From Ulota crispa (lineage: Eukaryota; Streptophyta; Bryopsida; Orthotrichales; Orthotrichaceae), in assembly GCA_963920765.1 (NCBI GenBank), contig OY987242.1:35426002-35490001 (forward strand): 64,000 nucleotides of DNA. The letters are read 5' to 3'. This document shows, piece by piece, positions 1 through 64,000 of the stretch; position 1 is the first letter of the stretch; the number at the start of each line of letters is the position of its first letter. Made by a program: the position numbers and the translations under genes. The notes under the pieces were generated by a model that worked only from the letters and a program-made list of their open reading frames with translations, ran no database searches and was not told the DNA's origin.

Positions 1-227
1 ACATTAAACATTGCAAGGTGAGAACACTTTTGGAATCTTACACCATTTCAACTTTGTAAATTAATAAATTTATTTCTGAAAGAGAGAAAATGAACATGAG
101 TAAAAAAGACTTAGTAGCACTTTCTATTTTTCTCTCAATTGAATAATTACCAAAAAAGAAAATGGAGATTTTCAAGCTTTCCAGAAAGCTAGGTCAGATT
201 AAAAAATGTATGCGTTTAGCACGTCCT

Positions 228-1890
228 TCTTCAAGAGTAGTTCACACTACATCCCACATACCCTCTTTGCAAGTCCCATCTCATTGATATCAATGCTAGC
301 TCCTAGCTTCTTGGGTTATTAAGGGCAAACAAGAATACTAAAGAAAATCATGACGATTTTATGCAAAATATTGATGAGACCTATACTAAAAATTAAAAGT
401 AGGTTGAGCAAAATAGTGGATCTAAACCTTGAGTGAAGTTGTATTTTCTTGGCGTCAAAACTTCCAAAAAAGTTGCCATGTAGACAAAATGTGAACTAGG
501 ACGTGGAACAGAGTGTGAAGTGCCAAGTCCCAACTTTGGACTCTTCACCAATTTTTTAATTTTAGTGAGACACGCAGCATAGTGTAAATCGCCCCCTTAT
601 TGTGCACATCCCACTTTCCACTAAAATATGAGAAGTTGATTAGTGCAAGGCCAAAGTTTGGGATTTGATGCTTCACACTATGTCCTAAGTTTGATGTTCC
701 AATTCATTACATTTTGTTTACATAGCAACACTTTTTGGAAGTTTTGACGCCAAGAAGGTGGGACTTCACTCAAGATTAGGGTCAACCATTTTACTCAACC
801 CAAATTTCAGCTCAATCCCCATCAAGATTTTTGCTTAACCCCTAAAGCACAATTGTCTATTAAAGAGGTAGTTGAAAATTTGGGTAGGTTTCCATGAAGT
901 CAGCTTTTGGCGGATGTTTTTGAAATTTGGAAACAAGGTGCACACAATGAATTCCTTTGTGCAAAAAAAGTCCCCAACCGGATGCTGGAGTAAAAAGTTA
1001 CGTTGCCCAAAAGAATTTGGGCACCTTGGGTAATTTGGGCATCTTTGAAGAATCTTATGCTAAAACTCTCATCAACTTTTGAAATTTGGCACGTATGTAA
1101 CTAATAAATATGGTATATAAGTGTAAAAAAAATGATCTCTCAAACCACAATCTAAGAGAAGTCAAACTTTGTTGACTATGTTTGGGTGGTTTCAAGAAAA
1201 AATATTTTCTTGTAACTTCAAGCCCTATGATCATACTATGAGTAATTTCAAAGTTCTTGAAACCTTTTTTGCATATTTCAAATATTTACCTTAAATTTTA
1301 TGCCTTTTAGATTCCCAATAATAGACCTCCTCATTGCACAAGAAATCATGGAAAAGTGACTAGTGTATTGCCAATTCACTTAACCTCATTGCATTGCAAG
1401 GTGATTTAGAATAAGCTAGATTCTATATTTGCTTCTAAATTTTTTCATGAGAGAACCTAACTTCATATATGAATGGTCAAAAACCTTGTTTTTGATTAGA
1501 GCAAAGAGTTTACTTTAGGAGGGCTTGAAGTTTGTTGACCTTATTTTGTAAGAATGAATAAAAGCTTTTTTTCTGACTTCAAACATTATAATCTTACAAT
1601 CCACATGGTCAAATGGGCTGAAATTCTTATTACACATTGGAAAAATATATTACTAAAGTTTTGTATGGTGGAAGTTTCCAAAAAATGTTTTGATTTGTAT
1701 TTTTGATCAACATGCCAAAAGAATGTAGTTTTTGACCATGTTTCTTGAAAAAAACCCTTTGACCTTTAGGGGTTAAAACATTCATGACACTCTTTAGTAC
1801 TTGTTCTTGTCCTTAATAACCCAATGAAATTGGGATCTCACATTGAGGTGGACTTGCAAAGTTGAGATGTGAGATGTAAGGTAGAAGCAT
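228..1890. repeat. Long foldback element split by a TTAA-bounded insertion
   Basis: The left arm (228 to about 590) is an imperfect reverse complement of about 600-834 plus 1777-1890. Shared blocks include TTGGCGTCAAAACTTCC (left, about 449) with its complement near 735, and GGGTTATTAAGG at the far left matched by its complement near 1810. The right arm is interrupted by the 835-1776 element. A solo arm relative lies at 26508-26665. Confidence 0.8.
835..1776. mobile_element. TTAA-bounded piggyBac-like element, 942 bp
   Basis: It begins TTAACCCCTAAAGCACA and ends with the complement of TTAACCCCTAAAGGTCA, 13 identical terminal bases including the TTAA. It lies inside the right arm of the foldback, whose left arm has TTAT and no insert at the aligned site. 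No transposase frame is seen, so it is non-autonomous. Confidence 0.72.
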
Positions 1891-2613
1891 CCAAATGGGA
1901 CACTAGCCATTTAGCAACATCTAAAATTAGACCTAAAAGTAAGCACTCGTGCACCCAACACACACATGCAAGTTGACATAATGGAACAAAAATTGTGTAG
2001 GTGGTGGTTTATAATTGGGTGTGACATAGTCTTTTTGTTGTCACTTTTTCAAGAGTCTAGTGTCCACAATAGGGCAATTTAGGGAATTACCTTCAACAAT
2101 TCATAATTTATTCATACGATCTCAAAAAATTTGGAAAAAACAATTTTACTTGGATATGTACACATTTCCTAACAAGCACATGCCATTACATTCTCAAAAG
2201 ACCCTCCAAATTACCACATCTGAGATAAGTGTCGTATTTGGGTGCTTCTACCTTAGTGCAAACTGTGACCTGTGAAGTATGAACCGCCCTACCAATGCCA
2301 TAAACTGCTTGTGTTTTTAATAAAATTCTACAGTAACTTTTGACTCTCTGAAAGTCTTTTGAGTTTTGACTCTCTCAGGAAAGGGAGAATTTTATTGATT
2401 AATAGAAAGGATTCACATGGTACCCCACGACTAACATTTATTGAAGTTGCGGAATCCTTGTTCTGGGGGTCCAAAATTTATGTCTCGTATCAAGTACTCT
2501 TTGGATTTTACAAATTATTTTGGAACTTCTCTTCCTGACTTTGAGGATTCTATAAGTTTGTAATAACCCCCTCTTCCTGATCTAAGGTAGTGCGCTCGTA
2601 AACCGTTCATCTA
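1891..2613. other. AT-rich intergenic, nothing recognised
   Basis: No gene, RNA or clear repeat structure was recognised. The short ATG-initiated frame near 2060-2275 has no coding character. Confidence 0.5.
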
Positions 2614-2890
2614 AGGGCTGAAACTGAATTTTGGGAGGTTTACCTTTTGAAATAAATTTCAGTAAATTCTTCTTGAAAGACAAGAGGAATTGGCATCTAT
2701 TCAAAGTGTTACCATATTTTATGGATCTTTGTGGAATTAGTTATGAAATTTTGAAGTGGAAAGGTCATAGGTGCTCTAAAACCACCCACCTCTCAAATGT
2801 TCGTTACATGTACATTGTTGAAAAGCTATGAATAAGATATGTACCAATAGAGTACATTTGGGGAGGTGAGCGGTTTTAGAACATGAGCAA
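2614..2890. repeat. Interspersed repeat, related to 61888-62095
   Basis: It shares a long stretch in opposite orientation with 61888-62095, including AAGAGGAATTGGCAT and TGTGGAATTAGTTATGAAA. Both copies begin near a TGAATTTTGGGAGG block and end near a GTACATTTG..GAGG block. Confidence 0.7.
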
Positions 2891-2937
2891 AATATGAGCA
2901 GACTACCAGTAATGGTTGTTTATTTTTACTTTCCAAC

Positions 2938-3000
2938 ATTCTTCTTTCAAATTCCAGGATTCTTCTTTCAAATTCCAGGATTCTTCTTTCAAATTCCAGG
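2938..3000. repeat. Tandem repeat, 21 bp x 3
   Basis: Three identical copies of a 21-bp unit beginning ATTCTTCTTTCAAATTCC. Confidence 0.95.
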
Positions 3001-3297
3001 ATTTAAGGCTACCGTAGGTATCTAGCAGCAATAATACAGAGCTGGTTTGGGATTTTTACTTTTCCCCTTTCAAGTGTTCCAAGATAGGGTAACATGTGAT
3101 ATTATTGGGATGATGGAACTATTTTATTTTCACTTAATATCCAACCAAAATTGACATTTTTTCTTTTCTTTTCCATATTTGATTAACTGATTAGTTTGAG
3201 ATGCAGTGCCACATGTCAAACTTAGAGTGGCAAACATTTTTGTAAAAACAAATAATTTTTTTGGTAGGAGGGTGATTGTTGTGACACTACCCACTAC

Positions 3298-3539
3298 TTA
3301 ACCCTTGAACGATCGAGTAGCCCTTTGCAACGAGTACAATATGGAGAATTTATCTTGTATTTGGAGAGCATCCACACCTTTATTACAATTGAGATCAACA
3401 AAGAAGTCAGAATATAGATCAATGATGTTCTAATGAGGTAGTCAAGATCCCAAATTAAAAAAAACTATTGGTAGCAAATGCCAGTTATACAACAATTCAC
3501 ATAGTATGTATTATAGTAGCTCCGTCGTTCAAGGGTTAA
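3298..3539. mobile_element. TTAA-bounded MITE, family A copy 1, 242 bp
   Basis: The ends are TTAACCCTTGAACGATCGAG and, reverse complemented, TTAACCCTTGAACGACGGAG (18 of 20 matching). The reverse complement aligns end to end with 33261-33502, also exactly 242 bp, and with 41618-41837. TTAA plus CCCT ends is the piggyBac signature. Confidence 0.82.
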
Positions 3540-3559
3540 CCTAATTGTACTTTTGAACA

Positions 3560-4442
3560 TTAACTCCTAAAGTTCTTTTGTATTTACATGGTTAATGGCT
3601 CAAAATTGACCTCCCTCAATAAAATGATTGGTGAATCAAAATTTTGAGTTTTTTTCAATAATTTAACCCTAAGATCTATTTTGTCACTTGCTTATGTACA
3701 TCCGTTCAAAAAACCAAACTTTGTGAGGACATACTTCATTAGATTCTAACACTCGAAGTAGGGACATAACTTTTTTTTGAAGATTCTCTTAAGTGTTAAT
3801 TTTTTTTTCGGTCATTCAAAATGATATCTTCCACTTTATGAATTTCTTGTGCAATTTAACTTTATTGTAGAGCATTAAGTTGGCTATATATCTCATAAAT
3901 TTCATGATCACCCAAGGCTTAAAACATAATGGAAAAAAATCAGAAGTTGGAATTACTTTGTTCAAATTGTCATTACACTAAGAAACTTCTCCAACAAGAT
4001 TTTTATAGAAATAAATCTCAATTACAAAATATGTACGGTGTAAACCTAGAACATCATATGGAGTACTTGCCAAAGTAATTTTTTAATAAATAAAAAGTAA
4101 AATATAAGGTTTTACATAGTTAAGGAGAGTTGACTGCAAATTTTGCCCATTGACCAAGACATTGTAAAGTGCCTTTGAACACTTTTTGGGCAACACCCTT
4201 CCTCAATCCCTTTGTTTATGAAGTTTTATGAGGATGCCCGTGTTGACATCTAAATCATATTTGGTACCATATCTCTCTCAAAAATTATTCAATTCCACTT
4301 TTTTTTGGGAGGTATGCAAGCTTTTCAATATGAATTGCATACAATCTTATTTTCACAATCTTATCTTTCTTATTTACTTGAGAAATGCTTGCTCAAATAT
4401 CCCAAAAGCCCAAAATGAGTTCCTTGGTCCTTTAGGGGTTAA
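3560..4442. mobile_element. TTAA-bounded element, family B copy 1, 883 bp
   Basis: The ends are TTAACTCCTAAAG and, reverse complemented, TTAACCCCTAAAGG. The interior aligns with 40728-41621 throughout, for example ATCTTCCACTTTATGAATTT and CATTGACCAAG. An open frame near 4228 has a counterpart near 41410 but no transposase features. Confidence 0.78.
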
Positions 4443-4499
4443 TCAATTAATTTTAGTAGCTTTCATCCAAAATTTGATGCATGCTATGATTGCTTGGGG

Positions 4500-4610
4500 A
4501 GGGATCTAGAATTTTCATCCATTTTTTCACATGATTTTTCTAGTGCTATGGTAGCTAGTCCAAAATTGAGGTAAGATTTAGACAAAAATTTGCCCGGAAT
4601 TTAAAGGCTG
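4500..4610. repeat. Interspersed repeat shared with 32702-32815
   Basis: It shares blocks such as TTTCATCCATTTT and AAATTGAGGTAAGAT in the same order with 32702-32815. The family is not identified. Confidence 0.6.
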
Positions 4611-5145
4611 CTCTCATCGCTATCCACCTAATTCACTATGTAGGTTGTGAATAAGATATAATTTGTTCATCCATATTTATGTACATCCATCCAAACATGG
4701 TCTTATTGTTCTACTTTAGAAAAAAAACTGCTGCTTTTATTTGGAAATAATGGCCTTTCTAAATAAAGAAAATATTTCATAGCACAAATTTAGATTAATG
4801 TTCCTTCAAAATCACAACTTTGCAAAACAGAGCTACATTTTTAAAAGATTGGCTTTATTGTTCAATAGAAGGTTTGTATTACATCAGACGATATAACTCT
4901 TGGTTGTATACCATATACAGTAACTTAGGAATGTTGGAGATTATTTCCCAAGATACTTGCTTGGGTTCTGATTTACTACATAAGGAATAGATTCTCGTGC
5001 AAGTGGGGGGTTTTGACAAAATGCTATAGTGAGGAGATTCCACACTTTTAGAAAGACAAAGGGACCTCAACATCTATCTAATACTCATAAAAAAATGCCG
5101 CCCCTTACCTGTCTGTTGAGTAATTACTACTGAATTGGTAGGTAA
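4611..5145. other. AT-rich intergenic, nothing recognised
   Basis: No gene or clear repeat was seen between the family B element and the minisatellite pair. Confidence 0.5.
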
Positions 5146-5147
5146 GA

Positions 5148-5357
5148 GGGGGTGGATGGATGGGGGGTGGATGGATGGGGGGTGGATGGATGGGGGTGGA
5201 TGGATGGGGGTGGATGGATGGGGGTGGATGGATGGGGGGTGGATGGATGGGGGTGGATGAGATGTGGGGATGTGGGGATGGGACATGGGACATGGGATGG
5301 GGACATGGGATGGGGACATGGGATGGGGCATGGGGGACATGGGCACATGGGGGGCAT
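5148..5357. repeat. Two adjoining G-rich minisatellites
   Basis: About 5148-5258 is built of GGATGGATGGGGGT-type units. About 5270-5357 is built of GGGACATGGGATGG-type units. The long frames in all phases here are artefacts of the repeat. Confidence 0.9.
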
Positions 5358-6985
5358 GTAATTAAGCTCAAACTTACATTTACCTTGGTAAATGGGTTTA
5401 CATGACTCGTTGGTGTATAAACTTATGCACTTGGAAGGCAACTTTCAAATCTAACCTTAATTGATTTTCTCCCCTTTACAATGCAGCTCATCTTGTTGGA
5501 AAGCCCACCTTGAAGGATACTCTAGAATGTTCAATCTCAAGACAGACACGTTAAACTTTTGTAGCAAGTTTGACACAAAAGAATCATTTTTGCTCTCAAA
5601 AAGTATCACATACCATCACTTGGTTGGCCAACATTCACGAAATCCTCATTTTTTATGAGTGATATTTTTTGGCTTTAATCTTGATGCCAAAAACATTATA
5701 GAGTTTGACAAATACTCATCCAAATCTCAACAAAAGGAGGTTGATATTAACCCAAAATTAGATCACATGAAGGAGTTTTATTGTAATGATTTTCAATAAG
5801 CAAACTTGGAAGATTAATTTAAAAAGGAGAGGAAGCTGCTCAACAACTTACATATGACATTAATTGAAATCGTGAAATTTCAAGAAATTGACCCTTGTCC
5901 AAGCAATCCACAAAACCTCAAATCCTTACAGGTCTTAATTTTTGAAGCTTTGTGCAACTGAATGACACTAAAAGTTCAAAATTCTCTATTATGAAGCACC
6001 AGGTGTCAAGCATTGGGTGCTTGAAAATCACCCAATATTTGAATTCAAAAAGGAGGAGAGAGAGGAAAAAGCAAGGAAAGGGAGGGTGAAAAAGGAAGGC
6101 ATAGAGAGGAATAAGTTGGAAAAGATAAACAATGATGAGAGAAAAAAAAGCATGTGAGACAATGCAAAGCACGGGCAAGTCGTACTTATAATACTGAATG
6201 TTTGTTTTCTATTATTCCACATTTTGGAGTCAATCCACAAACACTCTAGCCTCGGAGTCTCCCATATCTAAAATCCTACTTTGCACGGAGAAGTACTTGT
6301 ACCATTCCATGGTTTCAATATTTTCTTTGCATTGGTAACATTCAAATTCAGGCTCCTCCATCACACTTGATTCTAATATTTTCACATATTTGGGCACTTT
6401 TAAGTGCTCCTTGAAATTGCAAACTTTGTTGTTGTTATTGAAGAATGAAGTTGGAATCTTGGACCACATGCGGTGGTAGGATTGCGCCAACAATTTGATG
6501 AGCAAGCAATTTGGACATCCTTTGTAGTCGCCAAATTGTTCAAAAGCCATTGTTCAAAAGCCATTGTTCAAAGTTTGATGTATAACTTTGAATTTTATCA
6601 AATAAGATCAAAAACTTCCCCTTTCTATGACAATGTAAGAATTTCAATGGAGCCCAAAGTTGCAAGTTTGCATAATGACTACTATGGTAATAAAATTAGG
6701 ACCACCAACTTGCACTTCATTGAGAATAGAATGTAAGAATGGGTTGCAAAGTCACAAATATATAGGTACAAAGCATAAAGTAAAAGAGCAATTTCAAAGT
6801 AAATGAGCAATTTTAAAGTAAAAGAGCAATCTTAATAAAAGAGCAATCCCATTGGATGAGATATGGATGAAAGGTGAGTGAAAACTAGCTTTTAGAAAAG
6901 TTGCATAAAACGTGGAACTCAAGGTACAACGCAAATGTAAAAGGTGACAATTGGATGAAGCACGGATGAAGAAGATAGGATGCAA
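5358..6985. other. Intergenic, no supported gene
   Basis: AT-rich, with a purine-rich patch at 6045-6130 resembling one at 32980-33060. A degenerate short tandem (units like AAAGAGCAAT) lies at about 6783-6850. A 106-codon minus frame at 6230-6550 has two CxxC pairs but no family match. Confidence 0.5.
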
Positions 6986-6987
6986 AA

Positions 6988-7259
6988 GGATGAAGAATGC
7001 AGAATGAACATGGATGAAGAATGCAGGATGAACATGGATGAAGAATGCAGGATGAACATGGATGAAGAATGCAGTATGAACATGGATGAAGAATGCAGGA
7101 TGAACATGGATGAAGAATGCAGGATGAACATGGATGAAGTATGCAGGATGAACATGGATGAAGAATGCAGGATGAACATGGATGAAGTATGCAGGATGAA
7201 CATGGATGAAGAATGCAGGATGGACATGGATGAAGAATGCAGGATGAACATGGATGATC
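6988..7259. repeat. Minisatellite, 24 bp x about 11
   Basis: The unit is close to AACATGGATGAAGAATGCAG plus GATG. The length is a multiple of three, so several frames stay open and encode an 8-residue repeat (NMDEECRM in the plus direction). No start context or flanking coding sequence supports a gene. Confidence 0.95.
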
Positions 7260-7335
7260 ACTGCAAGGGTTTCACAGCTTAGTAGATTTCTAAGCAAAAT
7301 ATATTTTTCCCTCCAAAGCTTTCTGCAAGATAAAA

Positions 7336-7893
7336 TACTCCCTCTGTCCATGAGGGATTTACTGTATTTTTAGTTATTATGCTAGTGAAAATGCATTCTA
7401 GAATCAATATACCACCCATCAAATATCTGTAAAATCTCAAGTTTTTATGTTGTCATTTAGACACCCAAATTCCATGCAAAAAGTATCATATTTGTGCATA
7501 GTTTGTGAGGGCTGCCGGTTCCTCATTATTTTAGTCTTTGTGCTAGTAACACATGCATTCTAGAATCCATATACCATCTACCAAATTTATGCAAAATCTC
7601 CAGCTTTGATGTCTCGGTTTGGGCACCCAAATTTCATGCAAAAAATACCATCTTTGTACATGCTACCAACTCCTCATTATTGATGATTTAAAGATTAGTA
7701 GCAACAATGGTACCTCATATGGGCAAGGCCAAGCTTGCTATGAGAGAAATGCTCTCTAATTGCTTAACTTGCCCCCATGAGATCGTTGAACATGACAAAT
7801 GCTTTCTCGGCATTTGAAATCAACAAAAGGGAGCTTTTCAGTGGTACAAGAAATGTGTCTAATTTGGAGCTTTATATTGGGACAGAGGGAGTA
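7336..7893. mobile_element. Stowaway-type MITE, 558 bp
   Basis: TA flanks a CTCCCTCTGTCC terminal inverted repeat at both ends, the classical Stowaway (Tc1/mariner) end. The interior holds two diverged direct copies of a unit of about 162 bp (from about 7379 and 7541), sharing GCATTCTAGAATC and GACACCCAAAT/GGCACCCAAAT blocks. Confidence 0.85.
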
Positions 7894-9598
7894 TCACCTT
7901 TCTCCCTATGAATTCAAGATTAGTTTCTTGTGGTTTCCCTTATTCTCTCACACAAGAGAGCATATGCTTGCGTTTTTTTTTGCACCTTGCTACATGCACA
8001 AAACTATTTGGTTTCTCATGAGTAAAAAAACAAAGAGCAAGAAAACTTTATTTCTTGTGAAAACACGCCAGTATTTTATCATGTTTTCTCCGAGGTTTGA
8101 AACCCCCTTGAAATAAATCATTGTACCATCCACATTTATGTTCATATGTGAATGTGAATCATAAAGCATCTACTCTAATGTCAACACAAAATGTGTGGGT
8201 TGTGGTTTAAAAAGTGTGAACAATTTTTCAAACAATCATGAGCACTATGAGAGTTGGGTACGGAGATGTGGACATTGTCCTGCACATCACCTTCTTTTTG
8301 CTTCTTCTAGTACCTTTAATTTATTTCACACAATATGTCACTAAGTGCTAGTGCAAGTGCAAGTGGAGATATCCAAAGTTTTTCCTTTCTTTGCAAAAAA
8401 ATAGGAATATTTGGGGTGTCGAAGCTCGGGAAACACAAAAATTTATTGAGACATATTTAGATTAGAATATAAACGTGCAGGTTTACATATTCTCATGTCA
8501 AAAGTAAAATGTTTTGTGCAGGTGCAAAAAAGTGCAAGCATGGGCTCTCTTAAGCTCTCTTGGGTAAGAAAACAAGGAAAACAACAAGAACAACAAGAAC
8601 CTATTTTTTAAATTACTTTGAGAAATTGGAATTTTCCTCACCAAATAGGACCAGAGAAAAAACCGAATTTGCAAAAGAGAGCAAATAATCTTCTTGTTGA
8701 AGTTGTCAATATTCAGTGTGAAACTATTTTAAGAGGGTTTCAAATTTCAAGTCTTGATTTTTTATATTCTATACTAGCGAGAATTCTTGTGAGAATTATA
8801 GAGAATCTAATCCTTTAAATAAATTAAAAATAAAATATGGGAACTTTTGTTAAATCTCATTAATTTTTTTTCTAATTTGTGTCTTTTACAAAGTTTCAAG
8901 TCAAGGGATAAAGCGGTGTGACAATGTAAAATAGAGCAATTATATATAATAGTATAACACATTGGTAGTAAATGTTTTCATACAGGAAAGGACAATAAAT
9001 AAAGGTTTTGAAATAGTCAAAACTAGTTGGCCAAGGGTCCAATTATTGCTTTATATATTTGAATGAAGCTTTTGGATAATTGTCACAGTCATGTAGGAAT
9101 TCCATTAAGCCAAAACAAGATTGGAAAGAGACAAAAATAGTCCCCCTTGTTTAGGCATATGTCTAATAGTTCTTTCAACACTTGGATGTGAGATTTTTCT
9201 TATTTGTGTTTGTCAAAATGCCAAGCTTTTGAAAAAAATGAATTTTGTAGCCATTATCTATATAAATATTTAGTATAGTTTCAAAATTTTAGTGATAGAC
9301 CAAAAGATCCACAATATTGTCAACCTTTATTGAGACCTCTAAATATATAGATACTTTGATCTTGCACTCTACTTGAGATGCAATAATTGCATTCTAAAAA
9401 CATCAAATTTTCATACCACACCATTTCATCTATGTTTTTTCAAAGTATATCAAATCATGTGCAAAATTGCAAGTGCAATTTTTATCTTCGTTCTTAGAAT
9501 TTCAAAAATTAAACTATTGGCTTGCCGCAATTTTGTTATGTAAGGAAACACAATCCACATTTAAAAAAGAACAAAGAATATGTTTAAAAACAAACTAG
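7894..9598. other. AT-rich intergenic, nothing recognised
   Basis: Only short frames without coding character, for example 7799-8116 and 8618-8818. Confidence 0.5.
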
Positions 9599-10090
9599 TA
9601 TAGTGTGTGCCACCATAAACCAACAAAGATGCAACAATCATATTAACTATTTATAGCAACCCTCAAACAATTATATCTCTTTGTAACTACAAGCAATGAG
9701 ATGTTAGGGAAAAAGTTACAAAGAGAAATTGGAATTATCATTTGCCAATAAAAAGTTATCATCATTCAAAAATGGTAACTATTGGGCATTTTACACTAGG
9801 AGAGCAAAGAATTGGCCACTCTAGCACTAGTTGCCCCAATATTTATAATTAATTTAAATCAAATTAACTCGCTAAAACACTAAATTTACAACAATCCAAA
9901 AAGAAGCACTCTATTATGTTAGGGCATTGTGTATCATGCCGAATCAGCCAAATCAACCAAATTAGTAGGTGCCATATGAAGTTTGGGGGGCAAGGCAGGA
10001 TAAAGGGGAAAGAAAAAAGCAGGAAAAAACATTGCTCACTAATTTGGTCGTAGGAGGGCAGTTTGCTGGTTTATGGTGGCACGCACTATA
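9599..10090. mobile_element. MITE with 29-bp terminal inverted repeats, about 492 bp
   Basis: The left end begins TATAGTGTGTGCCACCATAA and the right end is its complement over 29 bp with two mismatches. No coding frame is inside. The superfamily is not assigned. Confidence 0.8.
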
Positions 10091-10965
10091 GCACATTTGG
10101 AAAGGGTACACAAAAATTGAAAGCCTTCAAGTTCTAATTTCAACCCTTGGGCAACTAAAAGTTTTTCTTTGTTTATGCAAAAGAGATTGAAAATTGATTA
10201 TAAGTCATAATCAAAGCGTTTCCACAAAATGTTATTCCATTACTTTTTAATCAAACGTAAAAAAACAACTTAAGATCTCTGCAGACCTAGCTATACTGGG
10301 TCTTAAAACCAAAAGCCTTGTTAAAAAGAGCAAGAATTGTGTTTGGGCTTTGTGAAATGAGGGAGTGTTTAGCATAAGTCACGCAGCCTTTAAGTACATA
10401 CATAAAACAGTGGGTGTTCGCACCTAGTGACATAAAGTGCAGTCAATAAACTACTTTTTAAAACCACTGGTGTTTGTTAGTTGAGGCAATTGCCTTGCAT
10501 TAACTAAAAGCAAGCCTAAACAGCTATAATCTTCATTACAATTTGATTTCTTCAAAAAAAACTTGACGCAAGTCTCAAAAGTGATGTAGTAGTTCAGTAT
10601 TTCCCAAGTCTAACCACTGCTCCTATGTAGAGACAGGTCAGCCTCTAACTAGGAATGGTTATTACCCATGACTGTTGGTGTGAATTGAAGAGGCAACTTT
10701 GCCTAAATCCTAACTTTCAAGACTGCTAGCTATGCCAGGTCTGCACAAACCTTTAGTACTATTGAAGACTTTCAAATTTGAGAATCACATGTGTATAAAT
10801 TTGATAACTTTAATCACATATATCCTAGCAATTACCTTGCATCCATATAAGGACGATCACTTTCATATAAGAACTATCACTATAAAAAATTGTAATATAA
10901 AGAATCTTTGATCATGGTATACTCTAATCAACATGGTAATACTTGAACATTGCCATGAAAACAAA
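10091..10965. other. AT-rich intergenic, nothing recognised
   Basis: No gene or clear repeat before the degenerate array begins. Confidence 0.5.
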
Positions 10966-12765
10966 AAGAACCTCCAAATTGTATCAATCAACTAGCTTGA
11001 CATGTGCTAAAGACTATCTTGGACATTGTTATCCTACTAATGAGTGTAGTAACCAACCAAGCCCATGCTAAACAACTTCTCAAAAGTTTGTTTTTACAAA
11101 CAAAGACCCTACCAATTACAAATATTCAATTAGCACAACTTGTGCTAAACACCATATTAAAAGGTCATTCCTTTACAAATTAGAGCTTACCAATCATATC
11201 AACCAACTAGCTTGAACCATACTAAACACTATCCTAAGTCATTGTCCTACAAAGCAACTTCTAGCATGATGATTATATCAACCAATTAACTCAACCCATG
11301 ATATGGTGGACATATAGGCTCAAAAATCATTCTCCTACAACCAAGCAAACCAAGCAATCATATCATCTAACTAGCTTGGCCCACTTTTGACACAACCCTA
11401 CAAGTCATTGTCCCACAAATCAATGCTTAACAATTGTAAACCAAAACTTAAAACCTTACATGACTATATAAATCACTTAGCTTGACCCACAATATACTAG
11501 ACACATAGTCTCAAAAGCTATTCTACTACAAATCAATGCTTGACAAAATTGTATAAACCATCTAGCACAACTTGTGTCATGCACCAACGTGAAGAGACAA
11601 TTGCATCAACTAACTAGCTTGACCCACATTACACAACCCCAAGAGTCATTATCATGCAAACTAATACTTAACAACTATATGAACCACAACTTAAAGCCTA
11701 GTGATTATATCAACCAATTAGCTTGACCCATGGCACACTAAACATACAATCTCAAAAGTAACTCTTATACATATCAATGCTTCACAGCTGTAGGAACCAT
11801 TTAGCCACAACTTGTGTAGGAAAAGAAAACATAACAATACTGCTTAATGATTGAAAGATTATAATGCTTGATCAAGAGGGTGTTAAAGCCGCAAAAACAA
11901 CTTCAACTCTTTCAATCCTCTTTTCACATGTCAAATCTAAAATGTTGATCACCAAAAAAAATATGAGGTTAAAAGAAATAACATACATAGCTCCAATCCA
12001 TTTACTGGTTTTCAAAATCTCTTTTACAATTTTTTAAAATGAATTTCTAGTGTGAATTTTTCTCTAAGATTTAGTGTATTTGAGGCTCATTTTCATTAGC
12101 TCTCAACACTAAAAAGGTCAAGATTGCAATAGACACACTTGCACAATATCTTGAATAGAAAATTCACGATCAATAATTTTCAAAATCAAGTTTTTGATGC
12201 TAAAATAAACTTCAAAAGAACAATTCTATAAAATACTAAATACTAAATAGCAAATTTGTTAGGTTTTATTGAACTTCAAAATACTGTTGGCACCAAAATG
12301 TGGTGCCTCGGGCATTTAGGGGTTAAACATTGTCGTTAAGGGACAATCATATCACTCAACTAGCTTGACCCAAGTTAGACACCATCCCAAGAGAATTACC
12401 CTACAAGTCAATGCCTCACATTTGTATAAACCAAAACTTAGAGCGCAGCGGTTATATCAACCAATTATCTCAACCTCTGATACGTTAAACACATAGTCTC
12501 AAAAATCATTCTCTCGCAAATCAATGCTTAACAATCATAGAAATCAACTAGCACAAGTTATGTTATACACTATCAACAATCATATCAACTTACTTAACCC
12601 ACGCCAAACACCATCCCAAGAATCATCCAACAAATCAATGCGTCACAATTGAATGAACCAAAACTTAGAGCGTAGTGATTGTATCAAACAATTAGCTTGA
12701 CCCATGATATGTTGGAAGCACAATTTCAAAAGCCATTCTCTTGAGCACATGAAGCACTTTGTGAC
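10966..12765. repeat. Decayed satellite-like tandem array ending at the GST gene
   Basis: Diverged units recur with motifs such as CAACTAGCTTGACCCA, ACAAATCAATGCTTA and AACCAAAACTTA. Spacing of the best-matching blocks is about 230-245 bp (for example about 11474 to 11716 and about 12445 to 12672). A non-repeat segment of about 500 bp (about 11815-12330), ending in a TTTAGGGGTTAA motif, interrupts it. The array stops a few tens of bases beyond the GST stop codon. Confidence 0.75.
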
Positions 12766-12787
12766 AAAAAAAAAGAATGGGCTAGTG

Positions 12788-15700
12788 CTACAAATCGGAG
12801 CCTAACGACCGAATCAACCAGTTGAGGTGAGCACGGAGCTGCCGGGCAGCCGGGTACGAGAGGTCCCGGGGAACGCCCACCAGGTCTCGCAAATAAGCGG
12901 CAGCCACGGCCACTTGTTCAGGAAAGCGCACACCGTTTGCGGCAGCACCAGCGGGCACGGTATCCACGCCCTGCACCAGCGCATTGGCGACCAGGTGCAG
13001 CGCCAAGTCCACGTCGTCCCGGTACTTATCACCGCCACCTGGCAGGCCTCGCAGGGCGAACCCCACCACTTTGTCGTGGTTGCTGATCAACGTCCTCGCC
13101 GCTTCCTGCTTGGCACCGCCTGCGCCGGTGCCGTCGTCGAAGCCCCAGGCCGTCTGCTCCGGTTGCAGCGGCAGCTCCCACCCCCCGTCTTTGCCGTTGA
13201 TTTTGTCCCGGTACGCTTGCCCTGCTGGTGCCGATCTGTGACACCCATTGGATTGGTTTGAGAAAAAACACATCATAAGGTATGTACAGTAGGCTACCAA
13301 AAAGATTGTTACCTCTCTAATTTTTCACTTTTTTTGAAGTCATTTTTGGCAACAAAAAGAGCCAGCACATTATCTTTTGATTTTGACAAGCTGCTTATTG
13401 GGAATTATCATGTCAGTAGTGGTGGTTTGATGTATGTATTTTTGAATTGAAAGCTCCTCAAATCCATGAGAGGAAGGCGATAAAAAAGAAAAATGTGACA
13501 ATCTTTTTGGTAGGCCATTGTACACCCATAAGCGTCAGTGTCCCCATAACTGTCACCTCTGAAATCTTGGAAAATCTGTGAAAGTGAATAGATGTAATGA
13601 CAAGAATGTACAACATGTGAACATGAAATCTTGAAAGTGGTTATGGGTGCAATGGCAATTTGCTCTTTAGAAACTCACAACTTATTCTCACAATATCCAA
13701 ATAATACATTCGAAAGTGCAAACTTATTAATTTTCTGTTCCTAATAGGATCCTATAATTTGTTAGCTGCTTATTGATACTCATCATGTTCAAAACCCTTA
13801 GTTTGACGCTTAGGGGTGTACATACCTTAAATCTTGCTAAGATGGAGGCTCTAAGATAGCAACACCCATAAGCATGAAACTAAGGATTTTGGAGGAGGAA
13901 AATCAATTGACGAATTTTGAAAAAAACATTGTCAAGTTAGCAAGAGGAAACCAAAAATATTAGTATCAATTTTAAAGTTCCAATTGCAAGTATTTGTTCA
14001 CAAAGATTTTTCAAAGTCCAAAATCACTGAAAATGTATAGTTGTGCATAGGAGATGCTAAAAATAATGCTTACTTAGTGTGCTCATATGCTCATAATACT
14101 AACTTGAGGAATTCTTAAACAATGAGATGGGGCACTCAAAACCGTCATGCCAATCACCCAAAACCATCACTTTGTCACCCATAACCAATTTTTTTTGTAT
14201 ATTGACGTAGAATTTGGCACGTAGGCAATGCTCATGGGGACATTCACAGAGAGGGGTGTTGCTACCTTAAAAGCAACCATGTTCTAAATGCATTTCCTAT
14301 TTAGGAATGAGTGACATGTTCAATCAGATATTATCATTGATGAGTTAAGTAGGTTTAAATGGTTGGTTTATGGACTTCCTACCTTAATTTTCCTTTTTTC
14401 TGAATCGCTTTAGTGTATGACACTTATAATCAACAACTATTGTTGCTAAAGCACAACACATATATCCATGAGCTCAATAACAATTTCACCAACAAGAAGA
14501 ACAAAACCCAAGTTGCATCTTGGCAATCTCAAATTATTGGTGGCTTTTTTTGACAAAGTAATATACTAGCTGCTTAAATTTAGGAATTGTTGGTTATAAG
14601 CGTAGTACACTATAGTTAGAAAATGTCACCGGTTTTGATGTTCTTTTTTATTGATGGAAAAACATTGAGTTTGTGAAAATATGGCATTTGTTGATTAGTG
14701 CTAAGAGGCTGGTTATATTTGACCATGTATAGCCAATGAATTTGGTATAATTAATGATGTTATAATGTTTACTGGCTTTGGGTCGCAAGGGAGCAGGATG
14801 TTTTGCATTGAGAGAAGTTGGAAGAAGCGACCTTGAGCAAGTTTGAGTAAATATCTTAATGTCACATTTAACTCTTTAACAACAAGAGTTCTGAAAAGAC
14901 ATTAGAAATCGACCACTTTCTGGTTACCTTGGCCTTAAAGCGTTGATTAAGTATGGACTATCCAAGAAAGATGTGTTAAAATAAAAAGACATGCGAAAAT
15001 TTGAAAAGAGTATATGTAAAATAATAGTAAATCTTTAAATTTTAAGGACATAGAAAGTCCAATAGTAGTTAAATGTGTCATCTTACTCGAAAAGCAAGCT
15101 GATGTATTATAGGGACAAAACCTTTTATAGAGCTTCTTGTAGCCTCACGTAGCATAACTGCTTGTTTTTTTACAAAGTTTCTTCTTACATTCTTAGAAAT
15201 CATGATGGTCCACTTTGCATTTGCAATAAATTGTATGCGTAACCAGATTTTTCTTTATTAAAGTTGCAAAAACAGTGCTCGTGATGTTCAAAATATAACA
15301 TGTGACATTTTCATGGATTAAGCATCATAACGTTATGTATTTTTACATAGAAAAACAAGATTTAAAGAAAGCATCTTGTTTTAGGATAGAAAAAAAAACA
15401 TAACAAACCATTTCCATTAGAAGAAAAGAAAAGCACCTATGTAGAGTGTGATGTTTTTTGAATACTTTTCAAGGCAATTTGGATGAGTGTTTCGTTACAC
15501 AAAAGTATCACATCTACAAAGGGGTTCGTCTTCTGATAATTGAATGTTTTCAAGCAATTTTTGCAACACAATTAGAATTGTGTTCTATGTAGTGTCCGGG
15601 GAGGATTTCAAACTTCATTGGCAGAAGTCCAACATGTCTCATTTTCAAATGCTGATATTGCCTACATATTTATACTGTAGTTGAACATGTTTTGAAATTT

Positions 15701-18700
15701 TGACCAATTTTTTTTATAGACGATTTAAATTTTGAATGGTTATTTTTGTCATTCTATTTGCCTAACTTTCTATTGTTTTTTTTTTTTTGATCTCCTCGCT
15801 CATTGGTTCTGAAGACTGACCTGCAAGGGCCGATTTGCGGTTCCAGGTCGTGAGTGTGGGTGAAGTCGTCGGACTTCATGGCTTGGTATGCAGGCCGGGA
15901 GTCCATGGCATCAAACCACCCATTGACCGCCGGCCACCGGTCATTCCCTCTGATTTTCACTCCTGGCCAGTAGGGCATACTTGCTGCTATCCTCTCTAGA
16001 AACGGCGCGTACACGGCATCCACCATTGAAAACTGCCAGGTGTCAGTTACTCGGATTAGTTGGCTCCGATACCAAAGTTTGCTATGAAACAACAGAATAA
16101 CAGGCGTAGAAACTCAGACAAAATTTCAAAAACAAGACAACACAAATTTGGACAAGGCATACTTGTACGTTTTAATGAGTATATGAGAATCCCTCTGTAA
16201 TAGCAGGCAAAAAGATACAAATCTAGAAGAATGCACACAAATCTCTTTGAGAACTCTGCACATTTCGAATGGAATGGCAGAAAAGTGTCGATTTTAACAC
16301 ACGAGATTTGCAAATAATCTTGTTATGAAGGCCAAGGATTACCAAAAAAAAGTAAGAATAGGTCTACAACAAAAAAAAAACGAGTAGAAAAAAAAACCCC
16401 AAGTTAAACAGATGTGACAAAGCAAGTGATGAAAAGTGTTTTAAGAAAAAGTATAGGGATTTTTGTTCTAGTATTGTTCTAATATGCTTTAATGGATGCA
16501 CAAGAACCAAGATAAGAACATGCATTAAAACTTGCGTTCTTATGCATTCTAACACCTGTTCGAAACCCAAATTAAACATTGTTATTGGTAACAAAGGTTA
16601 CTTTCTTCCTGAACTTTCTGAATTTCAGTTCGAGCTCAAAGGAATAAAAGGGAATTTATATGTAAAGGTATGAAACCAGAAAAAAGTTACAAATACGAGC
16701 ATATTAACGGTAATTACAAACAGGGGCACATTTCAAATATAGTAACTCTCTTTTGCTCATTGAGTTGCAACTAATTACCCAATCTTTGATACTCTTAAGA
16801 AACCTCTCACTAAAGCACAACTCACATGTGCAGACATTGTGTCCTCTCACACTTCCTCAACACATTTGATCCTCACAACAATATCCAAATAATCGGGTAG
16901 ATATAGTATTGTATGTGTGTCCCTATTCGTAATTATTTTGTGATTTTGTCCCCTTATTTGTATTCTTCCCAAAAAGTTTTGGTAGACGTCAAGACATTAG
17001 GTGTGAGGACTAGCACATTAGGGCGTGCTAAGAGTATCACTTCCCTATTTTATTTCATTAAAGTTCTACAAGTTTTTTGCTAAAGAAGCTTGGCGTAGAG
17101 TTTCAGGAGTGGAAGAAGGTTCTTAAATTTCACTCAGGCTAAACCCATGCTACTATTTGAGATAAAATATCTTGGTTTACATAATTTACAACAACAGAAG
17201 CATCAGAGCTGGCCTAAGCAATTTCAGGATTGTGTTCTAGAAATCTCTACCAAAAGCTTTGTACTTTGAAAACAGAAGAATCATATTTAGATTAATTTAA
17301 ACACAAATTTTCAAACCCTAATACAAAAAATGCAAGGTTTGACGCCCTCTAATGGCAACGTTTGCAATTATAGCTAGTTAAGGGTTTTAGAGTTGGCCCA
17401 CCCATGAGAAGAGAACTTCAAAGTCGTGTTCCAAAACTCTACAGGAAGGTCGGGTTTGGAAGGAAAATTAAAAAAACTCGCATTTGACTAGCTCTACAAA
17501 CCTCCAATCACAAAGCAAGAATCACAGGGTTTAACGATCCCCAAACAATTAACAACACTTGGCAACAACAATTTGACAAAAATCAACAAAAACTCTATAA
17601 CACTCCATAACACTAGATAGCAATCACTAACACTAAATTGCCATCACTATATAGCAATTGGCAACCAACACTAGACAACAAATAGCAACCAACACTAAAC
17701 AATGGTCAATAGCAAGCACTAGCAAACAATTGCTAGGACAAGACAACAATCGCCAATATTAAACAACACTCCCTAGCACAACACAACAATTGCTTGAACT
17801 AGACAACAATCACTTGCTAAACAACAACTACTTGCCAACACTAGATAGCAATCAACATCAAATACTAAGCAACAATTGACAAGCAACACATAGACAACAA
17901 TCAACAACAAGCACTAAACAACAATTGCTAACACAAGATAGCAATTGCCAGCACAAGATAGCAATTGCCGGCTCAACATAGCAAAGCAATTGCTAGCTCA
18001 AGATAGCAATTGCCAACACAAGATAGCAACTAATTGCTAGCATTAGAAAATAATTGACAACAGACATTAGATAACAACAATTGGAAACAAATTCTAGACA
18101 GCAGTTGACAACAAGGACTAAACAACAATCGCCACCAAGGACTACACAACACTCCCCAACAATCAACAACAATTGGGCACCAATTTCATCAAATTTGTAA
18201 CAAGTTGCATACAAAATGTACGAACACCGGGGGGCGTATAGCGCACCTTGTCACCGAGAAAATAAGGACCGCCAAACCGTCGCAAGGCGTCGTTCACTTG
18301 ATCCATGGTCTTATCAAAGGCGCCCATGTCGGGCCAGGAGCTCTTCAAGCGACTCAGCCACGCCCCAAACAGGCGCCTTTCCAACGCCAGCAACGCCGGC
18401 ACCGCCTCCCGCTGCTCCGCATTCTCCGACGGCAGCAGCGGAGTGTGGTCGGGAAACCTGTCCTCCAGCAGGAACATGATGTCCATGCTCTCCGTCACAA
18501 TGCTCCCGTCCAATTGCAGCACCGGCAACAGCCCCGACGGCACCATCTTCGTGAACCACGCGGGCTTCTCCCCGTAGCACCGCATGTTCACCTTCTCGAT
18601 CTCGTACGGGATGCGCTTCTCCTCCAGCTGCAGCCACACGCGCTCGCAATACGGGCACCAGCTCGAATTGTCCCTGCACTCCCATCACCCCTCGCCCTTG

Positions 18701-18924
18701 TCATTGCCACGTTTCCACAAATGCGCACCGGTGGTGTTTGATCGGAAATGCGAGAGAGAGGGGAAAGGGAAACCTTACCTGTAGAACACGAGTGCCGGTG
18801 CCTGGCCTGACTCGAACACCCGCTTCTTCGCATTCGGCAGCCGCGACGCCAGTGCGTCGTCGTTCGGGAGCAGTCCTGCAAGCTCGTCCCACGATTGCAA
18901 GGTCGCGTCCACGGGCGACGCCAT
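12788..18924 (-). CDS. GST-like / thioredoxin-fold protein with CPYC motif, four exons
   Basis: Coding exons on the minus strand: 18779-18924, 18247-18673, 15821-16032 and 13235-12788 (stop TAG at 12788-12790). They join in frame to 410 residues with GT-AG introns of 105, 2214 and 2585 bp. Residues about 41-130 form a GST N-terminal thioredoxin fold: CPYC at 55-58, a VPSGLLPVL cis-proline segment and an ES motif. Exon 3 (FSMVDAVYAPFLER) is typical of a GST C-terminal helical domain, and exon 4 adds about 150 residues. The CXXC suggests glutathione-dependent thiol exchange rather than Ser/Tyr GST conjugation; this is inferred from the family. It resembles plant GST-family proteins outside the classical tau and phi classes. 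The start chosen is MASPVD; the frame stays open upstream to 19410, and that extension could be a plastid transit peptide. The third donor and fourth acceptor are supported by phase. The exons are far more GC-rich than the introns. Confidence 0.85.
13285..13522. mobile_element. mariner-like MITE in GST intron 3, 238 bp
   Basis: TA-flanked ends CAGTAGGCTACCAAAAAGAT and, reverse complemented, CAATGGCCTACCAAAAAGAT. It lies about 50 bp upstream (transcript sense) of the last GST exon. Confidence 0.72.
13523..13829. mobile_element. TAAGGTAG-type MITE, truncated relative of 22644-22943
   Basis: The interior aligns in reverse with 22644-22943 (shared GATCCTATAATTTG and ACAACATGTGAACATGAAA). The right end reads TACCTTA as in full copies; the left end is degraded. 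It lies in GST intron 3. Confidence 0.65.
13852..14269. mobile_element. TAAGGTAG-type MITE, 418 bp
   Basis: The ends are TAAGATAGCAACACCCATAA and the complement of TAAGGTAGCAACACCCC. The interior aligns with 20428-20808, including TTTGTTCACAAAGATTTTTC. It lies in GST intron 3. Confidence 0.78.
14270..15820. other. Rest of GST intron 3, nothing recognised
   Basis: AT-rich intron sequence with no frame or repeat I can support. Confidence 0.55.
16033..17535. other. GST intron 2, 3' part, nothing recognised
   Basis: AT-rich intron sequence. No gene-like frame or clear repeat. Confidence 0.55.
17536..18190. repeat. CAA/ATTGC-rich low-complexity tract in GST intron 2
   Basis: About 650 bp of degenerate short units such as AACAACAATTGCTAGCACA and AGATAGCAATTGCCA. 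It begins about 55 bp inside the intron from the exon 2 donor. Confidence 0.88.
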
Positions 18925-19410
18925 AGCTCGTAAGGTGAGTCTCTTTGGTCGCTGATCACTTTTTAATGCGCATCGTCTCCGGGAATTCCAGCTACCGAGC
19001 TCGAGCTGGTTGCGATTCGGAGAGAGTTGCGAGCATCGGAGTCCGATCCGAGCGGTGTTGCAGTGCAGCAGCAGCAGGGAGTCCAGCGATGACAGCATCC
19101 TCAACGAATTCGACGTCCCCGAAACGGCGCACTTCGCTAGCCTCGTCCGCTGCTCATCAACGTCGAAGACAATCAAAAAGTGCTCGCATTTGTGCTCGCG
19201 TTTGAGAGCCGAGTGCCCGAGATGCGGTGCGATCGGGTTGAATTTGCCGACGCGGGCGTGGGGACGTAGCTTGCGCTCCACCACGCATTGCGAGCAGAAG
19301 CTCGCTCGCTGGAGTCGCTGCAGCCCTCGCGCCAGCCCCGTCACCGATGTTGCTGATGATACCCGGCACCCAATCGACAAAAGTGCTTCTACTTTTTTAC
19401 TGCAACTCAT
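18925..19410 (-). other. Open 5' extension of the GST-like gene (possible transit peptide or 5' UTR)
   Basis: The frame of GST exon 1 continues upstream without a stop for 162 codons to an ATG at 19408-19410. The extension is rich in Ser, Arg and Leu, poor in acidic residues near its start (MSCSKKVEALLS...), and GC-rich like the exons. That composition fits an organelle transit peptide but could also be an open 5' UTR. Using this start, the protein would be about 572 residues. Confidence 0.4.
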
Positions 19411-20109
19411 TTTGGGGGCTCAGTGTAATGCACATACGTTGATGTGGGGCCAGGGAGAAAAAAGCACTGTTTTTTCAATCGCCAGAAAATGTCCAGAAAA
19501 TAGGGTAGTCACGGTTGAGTTTTTGCATTCTCAATCTTCACAGAAAACTGATGTGCCACTTTATCCGCGACTGGTGCAAGGCCAATTCCATGAAGATTGA
19601 GGAAAAAGAAATCTTGTCCCCCAAGCATGAAGAAATGGCTTGAGAATACTTTTGCATGATAACTCTTACCATGGTCCGCCTGTTTACGCGTCCAAGAATT
19701 GCTTTTCACTCTTGCTTTTTCTTGCTTTTTTTGCTCCTCCAATCGGTGGCCATGTTGCCTTCCTCTAAGTAAAACATTCTTCATTCTTCATTCTCCATCA
19801 CCCACAAAAGGGGTGTCACACCTCCTTCCATGAAGAAGTGTTTCCATTGGCTCCTACATTCACTCAACCATTTCTCAACCTTCACGGAAATCTCAATCTC
19901 AAACCAACCCTAACTACCCCTAATGCGAGAGAATGTGAGAGTTTAGATATTAACCATTAGGAGATTAAATATGAGAATTTTGAATTCATACTTAGATTCA
20001 GAGACCCTATTTTAATTTGAGACACCGGAGGAAAATACTATTACCTTGGTTTGGAAAAAAAAACACGAGCTTTTCTGCCTTGGCCCCACATTGACGTACA
20101 AGCAGTAAA
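19411..20109. other. Upstream flank of the GST-like gene
   Basis: It would contain the GST promoter. No TATA box or other defined site was recognised. Confidence 0.45.
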
Positions 20110-20350
20110 CATAACATTGTTAACCTCCACTAGGGGGTCCCTTTTGCTCCCCAAATATGAGGATCCCCAGTGAATACCATTTGTCAGTTCTAAACCGAGG
20201 CCCAATCAGCTTTTAAAATCTTTAACTAAACCCTCTCCAAAGCATATAGGGAGGGATATTCCTCAAGGGCCGGGGGGATATTCCTCAAGGGCCGGGGGGA
20301 TATTCCTCAAGGGCCGGGGGGAGGAATAAACCCTGGTCAACAATGTTATG
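20110..20350. mobile_element. MITE-like element with CATAACATTGTTAAC ends
   Basis: The left end CATAACATTGTTAACC and the right end (complement CATAACATTGTTGACC) form inverted repeats, and match the ends of the hairpin at 37117-37325. The interior includes the 22-bp tandem repeat. Confidence 0.62.
20254..20321. repeat. Tandem repeat, 22 bp x 3
   Basis: Three copies of a unit starting GGATATTCCTCAAGGGCCGG. Confidence 0.93.
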
Positions 20351-20427
20351 AAACTGAGCCCTCATTTTGAGATAATTTTTGCAGTAAAAAATAAAAAGGA
20401 CGAGGTCTCAGAATTGTCGTGAACACA

Positions 20428-20808
20428 TAAGGTAGGCGCACCCATAAGCGTGGAAATAAGGGTTTTGGAGTAGGTAAAACAATTGACTAACTTTGTACAA
20501 AATATGGTAAGTTAGGAAATGGAAACCAAAAATATTGGCATCAATTTCAAGGTTCCAACTGCAAGCATTTGTTCACAAAGATTTTTCAAAGTCCAAAATC
20601 ACTAAAATTGTAAGAACCATGTGTAAGAGATGCTAAAAACAAGGCTTGCTGGTTCTTAAATAGTGAGATGGGTACTCAAAACCTCATACTAATCACCCAC
20701 AACCATCATTGCATCACGTATAACCATCACTCAATCACCCACAACCATTTATATTTTTATTGATTAGCCCTGCCACTGTCAGGTGACGGGCATGGGGACG
20801 CTACCTTA
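20428..20808. mobile_element. TAAGGTAG-type MITE, 381 bp
   Basis: It starts TAAGGTAGGCGCACCCATAA and ends with the complement of TAAGGTAGCG. The interior matches 13852-14269. Confidence 0.75.
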
Positions 20809-20817
20809 ACGACTTTT

Positions 20818-22462
20818 TCAAACGACGGAAACCCTAAAGAGCGCCACCTCCGCTTTGTCCTTTTTTCTATTGGGAGCACTGACGTGGAAGAGATAAGAGA
20901 GTGGGGGGCAGTGATGATGTTGTCGGAAGCAGGGAAATTGGGGGTTGAATGTTTTTCTGCGTTGCGACGGCGGAGGAGCTGGGTTGGGTTGGGTTGGGTT
21001 GGGAGCCACTACAGTAGCGAGGCGCCGAGGACTCGGACTCTCGGACGTTGAACTAAGTTAGAAAAAGTGCCTTCTCCCCTTTCCGACATGGATACGACTC
21101 CCGGCCTGCAGCACCAGCACCAGCAGCACTAGCAGCAGCCATGGCGAGGACGACGACTAAGCTTATAACCTTCCCGATCGCCCTCTCTCTCTCTCTGTGA
21201 AGCTCTGACGTGATCGCCCTGATGCGATTGCAGCGCTGTGCACAACAATGAGCGACGATGACGATGCGGAAGGCGATGAAGACGACGACGACGATGGAGA
21301 CGATGGCGATGGCGATGATGATGATGATGATGGAGTTGAAGCGCACTCCTACTCTGAATGTGAGCAATGGTTATGACGGGCGAGAGGAGATCGACGCTAA
21401 CTTGGGGATGGTAACTAACCACTGTGAACCCCCGTGTTTCTCTTGCGTCGTGGATGCCGCCAGTTTCAAATTGGAACGTCGTCTTCTTCTTATTATAAGT
21501 CCCTGTACTCGTACTGGAGTTCGCCTTCTACTCCTAACTTAAGTCGTGTTACAGATTGTTGATCTTGTTGGTCTGCTTCTTATAAAGCTCATCGTGGAGC
21601 ATGGGTTTCGAAATTTGCAGGGCTCAAGTGTCGACAGCAACAGCACCAGCAACATCAGGATGCGGGGGGAGCGACGCAGACGCAGAAACAGACGTAGAGG
21701 AGGTCGCGTGGACGTGACGATGCGGCGCTGTCGAACACCACGGAGCGCTGGCCTTGGGATTGCTCGTGACGTAACGCAGGTGGTGTGTGTCTCTGTTCGT
21801 CTGATCTCGTTCGTTGCTCCCATTGCTGTTTTAGGTTTAGTTTTCCTAATCAGTTCCCCTCATCGTCTTTCTTCTTCTGCTGTTTTCCTGACAATGGCTC
21901 AAGTGCCTCCTAGAGCTTCAGTACACGCGATGCTTTGACAGGACCTAACCCTGCGGTTTTGCCTGTGACAGAATCGAAGGGGACTAGTAGTGACAGCGCT
22001 TCGGCTGGAAACGGAAGTGCAGCAAGTTTTGGGGGCGACTAGAAGCAGCAGAATGGGGAGAGCTTTGGCCTGGAATGGTGCAGGAGGGCCCCCAATGGTG
22101 GATCAACCTTGCGCTGAAGGAGAAGAAGGAGTTGCAGAACTGCAGGGGCGGCGTTTGGGCCACAGACGCCGTGGTCGTGTGGACATGGGCTGCGGTGGTG
22201 GTGGTGGCGGCGTGGGGGAGGCCTCGGGAGCAGCTCCTGCGGTGGAGGCATGGCAGCAGCAGCAGCAGCGAGTGAAGAAGACGTGTTATGTTGGGGAGGG
22301 GTTTCGACGGTGGCAGTGTTCAGTATGGTCACCTCCGTGTGGATGGTGACGCCATGCGAGATGCAGAGGAAATCAGGGATTTTGTGAAGGCCGCTTTTTC
22401 TCTGCTTCCTCTGCAACTCTGTTCTTATCCACCGAGGGACTGATCACTTTTGCCGCATACAG
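20818..22462. other. GC-rich gene-like island without a defensible gene
   Basis: It has exon-like GC content, trinucleotide runs and several plausible splice signals. A short frame from ATG at 21249 encodes a strongly acidic Asp-rich peptide that stops after 42 residues. A GT donor lies just before that stop and an AG at about 21620, but the joined frame soon stops too. Other open pieces (21990-22349, 22288-22440) are in different phases. It could be a decayed gene, a non-coding transcript or a promoter. The TTGGG x 5 run near 20975-21001 is part of it. Confidence 0.4.
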
Positions 22463-22465
22463 GTA

Positions 22466-22493
22466 CCCCCCCCACCCCCCCCCCCCCCCCCCC
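22466..22493. repeat. Poly-C tract
   Basis: Nearly uninterrupted C run, a likely sequencing and assembly weak point. Confidence 0.95.
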
Positions 22494-22643
22494 TCTCCCA
22501 CAATTGCTCCTCCTCCCTCCTCGTCTTGCTCAAATTCAAAACTAGCACAGCAAACCCGAAAACTTTACTGCAAACTCAAAACTAGCACAGCAAATCCCAA
22601 ACTAGCACTGCGAATCTAAAACTAGCTCAGCAAATCCTAGACT

Positions 22644-22943
22644 TAAGGTAGCAGCACCCATAACCATCAAATTAAGGGTTTTGAACATGATGATTATTAG
22701 TAAACATCTAGCAAATTATAGGATCCTATTAGCAAGAGAAAAATGATGAGTTTGCACTTTCAAATGTATTATTTGGATACTGTGAGAATAAGTTGTGAAT
22801 TTTGAAAGAGCCGACTGCAATTGCACCTAATACCAACACCGAGGTTTCATGTTCACATGTTGTACATCCTTGTAATTACATCTATTCACTTCCACAGATT
22901 TTCCAAGATTTTAGAGGTGATGGTTATGGGTGTTGCTACCTTA
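22644..22943. mobile_element. TAAGGTAG-type MITE, 300 bp, second interior type
   Basis: The ends are TAAGGTAGCAGCACCCATAA and, reverse complemented, TAAGGTAGCAACACCCATAA (18 of 20 shared or better). Its interior differs from 13852-14269 but matches 13523-13829. Confidence 0.85.
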
Positions 22944-23669
22944 GACGGCAAAATCAGTGCTTTTCCAAGGAAGTTTGAGATTGATACAAAGGGTGTTTTT
23001 GTTGTGGTGGTTTCGTGCAGGGTCATGTGCCAGGCGCGATCTTTCTGAACGGCAACCACGGCTCGTGGCCGGTTGCTCAGAGAAGGCGGGGTCACCACTG
23101 CCAGTTAATTTAGTAGAGTTGGGGAGTGTGTGAGTTCCCAAGTGTTTTTTTATGTTTCCAGTTAGAAAACCACTGCTGTTGACGATGTTGTTGTTGCTAC
23201 TACTACTGACTACTGACTACTACTGACAGCATACGTAGCCAAACCCACCCCATCCAGTTCTGTTGATCGCACTTGCTTTGTGACCGACATCGTGAATCTG
23301 GTGGCGCACACCTTCATAATTTATTAGTATTACTACTACTACTATTCATCATAGTATTATTGCTATGACGCTGCTCCACGTCGGGGTGTAGGACGGTACA
23401 CATGGACATCATCACTGGACATAACCCTATTTTTTTTAAAGAAGCTTTTTTTGTTTGGAGAACTTCACGGAACTCTTCGGTGACAAAAAAATGGCTTATT
23501 TTACAAACTTTTGTGTTTGGATTTGATGTTGCAGCACATCGTTTTTGTAGCACTGTCCCCCCTTTTTGCTTATGATTTGCTGTGAGTTTGAGTTACGGTT
23601 CAATTCTGAGAAATATGCAGATTATGTGGAAGCGCTTTGGAAACTGTGATTTGGAAATGAACTTGGTTC
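22944..23669. other. Intergenic, nothing recognised
   Basis: Mixed composition, with short TAC/TTG-type runs near 23190-23225 and 23325-23345. No supported gene. Confidence 0.5.
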
Positions 23670-23804
23670 TACAGTAGTGCCTAAGATGAAGAAAAAACGC
23701 TTAGCTAAGATGAAGGAGATGACTGTCCTGGTGGTAGGGGAGCTATAAAAAATGTGTTTGGTTATGCTGTCCGGATACCTTCATCTTATCGAGGCACCAC
23801 TGTA
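23670..23804. mobile_element. pogo-like MITE, internally deleted copy, 135 bp
   Basis: TA-flanked ends CAGTAGTGCCT...AAGATGAA and, reverse complemented, CAGTGGTGCCTCGATAAGAT. It is in reverse orientation to 58146-58330, with the middle shortened. Confidence 0.85.
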
Positions 23805-25348
23805 GCAGGGTTTTAGTTTTTTATGAATGTGAATTGGAATAAGAGGGTAATTTATACTGGGTTTTGCTGGACTAGCCTTTTACTGTGTTGTCCAATGCTG
23901 AGTGAGACTCTTGGAGCTACATGTAATATCAAGGCACCAAGTAGTGCCTTCCGTAGACCCATGTTTTTCAAAGCTTTGTTTCTTTGTGGTGAGGGAGAAC
24001 AATAATGGACCTTGAAGAAAAGTACCATGGTTGTTTGGCACTTGTCATCAAAGCTGTTCCAAGTAATAAATGAGACAGAATAGGACCTCAACATAAAAAA
24101 AACCTCAATATTAGACAATTTTGAAAGTTAGGAAGTAGTCCCAAGCTTTTGTAATGAAAGATGCTGCACATGACGTGGTGGCTTACACGTTGGGCATGGG
24201 ATGTGGTTGATGAATGAACTAAAGGGCATGGGATGTGGTTGATGAATGAACGAAAGGTTTGTAGAGCAAGTGTTACGTATTAGATGGTCAATTTTATTTG
24301 GCATTCTCACTTGAGTCAATAATTAAGAACCAAACCTAATTGTCAAAGTTGGTGGTAGTAGATAGCATTGGTGTAGTATGTAAAAATCGTAGTAAACTAT
24401 GATCACATAAATAATTTCTTGTTAAAGATCATATAGTTCAATATTAAGTAAAACAAAGATTTGATAGTACTAACCATGGTGTTATATAAAGTTGGTGAGG
24501 AGGGTGGATTAACTAATACAAATAACTTTAACTAACCCTAAATTTTGTTTGTAGTGTGAACTACTAGTATCAAAAGCATTATTCATTCTTGCTAAATGGA
24601 ACTAACATTTGCGAGTTGTAAGTACCCTTTGTGCACTTACTTTATTATTGTTAACAAAAATCATAACTTCTTACTACAAGCAAGTGGAAACATGCCTTAA
24701 GTAGCAAAATTCAAGCCAAATTTCTTGAGTATATCATTGAAGGAGCTTGCATGGATTATTTCCATATTTGCTTCTAAGAGTATGTGTAAAACTATCTAAC
24801 GGTTCATGTGAAATCATCAATTGATTTAGAACATTCTTTATATAAAAAAAGGGGCACTAAATGTTAAGATTGCTACTATAACATTAGTTTGGTGAACACA
24901 TAAAATTGTAAGAATAACATGAGGTTTGCACTTCATTTTTATACCACTTTGAGAATATTCTTATAATTTACAAGCCACAATTTATTCACAAAAATTCTGA
25001 ATTCAATCTCCCAAAAAGGTTAAAATAGGGAACTTCTTTCAACAATGTATTGGTGCTATTTTAGTAGATGACTTACGAATTGATTACATGTGGATATAAA
25101 TCTCAAATCTTTGGATGTGTATATACATGTATATATTTGGATATATTTTATGCAAAATAATTGAGAATCCTTGGATACGCCTTTGAATATTAACCTTTGT
25201 GTACTACGACGGCATCTAAAAAAAGGTTGTTGCAAAAAAAATCTTTGAAACGACTCAAGAAGGGTTTGCGTTTTTACTAAGTTTTAGGGTCTTTAGAAGC
25301 TTGTGTGTCATTATTAGAAAAACATAGAAATATTTTATAACGACACCC
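23805..25348. other. Intergenic, one 32-bp duplication
   Basis: A 32-bp unit beginning GGGCATGGGATGTGGTTGAT is present twice in tandem at 24192-24255. Otherwise AT-rich with nothing recognised. Confidence 0.55.
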
Positions 25349-25744
25349 AAATTTAGGGATGGACTAGGGAGACACCCCCCGTTGCTAGGGAGACACCCCC
25401 TATAGCCCAACCTATTAAATTTGAGATTACTGTCACATCAAAATAAGAAATAAAATCAAAACATATTTTAGCGCACATTGCCATCTGCAATGTCTCATTT
25501 GTGACATGGTCAAAAGTTAAAACTAGTCATTCCTTTCGTTTGTAAGTTTAACTCTTAATCATATCACAAATGAGACATATCCATTATATGTTTGTAACGC
25601 TTGCAAATGCAAATGTGCCCTAAAATACTGTTTTGATTTTATTTCTTATTTTGACGTAGCAGTAATCTCAAATTTAATAGGTTGGGCTATAGGGGATGTA
25701 TCCCTAACAACTAGGGGTGTCTTCCTAGTCTATCCCAAATTTTA
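25349..25744. mobile_element. Foldback element, about 396 bp
   Basis: The arms of nearly 190 bp are inverted copies sharing CTATAGCCCAACCTATTAAA, the GTAATCTCAAATTTAATAGG complement, and TCACAAATGAGACAT near the centre. Confidence 0.82.
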
Positions 25745-26507
25745 TTGTGTGTTGAAAAACACAAATCAATTATAGACAATTTTAACTTGATGATTTAGAG
25801 AAAATTATAAAAATTGCTATTTTAGAAAAGCTTAAAATGCATGAAGAATTGCATGGCAAGTGTTGAAACTATGTATCAATTAACTATTCCAATTATAAGC
25901 TCATTGATATCCTCAATGAAATGAACACATACTTGTATTCAAAACAATAGTATTGGCTAGAGTTTTCAAACATGAGTATTAACATTAAAGGTCATTAGGT
26001 TGCTTTATTAAGTTGGTAGTCTCGCTATACAAGATGCTCACAAAGATCCTTTAACCATCAATGTAAGATTGTTCATCCAAACTTCAATCATAAAGGAAGG
26101 TATAATTTTGGACTTCATATTTTGCTTAGTCCTCTTTCAAATCAAGCAAATGATCACCTATTACGCATGAAATTGCTTCAACTTTTCTAAATACTCAAAT
26201 TTTGTTTTCTAATTGCAAACTATTTGTGGATTTGAAGAACAATTGTTTAGACATTATTGATGCTTGAAAATTGAATTTTCTTGCACAACTTGTCCCACCT
26301 TTTGCAAGCAAATTGGGTATGAAATCAAAAGTCAAATCAAATGAAGTCTACATGAAATCCACAAAGACCAAACCCACTTTCTAATTCTCAAAAATTTGTA
26401 TGCTATGAATACACCTTAGACATGGTAGTGGCGTTGGCAATGGTAGGAGACTTCAAACTCTACATGCTACTAGAATTTGCCAATTTGTCATGTCACCCTA
26501 CTAAGGG
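25745..26507. other. AT-rich intergenic, nothing recognised
   Basis: No gene or repeat seen. Confidence 0.5.
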
Positions 26508-26665
26508 GCAGTTCACACTATGTCCCACATCCCACTAAAGTATAGTTGGTGTAAACTCAAAAGTTGAGAGTCTCAAGTCCCACACCTTGGTTGCTTACAT
26601 GGCAACACTTTTTGAAAATTTTGACACCAAAGAAAGTGGGACTTCACTCAAGGTTTCACTAGTAG
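26508..26665. repeat. Solo arm of the 228-1890 foldback
   Basis: It shares TTCACACTATGTCC, CATCCCACTAAA, GCAACACTTTTTG and GTGGGACTTCACTCAAG with the right arm at about 608-778. Confidence 0.75.
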
Positions 26666-27582
26666 AAAATATAGCACAAAATCAATAGAATTTCAACCAA
26701 AAATTGTTGATTTTTTTTGTGGATTTGGTCAAGTTGATTTGAGTACTTTTCAACAAGAGTATGTTGATTTTCTGTTGATTTTTTGTTGATTATGTGCTGT
26801 TTTCTATTAATGATTTGTTGATTTTCTATTAATTTTCATGTATTTTATGTTGTTTAATTCAATTTTTTTTTTAATTCATTTTTTTTTTTTCATAGAATTT
26901 CATTTTTTAGTAAAAAAATGAAATTTTATAAAGGCCAGGCAGTTGCCCGCACCACCGAGCAGCTACCCGTATCCATGGATAAGGCTATTGGCAATGGGGT
27001 TTGAACCCCCCACCTCTAAGCTTACACTCCACAACTCTACCACATTATTCACAACCACTAATGCACGTGCACCCACACATGTGCACAATAGAATCATGAT
27101 TCTATTTGTACATTAAATGTTCATGTTTTTAGTAAGCCAGTAGACTTTGGAGGTTATTTCAACCCATTAAAGGATTTTTTTTCAAAAAATTTAGAACTAA
27201 GAAAAGTTGGTAAATGTATTTTACTTTCACCCCCAACAATTTTTTTGGATTTCAATCTTTTTATCAAAAGTTATGAGCTAAAATCAGAGTAGGTCTTTAG
27301 AAATTTTAAATAAATTTTTTATTTCCATCCTTTTGATTTTGTTTATAAATATTTATTGGAATTAACAAATCTCATAAGGATTGCTGCAAGCAAAGGTTGG
27401 ATTCATTAATAATTATTATTTAGTGCTAGTTTTCTTGTAAAAAGAATCTTATTTTGTTAAAATAGCCTCCATAGTTTGATAGCTTTAAATAACATGAAAT
27501 CGTGAAAAGTTACGGAATTAAAACCTTGCAATTATAAAATCAAAATTCTATAGACTCTTGAATAGTTTTGGATAGTTTTTAA
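26666..27582. other. AT-rich intergenic with a B-box-like motif
   Basis: Between T-rich simple runs and unremarkable sequence, 26935-27060 is more GC-rich and contains GGGGTTTGAACCCCCC near 26996. It resembles an RNA polymerase III B box, but no tRNA fold or A box was found. Confidence 0.4.
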
Positions 27583-27993
27583 GGGCATTAATATGTGAAC
27601 CACACCCTTTGAATTACTATACCACACCCCAGGGTAAATTTTAGATTTCTACCATCAAAAATTTGAGTTTGAGAATTTTGAATTCAAATTTGGACTTAGA
27701 GACCATGATATTGTCTAGGACCATAAAAAAAGTTGCAATTCAACAACACCCAATGAAAAAGCTTATCTTTTTTTACAAACAAAATGAAAAGTAACAATTT
27801 TCTCCCTAACTAAACTTTTTCATTGGGTGTTGTGGAATTGCAACTTTTTTTATGGTTCTAGACAATATCATGGTCTCTAAATCCAAATTTGAATTCAAAA
27901 TTTTCAAACTCAAATTTTTGATGGTAGAAATCTAAAATTTACCCCGTGGTGTGGTATAGTAATTGGAAGGGTGTGGTACACATATCAATTCCC
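27583..27993. mobile_element. MULE-like foldback, copy 1, 411 bp
   Basis: Inverted arms of nearly 200 bp end in CATATCAATTCCC. They match 38283-38694 along the whole length. Flanking 9-mers AGTTTTTAA and ATCTTTTAA agree at 7 of 9 positions, consistent with an aged 9-bp target duplication. Confidence 0.83.
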
Positions 27994-28569
27994 ATCTTTT
28001 AAAGCTTATAAAAATACTTTATAAGATTGTTTTTTTAATTCATTTGATTAGTAATAGAAGGAAAAATACTAAAAATACCCTTTAAGTCTTTCAATATCAA
28101 GTTTACGCCAAAAATATTTGAAACATAAAAAATATTCCTTAATTTTCGTAGGAATATCAATTATACTCCTATTATTTTGGAAAAATAATAAAAAAGCTCT
28201 TCTATTTTGAAATGTTAAATATATCCTTGTGTTATTTGAAATGTAAAATCACCTTTGGTTTCTTGTAAGAATTTGCATTAAACTATACACTTGGTTATCA
28301 TATAACACAAAGATATTAATAATTTAAAATAATTGAGGAGCATTTTTAATATTTTCCCAATAAATTAGAAGCATTGTTGATATTTATACAAAAAGGAAAG
28401 ATATTTTTTGTACTTTTAATCCTTGAGGGACATATATGATTTTGTCAAAGAATTGAGGAGCATCTTTTATATTTGTTTGTAAAGAAATTTTAGTATTTAA
28501 AACAACAAAATGTTGTACTTTTTATATAAAATTTTGGTGAATTAGTGAAGTTGTGTCCAAAAGTGTCCA
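27994..28569. other. AT-rich sequence left of the assembly gap
   Basis: Degenerate, partly self-complementary AT-rich repeats (for example AATTGAGGAGCAT at about 28332 and 28452). If the WRKY exon ends inside the gap, this would hold its 3' UTR and downstream region. Confidence 0.45.
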
Positions 28570-28769
28570 NNNNNNNNNNNNNNNNNNNNNNNNNNNNNNN
28601 NNNNNNNNNNNNNNNNNNNNNNNNNNNNNNNNNNNNNNNNNNNNNNNNNNNNNNNNNNNNNNNNNNNNNNNNNNNNNNNNNNNNNNNNNNNNNNNNNNNN
28701 NNNNNNNNNNNNNNNNNNNNNNNNNNNNNNNNNNNNNNNNNNNNNNNNNNNNNNNNNNNNNNNNNNNNN
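28570..28769. other. Assembly gap (200 N)
   Basis: A run of exactly 200 N. Its right edge falls three bases inside the third WRKY exon. The round number suggests an estimated or fixed gap size. Confidence 0.99.
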
Positions 28770-29134
28770 CTCCTGCAGATTTCAAAGCCCTTCTTGCGTT
28801 AGCCATGCCCCTTGAAAAAAGGGGCATGGATGAAAATTTCAAAACTTCGACCTTGGGTTTGCACTAGAGATGGAGGGGATGGAGGCTATAGAGAGTGCTA
28901 TTGCGTGTGTACCTTGGATGTGGGCTGTTTTTCACAGCTTTCTGGCCGTATTTACGCCACTTGTAGCCGTCCTCCATGACTTCCACGTCGCTGCGCGTTT
29001 GAATGGCGTATCTGGGCTCCCTGACCCTCTTGTTCAATTTGGTTTTTTCTTTTTTCACGGTCCTGTAAGATGGGAGGACGCTGAAACCATTAGGGATGCT
29101 TTTTCTATAGAGAACCACCCTTATTGCCAACAAG

Positions 29135-29175
<41 letters not shown>

Positions 29176-30070
29176 GTTTTTTAGGGCTGGGCCCATCGCC
29201 AGCGGACTGAATCTCCTCACTCTCGTCCAAGGCGCGGTCAGGCGTCTTCCGCTTCGGCTTGCTACTAGTAGCGCTCAGAGCACCGCCAAGCGTGGAATCC
29301 TCGCCGCCATCGCTGCAGAACCCGCCCTCAGAGCTGAAGGGCGAGTTCGGGGTGCTGGTAAGCGGGCTCGTCAAAGGCGACACATCGTTGAACCGGGACG
29401 GCGACGGGGACCGTCCTCGCCGGGGACTCCGCCCCGTTGGCGAGGGCATGCCGTCGGATGGAACGAGAGGAAGGCTACGATCGCCCGGCTTGGTTGCCAC
29501 GGGAGAAAGGTTCAGAAGCGCAAGCAAGGGATCATGGAAGGTCGACGTTGCGCAGTCTTGGGGGAACCAGGGATACTCCGGTGACGAGTCCGGGATATCG
29601 GACTCCGAATGCGACTGCAGCTGCTCGAACGCCATGGATTCCACATTAGGGCTGGGCAGGACGGGCTGAGGTATCTGTTGCTGTTGCTGCGGTGGTGGTG
29701 GTGGTGGTGGCGGGGGAGTGACGAGGTCGGCCCCGGGAAGCGCATTGATCCAGAACGCCGTGGGGGACGGCATGCAGTTCAGGATGGAGGCGATGTCGAA
29801 CCCCGGCGGGGACGTCAGAAACCCCTGCTGCGCCATTTGATCGCGCGTGTTCTGCGTCATGTTGAAGAACGAGGCGTTGTCGCGCGGAGGTGGGGACACC
29901 GTCAGCGACGACGACCTGCCACTACTGCCGCCGCTGGACGTCGTCGTCGCTAGCCTCCCGGAGATGTTCACGTCCTGCCCGAGCGACCGCATCAGCTGAT
30001 CGATGTCGCTACTCGACGCTTCCGGGTGACGCTGATGCTCGCCCTCGTCCTCGCGCGACACCCCAGACAT
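28570..30070 (-). CDS. WRKY transcription factor, 3' exon lost in assembly gap
   Basis: Exon 1 (29175-30070) encodes about 298 residues of Ser/Pro-rich disordered sequence, with a poly-Pro/poly-Gln run near residues 119-133, SP-rich segments and a basic KPKRK stretch near 272. Exon 2 (28913-29062) encodes the WRKY start: VREPRYAIQTRSDV, then DGYKWRKYGQK and KNSPHPR. The intron after PR is the classical position in most WRKY domains. A good acceptor at 28773-28774 is followed by G completing the Arg codon and AG of the expected Ser, then the 200-N gap. Exon 3, with the Cx4-5C...HxH zinc-binding half, therefore lies in or beyond the gap. The introns are 112 and 140 bp. The single domain and upstream basic region suggest group IIc or a group I C-terminal-type domain. 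WRKY proteins bind W-boxes (TTGAC) in the nucleus. The gene end is unknown; the feature is drawn to the left edge of the gap. Confidence 0.93.
29138..29169. repeat. (GA)16 microsatellite in WRKY intron 1
   Basis: Thirty-two bases of pure AG/GA, four bases from the GT donor of the intron. In transcript sense it is a CT tract directly after the donor. Confidence 0.97.
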
Positions 30071-31200
30071 GGCGTATCCTCACTCAACCCTAAGTCCTGC
30101 TCCTCACCAGGGTTTCTACAACACTAGGGTTTCGCAGGCGACTACAAACACCCTTCACAAGTTTCCTGCAAAACCACCGAACCAGGGTTTCACCCAAGAT
30201 TTCGAGCAGAAGCTAGAGTGAGCTAAATGAGCTGCGAAAAACGCGGATTTCCAACGTATTGCAGCGACTAGGGCACATCGAATCGCACCGAACTTGCGAC
30301 AACCTAGAACTCACTTCGCGGCGTTTCCAGTTCCACAGACGCGCTCTGCCAAGGTGGTGATTTTATGCCATTTGCCAGAACCTATCGTCTATTCGGCGTG
30401 ACGAGCTTCCTGTGACCTGAACTGTGCGCGATTGCTGTCCCGAATCAGGAGCCAACCCCCCAGCAAGCTTTGAACCCGCTGCCGTCGCAAGCCGCGGGGG
30501 GCACATTCGAACAACTCCCACTCTCTCTGAGCTGCTGCAATTCCGCTTCCGTCCCAGTTCTTCGCGGTTCATAACCCTCTGCTCAAATCTCAAAACGCCA
30601 CAAAAGCTCACTCTTCTCAAACGTAAAGCAATCGGACAAATCAGGAGCTCGTGCCAAACCTAAGAGGGTAGAATGGGAGCGGCGGAGGGGCAAGCGAAGA
30701 TCTCGTAGAGCTTGAAGGGCTTGAGCGAGGGGTGCGTGGATTGTTGAAGGAGTTTGGCGAGAGCGCTTCCGTCGTTGGGCAAGTTTAATTAACTTATGGA
30801 TGTGAGGGAAAGGTATTGTTCTCGTCACTGTTTCTGTGGTTTGCTCTGGAGACAGAGGGCGAGATGCGGGTGAGTGCGGCATTCATTCGCATGGGCATCG
30901 GCAGGGGTCAGGAGATTCAAGGGGCGGTAACCGTGTTGACGGACGGACCGCGACGAAGAAGTCCACGCCCCCTCGGCCGGAATGCCGCGGCAGTGAGAGT
31001 ACTTCGTTTGCCGCACCCTCCGGCTCGGGTCTGGTCAGACCCGGGTTGGGTTCTGGTCGTCGTCCCGGTGGAGTCCGTCCGTCACTGGCGTTGCCCACTC
31101 TGCCCTTGTGACCTTTTTGTCGGTAGTTTTGCTACCTACCAGGTGGAAGTGCGGGGTTCTGTTGTGGACCGGGAATTATTAACGGTCTTTCATAGATCGA
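30071..31200. promoter_or_regulatory. GC-rich 5' flank of the WRKY gene
   Basis: Upstream of the WRKY start, GC-rich to about 31150. It probably contains the 5' UTR and promoter. Long frames on both strands (for example 30816-31388 plus) have no recognisable protein and look like consequences of base composition. No TATA box or clear W-box was identified. Confidence 0.45.
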
Positions 31201-32320
31201 GTACGTACGCAGAAAACATGGGATGGAATCATTCACATCATTCATCCATAAAAGTGGATGATATCATCGGCTGTCATCCAACATCCCCGTATGAGCAGTA
31301 TCCCACGATTCCCACCCACACAGAGGATTTGGCAAATTTATCGGTTTTTCAAGCAGTATTCTTTAGTGACAAGGCAACAAGTGTCTAAATGAGAGAAGAT
31401 TCTGACCAAATATAGAAAATGCCCAAAAAACTTGCCCTGGTTATAGGAGGGCATGCTGATCCCACCTGTCCCTCTTCTGTAGTTTGTGGGCCCTACAAAA
31501 TAGAAACCCTTGCTTTGGCAATCTAATTTTGGGGTGACATATTCCAAATTAGCACAACCTTTAACGTTCAACCCCTAAGCGCCCAAGCTATTTTCACCAA
31601 AAACTTGGTTTTTGGAAATCGATGCATCGTATCTCAGTCAATTGGATGCTCCACAAAAAGTGACCATTGAAAATAGTGGAACACATACTTAGAAAAGAGC
31701 TTGGATATTTTAAAAATAATTGACCATGGGAGATGGGAGATTATAAAATATGATCAAAAAACATATGATGGCAAAATCTTGTTTTTTTGGTAGGTAATTG
31801 CTATTTATTGATTTTTACAAAATTCTATAAGCCTCTGATTCATCTCAATTTTTGTGAGTAGCAAGATTAGGTGTGAATGCATGCACTTGCAAATTATTAA
31901 AGATTGTACTTCTTTATATGCTAAGTTTTGGGGCTTCAAACTCTCATTACGCAGAAAATTAAAGACCAGCATAGTTGGTGAAGGTTGCTACAACAAGGGG
32001 CTACAACATGCTTGAACCCTTATTGGCAAATTTCTAGTTACAAATTTTTCATTATTACAAAGCACATGCAAGGAAGCTTGCAAGGGGTATTGACTAATTG
32101 CAGCCTATATGATGTTGCTTGCCACCTTGCCCCATATGGTGTTCCACCCAATCAAGGCTTTAGAGGCACTTATACAACATTTGACTTGCCTTGCGATTAT
32201 TCCACTTACATGGACTGCTTGAAAGCCTTGATAATTGCAACTCATAGGAAGGTCAAAAAGTAGATCTAGTGCCTCAAAGAAGCTTGTGAAATCATGTAAG
32301 GACCATTTTTGGTCCTCTAC
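31201..32320. other. Intergenic, nothing recognised
   Basis: AT-rich. A CAACCCCTAAGCGCCC motif at about 31570 resembles the TTAA-element ends but has no partner. The frame 31985-32263 is unrecognised. Confidence 0.45.
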
Positions 32321-32465
32321 TTAGGGCGTCCTTCCATGCTCACCCGGTGGCTGTTGGAGATGAATTTAGCTGACCAGATTGGGGTTCCAAACCTTGATCT
32401 GATTGATTATTGATTGCCTAAATTTATCTCCATTGGCCACCGGGTGAGCATGGAAGGACTTCCTA
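32321..32465. repeat. Short hairpin-forming element, 145 bp
   Basis: Arms of about 48 bp share TCCTTCCATGCTCACCCGGT and its complement, separated by about 45 bp. Confidence 0.85.
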
Positions 32466-33260
32466 AAACATTCAATAGTTAAAAGCAAAAAATCTGAAAC
32501 TTAAGCTCCACTTGCAAAACAAGGCTTTAGTCTCTAAATTTTGTTTTTCTTTCTTTTGATTGTGCTACACTCACCCAACAATGCAAGCAAGTAAGGAAAA
32601 ACCAGATATAAATGGATAGAATCAATGACTTGTGCACGTTCATTCATCTACTAAAATTACTAGCTTTCATTTGAATTCTAGCAAACATGGTGTTTATTTG
32701 AGGAGGAATCCGGCAATTTCATCCATTTTCACCCAATTTTTTCTAGTGTTATGATAGTCAGTCACAAATTGAGGTAAGATATTGACAAAATTTTACCAAA
32801 AATTTAAACGCTGGACCCTAACTAGAACATCCTATGATCCCACCTTGGCAAAGGGTGTTGTTCAAACCTAATTGAGCAAGCCTAAAATCTTGATGTAGGA
32901 ATAACATACTGCCAACATCCTTTCAAATCTCTACAACAAAGCGTTGGGTTTATATCATGATAGGAAATTCAAAATTCATAGAAGGAAGTGGAGAGGAAAA
33001 GGTAGGAAAAGGGAGGAAAAGGGAGGGTGAAAAGCCATCAAAAACTAAGAGAGAGACGGCTTGAAACAAGGGTGAGACACATCACTTTTATGAGGCGTGC
33101 ATGAAATAGAAAATGACTCTAGTCTCTTTTATGAAAGTTGTTGTAGAGTAGGAACTTGAATCTTAAATTAAGTATTGGAAGACCAAGTACAAATGATGGT
33201 AGATCTGGTAAGACTACACACTCCCGTGAAGATGGTGACTTTATTTTACCTATTAAAACG
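32466..33260. other. Intergenic with a diverged repeat copy
   Basis: 32702-32815 resembles 4500-4610. The rest is unremarkable AT-rich sequence and a purine-rich patch at 32980-33060. Confidence 0.5.
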
Positions 33261-33502
33261 TTAACCCTTAAAGGATCGAGCTACTATAATACATAATATG
33301 TACATTGCTACATAACTGGTATTTGTTACCAATAAAATGTTTTAATTTGGAATTTTAACTACTTCATTAGAACAGCATTGATCTACATTTTAACTTCTTT
33401 ATTAATCTCAGATGTAATAAAGGTCTGGATGCATTCCAAATACAAGAAAAATATTCCATATTGTACTGGTCACAAAGGGCTGCTCGGTCGTTCAAGGGTT
33501 AA
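33261..33502. mobile_element. TTAA-bounded MITE, family A copy 2, 242 bp
   Basis: Bounded by TTAACCCTTAAAGGATCGAG and the complement of TTAACCCTTGAACGACCGAG. Same length as copy 1, opposite orientation, high similarity throughout. Confidence 0.85.
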
Positions 33503-33632
33503 TTTACTTCATTCTATAATTTGTGTGACAATGTACATAATTATACACACACATAAGTGTGCACATAAATTATGTGTGGTATGATTGGGAGTGTAAACTA
33601 TAAAGGGACTTTATCTGTCAACAAGGCACTTG

Positions 33633-34547
33633 TTAACCCCTTAAGGACCACGCGACCATATGTTGGTTGCTAGGAGTGGTTTTTGGCTTGTAGGTTGAAA
33701 TCACTCAATAATTTGGAATTTGGTCTTGAAGTACGCATGTGATCACAAAATTTTTGCATCCATCTAAAAAAATAACAATGCAATTGGGTATGTGAGTTGA
33801 TAAATAATGGTGTTTGTATGGCATGGCTTCAAAATACGTATCCTTTTTTTGTCAAAGATGAATCAAAGCAACAACACAATACATCATGTATGCAAGAAGA
33901 ATGTCAAATTTCAATTGCACAATTCTAAAAAATTTCAAATTGCTTAAGAAATATGCTTGAATTGTTTTCATGTACGGTAGTAGTATAATTGTAGTATTTG
34001 AAGATATACTGAAATGTTGTTGTTATTTTGGCTTTACAATTTGTCATCTTACATTTAAGGCCAATTCTTGATTGTTTTCACCAATTGGATTTTCCGGAAT
34101 AATAATCAAATTTCTTGTAGAACCATTTTAGGGTAGCAAAGAAAGTGGGTTTTTTTACCCTTTTTGTCCACTTAGCTACACCTTGTGATTGCTATTTTTG
34201 TCTATTTAGTGTGGAACTAGTCTTGTTGGAAAGGTGGGAAACCTTGCTTTTTAGAAATGTAAGGCTCTTCTCAATCAAAGCTTGCATGAAAGGTTAACAT
34301 TCAAAACTAAGCAAGAATGAAACACAAGAGATTTTTTGCATGCGGCTCACTCAATCATTATAATATTTCACCTCCAATGGTAAATCTAGCTAAAATTTTG
34401 GTGCTTTACAATAAACAAGGTGTACTTCCCATTTGTATGGTTGGATTATTGAAAATGGGTCCATATTTGAGTCAATTCCAAATTTAAGCTTATAGCCCCT
34501 ATTTTCAATGGATTTTGTGAAAATGGGTGTGGTTGTTAAAGGGTTAA
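33633..34547. mobile_element. TTAA-bounded element, family E, 915 bp
   Basis: The left end is TTAACCCCTTAAGGACCACG; the right end, reverse complemented, is TTAACCCTTTAACAACCACA (16 of 20). No transposase frame. Only one copy is in the window. Confidence 0.66.
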
Positions 34548-34669
34548 GTTAATCAAAAGTGGTTGCCATGACATTGCATGTCAATGATGGAGGATCCATT
34601 GCCATTTCAAAAATACATAACTTTTTTAGCGCTTTATCAAATCATCCCATTGGTTCTAAGTTTATTCTA

Positions 34670-34849
34670 TATAATGGTGCCTCAATAAGATGAAGGTATC
34701 TAGACAGCATATTCATTTCGTATAAGGAAAGCATTCATTATAAGCAAACACATCTTTTGTAACTCCCTAACCGCTAGGGATAGTCATCTCTTTCATCTTA
34801 GCTAAGCGTTTTTTCTTATAAAGGTTCATCTTAAAGAGGCACTACTCTA
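34670..34849. mobile_element. pogo-like MITE, 180 bp
   Basis: It aligns along its length with 58146-58330, including GGTGCCTCAATAAGATGAAG and TTCATCTTAGCTAAGC. TA at both ends. Confidence 0.88.
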
Positions 34850-36431
34850 ATGTGTTTTGACATTCTACTGGGTTAAATTAAATCCACCCACATATTTTAA
34901 AAAGGGATCTCTTGGGTTCTTGCAAAGTATGAAGTTCAATTTATTTTACGTTATGTGCCCTCCTAAGTTTGATTTCGGTATAAGATGTCTCAAGCAAAAT
35001 CTAAAATTAGTTTCGAGTTTTCATTGAGATACCAAAACTTAGTGAATATATGCATCCCTTATACCTAGGCCCTTCTTCACTGAAATCTCAAATATACCCT
35101 TGTCTTTTGCCATGTCTTTTTTAATACTTCTCCTAATGTTTACCTTTAAGGTTATGTTGAACTTGATTGGGAACTTAGCACAGCAAAGACAATCAAACAT
35201 CTTCCTCACGTGCACATGCTAGTACCCCCTCCCCCCCCTACCTAGATATTGGACTGAAGCAATACAATGGTGTATTTTGAAAGGATATTGAATCTAAAAT
35301 TGATTTATGTTGATCGATTTTTGCTCTATTGCTTGTTGAAAACAAACTCACATTGTTAAGAAAATATTTAATTAGCAAACTACAAATTTTGAGATTCCTT
35401 TCATTTGTAATTGAGACTTTAGAAAAATATGTTTAAAAAAAACATAGCTACCCTAAACCATATTCTGAAGGTAGTCATTTTGTAAACAAAAAACAAATAA
35501 ATCTATCTTTCAAAGATTTGAAGAAATAGTCTATTTTATGCATTGATATCAAGGAATCAAAAGATCTCCTGTTCAAATAACGTGGATCCAAGTCAAGGTC
35601 AATTTGTAGAAATATATTGTAGAGTTGCAATTTTGCAAGAAAGTAAATTAGAATGTTTTGTAAAATGTTCTTCATTGTGGAATGAATGAAATTGTCAAAT
35701 ACCACTCCCAATTCTTTACGAGGAGGATGACATTCTTGTATTTGGATAAATATTTGACATTTTATCTATAAGATATTTCTTTGTGAATGTTAATAAATTC
35801 ATTGTTGTAGTACGTATCATAAGTCATACTACTTTGAAAAAGTAATAATAGTAATATTCTTAGTCTAATTTCTTAACATAATAAAATTTACAACTTGACA
35901 ATATACAAGATTTAAGGATACACTGCTGGAACACAAAATATAGAAACTTTAGAACATATATTTAGTTCAAAGTCTTTTGTTAGTCTTCTACCGAGACAAA
36001 TTAAAACAACAAAGCATTGGCAAACTTTATTTTTACCCTAATATATATAATAAATTTGGAGCAGCAAAAGCCACGTGGACCCGAGCATAAATCCTTTTCA
36101 AGGCAGGGTTGTACGTATGCTGCAGTCACTCATTGGTGCCACGTGGCTTTAAGAATCCAAGGTTGGGTAAGGGAAGGACGGGAATCCATAAAAGTGTACT
36201 TCCAAGATTTCATCCAGATTTTTCAAAAACATTACAATGTACGTCTGAAAACAATTTTCAAATATTCACTTTACATTATTTTTTGACAATTAGAATCCGC
36301 GTCTAACCAACCTAGCTTGATTTATATCGTTTTGAGTTTAGTATTGCTTTATTTATTAGATTCTGAAGTTAAAATAGGAGTATTAGATGTGTGCTTACCA
36401 TAAAATGCTTGTCAAGGGTATGATTGAAACT
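34850..36431. other. AT-rich intergenic, nothing recognised
   Basis: No supported gene, RNA or repeat. Confidence 0.5.
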
Positions 36432-36723
36432 TTAACCCTAAAGCGTCTTGCTATGAAAATTTAGCATAACTAGAATATGAAATTTTCGGCACGTTTCATG
36501 AGTTTTTGGAAAGTTGAGCAAGTATTCACACAATTCAAACTGGCCATTTTACACCCAACTGTAAATCAAATGTTTAAAGTCATTTTTATTTCAAATCCAA
36601 CTAAATTTGCAAAATTCCCAGCATTGAGAATGTCATGTTTGTTAAATTGGGTTGTAGTTTACTATATTGGATTTTGGACTTTGATGTGATTTTTTCCCAA
36701 AAATAAAACCACCTAATGGTTAA
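36432..36723. mobile_element. Possible TTAA-bounded element, 292 bp
   Basis: TTAACCCTAAAGCG on the left and, reverse complemented, TTAACCATTAGGTGG on the right. The ends agree weakly, so the assignment is tentative. Confidence 0.4.
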
Positions 36724-37116
36724 TCCCATGAGACCGCATCTAGCTATACTTGATGGAAAAAAAAAAAAAAAAAAAAACTCCTCAAATGGGAAAAAATCCA
36801 AAACATATGGTCATTCAAAGTAAGTGGATTCAATTGGCTCACTACTTTATAGCTACAAAAACCTTGCCCAATCGATGGAAAAAAAAGTGACAAATCACCA
36901 ACCTTCTCCCCTATACATGGGAGTGTGGGCTTCCAACCCATCCCATCCAAAATTCCTCCATCCATAATGCAATGTACAATGCTTATATACACTCCCACTA
37001 ATAGTTTTAATATCAAAAATAGTAAATTCAAATGTTTGGGTGCAAAATCTAAAGGCTTCAAGGGACAATAAGCCAGTCAAGAAGTTTTGTTGAACTTGTC
37101 GTTCCATTTGGACTTG
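36724..37116. other. Intergenic with a poly-A run
   Basis: A-rich run at about 36755-36777; otherwise nothing recognised. Confidence 0.5.
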
Positions 37117-37325
37117 CATAACATTGTTAAGCAGAGGAAAGAGTTTTCCTCCCCGTGTGGAGGGACATTCCTCCCCTGATCCCTGGGGAGGATTTTAGTT
37201 ATAATATACTCGCTTTGAGCCACTCAGAGCAAGCATATTATAACTAAAATCCTCCCTAGGGATCAGGGGAGGAATATCCCTCTACACGGGGAGGGAAACT
37301 CTTTCCTCTGCTTAACAATGTTATG
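37117..37325. mobile_element. Near-perfect hairpin element, 209 bp
   Basis: Two arms of about 100 bp are nearly identical inverted copies, running from CATAACATTGTTAAGCAGAG inwards to GATTTTAGTTATAATAT. The loop is only a few bases. The ends match 20110-20350. Confidence 0.93.
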
Positions 37326-37633
37326 TGAGTGGCAAACCAAACATTGACCATGCAATGCCTTTTTTGTCTACTTTCACACCTTTGAGAACCCCTTTGGCCA
37401 TATTGGGCTCTTTGGTCCTTTAGAGTGTAACCCTTCTGCTTAACGACAATTTTAGAGCAATTAGGGACAAGGACAAATTCACTGCGCCCCTCCTTTTTAA
37501 ATTCTAAAAGGATTAATAATCTATGGAAGTTATTTACACATGTTTCTATCCTAAAATAAAAGGGAATTCTAATATAAGTTTTTGAGCAACTTATTGAGGT
37601 CACTTGAGTACCTTATCAAGGATGTTATGACCA

Positions 37634-37853
37634 TTAATCCTTGAAGGGCCCTTGGGCTCTGGAGCTATGATACCAAATACGATCGCAACCAATATTTAGA
37701 AGTTTGAATCAACTGGAAATTAAGTGTTACAACCATACATATTGAAGGGTTGTATTATGGTGGGTGCATAAAAAAAATTGGAAAGCCCTCAAAGTAGCTC
37801 AAATAAGTCTATACATACGATCACAAAGGGCTTTTGTGACATTCAGGGGTTAA
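37634..37853. mobile_element. TTAA-bounded MITE, family C copy 1, 220 bp
   Basis: The left end is TTAATCCTTGAAGGGCCC; the right end, reverse complemented, is TTAACCCCTGAATGTCAC. It aligns with 61100-61328 along its length (GAAATTAAGTGTTACAA, ATGGTGGGTGCA, AAAGGGCTTTTGTGACATT). Confidence 0.8.
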
Positions 37854-38282
37854 GGGAGTTTGCTTGAAAAGTGACATCATAAGAGCCGGTCTGATGTTTT
37901 CAAGGGCTTTTCAAGACATGAATCTTTTTTGTCTAATTTTCAAATAAAGAGAAATGGATTTCAAATGTACCCCAATTTTTTTCATTTTTTTTGAAGCATT
38001 ATTGTAATATTAATCATTTTCAAAGTTTTTTGTAGTAGACACCTATTGGTGACTCTAAGTCTCCCATAAACAACCCCTACAACTTATGAAGAGATGAGGT
38101 GAAATCAAGAAGTATGATTGACTCTAGCAATAGAACACACCTTTTTTTTTATGACTTACATTAATCCATTCAAAGACCATTGCATTACCATTCCTTATAC
38201 CCCTATGGGAGGGGCAGCTTTACTGATAGACTACCTTATGCTATGCAAATACTTGGATGGTAAATTTGTGGCTTAGATAAAT

Positions 38283-38694
38283 GGGAATTGATATGTGTAC
38301 CACACCCTTTTCAATTACTGTACCACACCCCCAAAGTAAATTTTAGATTTTTACCATCAAAAAGTTGAATTTGAGATTTTGGAATTCAAATTTGGACTTA
38401 GAGACCATGATTTAGTCTAGAACCACACAAAAAGTTGCAACTCAACAACATCCAATGAAAAAGCTTATCTTTTTTACAAACAAGAGTAAAAGTAACACTT
38501 TTCTTCCTAACTAAACTTTCTCATTGGGTGTTGTTGAATTGCAACTTTTTTTTATGGTTCTAGACTAACTCATGATCTCTAAGTTCAAATCTAAATTCCA
38601 AATTCTCAAATTCAGCTTTTTGATGGTAGAAATCTTAAATTTACTTTAGGGTGTGGTAAATAATTGAAAGGGTGTGATACACATATCAATTCCC
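38283..38694. mobile_element. MULE-like foldback, copy 2, 412 bp
   Basis: Ends GGGAATTGATATGTG at both termini as inverted repeats with arms near 200 bp. It is flanked on both sides by the identical 9-mer TAGATAAAT (38274-38282 and 38695-38703). Nine-base duplications are typical of Mutator-like elements. Confidence 0.9.
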
Positions 38695-38703
38695 TAGATA
38701 AAT

Positions 38704-39173
38704 ATACTTATTGAATTATCTTAATGTCTATTAATATAGAGAGTTGCAATAACTTATCCATCACAAAAAATGAAAATCACTTCTTGAATGAGAACACCAA
38801 GCTTATGAATAGACTGAAATAGTTAAAGTGTCTACAATGATTTTCTCTACCTCACACCAAAATCATCATATTGAAATACAATATCAAGTTGTTTACTCTT
38901 AAGTAACCTATAAATTTTATAAATGACATTTTGGAAAAATCCCAAAAAAAGTAATTACAAAGAGGCGTGAATTTTTTTGAGAAAATGTCCTATAACCTTT
39001 AACAAAAGGAATGATTCTGTTATATAGTTGGTTTTCATTTGTAGAGAACCAAACAATGTATCACTCTATAGTATGCCATGGACAACACAAATGCTTGTAA
39101 TTACAATAAAATTAGGACACATATGCTAGTGATTTAAATATAGATATTTCATAAATCTAATAAATCATGTGGT
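38704..39173. other. AT-rich intergenic, nothing recognised
   Basis: No feature recognised. Confidence 0.5.
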
Positions 39174-39284
39174 ACTACGGGGAAACCATGGTTGAATTGA
39201 CAAAAAAATGTGACCTAATTTACAGTAACTATAGATTAGGTCACATTTTTTTGTCAATTTGATCATGGTTTCCTTGTAGTGCGG
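39174..39284. repeat. Hairpin element, about 110 bp
   Basis: Arms of about 52 bp share GACAAAAAAATGTGACCTAA and its complement and GGAAACCATG. The loop is very short. Confidence 0.9.
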
Positions 39285-39769
39285 TACTGCCAAAATAATC
39301 ATGTGAAAAACTCTAACAAACACCAAACTTGATAAAAGTGTGTAGAATTTGGAAAATTTCTTCTCAATTCTATTAATCAATCATATTATGCATTTATGAA
39401 GCTAATAATCCTCTAGAAAATATTAAATCTAAAGTGAGACTACCCAACATTATTCACCTCATTCAAGAAGTCTCCACAACAAATCCAAGATGCAAAGTAG
39501 CTTGCAATTAATAGGTGCAATTTTTTTTAATAAACAAGTAGGGATGAAGGAGAATTTGGCATAGTACAAAAACAACTAAGAAGTAATAAAAAAAAGTACA
39601 AACAACTAGTTGAACAAAAACTTGGCTCGCTCTATAAAACAAAAGAAGAGCATGAACGCTATGTGATGTCGATTCAAAATGTGTCTTATTGACACCTTGA
39701 CTCCATTGCTGAATAATATTATGAAACCCTCACTCTTTCCATGGACCACGAGGGTTTTTAAGTTTTTGT

Positions 39770-40018
39770 TTAACCCCTGAGCGCCCCACAGGTTAGAATG
39801 TGGTCTTTCCATATTTGATGGTTTATTGTCTTTGACCGTTATAATATTTGGATCCATGCAACAAAAACTTACCAAATTTTTCATACATATGCGGACCCTA
39901 AGCCTTGTGCAATATCAACGACTAACTCTTCCAGATGTTGTTTTTGAACTTGTGGTGCCAAATTATTTGCAATAAGATCTAACACAGCATGAATTTCAGC
40001 TGAGCGCTCAGGGGTTAA
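39770..40018. mobile_element. TTAA-bounded MITE, family D, 249 bp
   Basis: The first 15 bases, TTAACCCCTGAGCGC, are a perfect inverted repeat of the last 15. A 62-codon minus frame (39881-40069) runs through it and out of the right end. Confidence 0.76.
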
Positions 40019-40111
40019 TGAGACTTCATTTTCATATAAAACAATGTTGGTGAGAAGTCTATAGCCCAACTTGACTTCGTTTTTCTTTTTCTTTTGTTGT
40101 TATTATATCTT

Positions 40112-40560
40112 TTATGAAAGCAATTCATGTACGAATTTGAAAGGCACCGCACAACCGCTCTTTGTATGCCCAGTGTCACTGTAGTTTTGTAGTTTGTAAT
40201 CCTTGAATGGCATGTGAGAGATTCCAAATTTGTCACTATTTCCACGTGTCAATAACATAATGAACTTTGAATTCTCTTGGTACAACTTCAAAGGAAAGCT
40301 TATTTGACCAGTGACGTGTGCATCTACTTTTAAGGGCGGTTCATTCTGTCCTACATACGAATTTTCCCACCTCAATGCAAAATCCCAACTTCGTTGGGTT
40401 ATACTGTACGGGGCAAAGTTAAATACAGTATACAAAAAAGTCTTGGATATTTCAAGCAAAACAATAATTGGGGATTTGGGTTGGAAGCTGAGTTTTTCTG
40501 TTTGGGCTGGACCCAACTCTTGAGCTATGTCCCATCTTCTTTCGGTGCCAAAAAATTCAA
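40112..40560 (-). pseudogene. Unrecognised coding-like fragment
   Basis: A minus-strand frame of about 150 codons has balanced amino-acid composition (for example ITQRSWDFALRWENSYV and KLYQENSKFIMLLTRGN). Most AT-rich frames here look random by comparison. It begins after an upstream stop without a clear start codon context and ends at 40112. The same frame reopens at 40069-39881. I recognise no family. It may be a captured or decayed gene exon, or chance. Confidence 0.3.
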
Positions 40561-40727
40561 AAAAATTGTTACATAAGCATGTAAAGTGAATTAAGATGTT
40601 AGGGCATAATACGTATAGCCAATCAACTCTTCATCAAACAAACTCTAAGATTTTAGTGGAACTCTTAGTCATACATAATGTTATAACCATTATTTACAAC
40701 TAAGGCTAATTTGGTATAGTTTATTCC

Positions 40728-41621
40728 TGAACCCCTGAAATTCTTTAGTGTTTACATGCTCAAATGGCTTGAAACTGACCTCTTTCAATAAAACAATTAG
40801 TGGATCAAATCTTTGAATTTCTTTCAATAATTCAACCCTAAGATTTAAATTTTTGCTTACTTATGTACACCCTCTCAAAATTTTGGTCTCAAAATTTCGG
40901 ACTTTGTAAGGACATATTTCATTAGATAATAACACTCAAAGTAGGATCAAAACTTTTTTTTGAAGCTTCTCTAAAATGTCAATTTTTATTTTGATCATCC
41001 AAAACAATATCTTCCACTTTATGAATTTCTTGTGCAATTTGAGTTTCTTGTAGAGCATGAAGTTAGCTACATGAATTTCATGATCATCAATTGCTTGAAA
41101 CATAGTGGATTTTTTTGGGCGGGAACTAATTTGTTGAAATTGTCATTACACTAAGAAAATTTCACTAAAGAGATTCTAATTAGAGTAAAAAATCTCAATT
41201 ACAAAATCCATACAATGTAAACCTAGAACATCATGTAGAGTACATGCCAAAGGAATTTTATTCCATAAACAAAAAGTAAAACATAAGTTATTACATAGCC
41301 AAGGAGAGTTGACTGCAAATTTTGCTCATTGACCAAGCCATTGTAAAGTGCTTTTGAGCACCTTGTAGGCAACACCCTTCCCAATCTCTTTGTTTTTGAT
41401 TTTTTAGGGATGCCTGTGTTGACAACCAAATCACATATGGTACCATATCTCACTCAAAAATTATTCAATTCCACTTTATTTTGGAAAGAATGCAAGCTTT
41501 CCAATATGAGCACATACACCCATATTTTCATACTCTTATCTCAAGTATTTACATGGAAAATGCTAGCCCAAATATCCAAAAAGTCCAAAGTAGGCTCCTT
41601 AATTAGTCATTTAGGGGTTAA
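40728..41621. mobile_element. TTAA-bounded element, family B copy 2, 894 bp
   Basis: It aligns with 3560-4442 in the same orientation. The left end is degraded to TGAACCCCTGAAA; the right end is intact (complement TTAACCCCTAAATGAC). It shares its right TTAA with the family A copy at 41618. Confidence 0.76.
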
Positions 41622-41837
41622 CCCTTAAATGACCATAGGGCATAGTATATACGTTGTCATATAATTGGTATTTGTTACCAATAAGAAGTCTAGTTTGAGA
41701 TCTCAAGTAACTCACTATAATTGCTTTGATCTATTCTCCAACTTCTTTGTTGATCTGTGTGTGAATCTATTCCAAAAACAAGAAAAAGACCTCATTTTCT
41801 ACTGGTTGCAGCAACATGCTCAGATGTTCAAGGGAAA
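41618..41837. mobile_element. TTAA-bounded MITE, family A copy 3, about 220 bp
   Basis: It starts TTAACCCTTAAATGACC and keeps TGGTATTTGTTACCAATA and TCAAGGG of the family. The right TTAA is mutated. Confidence 0.75.
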
Positions 41838-42406
41838 TTGTTGCTATTATACATGTGACTATCATAACAATGATTCCAAATGAGATTTTCGTGGTGAGCT
41901 CTAAGAGGCTACAATGTTGTTAAACATTCAACTTTACCCCATTACTGTTCACCTTTTTTGTTTCTGGATACAATTTTATTTTATTTTAAGATTTGTCAAA
42001 TTTGGCCACCTATGTGAGCACTGCATCTCGGTTTTAAGCTTGAGGTTTTAGCGCATTTAGAGCATTGCATTTGCATTGCTTTAAATAACTCACTAACATA
42101 TTACTATCTTTTGTTTGGTGTAAAGCCAAAACTTGTGATTATTGTCATCAGAGGTGCATTAAGAACTCTTTGAGCAATCACAATTGTATTTGGATTAAGA
42201 ATTTGGACAATCAACTTAGAGCTTACTGAAAATTGTTTTGAAACTTAAAGATCAATTTTAGTTGGTTAACAAGATTTGGAAATGGACACTATGGTCAATA
42301 TAGCAGATTAAATCATTGTGAGAATTACTGGATATCATCAGGTTAACTTACATTTTGTTTAGAAATTGAAACAAAACAAAATGATTAGAATCCTGCTAGT
42401 TTCTAA
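41838..42406. other. AT-rich intergenic, nothing recognised
   Basis: No feature recognised. Confidence 0.5.
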
Positions 42407-42695
42407 TACTATAGGTTGAGAGCAGATTCGGTATAAAATATTTTCCTAAAATTTTGCCTAATTATTCCATAATGAATTCTCCTAAAATGCCCAATGTCAA
42501 ACAAAACAAAAAACTAGAAGATGCTCAAAAAAAGGTTTGATTCTACTAAAAAAATTGGTTGAATGCTAAGTAATAAAAACTTTTTTTGAAAATGCCTAAT
42601 CTTCAACTAATTATGAAACTGGATGCTGAATTGGTTTTTTCACAAAAATAATCAATTTGGCAGTGACTTGCCGAATCTGCTCTCAACCTATAGTA
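42407..42695. mobile_element. mariner-like MITE with perfect 23-bp ends
   Basis: Terminal inverted repeats of 23 identical bases start CTATAGGTTGAGAGCAG at 42409-42431 and 42671-42693. TA lies directly outside both ends. The perfect ends suggest recent activity. No coding frame. Confidence 0.92.
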
Positions 42696-42856
42696 CTTCA
42701 TGACTACTAGAGTTGGAGATCATTCTTATATATTTAGAGCAAACTTCCATGTTGGCCTTGTTATTGAAAAACCCAAAACAACAAATATTTTTATACAACT
42801 AACATGTTTGTTGTTTTTGAGTTCTACAATTCTAAACCAAACACAAAAGTTCACCC

Positions 42857-42936
42857 TTAACCCCTCAACATCCAAGAGGTCAAAATATTGCCTCATTTTA
42901 ATGTAATTTGAGATACCCAGGGCGTCGAGGGGTCAA
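42857..42936. mobile_element. Miniature TTAA-type element, 80 bp
   Basis: TTAACCCCTCAACATCC on the left and, reverse complemented, TTGACCCCTCGACGCCC on the right. It may be a deletion derivative. Confidence 0.5.
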
Positions 42937-43149
42937 TCCAAAAAACCTCAACTCAATCACTAAATGTTAGATTTTTATTAAAGGTAGGACTTTTTGTCAT
43001 CTTTTTCATCCACTTTTACTTCAAAATTCTTGCAATCCAATTGGCATCTAGCTTTAAATTTTTGTAAAAAAACTAAGGATTTTAATTTGCTTCTCATCCA
43101 TATACTTTTGACCATCATTAGTGGTTTAGGAAGTCTTTAGAGTTTCACC

Positions 43150-43470
43150 AGCTAATACCTGTCATTTCCCATATTCAATAGGTTTTTTACAAAAAAATTC
43201 CAGATAATTCCTACTATTTACACTACAATTAAATTTTAGTACTATAACTAGGAGTTGGTGCTTGCTAGCAAGCATTCACCATTAGAACTGCTATATCCTT
43301 ATTTTTTACAATACCACAAAGATTGAAAATGTGATATTACAAAGGTCATTGTGAATTTAATAGAGATTGAAAATGTAATATCATATAGATAATTGAGATT
43401 TTTGTAGTATGATAATATCACAAACTTAAAGCTGAAATTGGGTCACTATGATTTTAGTAATACGGAGCAT
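43150..43470. repeat. Diverged interspersed repeat with AATATCA/TGATATT blocks
   Basis: Short blocks such as GAAAATGTGATATTACA recur here and relate loosely to 45160-45480 and 63005-63200. Boundaries are not defined. Confidence 0.4.
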
Positions 43471-43482
43471 GATTTTAGTAGT

Positions 43483-43494
43483 ATATACATATAC

Positions 43495-43549
<55 letters not shown>
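43483..43549. repeat. (AT)n microsatellite
   Basis: Long AT dinucleotide run preceded by ATACATATAC units. Confidence 0.97.
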
Positions 43550-43559
<10 letters not shown>

Positions 43560-44062
43560 AATAACAGAATTTAGTTTTCCCTTTTGGCGATGCTTTTACC
43601 ACAATATTCTTATCGCGAGTATAAAAAAACCAGCATGGGTAAAAAAATTCTTGGGTTAAAAACTTGTGTAAGTGAAATCTTACATGAGTAAAAAATTATG
43701 CGTAGAAAATGAGTGAGTAAATAATGTAACAAAATTGCATGGGTAAAAAACCAAAATAATTGCATGAATAATTACTACATGAGTAAAATCATTGCAAAGG
43801 TAAAAAATAAAAAATATTTTTTTTGCGTGAGAAAATAGTGACTTTCCTTTTATTGTTTGGATTAAAAACTCTATGGGTATAAAACAAAAAATGCTTTATT
43901 GCAAGGGAATGTTTTGTGAACAAAGACAAATATTTTGAGTAAAGTTTGATATTGGAATGCGCAAATAAAAAGTAAGAATTATTTTCTTGCAATGGAAAGA
44001 TTTTGCATGACGAGGCCTAAAATTATTTTGGGTCTTGTCGGACTGACGGGTGCTTATACTAG
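43550..44062 (+). mobile_element. Helitron-like non-autonomous element, copy 1
   Basis: It ends GGACTGACGGGTGCTTATACT then AG (CTAG at 44059-44062) followed by T, the Helitron 3' pattern. The interior aligns in reverse with 54382-54890 (TTTTACCACA, GTAAAAAA and TTTTGTTCAC-type blocks). The 5' end merges with the AT microsatellite and cannot be placed. Confidence 0.62.
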
Positions 44063-44731
44063 TGATTAATAATCTTTTTGAAAGATTTCAGAGGTTTTTT
44101 TTTTTTTTTAATTTTTACTTCAAAAGAAATGAATAGACACTCAGCTTCTTCTCCTCCAATCACAGAATTTACAAAACTTTAACCAAAGCCCAAAAACCCA
44201 CCTCCAATGACAATCATCCACCATCACAACACACACATTCATCCATCACTTTCTCATCCAAATCTACAAAGCCTCTTCCTTCCTTTCAAGAGATTAGCAA
44301 GGCATACCTTCCACGACCCACGCAGAAAAGCGCGACGCCAATAAGCGACGTGTCGGGAAGTTCCACCACATTCCACAAATCCTTCAATTCACTGCAGATT
44401 CTCACCACTTCTCGAGTCTCGCCCGATTATTCAACTGCACATCAAAATCTCCGAAAACGCCACAGAAAAACCCCTCTCGCAATTCGATGCAACACCGCAA
44501 TTTTCCTCTCACAATCTTCACTCTTGACGCGTCTAAGTTTAGATTGTTCGAAGCCTTTTCCTCAACGATTCTCAATTTGTGTCGGGAAAAGCCTTTGTTG
44601 ACTCAATTGCGCCCTTAGACCTTAGTCCCCGACGAATCAAACCCTCATCCAAACCCTTCTTTTCAAAACCCTTGTCGGAAAATCAAAGATTCGCATAATT
44701 GAAGAGTTGTTTCGCGGCAGTGGTAGTAGCA
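44063..44731 (+). promoter_or_regulatory. 5' flank of the SDR-like gene
   Basis: From about 44270 the sequence is less AT-rich and probably holds the promoter and 5' UTR. No TATA box in the expected place was recognised. Confidence 0.4.
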
Positions 44732-47700
44732 ATGGGAGTAGGAGAATTGAGAACAGGGCGTCGGGTGGGAGCTGCGTTGAAAGGGAAGGTGGTGCTGTTG
44801 GTGAGTGTTGCGGAGGATTTAGGGTTCGAGTTAGCCACGCCGCTTGCGAAATGCGGGTGCCGAATTGTGCTCGCTGGAAGCACCTCGTCTTCGTCGTCTT
44901 CGTCGTCGACTGAGCTGCAGACGACTTTGTCAAACATCAAGGCTCTTGGTCTTGACACTTCGGAGGTATTTTTTTCAATTCATCGCGACTTGCGAGTGTT
45001 GCGAGCATCGTTGAATTTTCATGGTTTGTCCCGACCCTAGGTTTCTGCAACTGGTGTCCCGACTCCGAGGGTTTTGCTTTGCTTTTTGAGAGTTTTGTGT
45101 ACCTGAAAAAGCGTTTTGGCACATTTAGCAAGAATCTTTTGACTGTTTACTATTCATACTACTGAAAATCACAGTGACTTCTGTAATATCACGTTTGACC
45201 TCTGTAATGTAACATCTGCCCTCTGTAATATAACATTTCAATACAACTTGAAGATTTGTTGGAATTTTTTACTTTACATTCTATTTTACATTCTATCTAA
45301 CGTAAGAAAGTCCTAATAAAATTCCATTGGTTAATGCATAGCGTAGCAAGTGTCAACCACTAGTCATCATACTACTAAAATCACAAGGCCCTCTGTAATA
45401 TCATATTTGATCTCTATAGTACCACTATGAAAATTCTAATAAAGTTCTAATGGTGCATGCATAGAGTAGCAAGCGCCAATCACTATTTAAAATATTCAAT
45501 TCTAAATGTACTTTTCATAGGTATATTTAAAATTAGTTCTAGGCTCTGCTCATGTTTAGACATGTTGAGGCCAAAGGATCCTACTAAAGTATGACTTGGA
45601 TCTTTGTAGCAATCATGATATTTCAAGTGTAAAGTACACTAAATAGTGCATTTAGGTGCATTTAGGTTGCCCCATATTAATTTCTTGACATTCTAGACTA
45701 TATAAATACTTACTAGTACTACAATACTTTCATCAATAATTACAGCAATAAACAATGTTTGAAATGTCTAGCAACAACAATAAAGCTGCAGAAATGTGTT
45801 CAAGTTGTAAACTATGTGAAATCCTAGTATCTAAATAGTTGCATGTGCCTCCAAGTGGCCAAGCAATGAATCCTTTCTAAGGTAAGTCGACCTAATTGTT
45901 AAGGCAACCTAAATGCACTATTCAATATAGGTTTATTGTAGATCAACAGTGGGCTCTTATGTTCAGGCTTGTTACATTTTAGGCGACAGGAAGTTGTTGG
46001 GTAAGCGTGTAATAATTGTCTTTTACTGGGCTCTCCAAAGGGTTTAAATATTTCAACATATTTAGACATGTGAAGAGTTGAAATTGGTGAAGTGCAGGAG
46101 CGATTCTCCTTAGATTTGCCAATGTTAATACCGAGGCACCAGGTGGGACTTGACCGCGGATCCGGGCTTCGTAAGTCCTTGCTGTGAATGGTCAATACGA
46201 CTTTTAAAAAGTGAAAAGATTCCAAAACTTTGCTTCTTCCGAGACTTTTGTGTGCCTACAAATTCTATGAAACTGGCCCGTATCACTCACAATTATCAAT
46301 CAAAATCTGGGACTAGGATCTAAGACTAGTGTAGATTTTGGCATTTGGAAAGTGCCGATCGCTTGAAATTTTGCCATTTCCAAGAAACTTAGCTTCAGTC
46401 TTGGATTGTCAAACTCTAACATTCTTGAGTTGATTTTAAATTTTTTTTCTGAAGATTTATGACTTGAAGGGATTACAGATGACAAACACTTTTAGTTTTG
46501 TGATTGGTCCGCCAATAGAAAAAGCTATTCTTCCATTTTTAAAGTAAGCCATTCTTAGCCTTTTCAACATTAGAACAAAAACCAAACCTCTGGGGGCTTA
46601 TTTCGTAATGCATTTAAAAAACTTATGACGGTTAAGCATTACAATTTGATAATACTTTAAATTTGTGATTGAAACACCCAAAAATAAAAGGCTAACTTCA
46701 TGATATTATACATCATGGTTTTATTTTTATGGGTATTATTTATTAGAGTTATCTCTATGTTGTACAGGATCAGGCACCCCCCATTTTGAATAACTTTTAA
46801 GAAAAAAGATCCGATGTGTTTGTTTTTGGTTACAGGTGGTGGGAACTGTGGAGTTAGATGTGAGGGCAGGGGAAGCCAGCATTGATGCAGCAGTGGGTCG
46901 AGCGTGGAACATCTTTGGAACAATTGATGTCCTTATATTTTGCTCCACTGTTCCAGGTACCATTTTTATTGACCTCATCATTTCTTTAGTATTGTGCTCT
47001 TACGTTTGAGTGGTTTTCAAAACTGACGTCCCTTTTGCAGATATGCAGTATTTGACTAACTCTAAACTATTCAAAGTACAGATATAATAATCTATATGCA
47101 AAATATAAAGAGATTTCCCTATGTACATATTTTTTATGTAAAATATCAAGAGGTCTACTCTATGTTTTGCAGACAAAGTTCAGAATCACATGAAAGTCCA
47201 GATATTGAGTTGAATATGGCACAAATACTTGCTGCAACAGTAGGTGGCTTTAGTTTCAATGGAGCCCATAATTTCTGTCTGTAGAGGTGGCATTACATAA
47301 GATCATACAAACATTGCTTCTTCGTCTCCCCCACCTTTTTTGAATTCAGAGTACCCCTCTCTCCAGTATTTTGGTGAGACAATTCCTTGAAAATCGCCAA
47401 CTGTTTTATATGGGTAAATGGAAAGCCAATAAATCCTTTTGCTTTTGACGTTTTTGTTGTTGTAAGAGGGGAGTCCTTGCAATTAACCTGATCACCAAAC
47501 TCACATAAATTCCGGATTTACTTTAATTCGCATACAGACAACTTCATGTACAATCCATAAGAAAATCAGAAAATAGACACAAAAAATTGCTACATATAAA
47601 TCCATCAGTTTTGCTACAAATAAATTCCAAGCTTTTTTATATGCAGTAGATCGTCTTGTTCAGCTTCAATCCGTTTTGCATTTCTTCGTTGGAGAAATAT

Positions 47701-48868
47701 AGGAAACCGAAGCTTTTTTGCTTGCTTCTCTTCGTTTTGTTTTTACTTTTTTTTTTCCTTCTCTTTGCTTTTTTTATATATTTTGTTTTGTTTTGTTGTC
47801 TGGGGGTGGTGAAGGCGCTGCCAAGTCGCCACTGGAGCACAGTGAGTCCGACTGGGACGAGGTGATGACGGTGAATCTGAAGGCGCCATGGCTGGTGGCG
47901 AGAGCGGTGGCGCAGCGCATGAGAGCGGCACACAAGCCCCGGGGCTCCATTCTATTCATCTCGTACCTCTCGGGCCTGGAACGGGGGTTTTGCCCTGGAG
48001 TCTCCGTGCACGGCGCTGCCTTGGCCGGCCTTCATCAGTTATCCAAGGTGAATACTTAACCCCCCCAAGCTCTCCATAGAAAAAAAATTCTAGTGCAAGC
48101 TACTACTTTGTTGATTTGTGGTACTTTTTGGGAAAATTTTATGGATACCCCTGAAGTTTGCCGTATTTGTATAGATACCCTTGGTTTTTCAGAAATTGCA
48201 TAAATACCCTTGCATCATCATTTTCAAGCGTTTGTTTTGTTATGCACGCTACTTCCTTCATGACCAATGTTAAAGCAAAGCAAGGAGTGCAATAGAATGA
48301 AAAAGAAGCAACATGCACACAAAGGAGAAAGAAGTGACATGCACAATAGAACAAACATCTAAAAATTACTGTCCAAGGGTGTATGTGCAATTTCTGCAAA
48401 ACCAGGGGTATCTATACAAATATTGCAAACTCGAGGGGTATCCATCAAATGATGGATATCTTGTTTATGTGCATTTGCAATAACCCTGATAGCTTGTTGT
48501 TTGGTGCCATGAGCTGCAGCTTATGCTTGTGCTTGAGACTGTGGCTAACGTTTTTTGCTGACGTGGCGCATTTTGGTGGTGCTTAGTATATGGGCATGGA
48601 GCTGGGCAAGTATGGAATTATGGTGGCGGCCGTGGCGAGGGGCTGGTCAAAGACAAATCCCATGCTGGTGTCAAGTAAGCTGAGTGGGCAGGAGGTGGAG
48701 CAGGCCGGGAAGACGATGCCTTTGCAGAGATGGACAGAGCCCGTGCAAGACCTCGAAGGCCTTGTTGCTTTGCTGGCCAGTGACTACGGCCACTACCTCA
48801 CATGCAATGTTTTCATTGCTGACGGAGGCCAATCTTTAGTGCGGCCCCGGATGAAATCCTCCTTGTAG
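44732..48868 (+). CDS. Atypical short-chain dehydrogenase/reductase (probable pseudoenzyme)
   Basis: Four exons, 44732-44965, 46836-46956, 47815-48047 and 48587-48868, join in frame to 289 residues and end in TAG. The order matches plant FabG-like SDRs: strand/helix 1 (residues 18-45), a DVR segment at 87-88, NLKAPW at 139, GSILFISYLSGLERG at about 162-176, a dimer/active-site helix at about 180-195, and a C-terminal PLQRW...FIADGGQSL. The fold is complete and Asn139 and Ser168 are kept. However, the TGxxxGIG cofactor loop reads SVAEDLGF, NNAG reads STVPG, and YxxxK reads HGAAL (His184, Leu188). NAD(P)-dependent catalysis is thus unlikely. A poly-Ser run (52-59) follows strand 2. The frame, splice sites and phases are intact, arguing against a simple pseudogene. 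The start is the first ATG after an upstream non-ATG open frame. Confidence 0.88.
45140..45480. repeat. Diverged repeat in SDR intron 1, related to 63005-63200
   Basis: It carries repeated TCTGTAATATCA/TCTGTAATGTAACA blocks and ACATTCTATCTAAC...AAATCCTAATAAA-like order. The same order recurs at 63005-63200. Confidence 0.6.
45642..45922. mobile_element. MITE with GTGCATTTAGGTTGCC ends, SDR intron 1
   Basis: The left end is AAATAGTGCATTTAGG (with a 10-bp internal duplication); the right end, reverse complemented, is AATAGTGCATTTAGGTTGCC. Relatives are at 52408-52721 and 62153-62687. Confidence 0.85.
45923..46835. other. Rest of SDR intron 1, nothing recognised
   Basis: No feature recognised up to the acceptor at 46834-46835. 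Confidence 0.5.
46957..47814. other. SDR intron 2
   Basis: AT-rich, with a long T-rich tract at about 47720-47800 before the acceptor, consistent with a polypyrimidine tract. No repeat recognised. Confidence 0.6.
48141..48445. mobile_element. Foldback element in SDR intron 3, 305 bp
   Basis: Arms of about 75 bp begin ATGGATACCCCT at both ends as inverted repeats and share ATTTGTATAGATACCC and CAGAAATTGCA. Confidence 0.88.
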
Positions 48869-48933
48869 AAAAGAATCTCCAAAAAACCTGTCCAAAGCAG
48901 CATCTCTGCATCAAGCATTGTTAGATTGATGCA

Positions 48934-49347
48934 AACATTAGGAAAAATTTGAGCCCTCAAAAAGCCCCTTCCAAAGTCTCAAATGATCTCAAGATATGCA
49001 CTTATTACAACAAACAAATCATTAATCCCGCTTTTAAGTTCAATCACGAAAGTTATATTGTTATGTCATCCCAATTGGATATAGTTGTGGGTACAATAAA
49101 ACCATAAATTATGTTTCAATCTAGTTGTACAATTTGGATAGTGATTAGTGAGTTCATTTACATGTTTTATCAATGCAATGCCTTTGTATTATTTCAAATT
49201 GTGCTTGTGGAAAATGTCCTTCATACAGGATAGCAATAGATATGTGTTAATTTTTTTGTACTCACACTAGCATGCCTAACCTTCAAATAATAGCTTGCTT
49301 TGTCAAATATTGAGGGCTCTTCAAGGGCTCAAAATTTTCCTAATGTT
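48934..49347. mobile_element. Foldback-type element just downstream of the SDR gene, 414 bp
   Basis: Terminal inverted repeats AACATTAGGAAAAATTTGAG and its complement (TCAAAATTTTCCTAATGTT). It begins 65 bp after the SDR stop codon and contains an AATAAA at 49095-49100. Confidence 0.75.
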
Positions 49348-50593
49348 CCACCTTTGTTGGGTATTGTAAGAGGATTTCAACGCAAATATGTGTACATTTT
49401 TTTGGACATTATATAAGAACAATTATGCTATTTTGTGAATGCAAAACTATGAACTATGAATAGCATTTGAGCCAAGTTTTTGTGAGCATGAATTAATATT
49501 AATAATGGAAAAATTAAAAAGACCAAATATTTTCATTTAAAATTCATAATTATACGGTCCTATGTACACGGTTATAGGTAAAATTTGATATTTCGACAAA
49601 AAGATTTAGGCTCACGATGCATGGATGATGTATCCCTGCTCATGCCTTCATGGTGTAGCATTCCCCATTTCCCCTCCTTTTTTTTGGATGAAGTGCATTG
49701 TGAAGTTGAAAGGTTAGTGCTCAAATGTTTCATAAAAATGAATTTGTTCCTCACGATCTACTTATGGATTCGATACCTACATGAGCACCTGCAATGTTCT
49801 GACTGACTGTACAGGTTTGATACTCGTGCAATACGGAAAACATTTCAACATGTAAGTATATGTTTTTTTCTTCTTGGAAAGCTTGACATTGAAACTTTAT
49901 TAGTATAGAGTACCTACTATGTAGAACTATATATATTATGCAGGGTTGAAATTTGAAACAGAACAAGGATATCTAGAGTATTTTCAACACTGCACCAAAA
50001 GTGCAATTCATTACTGCAAATTTTCTACAATATGTATTAAGTTTGTACTGTGTCTTTGTCCAGTATTGCAATACCATTGAAGAAACGAGCCGCTAGACTC
50101 ACATTCTCAAAACTGTGCACATTCAAAAACAAGAATGTGCTCAAGAATCTAAAGCATTCTATAAATGTTCTGGCATGGATCCAAATCCAGTTACTGTACA
50201 CATACTGTAACTATCAGTCCAAAATAAAAACTTGATTGGTTCCAATTCCTTGTTAAATCTCTATGTACAAATCATAATTTCTGGGTTGACTTGACAGTGG
50301 GTCTATATACAAAGAACTTGTAATTCAGTGTATGTGTTTGGTGTATGGGTTGCTATATATATAAAAACCAGTGATAATTGGTTTGCTATACGACTGGGGG
50401 CCGTATTAAGAGAGACCCTGAACCAAAAAAGGGGTAAAATGTCCCATGGATTCTGCTAATTCCTAGACCATTTTTTTCTTTTCACGACTGCTAATTGAAG
50501 CTGATACGTCGATCTCTCCAATCTGCTCGATGCATGCAACCAGCAATGCATGCATGTCATGGCAGCCTGCAGTCAGCAAATCGTCGCCGTTGA
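49348..50593. other. Convergent intergenic region between SDR and NAC genes
   Basis: The two genes converge here, so both 3' UTRs lie within it. A CATGCATGC-rich patch sits at 50527-50560. No further gene recognised. Confidence 0.5.
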
Positions 50594-53500
50594 TCACGCC
50601 GAATTAGGGTTGTAGCCATACGTCGGACTAGAGCGAGCTCTAGCGTTGCTGTTGCTGGTGTTGTTACTGTTGTTGTTGCTGTTATTTGTAAGAAAATGTG
50701 GAGAGCCAGAGAATGCGAGATCAGTGTTGGGAGAGGTCGAGACAGGCAGCAAAGCTTGGATGGTGGACCGGGATTGGTCGTAGTTGAAGGAGAAGATGGA
50801 TTCCAGGCCTTCATTTTGTGCGAACTGGCCCAGCTGGTGATGGTTGTTGTTGTTACGAAACGAGCTCTGGACCTCCTCGTCGGAGACAGTTCGATCAGTC
50901 AAACCAGCAGTGCCGAAGTTGGCGACCGTTGGTCGGAAGGGAGAGAGCACGTTTTCCACCTGGCGCATGGCGCTCTGGGACGCGGGGCGCAGCGTGAGCG
51001 TCGTGGGACGTTGCGACGTGGTGCCGAGCTCCAGCACTGGATGGTGCTGGTGACGGGGGAAGTCGAAATGGGCGGCGTCCGTCGGTCGGGGGATCCTCCA
51101 CCCGGGCGGTGGTGCCAGTTTGCCGAAGTTCCAGTTGTGGTTGAGCTGTGATTGTTGCTGTTGGTGCAGGATGCCGCGGTGGAGTTGCAGGTTTTCGGTT
51201 GCTGTTGTTGAAATTCTTGCTTTGAACTCCGGCATCATGGCGTCGTTGTTGTTGCTCCTCTCGCCTGTTGTTGTTGTTGTTGTGAGCATGCTGTCGATGA
51301 AATTTTCCTCCGGCTCTGTGCAGACGGCGTCGGAGTTCAGGCGCGGCAGCACCAGCTTGGGATCGTCGATCTCCGGCAAGGAGGCCAGTACCTGTTCCCC
51401 AAGTTCCCAAACCTATGTTCAAGCTTTGTGTCCAACGTGGCACCACATTCCTGAACGCGTTATTCGATAATTTGGTAAAAGCATGGGTACCATTCTGTAC
51501 CTCACCTGAATCTGAAAAGGCCTCCTGAATTTGAATTCAGGAGATCACCTGAATCCTAATTAATGAACTTTGTCCAAAATTTCAAAAGCTAATGAATTTT
51601 TTGTCCAAAAAGAGTATATTTATGGATGATATGAATGATATATCTTATTTTATTGGAAAACAGTCAACAATTCCCAATTCAATAAATATGTCGTTCTTTT
51701 GAAAAAAAAGCCAAAAGTCTCACTTTGTACGCTATTTACCAAATTAACAAATCACGCATTCCTGACATTTTTCATTTCTAGACTTGTTTTACTTTGTACA
51801 CTATGACATGAGCTTATAAAAAGCCATGGTGATTGAGCATGATTGTCATATTGGACGGGTTTGTATTCATCAAATGTTTTGTGATATGAATAAGATGTAC
51901 ATCTAAAACATTCAAGCATATGATGATGTAAAACAAAACGTATATCTATGTGATACAATGTCTTAAATGTATGTCTTGTGTATATCTTAGGATGTTTGAT
52001 GAATAGGGACATGTTCAGTATGGCAACCATTGTGAGTGGGAGTAGGAGATATTCTAATATCATGTACATTTTTTGAAACTAAACTCTCCAAATTTGAATT
52101 GATCCCTACCAAAGGTTTTGATGGTCCATAGCTAGTCAAAAATGGCATATAGTAGAGTAGTAGGCTTTATCTAATTGAATACAAATGAGACTAGGGTAGA
52201 GTATGCACTTAGATAAGTTACTCATTAGCAAAGAATCAAAGATTGACTTTATTTATAGACCTCAAGTTGAAATGGGTAGTTAATTTTTGATTAAGTAGGA
52301 TTTTTTATTTAGGCAAAATTCAATTACACAAACTCTACTATATTCTATAATTTAGCGTTGATTGCAAAAAAAAAAGATAATATTTTCTTCTCTCATATTA
52401 ACACACTAAATATTTCATTTCGATTGCCCCACATGCCCACATTAACTTCTTGACATTTTACACTTTATTAGATATTATAGTAATTTTCATTAATAATTAT
52501 TACAATTTTTTTAAAGGGCTTGTCAATATCAAGAAAATTGTAAAAAAACCAACTAGTATTGCTCATGTTATAAATCATGCAAAATCCTAATATCTATAGA
52601 GTTATATATACCTCCAACTCACCAAGTGGTCAAGGTATGAATCACAAGATAACTTTTTGCTGTAAATTTTCAGAATAAGGCAACCTAATTATTATCAAGG
52701 TAACCTAAATGTGATATTTAGTGAATAGCCCTCTCCTGATGTGTTTTGTAACTGTCCACTTTATACCAGAAACCAATCTCAGTTTGAGTCAATGAAAGAA
52801 CATAAAAGTAAAGCTTCATCTAGGCAACCCAAGGTAGCTTGAACTTTGTTTCTTTTTCTTTTTCTGGTGCTTTATTGAAGAAAAACAAAAAAACGATATG
52901 ATAACATCAATGAACCTTATCATGGACCTGTAACTGGTTGATTCCCGACCGTTGTTTTTATTATTATAAATGTACATGAAATAGATCGCCATTCGAGTGC
53001 CAATTCTTTTTACTTTGGACGTTTGAGTTTTTTTTTTATCGTTTCTCTTTAAATTTTTCTCTTTCAAGCAGGGGTCTGACTTTGGGACCACATGTCAGCT
53101 CTCAGGGAGACTAATGGATTATGACAAGAGTTTATGAAAGGGCACCAGGCACGGTCCGTGTGGACTACAGAAATACAATCCATGACCTACTGGAAAGCAG
53201 GGAGCCAGGGACCACTTCGAAACCCCATGTTGATTGTGTGGAGGTACACTACATGTTAATCTTAGACCCTTTTCGCAATTTTGAAAAAGTTTTTGAATTT
53301 TTTTTCAAGTTGCTGGCCTGCCCTTAGGGCTTAGACGATGCTTGGACACAAATCTTTATGTGTTTCAATTTATAGTTACAATATAAGCGCAAAGACTACA
53401 GCTAGAGGAGAGCCAATGTAATTTGGAATAGATTTATGGGACACCCCTTTGTTGGTACTGCAAGAGAAAAACTTTACTTAACGTCATATTCGTTAATTTG

Positions 53501-56500
53501 GGAAAAACGGTACATTTTGGGATAAGTTTCAAATTTTGATCTAAAATTTTTAGGAGGCCTCCTAAAACCGAGCGCAATGTTTTTTTGTACACGTGTCCTC
53601 ACTTGAGAGGAGGAATTTGTGAGGGAAAAATTTGTAGTGGCTCAAACTAAATTTGATACCTTTGAATTTAGTTTAAGGTAACTTTTTGGGTTTAAGGTGG
53701 AGTACAAAGTGGGACACATATTTTTCCCATATTAACAAATATGGTGATACTTGCACTTGTTCTAATTGGGGAAACATATGGTTTGTTAGTCCTTGCTACT
53801 CGTTTTAATCAAGAACTTATTTTGCAAAATCATTTCAAACACCATATTAGGTAAACTGGGAAAAACGGAGGTACCATTTTGTACTCCACCTTAATCTTAC
53901 ATACAATAAATGAAGGCATAGCTATAGCTCAAAGTTGAACATTATTTGAAATTCTTGTAGGCAATCAATGAGACTTCAATATTGTACTAGAAATTGTATG
54001 TTTCTTCTTTTGTAATATGTTGAATTTTACATAATGACAAAAATAGTAAAAGTCCCAAAATGTACTATTTTTCCCAATTTCCCTAGTATGGTGTTTTCAG
54101 TACCCCTCAAGAGAAGCTAAGGTAGATTCATAACAAGTTCAATTGTTTCAAATCAAAAATGTCCATACTACCTGCCCTAATTAATTATTTTAAGGGCTCA
54201 ACATGGAGAAAGAGAAAGATTATACATAATGACCCTTTTGTAACTAGCCAAACAAATTGACTCTATTGGTTGATCACCTCAATTAGAAGGTATTGTTGTG
54301 TCAATAGTACACTGCCTTAAAAGTTAAAACTACAACACATGAACAAGGTCAATGCATTATATTAAGTAGTTATTTTTCTAACTAGTATAGGTGCCCATCG
54401 GTCCAACGAGACGCAAAACAATTTCAAGCCCAATTAAGCAAAACATTTTCCCCGCAAGAAAAAAAATCTTACTATTTTATTCACGCACTCCAATTTGAAA
54501 CTTTACCCATAAAGAAAAATATTTGTCTTTATTTACAAAAGATTCCCTTGCATTAAAACAATTTTTTTTCTACTCATAGAGTTATTTATCGACACAATCT
54601 AAGGAAAATCACTTTTTTCTCATGCAAAAAAGTATTATTTATTTTTTATCTACACAAGTTTATTACCCATACAAAAATTATTCACACAATTTTTTTAAAT
54701 TTATTTAGTTTTTACCCATGCAATTTTGTTATATATTTTATTATTTACCTACACATTTTTTTAAACATACAATTTTTTACCCATTCATTTTCTCGAGCAA
54801 GTTTCCCAAGTAGGTTTATTTTCCCGCATAGTAAAAAGCTTGTGGTAAAAGGATTGCCGCATAGTCAATTGTGTTATGTTATTATATAGATAGTGCACAT
54901 CTAAATTAAAACTAGCTATCCGCCTATTACCCTATCACGTGCCCACTCATAAAAGTTGTCAAGTGTCAACCATGGAGTTAACATGTAGTTTATTCCTTTT
55001 TGAACTGTTATAGGTTTTTTATCTCCAATTTCCATGATTTAGCAACTATGGAAGCTAGGATCTCCACTTAGAGAATTTCAATTATTATGGGAAAAGGAAA
55101 CAAGTCTCTTAAAACGTCAATTGTTTTTTAATTGATAGTATCCATGTGCCAAAATTATGACATTCTTCACATAAGTCCGCTTTTACTCCACAAACTAGAG
55201 CTGATATGATTTTGGATTTAGGATGTGCGGCATGAACTATGGGACATATAGCCATTTTTAAAAAATTGATGTTTTAATGAAACAAAGAAGGTCTAACTTC
55301 AAGGTCCACACCCATTCATGCAACATAATTTGGAGTTAAAAAGGAAATGGTCCATGGTCCATACCTCTTCAACGCAAGATGAACTGTCCCGCTCCTTGCC
55401 CGTTCGCTGTGCATTGGTACTCTTTTTGTAAATCCGGCACAAAACCCAATCGTCCAGCTGCATAGGGAATTATGCAATAATAATAAAACCAAAAAAAGTC
55501 AGAAACAATTACTTTCTAAATAAAACTTCTAAAACAAATGTTCCAACTTCCAAGCGTAACACCGAAACCTTTACTAGTGTTAGTTGAAACTTTGAAACCC
55601 AACCCCCACATCACAACTAGCTTACACAACTACACTGAAAATTTTCTGTGAAAACATTGGTGTAGGACTATATTGTATCCCTTGTGTACAGTTTTTGGGA
55701 ATGCTGAATACTAGGTGACACATTAGAATCATTTTTGGCAGTACACAAACCAGAATATTTAACAAAACAAAGGGCATACGGAAGGTGTGATGGCCTTATT
55801 TCTAAGAATTGCAGTAGGTGCAGTCTTACAATTTCCATTCTGGTACTAAAGTTTAGTTTGAAATAAGCTTTTCCTTTGTCTAGGTCTGAAAAGAAGGACC
55901 TCTTTTGCTTCTTGGCTCAAAAATGCGGTTCATCTTCAGTTTGAAAGTTATCATTACAGTCAAAAAGTTTAAGCTCTTAGTTCAGATTTGGACACACCCT
56001 CCAAGTCCCATCCAAGTCCTAAGTATGTAATTAGCCGAATAACATATGCCTTACCACTCATGCCAACCCTCTCTTTCACACTGATTATTATGACCCTACC
56101 CATTACAATACAAACCGGGGTTCGATATGCAGTCATTCCAGTGGACCCTGAAGTTTTTTGGCAAAACTAAAAGGTGTTTCTTAAAGAAAAAGTCCAAGTT
56201 TATTGTTTCAGCACTCAACAGTGATATGCTCAAAGTAGGTACACTGGGTCTCCCATTACAGACAGGGCACTGGTGATAAGTTCAAAATCCTGATTCATGA
56301 TACATTGACAACCAGACCTGAAAACGACTTAGACGACTTAGACTTTTCGATGCAGACTAGTCAATAACTATTAAGAAAATTGAAATTATGAAGAAACACG
56401 GTCTCAAGTCCAACAACCAGTGCAGGTCCAGTAAATACTAAAATATAACTAAACTTAAACTAGCATCCTTTCACACCCTTTTCCAGTTAGAAACTCGTAG

Positions 56501-59261
56501 TTTCCAAATCTCTGAGAACATTCGAAGCCAAAATCTTAACAAATGGTTCGGTAGCAAAGAACCCCGGTTTACTTGACTCACAACTGCAGTCTCCGAGCTC
56601 AGACTTCAAGTCAAGTCCGACAAAGTCATGAAAGCACAAAATATTGAAATAGGTACCCTCAGTCTAAGACGTTAATTTTGTTGTATGGGCATTACTGCTA
56701 ATGCCTACCACTGTAACACCCAAAGCTCTAAAATGTCGGACTACTGTAGATTTTGGTTTCAGGGGTGCCTGCCTTTAGAAACTGCCAAAATCATGAAAAG
56801 AAAAGGCTATTTAACTAAATGAACTACATATTTACAAGCGTGCCCACCCTTCATAGCAAAACCAGTCATTACTAGTAGAAAAGTTGTTTCAGGAACCAAT
56901 TAGAATGTCAGAGCTTAGTGAAGGCCATTTAGTTTCCTTTGGAAACCAAACACTGAATAAATGTAGCTTGGTTCCCAAAACTGACTTTTCTAACTACAGG
57001 TGCAAGGGAAGAAGTCCCTAAGGCCTAAACCAATAGAGATTTCAAAACTATGAAACAATGCAAGTGCTAAGCAGTGCAAACGTCATATTTGTTAATTTGG
57101 GAAAAATGGTACATTTTGGGACTTTCAAATTTTGATCTGAAAGTTTTAGGAGGCCTCCTAAAACCAAGTTCAGCTTTTTTTTTTGTACATGTGTCCTCAC
57201 TTGAGAGGAGGAATTTGAGAGGAAAAAATCTTAGTGGCTCAGACTGAATTTGATACCTTTGAATTTGGTTTAAGGTAACTTTTTGGGTTTAAGGTGGAGT
57301 ACAAAGTGGGACACCTGTTTTTCCCAAATTAACGAATATGGTGTTTTCATCATAAACAAGGTTTAAGGTAGGAGCACCCAATATTAACGGTAGGTATATT
57401 GGCGTCACTCTTTACACAAAAAGGTCATTTTAAAACTCAAATTTAGATATACCATAAATAACTTATCATTTTGGTCAGCATCAATAAACTATCTATGATT
57501 TACTTAGATTTAAGTTCTAGAATGACCACCTTGTGTAAAGAGTGACGCCATTAAGTACTCTATTGGTATAAGATGCTCTACTTGGAAGTTTTAAGGAACT
57601 GGATGGATTTGTGGACACTCGCCTTTGACAAGCATTTGTGACATGGACTATGCTTGCTTACACAACCCTTGGGATTGTTTCTCATGATATTCAACATTAC
57701 TACAAAAGCAAAGGAAATAATGGGAAGAATGTGAAGAGGGGGAAGATTTGGATAACGTACACGGAGGGAGCCCTTGCGATGGTTGTGTACCGAGGCACAG
57801 ACGCCGTCAGCCAAGCGGTACTCGTGCATGATCCAGTTGGTTTTGACGCCTTTGGGCGCTCGGCCCTTGTAAAAGACGAGCGCCTTTTTGACGCCGATCT
57901 TGCGAATGCCGCCCACGGCCGTGTGGATGGGCTTGTCCGTGCCCGTGGCTTTCCAGTACCCCGACGCCGCCGCTCGGTTGGGCCTGGCTCCATTCGGGTA
58001 CTTCCGGTCCCTCGGGCTGAAGAAGTACCACTCTCTCTCTCCAAAGATGGCTTTTCCTGCACATCCACCACCCACTCACCCGGTCACCCTCAACGAAATC
58101 ATGGAGCTAAAACCATGCAAGCCTTGAACCCCAGCTTCAACAATCTACAGTGGTGCCTCGATAAGATGAAGATGAAGATATCCGGACAGCATATTCATTT
58201 CGTGTAAGGAAAGCATTCATTGTAATCAAATACATCTTTTGTAATTCCCCAATTGTTAGGGACAGTCATCTCCTTCATCTTAGCTAAGCATTTTTTTTAT
58301 AAAGGTTCATCTTAAAAAGGCACTACTGTACTTTGTTTACTACGTTTGTTTGTTTGTATGTCTATCTTGTAATTATTGTATATATCACTATATATGACAT
58401 GTGAATTCAACAAAACTGGTGGATATTCACCGTAGATTTGTAATAGTTCTAAGTCTTTTATTTGAAGTTGTGTGAAGTTGAATGGTACAATTTGAGCGCT
58501 TCAGGTATGTTCACACTTGGTGTTATGTCAAGAATTGTAGTAACAAAGGAAAATTAGATGCATTTGGGCACACCTTTAGACTGCATTCATATTACTAAGT
58601 AATGCCCCTCTCAGCACCAAGTGTGAACATACCCTTAGATTATTGTGCCAAGATAACGAAACTGACGTTCATGTTCAAACAGCTGCTAGGAGTTCTTAAG
58701 TCCTTCTTTCCATTTATAATCCTATGCCTCAAACTAACTCTTCACTACCTCTCCTGTAATTTATTCCGGTGTGGTTCAAGCTAGTTAAAACCACTCTGGC
58801 TTGAAATGCAGTACGTCATATGGCAATGTCACTTAAAAGTGAATAATTTTACAGTTAGAAATTACGTGATAAAAAAAAGCTAGTATTTTAGCATTGATAC
58901 TGATTGACCCGGGTGTTACGTCACGGCAATTCTGACATACGAAATACACAGCAGAAGGAAAAAGGGGAACACATCCAGAGATAGAGATATATGGAGGAGA
59001 ATATGAGAATGCAGAATGGGATCAAATAAATACAATTACGAAGAAAGAGAAAGTGGAGGGCAGATGATGTTTTACAGTACCAGGGAGGTCCCAGGGGTCG
59101 AACTTGTACAAGTCGATTTCGGCAATGACAGGAATGGCAAACACCTGCGACTCAGCCTTGCGACACAAGTAATGAAGCACCAGCTCTTCGTCCGTGGGGT
59201 GGAACCGGAACCCCGGCGGCAACTGGAGCTGCGTCACTGGACCTCCAGTGGGCGACGCCAT
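50594..59261 (-). CDS. NAC-domain transcription factor, four exons
   Basis: Exons 59081-59261, 57761-58056, 55365-55457 and 50594-51391 (minus) join in frame to 455 residues, stop TGA at 50594-50596. The NAC domain spans about residues 13-172 with all five subdomains: [14 protein letters not shown] at the start, [39 protein letters not shown] (WKATG at 95-99), then KKALVFYKG...[11 protein letters not shown] and [12 protein letters not shown] from exon 3. The tail (191-455) is rich in Gln, Asn, Thr and Ser and is a likely activation region. Domain signatures resemble the ATAF/NAP/NAC2 side of the family, many members of which act in stress and senescence; the exact clade is not resolved. The introns (1024, 2303 and 3973 bp) are loaded with MITEs and a Helitron-like element. 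An alternative start lies three codons upstream (ATG at 59268-59270). Confidence 0.95.
51392..52407. other. NAC intron 3, 3' part
   Basis: Contains a diverged piece at about 51460-51560 resembling the 53484-53746 family (TTATTCGATAATTTGG, then a CCTCCTGAATTTGAATTCAGGAG-like palindrome). The rest is unrecognised. Confidence 0.45.
52408..52721. mobile_element. MITE related to 45642-45922, NAC intron 3
   Basis: It shares the order of TTGCCCCA, ATTAACTTCTTGACATTTTA-like, ACCTCCAA and GGTAACCTAAATG blocks; the ends are diverged. Confidence 0.68.
52722..53483. other. NAC intron 3, nothing recognised
   Basis: No feature recognised. Confidence 0.5.
53484..53746. mobile_element. MITE with CATATTCGTTAATTTGGG ends, copy 1
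   Basis: It aligns along its length with 57081-57343. The ends are inverted repeats (right end complement CACCATATTTGTTAATATGG). It contains a perfect 20-bp palindrome, TTTTAGGAGGCCTCCTAAAA, at 53548-53567. Confidence 0.87.
53840..54093. mobile_element. MITE related to 53484-53746, 254 bp
   Basis: The ends CACCATATTAGGTAAACTGG and, reverse complemented, CACCATACTAGGGAAATTGG are inverted repeats. It also keeps GGTACCATTTTGTACTCCACC-like and AAAATGTACTATTTTTCCC blocks. Confidence 0.75.
54382..54890 (-). mobile_element. Helitron-like non-autonomous element, copy 2, 509 bp
   Basis: Read on the minus strand it starts TCTATATAATAACATAACAC at 54890 and ends GGGCACCTATACTAG at 54382, with host A before and T after. 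TC...CTAG between A and T is the Helitron signature. No Rep/helicase frame. It is in NAC intron 3. Confidence 0.75.
54891..55364. other. NAC intron 3, 5' part
   Basis: No feature recognised up to the exon 3 donor at 55363-55364. Confidence 0.5.
55458..57080. other. NAC intron 2, 3' part
   Basis: No repeat or frame I can support; less AT-extreme than the surrounding introns. Confidence 0.5.
57081..57343. mobile_element. MITE with CATATTTGTTAATTTGGG ends, copy 2
   Basis: Highly similar to 53484-53746, including the perfect 20-bp palindrome at 57144-57163. It lies in NAC intron 2, one intron away from copy 1. Confidence 0.88.
57364..57583. mobile_element. Foldback element next to NAC exon 2, 220 bp
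   Basis: Inverted arms share GGCGTCACTCTTTACACAA and its complement. The left end starts TAAGGTAGGAGCACCCA, recalling the TAAGGTAG family. Confidence 0.83.
58146..58330. mobile_element. pogo-like MITE, reference copy, 185 bp
   Basis: TA-flanked ends CAGTGGTGCCTCGATAAGAT and, reverse complemented, CAGTAGTGCCTTTTTAAGAT. CAGTGG..CCTCGATAA is typical of pogo-group Tc1/mariner elements. It lies in NAC intron 1, close to exon 2. Confidence 0.88.
58502..58635. mobile_element. Small MITE in NAC intron 1, about 134 bp
   Basis: Perfect 19-bp inverted repeats GGTATGTTCACACTTGGTG at 58504-58522 and 58615-58633. Confidence 0.88.
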
Positions 59262-59390
59262 AATCACCATTTTCCTCTTTCTCTCACACAAATATTCAGC
59301 CAAGTCTCCCTTTCCCCTTGTAGAGCCAAGCACCTCTAAATAACACTCTCCACCTGGAGACCCCTAGCTTTTCACAGATGGTAACACAAC

Positions 59391-59398
59391 TTTATATA
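59391..59398 (-). promoter_or_regulatory. TATA box candidate of the NAC gene
   Basis: On the minus strand the sequence reads TATATAAA about 130 bp upstream of the NAC start codon. Its position and sequence fit a core promoter TATA box. The transcript start was not determined. Confidence 0.5.
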
Positions 59399-59399
59399 C

Positions 59400-59990
59400 T
59401 GCAACTAGCTCGGTACTAACAACTTCCACCTCCCAAATCCGCTACTAGTAGTCTAGTACATCATACTGAAATCCCTGAGTATGTAATTTCCTGTGGGTTG
59501 GGCGACAGTCTACAAGAATTCAAATCAAATTGAGTTCACTAATTTCATGAATTTTAGCTCTAGTTTGGACACTAGGGAGGTTACAAAGGCGGTGGATTTT
59601 TTGTGTAAACCTTACAGTGTTAAATGGGGTGGTTTTGGCAACACTGGGTCTGGTTTGACGACGTGGGCTTGGACGAGTAAGCGAGGGTGGACGGACAAAG
59701 CGTGAGCTCCTCTTGTGGGACTGGGAGGTGAAACGGAGTGACCATTGGTTTCACAAATCTCTGCATTTGTCCAGCCAATTCTGATGACGAAACCCAAAAA
59801 CTTGCTAAATTTTCACTGCAACATCCTGGGACTTGTGCAAAGTGCTAGCCCGGGTAATTATTCAGAAATACTCAAATGGACCACCTTCTAGTACATGAAA
59901 GTTGATGAAACAGAAACCCCTCCCTTCAATCCAGGATTCTTAGCATGCATTACAATCGTACAAGAGACAGGTCCCTAGTCGAATTTGGCA
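59400..59990. promoter_or_regulatory. Proximal upstream region of the NAC gene
   Basis: Upstream of the TATA candidate. No defined element was recognised, and no repeat family is seen in this stretch. Confidence 0.35.
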
Positions 59991-61070
59991 AAACCAAAAT
60001 GAACTCGAATTAGACGCGAAAAGGTAACGCTCTGACACAAACTGGAGCGGTAGTGGAGAGGGAGGGTATTAGGCTATCAGTCACCACCACTAACCCACTC
60101 GAATACTCACTGAAAACACTGGTCCAGGCATATTCAGTGAAAACACTGGTCCAGGCTCAAGAACCTGCACTAGGGCTGCTACGACAAAGGAAGACTCCGC
60201 ATGCGAGGTTTACAATTCAGGGTGCTACTAGGGTGTGGGACTATTTATTAAGCCGCTGGCCTCGGCACTCCTTTGACTGGTGACGACGAGGAAATAAGTT
60301 AAAGCCGCAACGCAACGGCGTTGTTGTCACTACAACTACTCGAGGAGCCAGGCTTGCAACAGGCCGAACTGGTGAGATTGATCACTATCCAAGCGGCGAG
60401 CTTACCACACACCAAAGCAGGTCGCCTGAGGTGATTGAATTGTCAGAGAAAGACCGCTCATGCGAGGTCTCTAATTTGCCTCGATCTAGCTCGGGTCCAC
60501 AGGCAACTCTCATCTGGCCACTACGTACGTCGTGCGCTCCGCCAGAACCGTGCTAATCGAGACCTCTCCGCGCGCCTTTGGTGAGATCTACTCACAACGC
60601 CGCTTACGATTATACCAAAGGGTGTGCTGGGAGCGGTGCTAGTAAGAGCGACAGGCTTAGCAGGAGAAGGAATTGCAGTGGAGTATTCCAAAGGAAGTGG
60701 GATTTGCGGCGATGAGGAGCATGAATTTGAGGGACGAGGGGGGATGGGGTGGGGATCGGCGAGGCGCTTATCATACAAAAGGTGTGCGCTCTGGCTGGAG
60801 GACGGCCAGATCGGGTGGGCCGCAAGCTCACGAGAAGGTGGAGCCTGGAGAGCAACCTCGCCTGCCTTCCCTTCCCCTTCCCGGTTCCCGCTACGACCAC
60901 CCGCCGCGTCCCCCGGAAGCCTCCTCGGCGGCTTCTCCGCCTTCCACGTCATTGCGTTGACCGGCGCCGGCCGGTTTTAGTACCGAAGCGCTCGGTCGGG
61001 TGTCTGTAAGGACCAATAACCGAACAGGTAAGGTAGGAGGTACCGCACAGCAGTAAGGGTAGGAGGCTCT
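59991..61070. other. GC-rich island upstream of the NAC gene
   Basis: GC-rich from about 60270 to 61010 with long frames on both strands (60624-60980 plus, 60521-60952 minus). None is recognisable, and several frames stay open together as expected of GC-rich DNA. A 27-bp duplication (TGAAAACACTGGTCCAGGC) lies at 60106-60155. It could be a distal promoter, a 5' exon of another gene or a fragment. Confidence 0.35.
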
Positions 61071-61099
61071 AAGAGCATCTCCAGCATTGCCTTTCAAAC

Positions 61100-61328
61100 T
61101 CAACCCCGAAGGGCCCTTGGGCTCAGGAGCTACGGTACCAAATACGGTCACAATCAATATTCAAAAATTTGAATTAGCTAGAAATTAAGTGTTACAATCA
61201 TACACACTGAAGGCTTGTATGATGGTGGGTGCAAAAAAATTTGGAAAGCCCTTAGTGTAGCTCAAATACGTTTGTACAACCGGCCATACATACGGCCGTA
61301 AAGGGCTTTTGTGACATTTTGGGGTTAA
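61100..61328. mobile_element. TTAA-type MITE, family C copy 2, 229 bp
   Basis: It aligns with 37634-37853. The left end is TCAACCCCGAAGGGCCC (TTAA mutated to TCAA); the right end, reverse complemented, is TTAACCCCAAAATGTCAC. Confidence 0.8.
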
Positions 61329-61887
61329 CACTTCAAAACAATGTGCGGGGAGATTTTGAGCTACTTTAGCAAAAATCCTACATTTCTCATGTTCATCCAC
61401 TTTTTTCAGTGGATGCACCAGCTATTCCCTATATACTTAATTACTTACATTATAATATAAAAAAATCTAAAAATCTAGTCATTTTTTAGCCTGTAGATTT
61501 AGATTCCAATTGGTTTTTTGCACATTTCATTCGGTTGACTTTCTATTGTTTTTCGGCTCTCCTCGTACATTGCTTCAAGAGATTACATGTATTTTGGAAG
61601 AGCCCTCAAAATTCTTGCTCTCTAGTCATGCACTTTCATATGTGGGCCACATGGCTCTTACACTTCAAGCGTGCCCCATAAATAGTTATTTGACCATTCA
61701 CCAAATGGAAAATATTATAAAGCTCACTAAACTTAGGATGAATAAAGTCTTGAAGGGTCATTGCTTTGACTCAATAGAATGGAGTGCCACAAGGGAATTT
61801 TAACGAGGCCTTGAGCGTTTCTCATCCATGCTTAGAGTGTGTTAGACCCTGCCAGTGCAAGGCTAGGGAAGCCTTGATTCAGCTCAG
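61329..61887. other. AT-rich intergenic, nothing recognised
   Basis: The frame 61510-61803 is unrecognised and lacks coding character. Confidence 0.45.
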
Positions 61888-62095
61888 GCTCTAAAATGGT
61901 TCCCCTCCTCAAATGTACTATAATTTTAGTACATGTTGTTGTCATTTCAACTTCAAAGTTTCATAACTAATTCCACAAAATTTCAAAACATATGAAACAA
62001 TGTGGGTCAAATGCCAATTCCTCTTGACTTTGAAGGAAAATTTAATGAAAAATATTTCAAGAAGTCTCACCTCCCCAAAATTCAATTTCAAATGA
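61888..62095. repeat. Interspersed repeat, reverse copy of 2614-2890
   Basis: Shares blocks in reverse orientation with 2614-2890; the ends are near GCTCTAAAATGG and CACCTCCCCAAAATTCAATT. Confidence 0.68.
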
Positions 62096-62152
62096 GCCTT
62101 CTACATTAGCAGCTGTTCAAAAAATAGCATAGCATGAATGAAAAAGTACAAT

Positions 62153-62687
62153 AAATAATGCATTTAGGTTGCCCCCATACTAATTTTTCAATGTTTTACA
62201 CTAGTATAGAAATACTTACTAGCAATACGCATGTTTATCCAATGTAAACACAAACGATCAAGGCGCGGACACAAGTACTTCTCTTTTTCTTTTTTTAAAA
62301 TTTGGGCACAGACACAACCTAGCAACTGTGCTTTTACATTTGCATAATGATTCTAGCATGGATAACCACCCTGCTTAGTCCGGCCCATCCATATGCTTGT
62401 CTTGTCCAACAACCAAATCTCACCCAATGTGACAACTATGGTGCCCCATACTAATTTTTCAACATTTTACACTATAGGAATATTTCTTGGCAGTCTGACA
62501 TTACAATAATTTTCATCAATAATTATTACAACAAACAATTTTTAACAACAATAAATTTGCCAAAAATCAAAACATTGTTGTTTAAGTCGTAAATTGTCTG
62601 AAATCCAAGTATTTAGAGACTTGCATGCACCTCCAAGTGATAAGTCATGAAGTAATTTTTCACGGTAAGGCAACCTAAATGCACTAT
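62153..62687. mobile_element. MITE related to 45642-45922, enlarged copy
   Basis: The ends AATAATGCATTTAGGTTGCC and, reverse complemented, AATAGTGCATTTAGGTTGCC frame 535 bp. A second partial left part begins near 62441 (GTGCCCCATACTAATTTTTC), so the middle is an insertion or partial duplication. Confidence 0.75.
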
Positions 62688-63480
62688 TTAATTTAATGGT
62701 ACAAAAATCTCATAACCGAAATGAATAAGGGTATTAGGATGTGTGGTAACTACACCAATTAATACCTGTAGACTCTACAACAAAATGGAGTTATAAGGCA
62801 CTATTTTAATATCTTTTTTTTTCTTGTTTCTCCCTCTTAAACTAAGGGTTGTCTTCCAGCAAGGGTATTTACATGTAGTGCAAGAAAAAGCTTGGCCCAA
62901 GCTTTAGCAAATGTTGGGATGAAAAAAATAACAATCAATACTTGGACCCATCGTCCTACTCTCTTTGCCCGTCTAAAGAAGCTTTTTCTGGAGGGCTAAC
63001 AATCATCCTGCTAAAATCACAATGACATCTGTAATATCATATATCCAATTTTTATGATATCACATGTTTAGTCTTTCTAATACTACCACATAAGTATAAT
63101 TTGAAAATTTATTGAAAGTTTTACTTTGCATTCTATCTAACATATGAAAATCCTAATAAAATTTTAATGATGAGTGTGTAGCATAAAAAACACCAACAAT
63201 TAGTTCCCTAAGTACACCAATTTTTTTCTTCCACACGTAGCAGAAAAGAGTTATAAATCGTGCCTTGTTTTATTTAGTTCTTTCTTTTCTTTTCACTTTA
63301 GGAGACTTGCAATTTGGTTGAAAGCTGATAAAACACAATGCACGGGTGACTCCAAGTGACCTATCCACAAAACCCAATAACATATTTTCTGGATGTCAAT
63401 GACGGTTGCTTGCACTACGAGAGATGCCCTAGATTTGCAAAACTTCAAAATGTTAGGGGACAATGAAGTTTTATTGCAAT
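62688..63480. other. AT-rich intergenic with a diverged repeat
   Basis: 63005-63200 relates to 45140-45480. Otherwise nothing recognised. Confidence 0.5.
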
Positions 63481-64000
63481 GCTAGAAATGTCCTACGGGC
63501 ATCCTCATTCCGGTCGAGATGAGGGTGTAATAACAATGTGGATCCAAGTGTAACCAAAGAATATTGTCCCCCATTTGGCTGCAAAACCAAACAAGAAACT
63601 TATGGTCTTGGCACTAGAGCAATCTTGGTCAACATTTGAAGGAAACTTATAAAGCTTGGCAACTTGGTCTTTATCAATTTGATGGGCACATGCAACTGAC
63701 TCTCTGACATTTCCTTCCAAATTATTCCATCCTTCTCACATTCATCCTCTTAGATCATGCACTCCTCTTCCTTGGTAACTATGAAGTCGGTCGCAAATTG
63801 GGGTTGCAAACTCCCTGATGCTAGGGCCACAGGGGCCAAAATAACCAGTTTGAAACGGATGAAGAAGTAACCTGTACTTTTGGAATATTGGGAGACAATC
63901 ATTTTTCAAGGTTTCATCTATTGTTTTATCAAACACAACCTCTTCACCATTCTTAAGCAAGAGGTTTGAGATGCCAATTTGTGCACTCTCAAAAATGTCA
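63481..64000 (-). pseudogene. Decayed coding-like sequence running off the window end
   Basis: Read on the minus strand from the window edge, an open frame (DIFESAQIGISNLLL..., to about 63840) passes by a frame change into a second stretch (DFIVTKEEE...). That second stretch continues through two stops to about 63490. Composition is protein-like and less AT-rich than the surroundings. I do not recognise the family; a transposon remnant or decayed gene are both possible. Confidence 0.35.

Follow-up and report, generated by a model that had tools for sequence, protein, structure and literature searches.

A TTAA-bounded MITE family, very probably of the piggyBac superfamily, in the genome of a probable bryophyte

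The piggyBac transposons are known chiefly from animals, insects above all; the T. ni element moves through a hairpin at TTAA with excision that is usually seamless. The Tourist and Stowaway MITEs of plants, on the other hand, have TWA or TA targets and depend on PIF or mariner transposases. Bouallegue's survey of 2017 is said to be the one cited for piggyBac in plants. According to the accessible portions of the papers concerned, only five cut-and-paste superfamilies had been described in plants by 2008, piggyBac not being among them (PMC2528002), and in 2025 piggyBac was still termed occasional in plants, with red algae named (PMC12732532). Its occurrence in plants is also stated without detail in the excerpts of two other papers (PMC8086355, PMC10140906), and the insect piggyBac is described in part of another as now being a tool in rice (PMC10905368). 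Searches of the open-licence literature brought up no title dealing with native piggyBac elements of a land plant; an earlier description from a bryophyte is possible. As far as these partial sources go, piggyBac is rarely reported in the host group of the MITEs described below. The published hallmark of piggyBac MITEs, in the available part of a study of coral CMITEs, is terminal inverted repeats (TIRs) of 12-19 bp with CC[C/T]T and a TTAA target-site duplication (PMC2872659).

We analysed a stretch of 64,000 nucleotides (hereafter the window). The host is a land plant of the non-flowering kind, and probably a bryophyte; the presence of WRKY and NAM in the window bears out the plant host named in the sequence-only reading, that is, an earlier reading made from the letters alone. 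The gene order rbcL - trnR-CCG - accD, a short accD, plastid chlL, and dynein heavy chain are diagnostic of non-flowering plants, and a search for cysT, a marker bearing on moss versus liverwort, gave no match. That reading had also claimed two TTAA-bounded copies of exactly 242 bp in opposite orientation. Indeed, copy 1 (3298..3539, plus strand) and copy 2 (33261..33502, minus strand) have this length and orientation, are 83.9% identical, and carry TTAA at all four ends. Copy 1 reads TTAA-CCCTTGAACGA...TCGTTCAAGGG-TTAA, with the TTAA at 3298-3301 and 3536-3539, and inverted ends of the CCCTTGAACGA type were observed in each of the two copies. The third copy, claimed at 41618-41837, is a real relative of the MITE with TTAA at 41618, but it is decayed and one TTAA has been lost: the copy spans 41618..41834 on the minus strand, opposite to copy 1, and the GGG at 41834 is followed by AAAT in place of TTAA. 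It showed 70.6% identity to the subfamily A consensus and 77.6% to subfamily B over 201 bp. No gene was seen inside the three copies of the window.

Three more TTAA-CCC elements, absent from the earlier reading, were observed in the window. These are an element of 942 bp at 835..1776 (ends CCCCTAAAGCACAA / CCCCTAAAGGTCAA), one of 915 bp at 33633..34547 (ends CCCCTTAAGGACCA / CCCTTTAACAACCA), and one of 249 bp at 39770..40018 (ends CCCCTGAGCGCCCC / CCCCTGAGCGCTCA). Copies of the 915-bp element with approximately 81% identity were found in L057 and next to the transposon E014 (L081 17-929).

Subsequently, the MITE was examined across the genome. A similarity search gave at least 39 full-length or near full-length copies elsewhere, the list comprising the top 40 scored candidates. 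The MITEs are about 242 or 234 bp long. The paired-end pattern of the MITE occurred at 12 loci including copy 1, whereas the reversed control gave 0. The exact 15-bp end occurred 116 + 122 times versus 1 + 1 for the control, and the degenerate family-wide end motif 11,354 times (5676 + 5678) versus 0 + 0. The inverted ends, with CCCTTGAACGA at both, have the length of 12-19 bp and the terminal CC[C/T]T of piggyBac MITEs. Among 31 genome copies picked by similarity, 24 had TTAA on both sides within unrelated flanks, and the remaining seven had TTAA altered at one or both ends as judged by eye; the count becomes 33 of 40 when nine copies picked by an end pattern that itself demands TTAA are included. 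In this larger set, TTAA was present at 37 of 40 left ends and 35 of 40 right ends.

Two MITE insertions into other repeats, L068 and L063, had relatives carrying one uninterrupted TTAA. For L068, such an empty-site repeat lies in the window at 37634..37853 (minus strand), where the end at 37853 reads TTAACCCCTGAATG, and a second relative of the same repeat lies at 61108..61328 (minus strand), with TTAACCCCAAAATG as its end at 61328. Further empty-site relatives of this copy are L006, L067, and a single stretch of the two in L065. For L063, the empty-site relative is L079. The TTAA was not kept in three of the six rows for L063, in one of the two L065 rows for L068, or in the relatives of L052, and this loss may be due to decay or to another cause. 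L052, its relatives being without TTAA, was not counted as empty-site evidence, and neither was L065, whose relatives sit in a repeat that itself bears TTAA beside the junction. Taken together, the 24 copies and the two empty-site sets show the TTAA duplication of piggyBac, which the sequence-only reading had proposed to check in the flanks.

A profile search of the genome gave at least 120 matches to PF13843 (DDE_Tnp_1_7, the piggyBac transposase), a figure that comes from 116 scored among 527 candidates, and the best E value was 1.3e-73. The transposase of L019, an element for which no ends were found, matched piggyBat (PDB 9c0f) with an E value of 2.6e-24 and T. ni piggyBac (6x67) with one of 7.6e-20, and was aligned to both at the DE, DNFFTS, and GVDxxDQ motifs. 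The aspartates of these motifs, which we take to be the catalytic DDD residues, are kept in the transposase. Alignment at the catalytic motifs was also obtained for L102, L101, and L014, the last being from an element with known ends.

When 13 transposase loci were extended, the domain was found within TTAA/CCC inverted ends in five elements of 5.0-6.0 kb, namely E009 (5027 bp), E014 (5102 bp), E030 (5360 bp), E010 (6010 bp), and E013 (5586 bp), the first three of which had been picked with a GGGTTAA end already in view. At the threshold of 11/14 for a TIR pair, 8 of the 13 loci gave no pair; extension of E019 and E020 gave none. Pairs were obtained for 2 of the 9 loci picked with no prior end in view (E018 set aside). 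As controls, 1136 pseudo-domains within the window gave 0 pairs, and 156 combinations with arms swapped between loci gave 5. Furthermore, E009 has a sister, E018, with 90.5% identity, and the homology between the two stops at the TTAA-CCC boundaries. In E023 and E028, TTAACCC was present on either side, but the TIRs were weak. L012:78-411 was rejected as a transposon end; it belongs to a palindromic repeat family, two copies of which read without TTAA-CCC ends. A conserved coding segment with the consensus VxNCLxE..LLSLP...RxWRxLFxRQIAKILGW was observed upstream of the transposase in 7 of the 13 loci, and gave no Pfam match above the cut-off in the four members scanned.

The sequence-only reading had also proposed a search for longer relatives encoding DDE_Tnp_1_7 with the same ends as the MITE. 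Ends of the TTAA/CCC type were indeed present on the PF13843 elements, and the left end of E014, CCCTTGACCGCCCAAG, matched CCCTTGAACGACCGAG of the MITE at 13 of 16 positions by eye. However, none of the 13 extended loci shares the sub-terminal sequence of the MITE, since BLAST with the MITE consensus gave only short, weak matches beyond the ends. Seventeen further PF13843 matches were viewed with 1.5-kb flanks. A search for exact MITE ends up to 1.5 kb from the transposase domains gave nothing that matched on both sides, the elements extending beyond this distance.

Other classes of element could also be considered for the MITE. Two points would suit a Tourist-type MITE with a PIF/Harbinger transposase and a 3-bp TWA duplication: TTA and TAA are each contained in TTAA, and plants commonly carry Tourist elements. 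However, a duplication of 3 bp would leave an asymmetrical element, the inverted ends being symmetrical with TTAA only, and the TWA reading was rejected on this point; in addition, PF13843, the profile searched, was found within long elements with similar ends. Hence, we regard a Tourist origin as very improbable. The same holds for a Tc1/mariner-type element that duplicates TA, ends in ACCC...GGGT, and inserts at T-TA-A only. Its A...T ends in an obligatory T-TA-A would give letters identical to those observed at filled and empty sites, but the strict flanking T and A are left unexplained, and the PF13843 elements have the same TTAA-CCC layout. Least probable, to the point of being negligible, is a Kolobok-type element, for which the part of the source at hand gives a TTAA duplication, as here, together with 5'-RR and YY-3' termini (PMC9587614); the termini here are 5'-CCC and GGG-3', and elements with such ends hold piggyBac transposases.

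Within the piggyBac superfamily, the autonomous partner of the MITE could have disappeared, the present copies then being fossils. Such an extinction falls within the piggyBac assignment, so that the two confidences overlap; we hold it tentatively, as slightly less probable than its converse. In its favour, exact MITE ends and a transposase were not found in one element among the 13 extended loci, the 34 copies of subfamily A are 88-97% identical to their own consensus, and 110 of 120 transposase rows have internal stops and 10 have none, among the matches listed. On the other hand, L019, L102, and both L101 pieces have open transposase domains with the catalytic motifs, and ends are visible only for the 13 extended transposase loci.

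Accordingly, the family assignment made in the sequence-only reading is supported by TTAA around the similarity-picked copies and by PF13843 in the longer TTAA/CCC elements; neither a general lack of TTAA nor, in the extended PF13843 loci, an unrelated transposase was found, both of which that reading had named as counter-evidence. We consider it highly probable that the MITEs of this non-flowering land plant belong to the piggyBac superfamily as a non-autonomous family, presumably moved in trans by the transposases of the 5-6 kb elements. In this process, a piggyBac transposase from an element elsewhere in the genome would recognise the CCC[C/T]-type inverted ends of the MITE, which would be excised by cut and paste and joined into a TTAA, and the target would be duplicated on insertion. 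We infer that one of the piggyBac transposases of this genome moved the MITE, and by analogy the hairpin and the usually seamless excision of the T. ni element would apply to it as well.

The elements resemble T. ni piggyBac (6x67) and piggyBat (9c0f) in having PF13843 with aligned catalytic aspartate motifs, TTAA duplication, and CCC-type ends, and differ from both in the conserved upstream coding segment. They also differ in the host, a non-flowering land plant, and in their length of 5.0-6.0 kb, the T. ni element being given as 2472 bp in the part of the source available (PMC10140906). The coral CMITEs, as far as the available part of their description goes, are likewise small, duplicate TTAA, have inverted ends with CC[C/T]T, and share their genome with piggyBac-like transposases, whereas they are approximately 100 bp long and the present MITEs occur in a plant; the likeness was drawn with internal sequence left aside (PMC2872659). 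Although the MITEs are similar to Tourist and Stowaway elements in size, copy number, and inverted-end layout, they differ in the TTAA target and in the piggyBac transposases of the genome.

The mechanism is ordinary, and the interest lies in the host, the abundance, and the conserved extra coding segment upstream. We consider it an even question whether these elements represent a long-established and hardly described piggyBac lineage of land plants that has become a dominant DNA transposon in a bryophyte-like genome, where elements and MITEs with TTAA/CCC ends would number in the thousands, and in whose 5-6 kb elements a distinct N-terminal module forms a new first transposase exon or a second protein. 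The number of transposase matches together with more than 11,000 piggyBac-type ends suggests that in such plant genomes TTAA-type MITEs may be wrongly classed, either as unknown or as Tourist. The native plant piggyBac transposases are offered for study alongside the insect one.

The sequence-only reading had described a piggyBac-like, TTAA-bounded MITE family with three copies in the window, and these were confirmed. Copies 1 (3298-3539) and 2 (33261-33502) are both 242 bp and TTAA-bounded, lie in opposite orientation and share 83.9% identity; they start with TTAACCCTTGAACGA or its kin and finish with the reverse complement or its kin. The third (41618-41834) is a decayed relative, which has TTAA at 41618 and reads AAAT after GGG instead of a second TTAA. 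When the genome (274,817,297 bases, 157 contigs), in which the window occupies C1:35426002-35490001, was searched with copy 1, at least 39 other matches, full-length or almost so, were observed among the best 40 of 2559 first-look candidates; copy 2 was not among these 40. A pattern with both 15-bp ends was found at 12 loci (control, 0), and the exact single end occurred 116+122 times (control, 1+1). We retrieved 40 copies, comprising 31 of 39 similarity matches and nine loci from an end pattern demanding TTAA; 34 belong to subfamily A (consensus 242 bp) and six to the related subfamily B (consensus 234 bp). Because exact ends were rare among the similarity-chosen copies (left 8/31, right 2/31), the true copy number would be roughly several hundred, an estimate made from copies whose choice favours similarity to the one in the window.

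TTAA was observed on both sides of 33 of the 40 copies, among them 24 of the 31 similarity-chosen ones; in the remaining seven, TTAA was missing at one or both ends. The outer flanks were unrelated (30-bp left flanks: mean identity 26.6%, maximum 53%, 780 pairs). For 35 copies, 33 retrieved and two from the window, the flanks were joined around a single TTAA and searched against the retrieved sequence, and junction-spanning relatives were found for four, in the genome stretches L068, L063, L052 and L065. Relatives of the L068 junction in the window (37634-37853, 61108-61328), L006 and L067 each carry ACACTTAATTTC unbroken, as does one of two stretches in L065, the other having CTAAAT. The L063 junction matched cleanly, with a single TTAA, in one of six aligned rows (L079); two diverged window rows retain TTAA with an adjoining gap, and TTAA was absent from three rows (two from L004, one from the window). 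The repeat hosting the L063 insertion elsewhere has three diverged copies (65-70%) at window 45657-45924, 52437-52722 and 62442-62681. We counted L068 and L063 as empty sites and left out L052, whose aligned relatives are without TTAA, and L065, which is ambiguous in a repeat with adjoining TTAA. The single TTAA in the relatives of L068 and L063 indicates that TTAA is duplicated at the filled sites, in agreement with the proposed target. A TA duplication, with element ends A...T within an obligatory T-TA-A, would leave the same letters as the TTAA duplication.

PF13843 (DDE_Tnp_1_7; Pfam name 'Transposase IS4'), the domain of piggyBac transposases, gave at least 120 genome matches on contigs C1-C11 (best E 1.3e-73), with 10 of the 120 match rows listed being stop-free. 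No match was found in 14 control genomes, a weak control as all are prokaryotes. The open stretch L019:1366-2532 (minus strand) matched PF13843 with E 4.1e-67, and its only PDB matches at E 0.001 were piggyBat (9c0f, E 2.6e-24) and piggyBac (6x67, E 7.6e-20), with whose corresponding motifs its VDE, TDNFFTS and GVDIVDQ line up. Stretches L014 and L102 also matched both structures. The aspartates of these motifs are kept in the aligned open pieces, L014 having CDE and L102 CDNF. L101 has two open pieces, 350-841 and 1112-1801, separated by a putative intron.

Thirteen of 30 retrieved transposase loci were extended: E009, E014 and E030 since a GGGTTAA end was already visible in the 1.5-kb flank, E018 as the sister of E009, and nine others for few stops or related copies. 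TTAA-to-TTAA units whose inverted ends agree at 11 or 12 of 14 positions were found at five of the 13, namely E009 (5027 bp; ends CCCCTCATCGCCAA/CCCTTCATTGCCAA), E014 (5102 bp; ends CCCTTGACCGCCCA/CCCTTCACCGCCTA), E030 (5360 bp), E010 (6010 bp) and E013 (5586 bp); from the domain it is 2.3-3.3 kb to the upstream end and 1.4-2.1 kb to the downstream one. E018 lies on a different chromosome and shares 90.5% identity with E009 over 5029 bp; the homology spans TTAA-CCC end to TTAA-CCC end with unrelated flanks beyond, and the left TTAA of E018 is TTCA. In E023 and E028, TTAACCC is present at each of the two expected ends and the TIR match is weaker, E022 and E026 have one such end each, and E015 has TAACCCC, the first T missing; no TTAACCC end was found at the extended loci E019 and E020.

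Because TTAACCC is common in the window (24 against 11.8 expected; maximum 22 across 50 simulations), enclosure controls were run, with a geometry fixed after the elements had been seen. None of 1136 pseudo-domains along the window was enclosed by a TTAA/CCC end pair, and swapping arms between loci enclosed 5/156, versus 5/13 for the real loci. Within 1.2 kb, 11 window TTAA pairs had a TIR match of 11/14, five with CC at the left end; 15 other four-letter words in an equal test gave 0 or 1 pairs starting CC each. Some of these window units may be old or composite. Unpaired TTAACCC-type ends, with no partner at 11/14, lie at window 4442, 12326, 36432 and 42857 and are perhaps decayed or longer elements. 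A separate palindromic 334-bp repeat, L012:78-411 (C5:10868316-10868649), has at least 40 loci (best 40 of 4099 candidates), nearly all scored ones matching on both strands; it lies between short repeated flanks in L012 and L022, and TTAA-CCC ends were absent in the two copies read.

By eye, the MITE end CCCTTGAACGACCGAG and the E014 end CCCTTGACCGCCCAAG agree at 13/16 positions. A degenerate motif, TTAACCCYTRARNGNCCNAG, drawn up after the MITE and element ends were seen, occurs 5676+5678 times in the genome (about 1 per 24 kb) versus 0+0 in the control. Five of 13 loci with the DDE_Tnp_1_7 domain have TTAA and similar ends, and no sub-terminal sequence common to MITE and transposons beyond the ends was found in the 13 extended loci. 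Because of the latter, we infer, rather than observe, that the MITE would be moved by one of the genome's piggyBac transposases.

A coding stretch of 63-110 aa, which precedes the domain by about 1.5-2.5 kb, is common to seven of the 13 elements (E014, E009, E018, E010, E019, E015 and E030; L081:1622-1951, L079:4603-4932, and also in L082, L083, L093, L097 and L080). It is open in four aligned stretches; in E009, E018 and E010 it is interrupted by stops. The four open members had no Pfam match above the cut-off, one member showing a sub-threshold match to DUF938 (E 0.08). In the retrieved genome sequence the segment was seen at transposon loci only, and it may represent either exon 1 of the transposase or another gene.

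The host is a land plant or close kin because NAM and WRKY domains are present in the window. Several chromosomes carry dynein heavy-chain domains (10 of 16 match rows stop-free), and an AT-rich plastid contig has the order rbcL, tRNA-Arg(ccg), accD (rbcL third-position GC 0.109; accD 312 aa). A chlL-like fragment, L104:439-1021 (C7, minus strand), directly adjoins a run of N (an assembly gap); chlL had no match on the 112.5-kb plastid contig C157, and the C7 sequence would reflect either plastid DNA inserted into the nuclear genome or an error in scaffolding. Dynein heavy chain, this plastid gene order with short accD, and chlL are diagnostic of non-flowering plants. They indicate a non-flowering host, most likely a bryophyte. 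The marker search of the genome did not find cysT. A RuBisCO large-subunit match also lies on a second contig, at C97:118173-118940, within a 964-codon open frame.

In the parts of the literature consulted, piggyBac superfamily hallmarks are 12-19 bp TIRs, CC[C/T]T and TTAA (PMC2872659), all shared by the MITE, and Kolobok is set apart by 5'-RR termini (PMC9587614). Five plant superfamilies listed in 2008 do not include piggyBac in the section seen (PMC2528002); a 2025 paper describes plant cases as occasional, e.g. in red algae (PMC12732532), and others mention piggyBac in plants, without detail in the portions available (PMC8086355, PMC10140906). No description of a native land-plant piggyBac family was found in the open-licence literature searched, and an earlier description in bryophytes is possible. 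Taken together, the ends, the TTAA duplication and the PF13843 transposases in similarly ended elements support the original assignment of the MITE family to the already known piggyBac superfamily. What makes the finding interesting is the host, the abundance of piggyBac-type ends and the conserved upstream segment.
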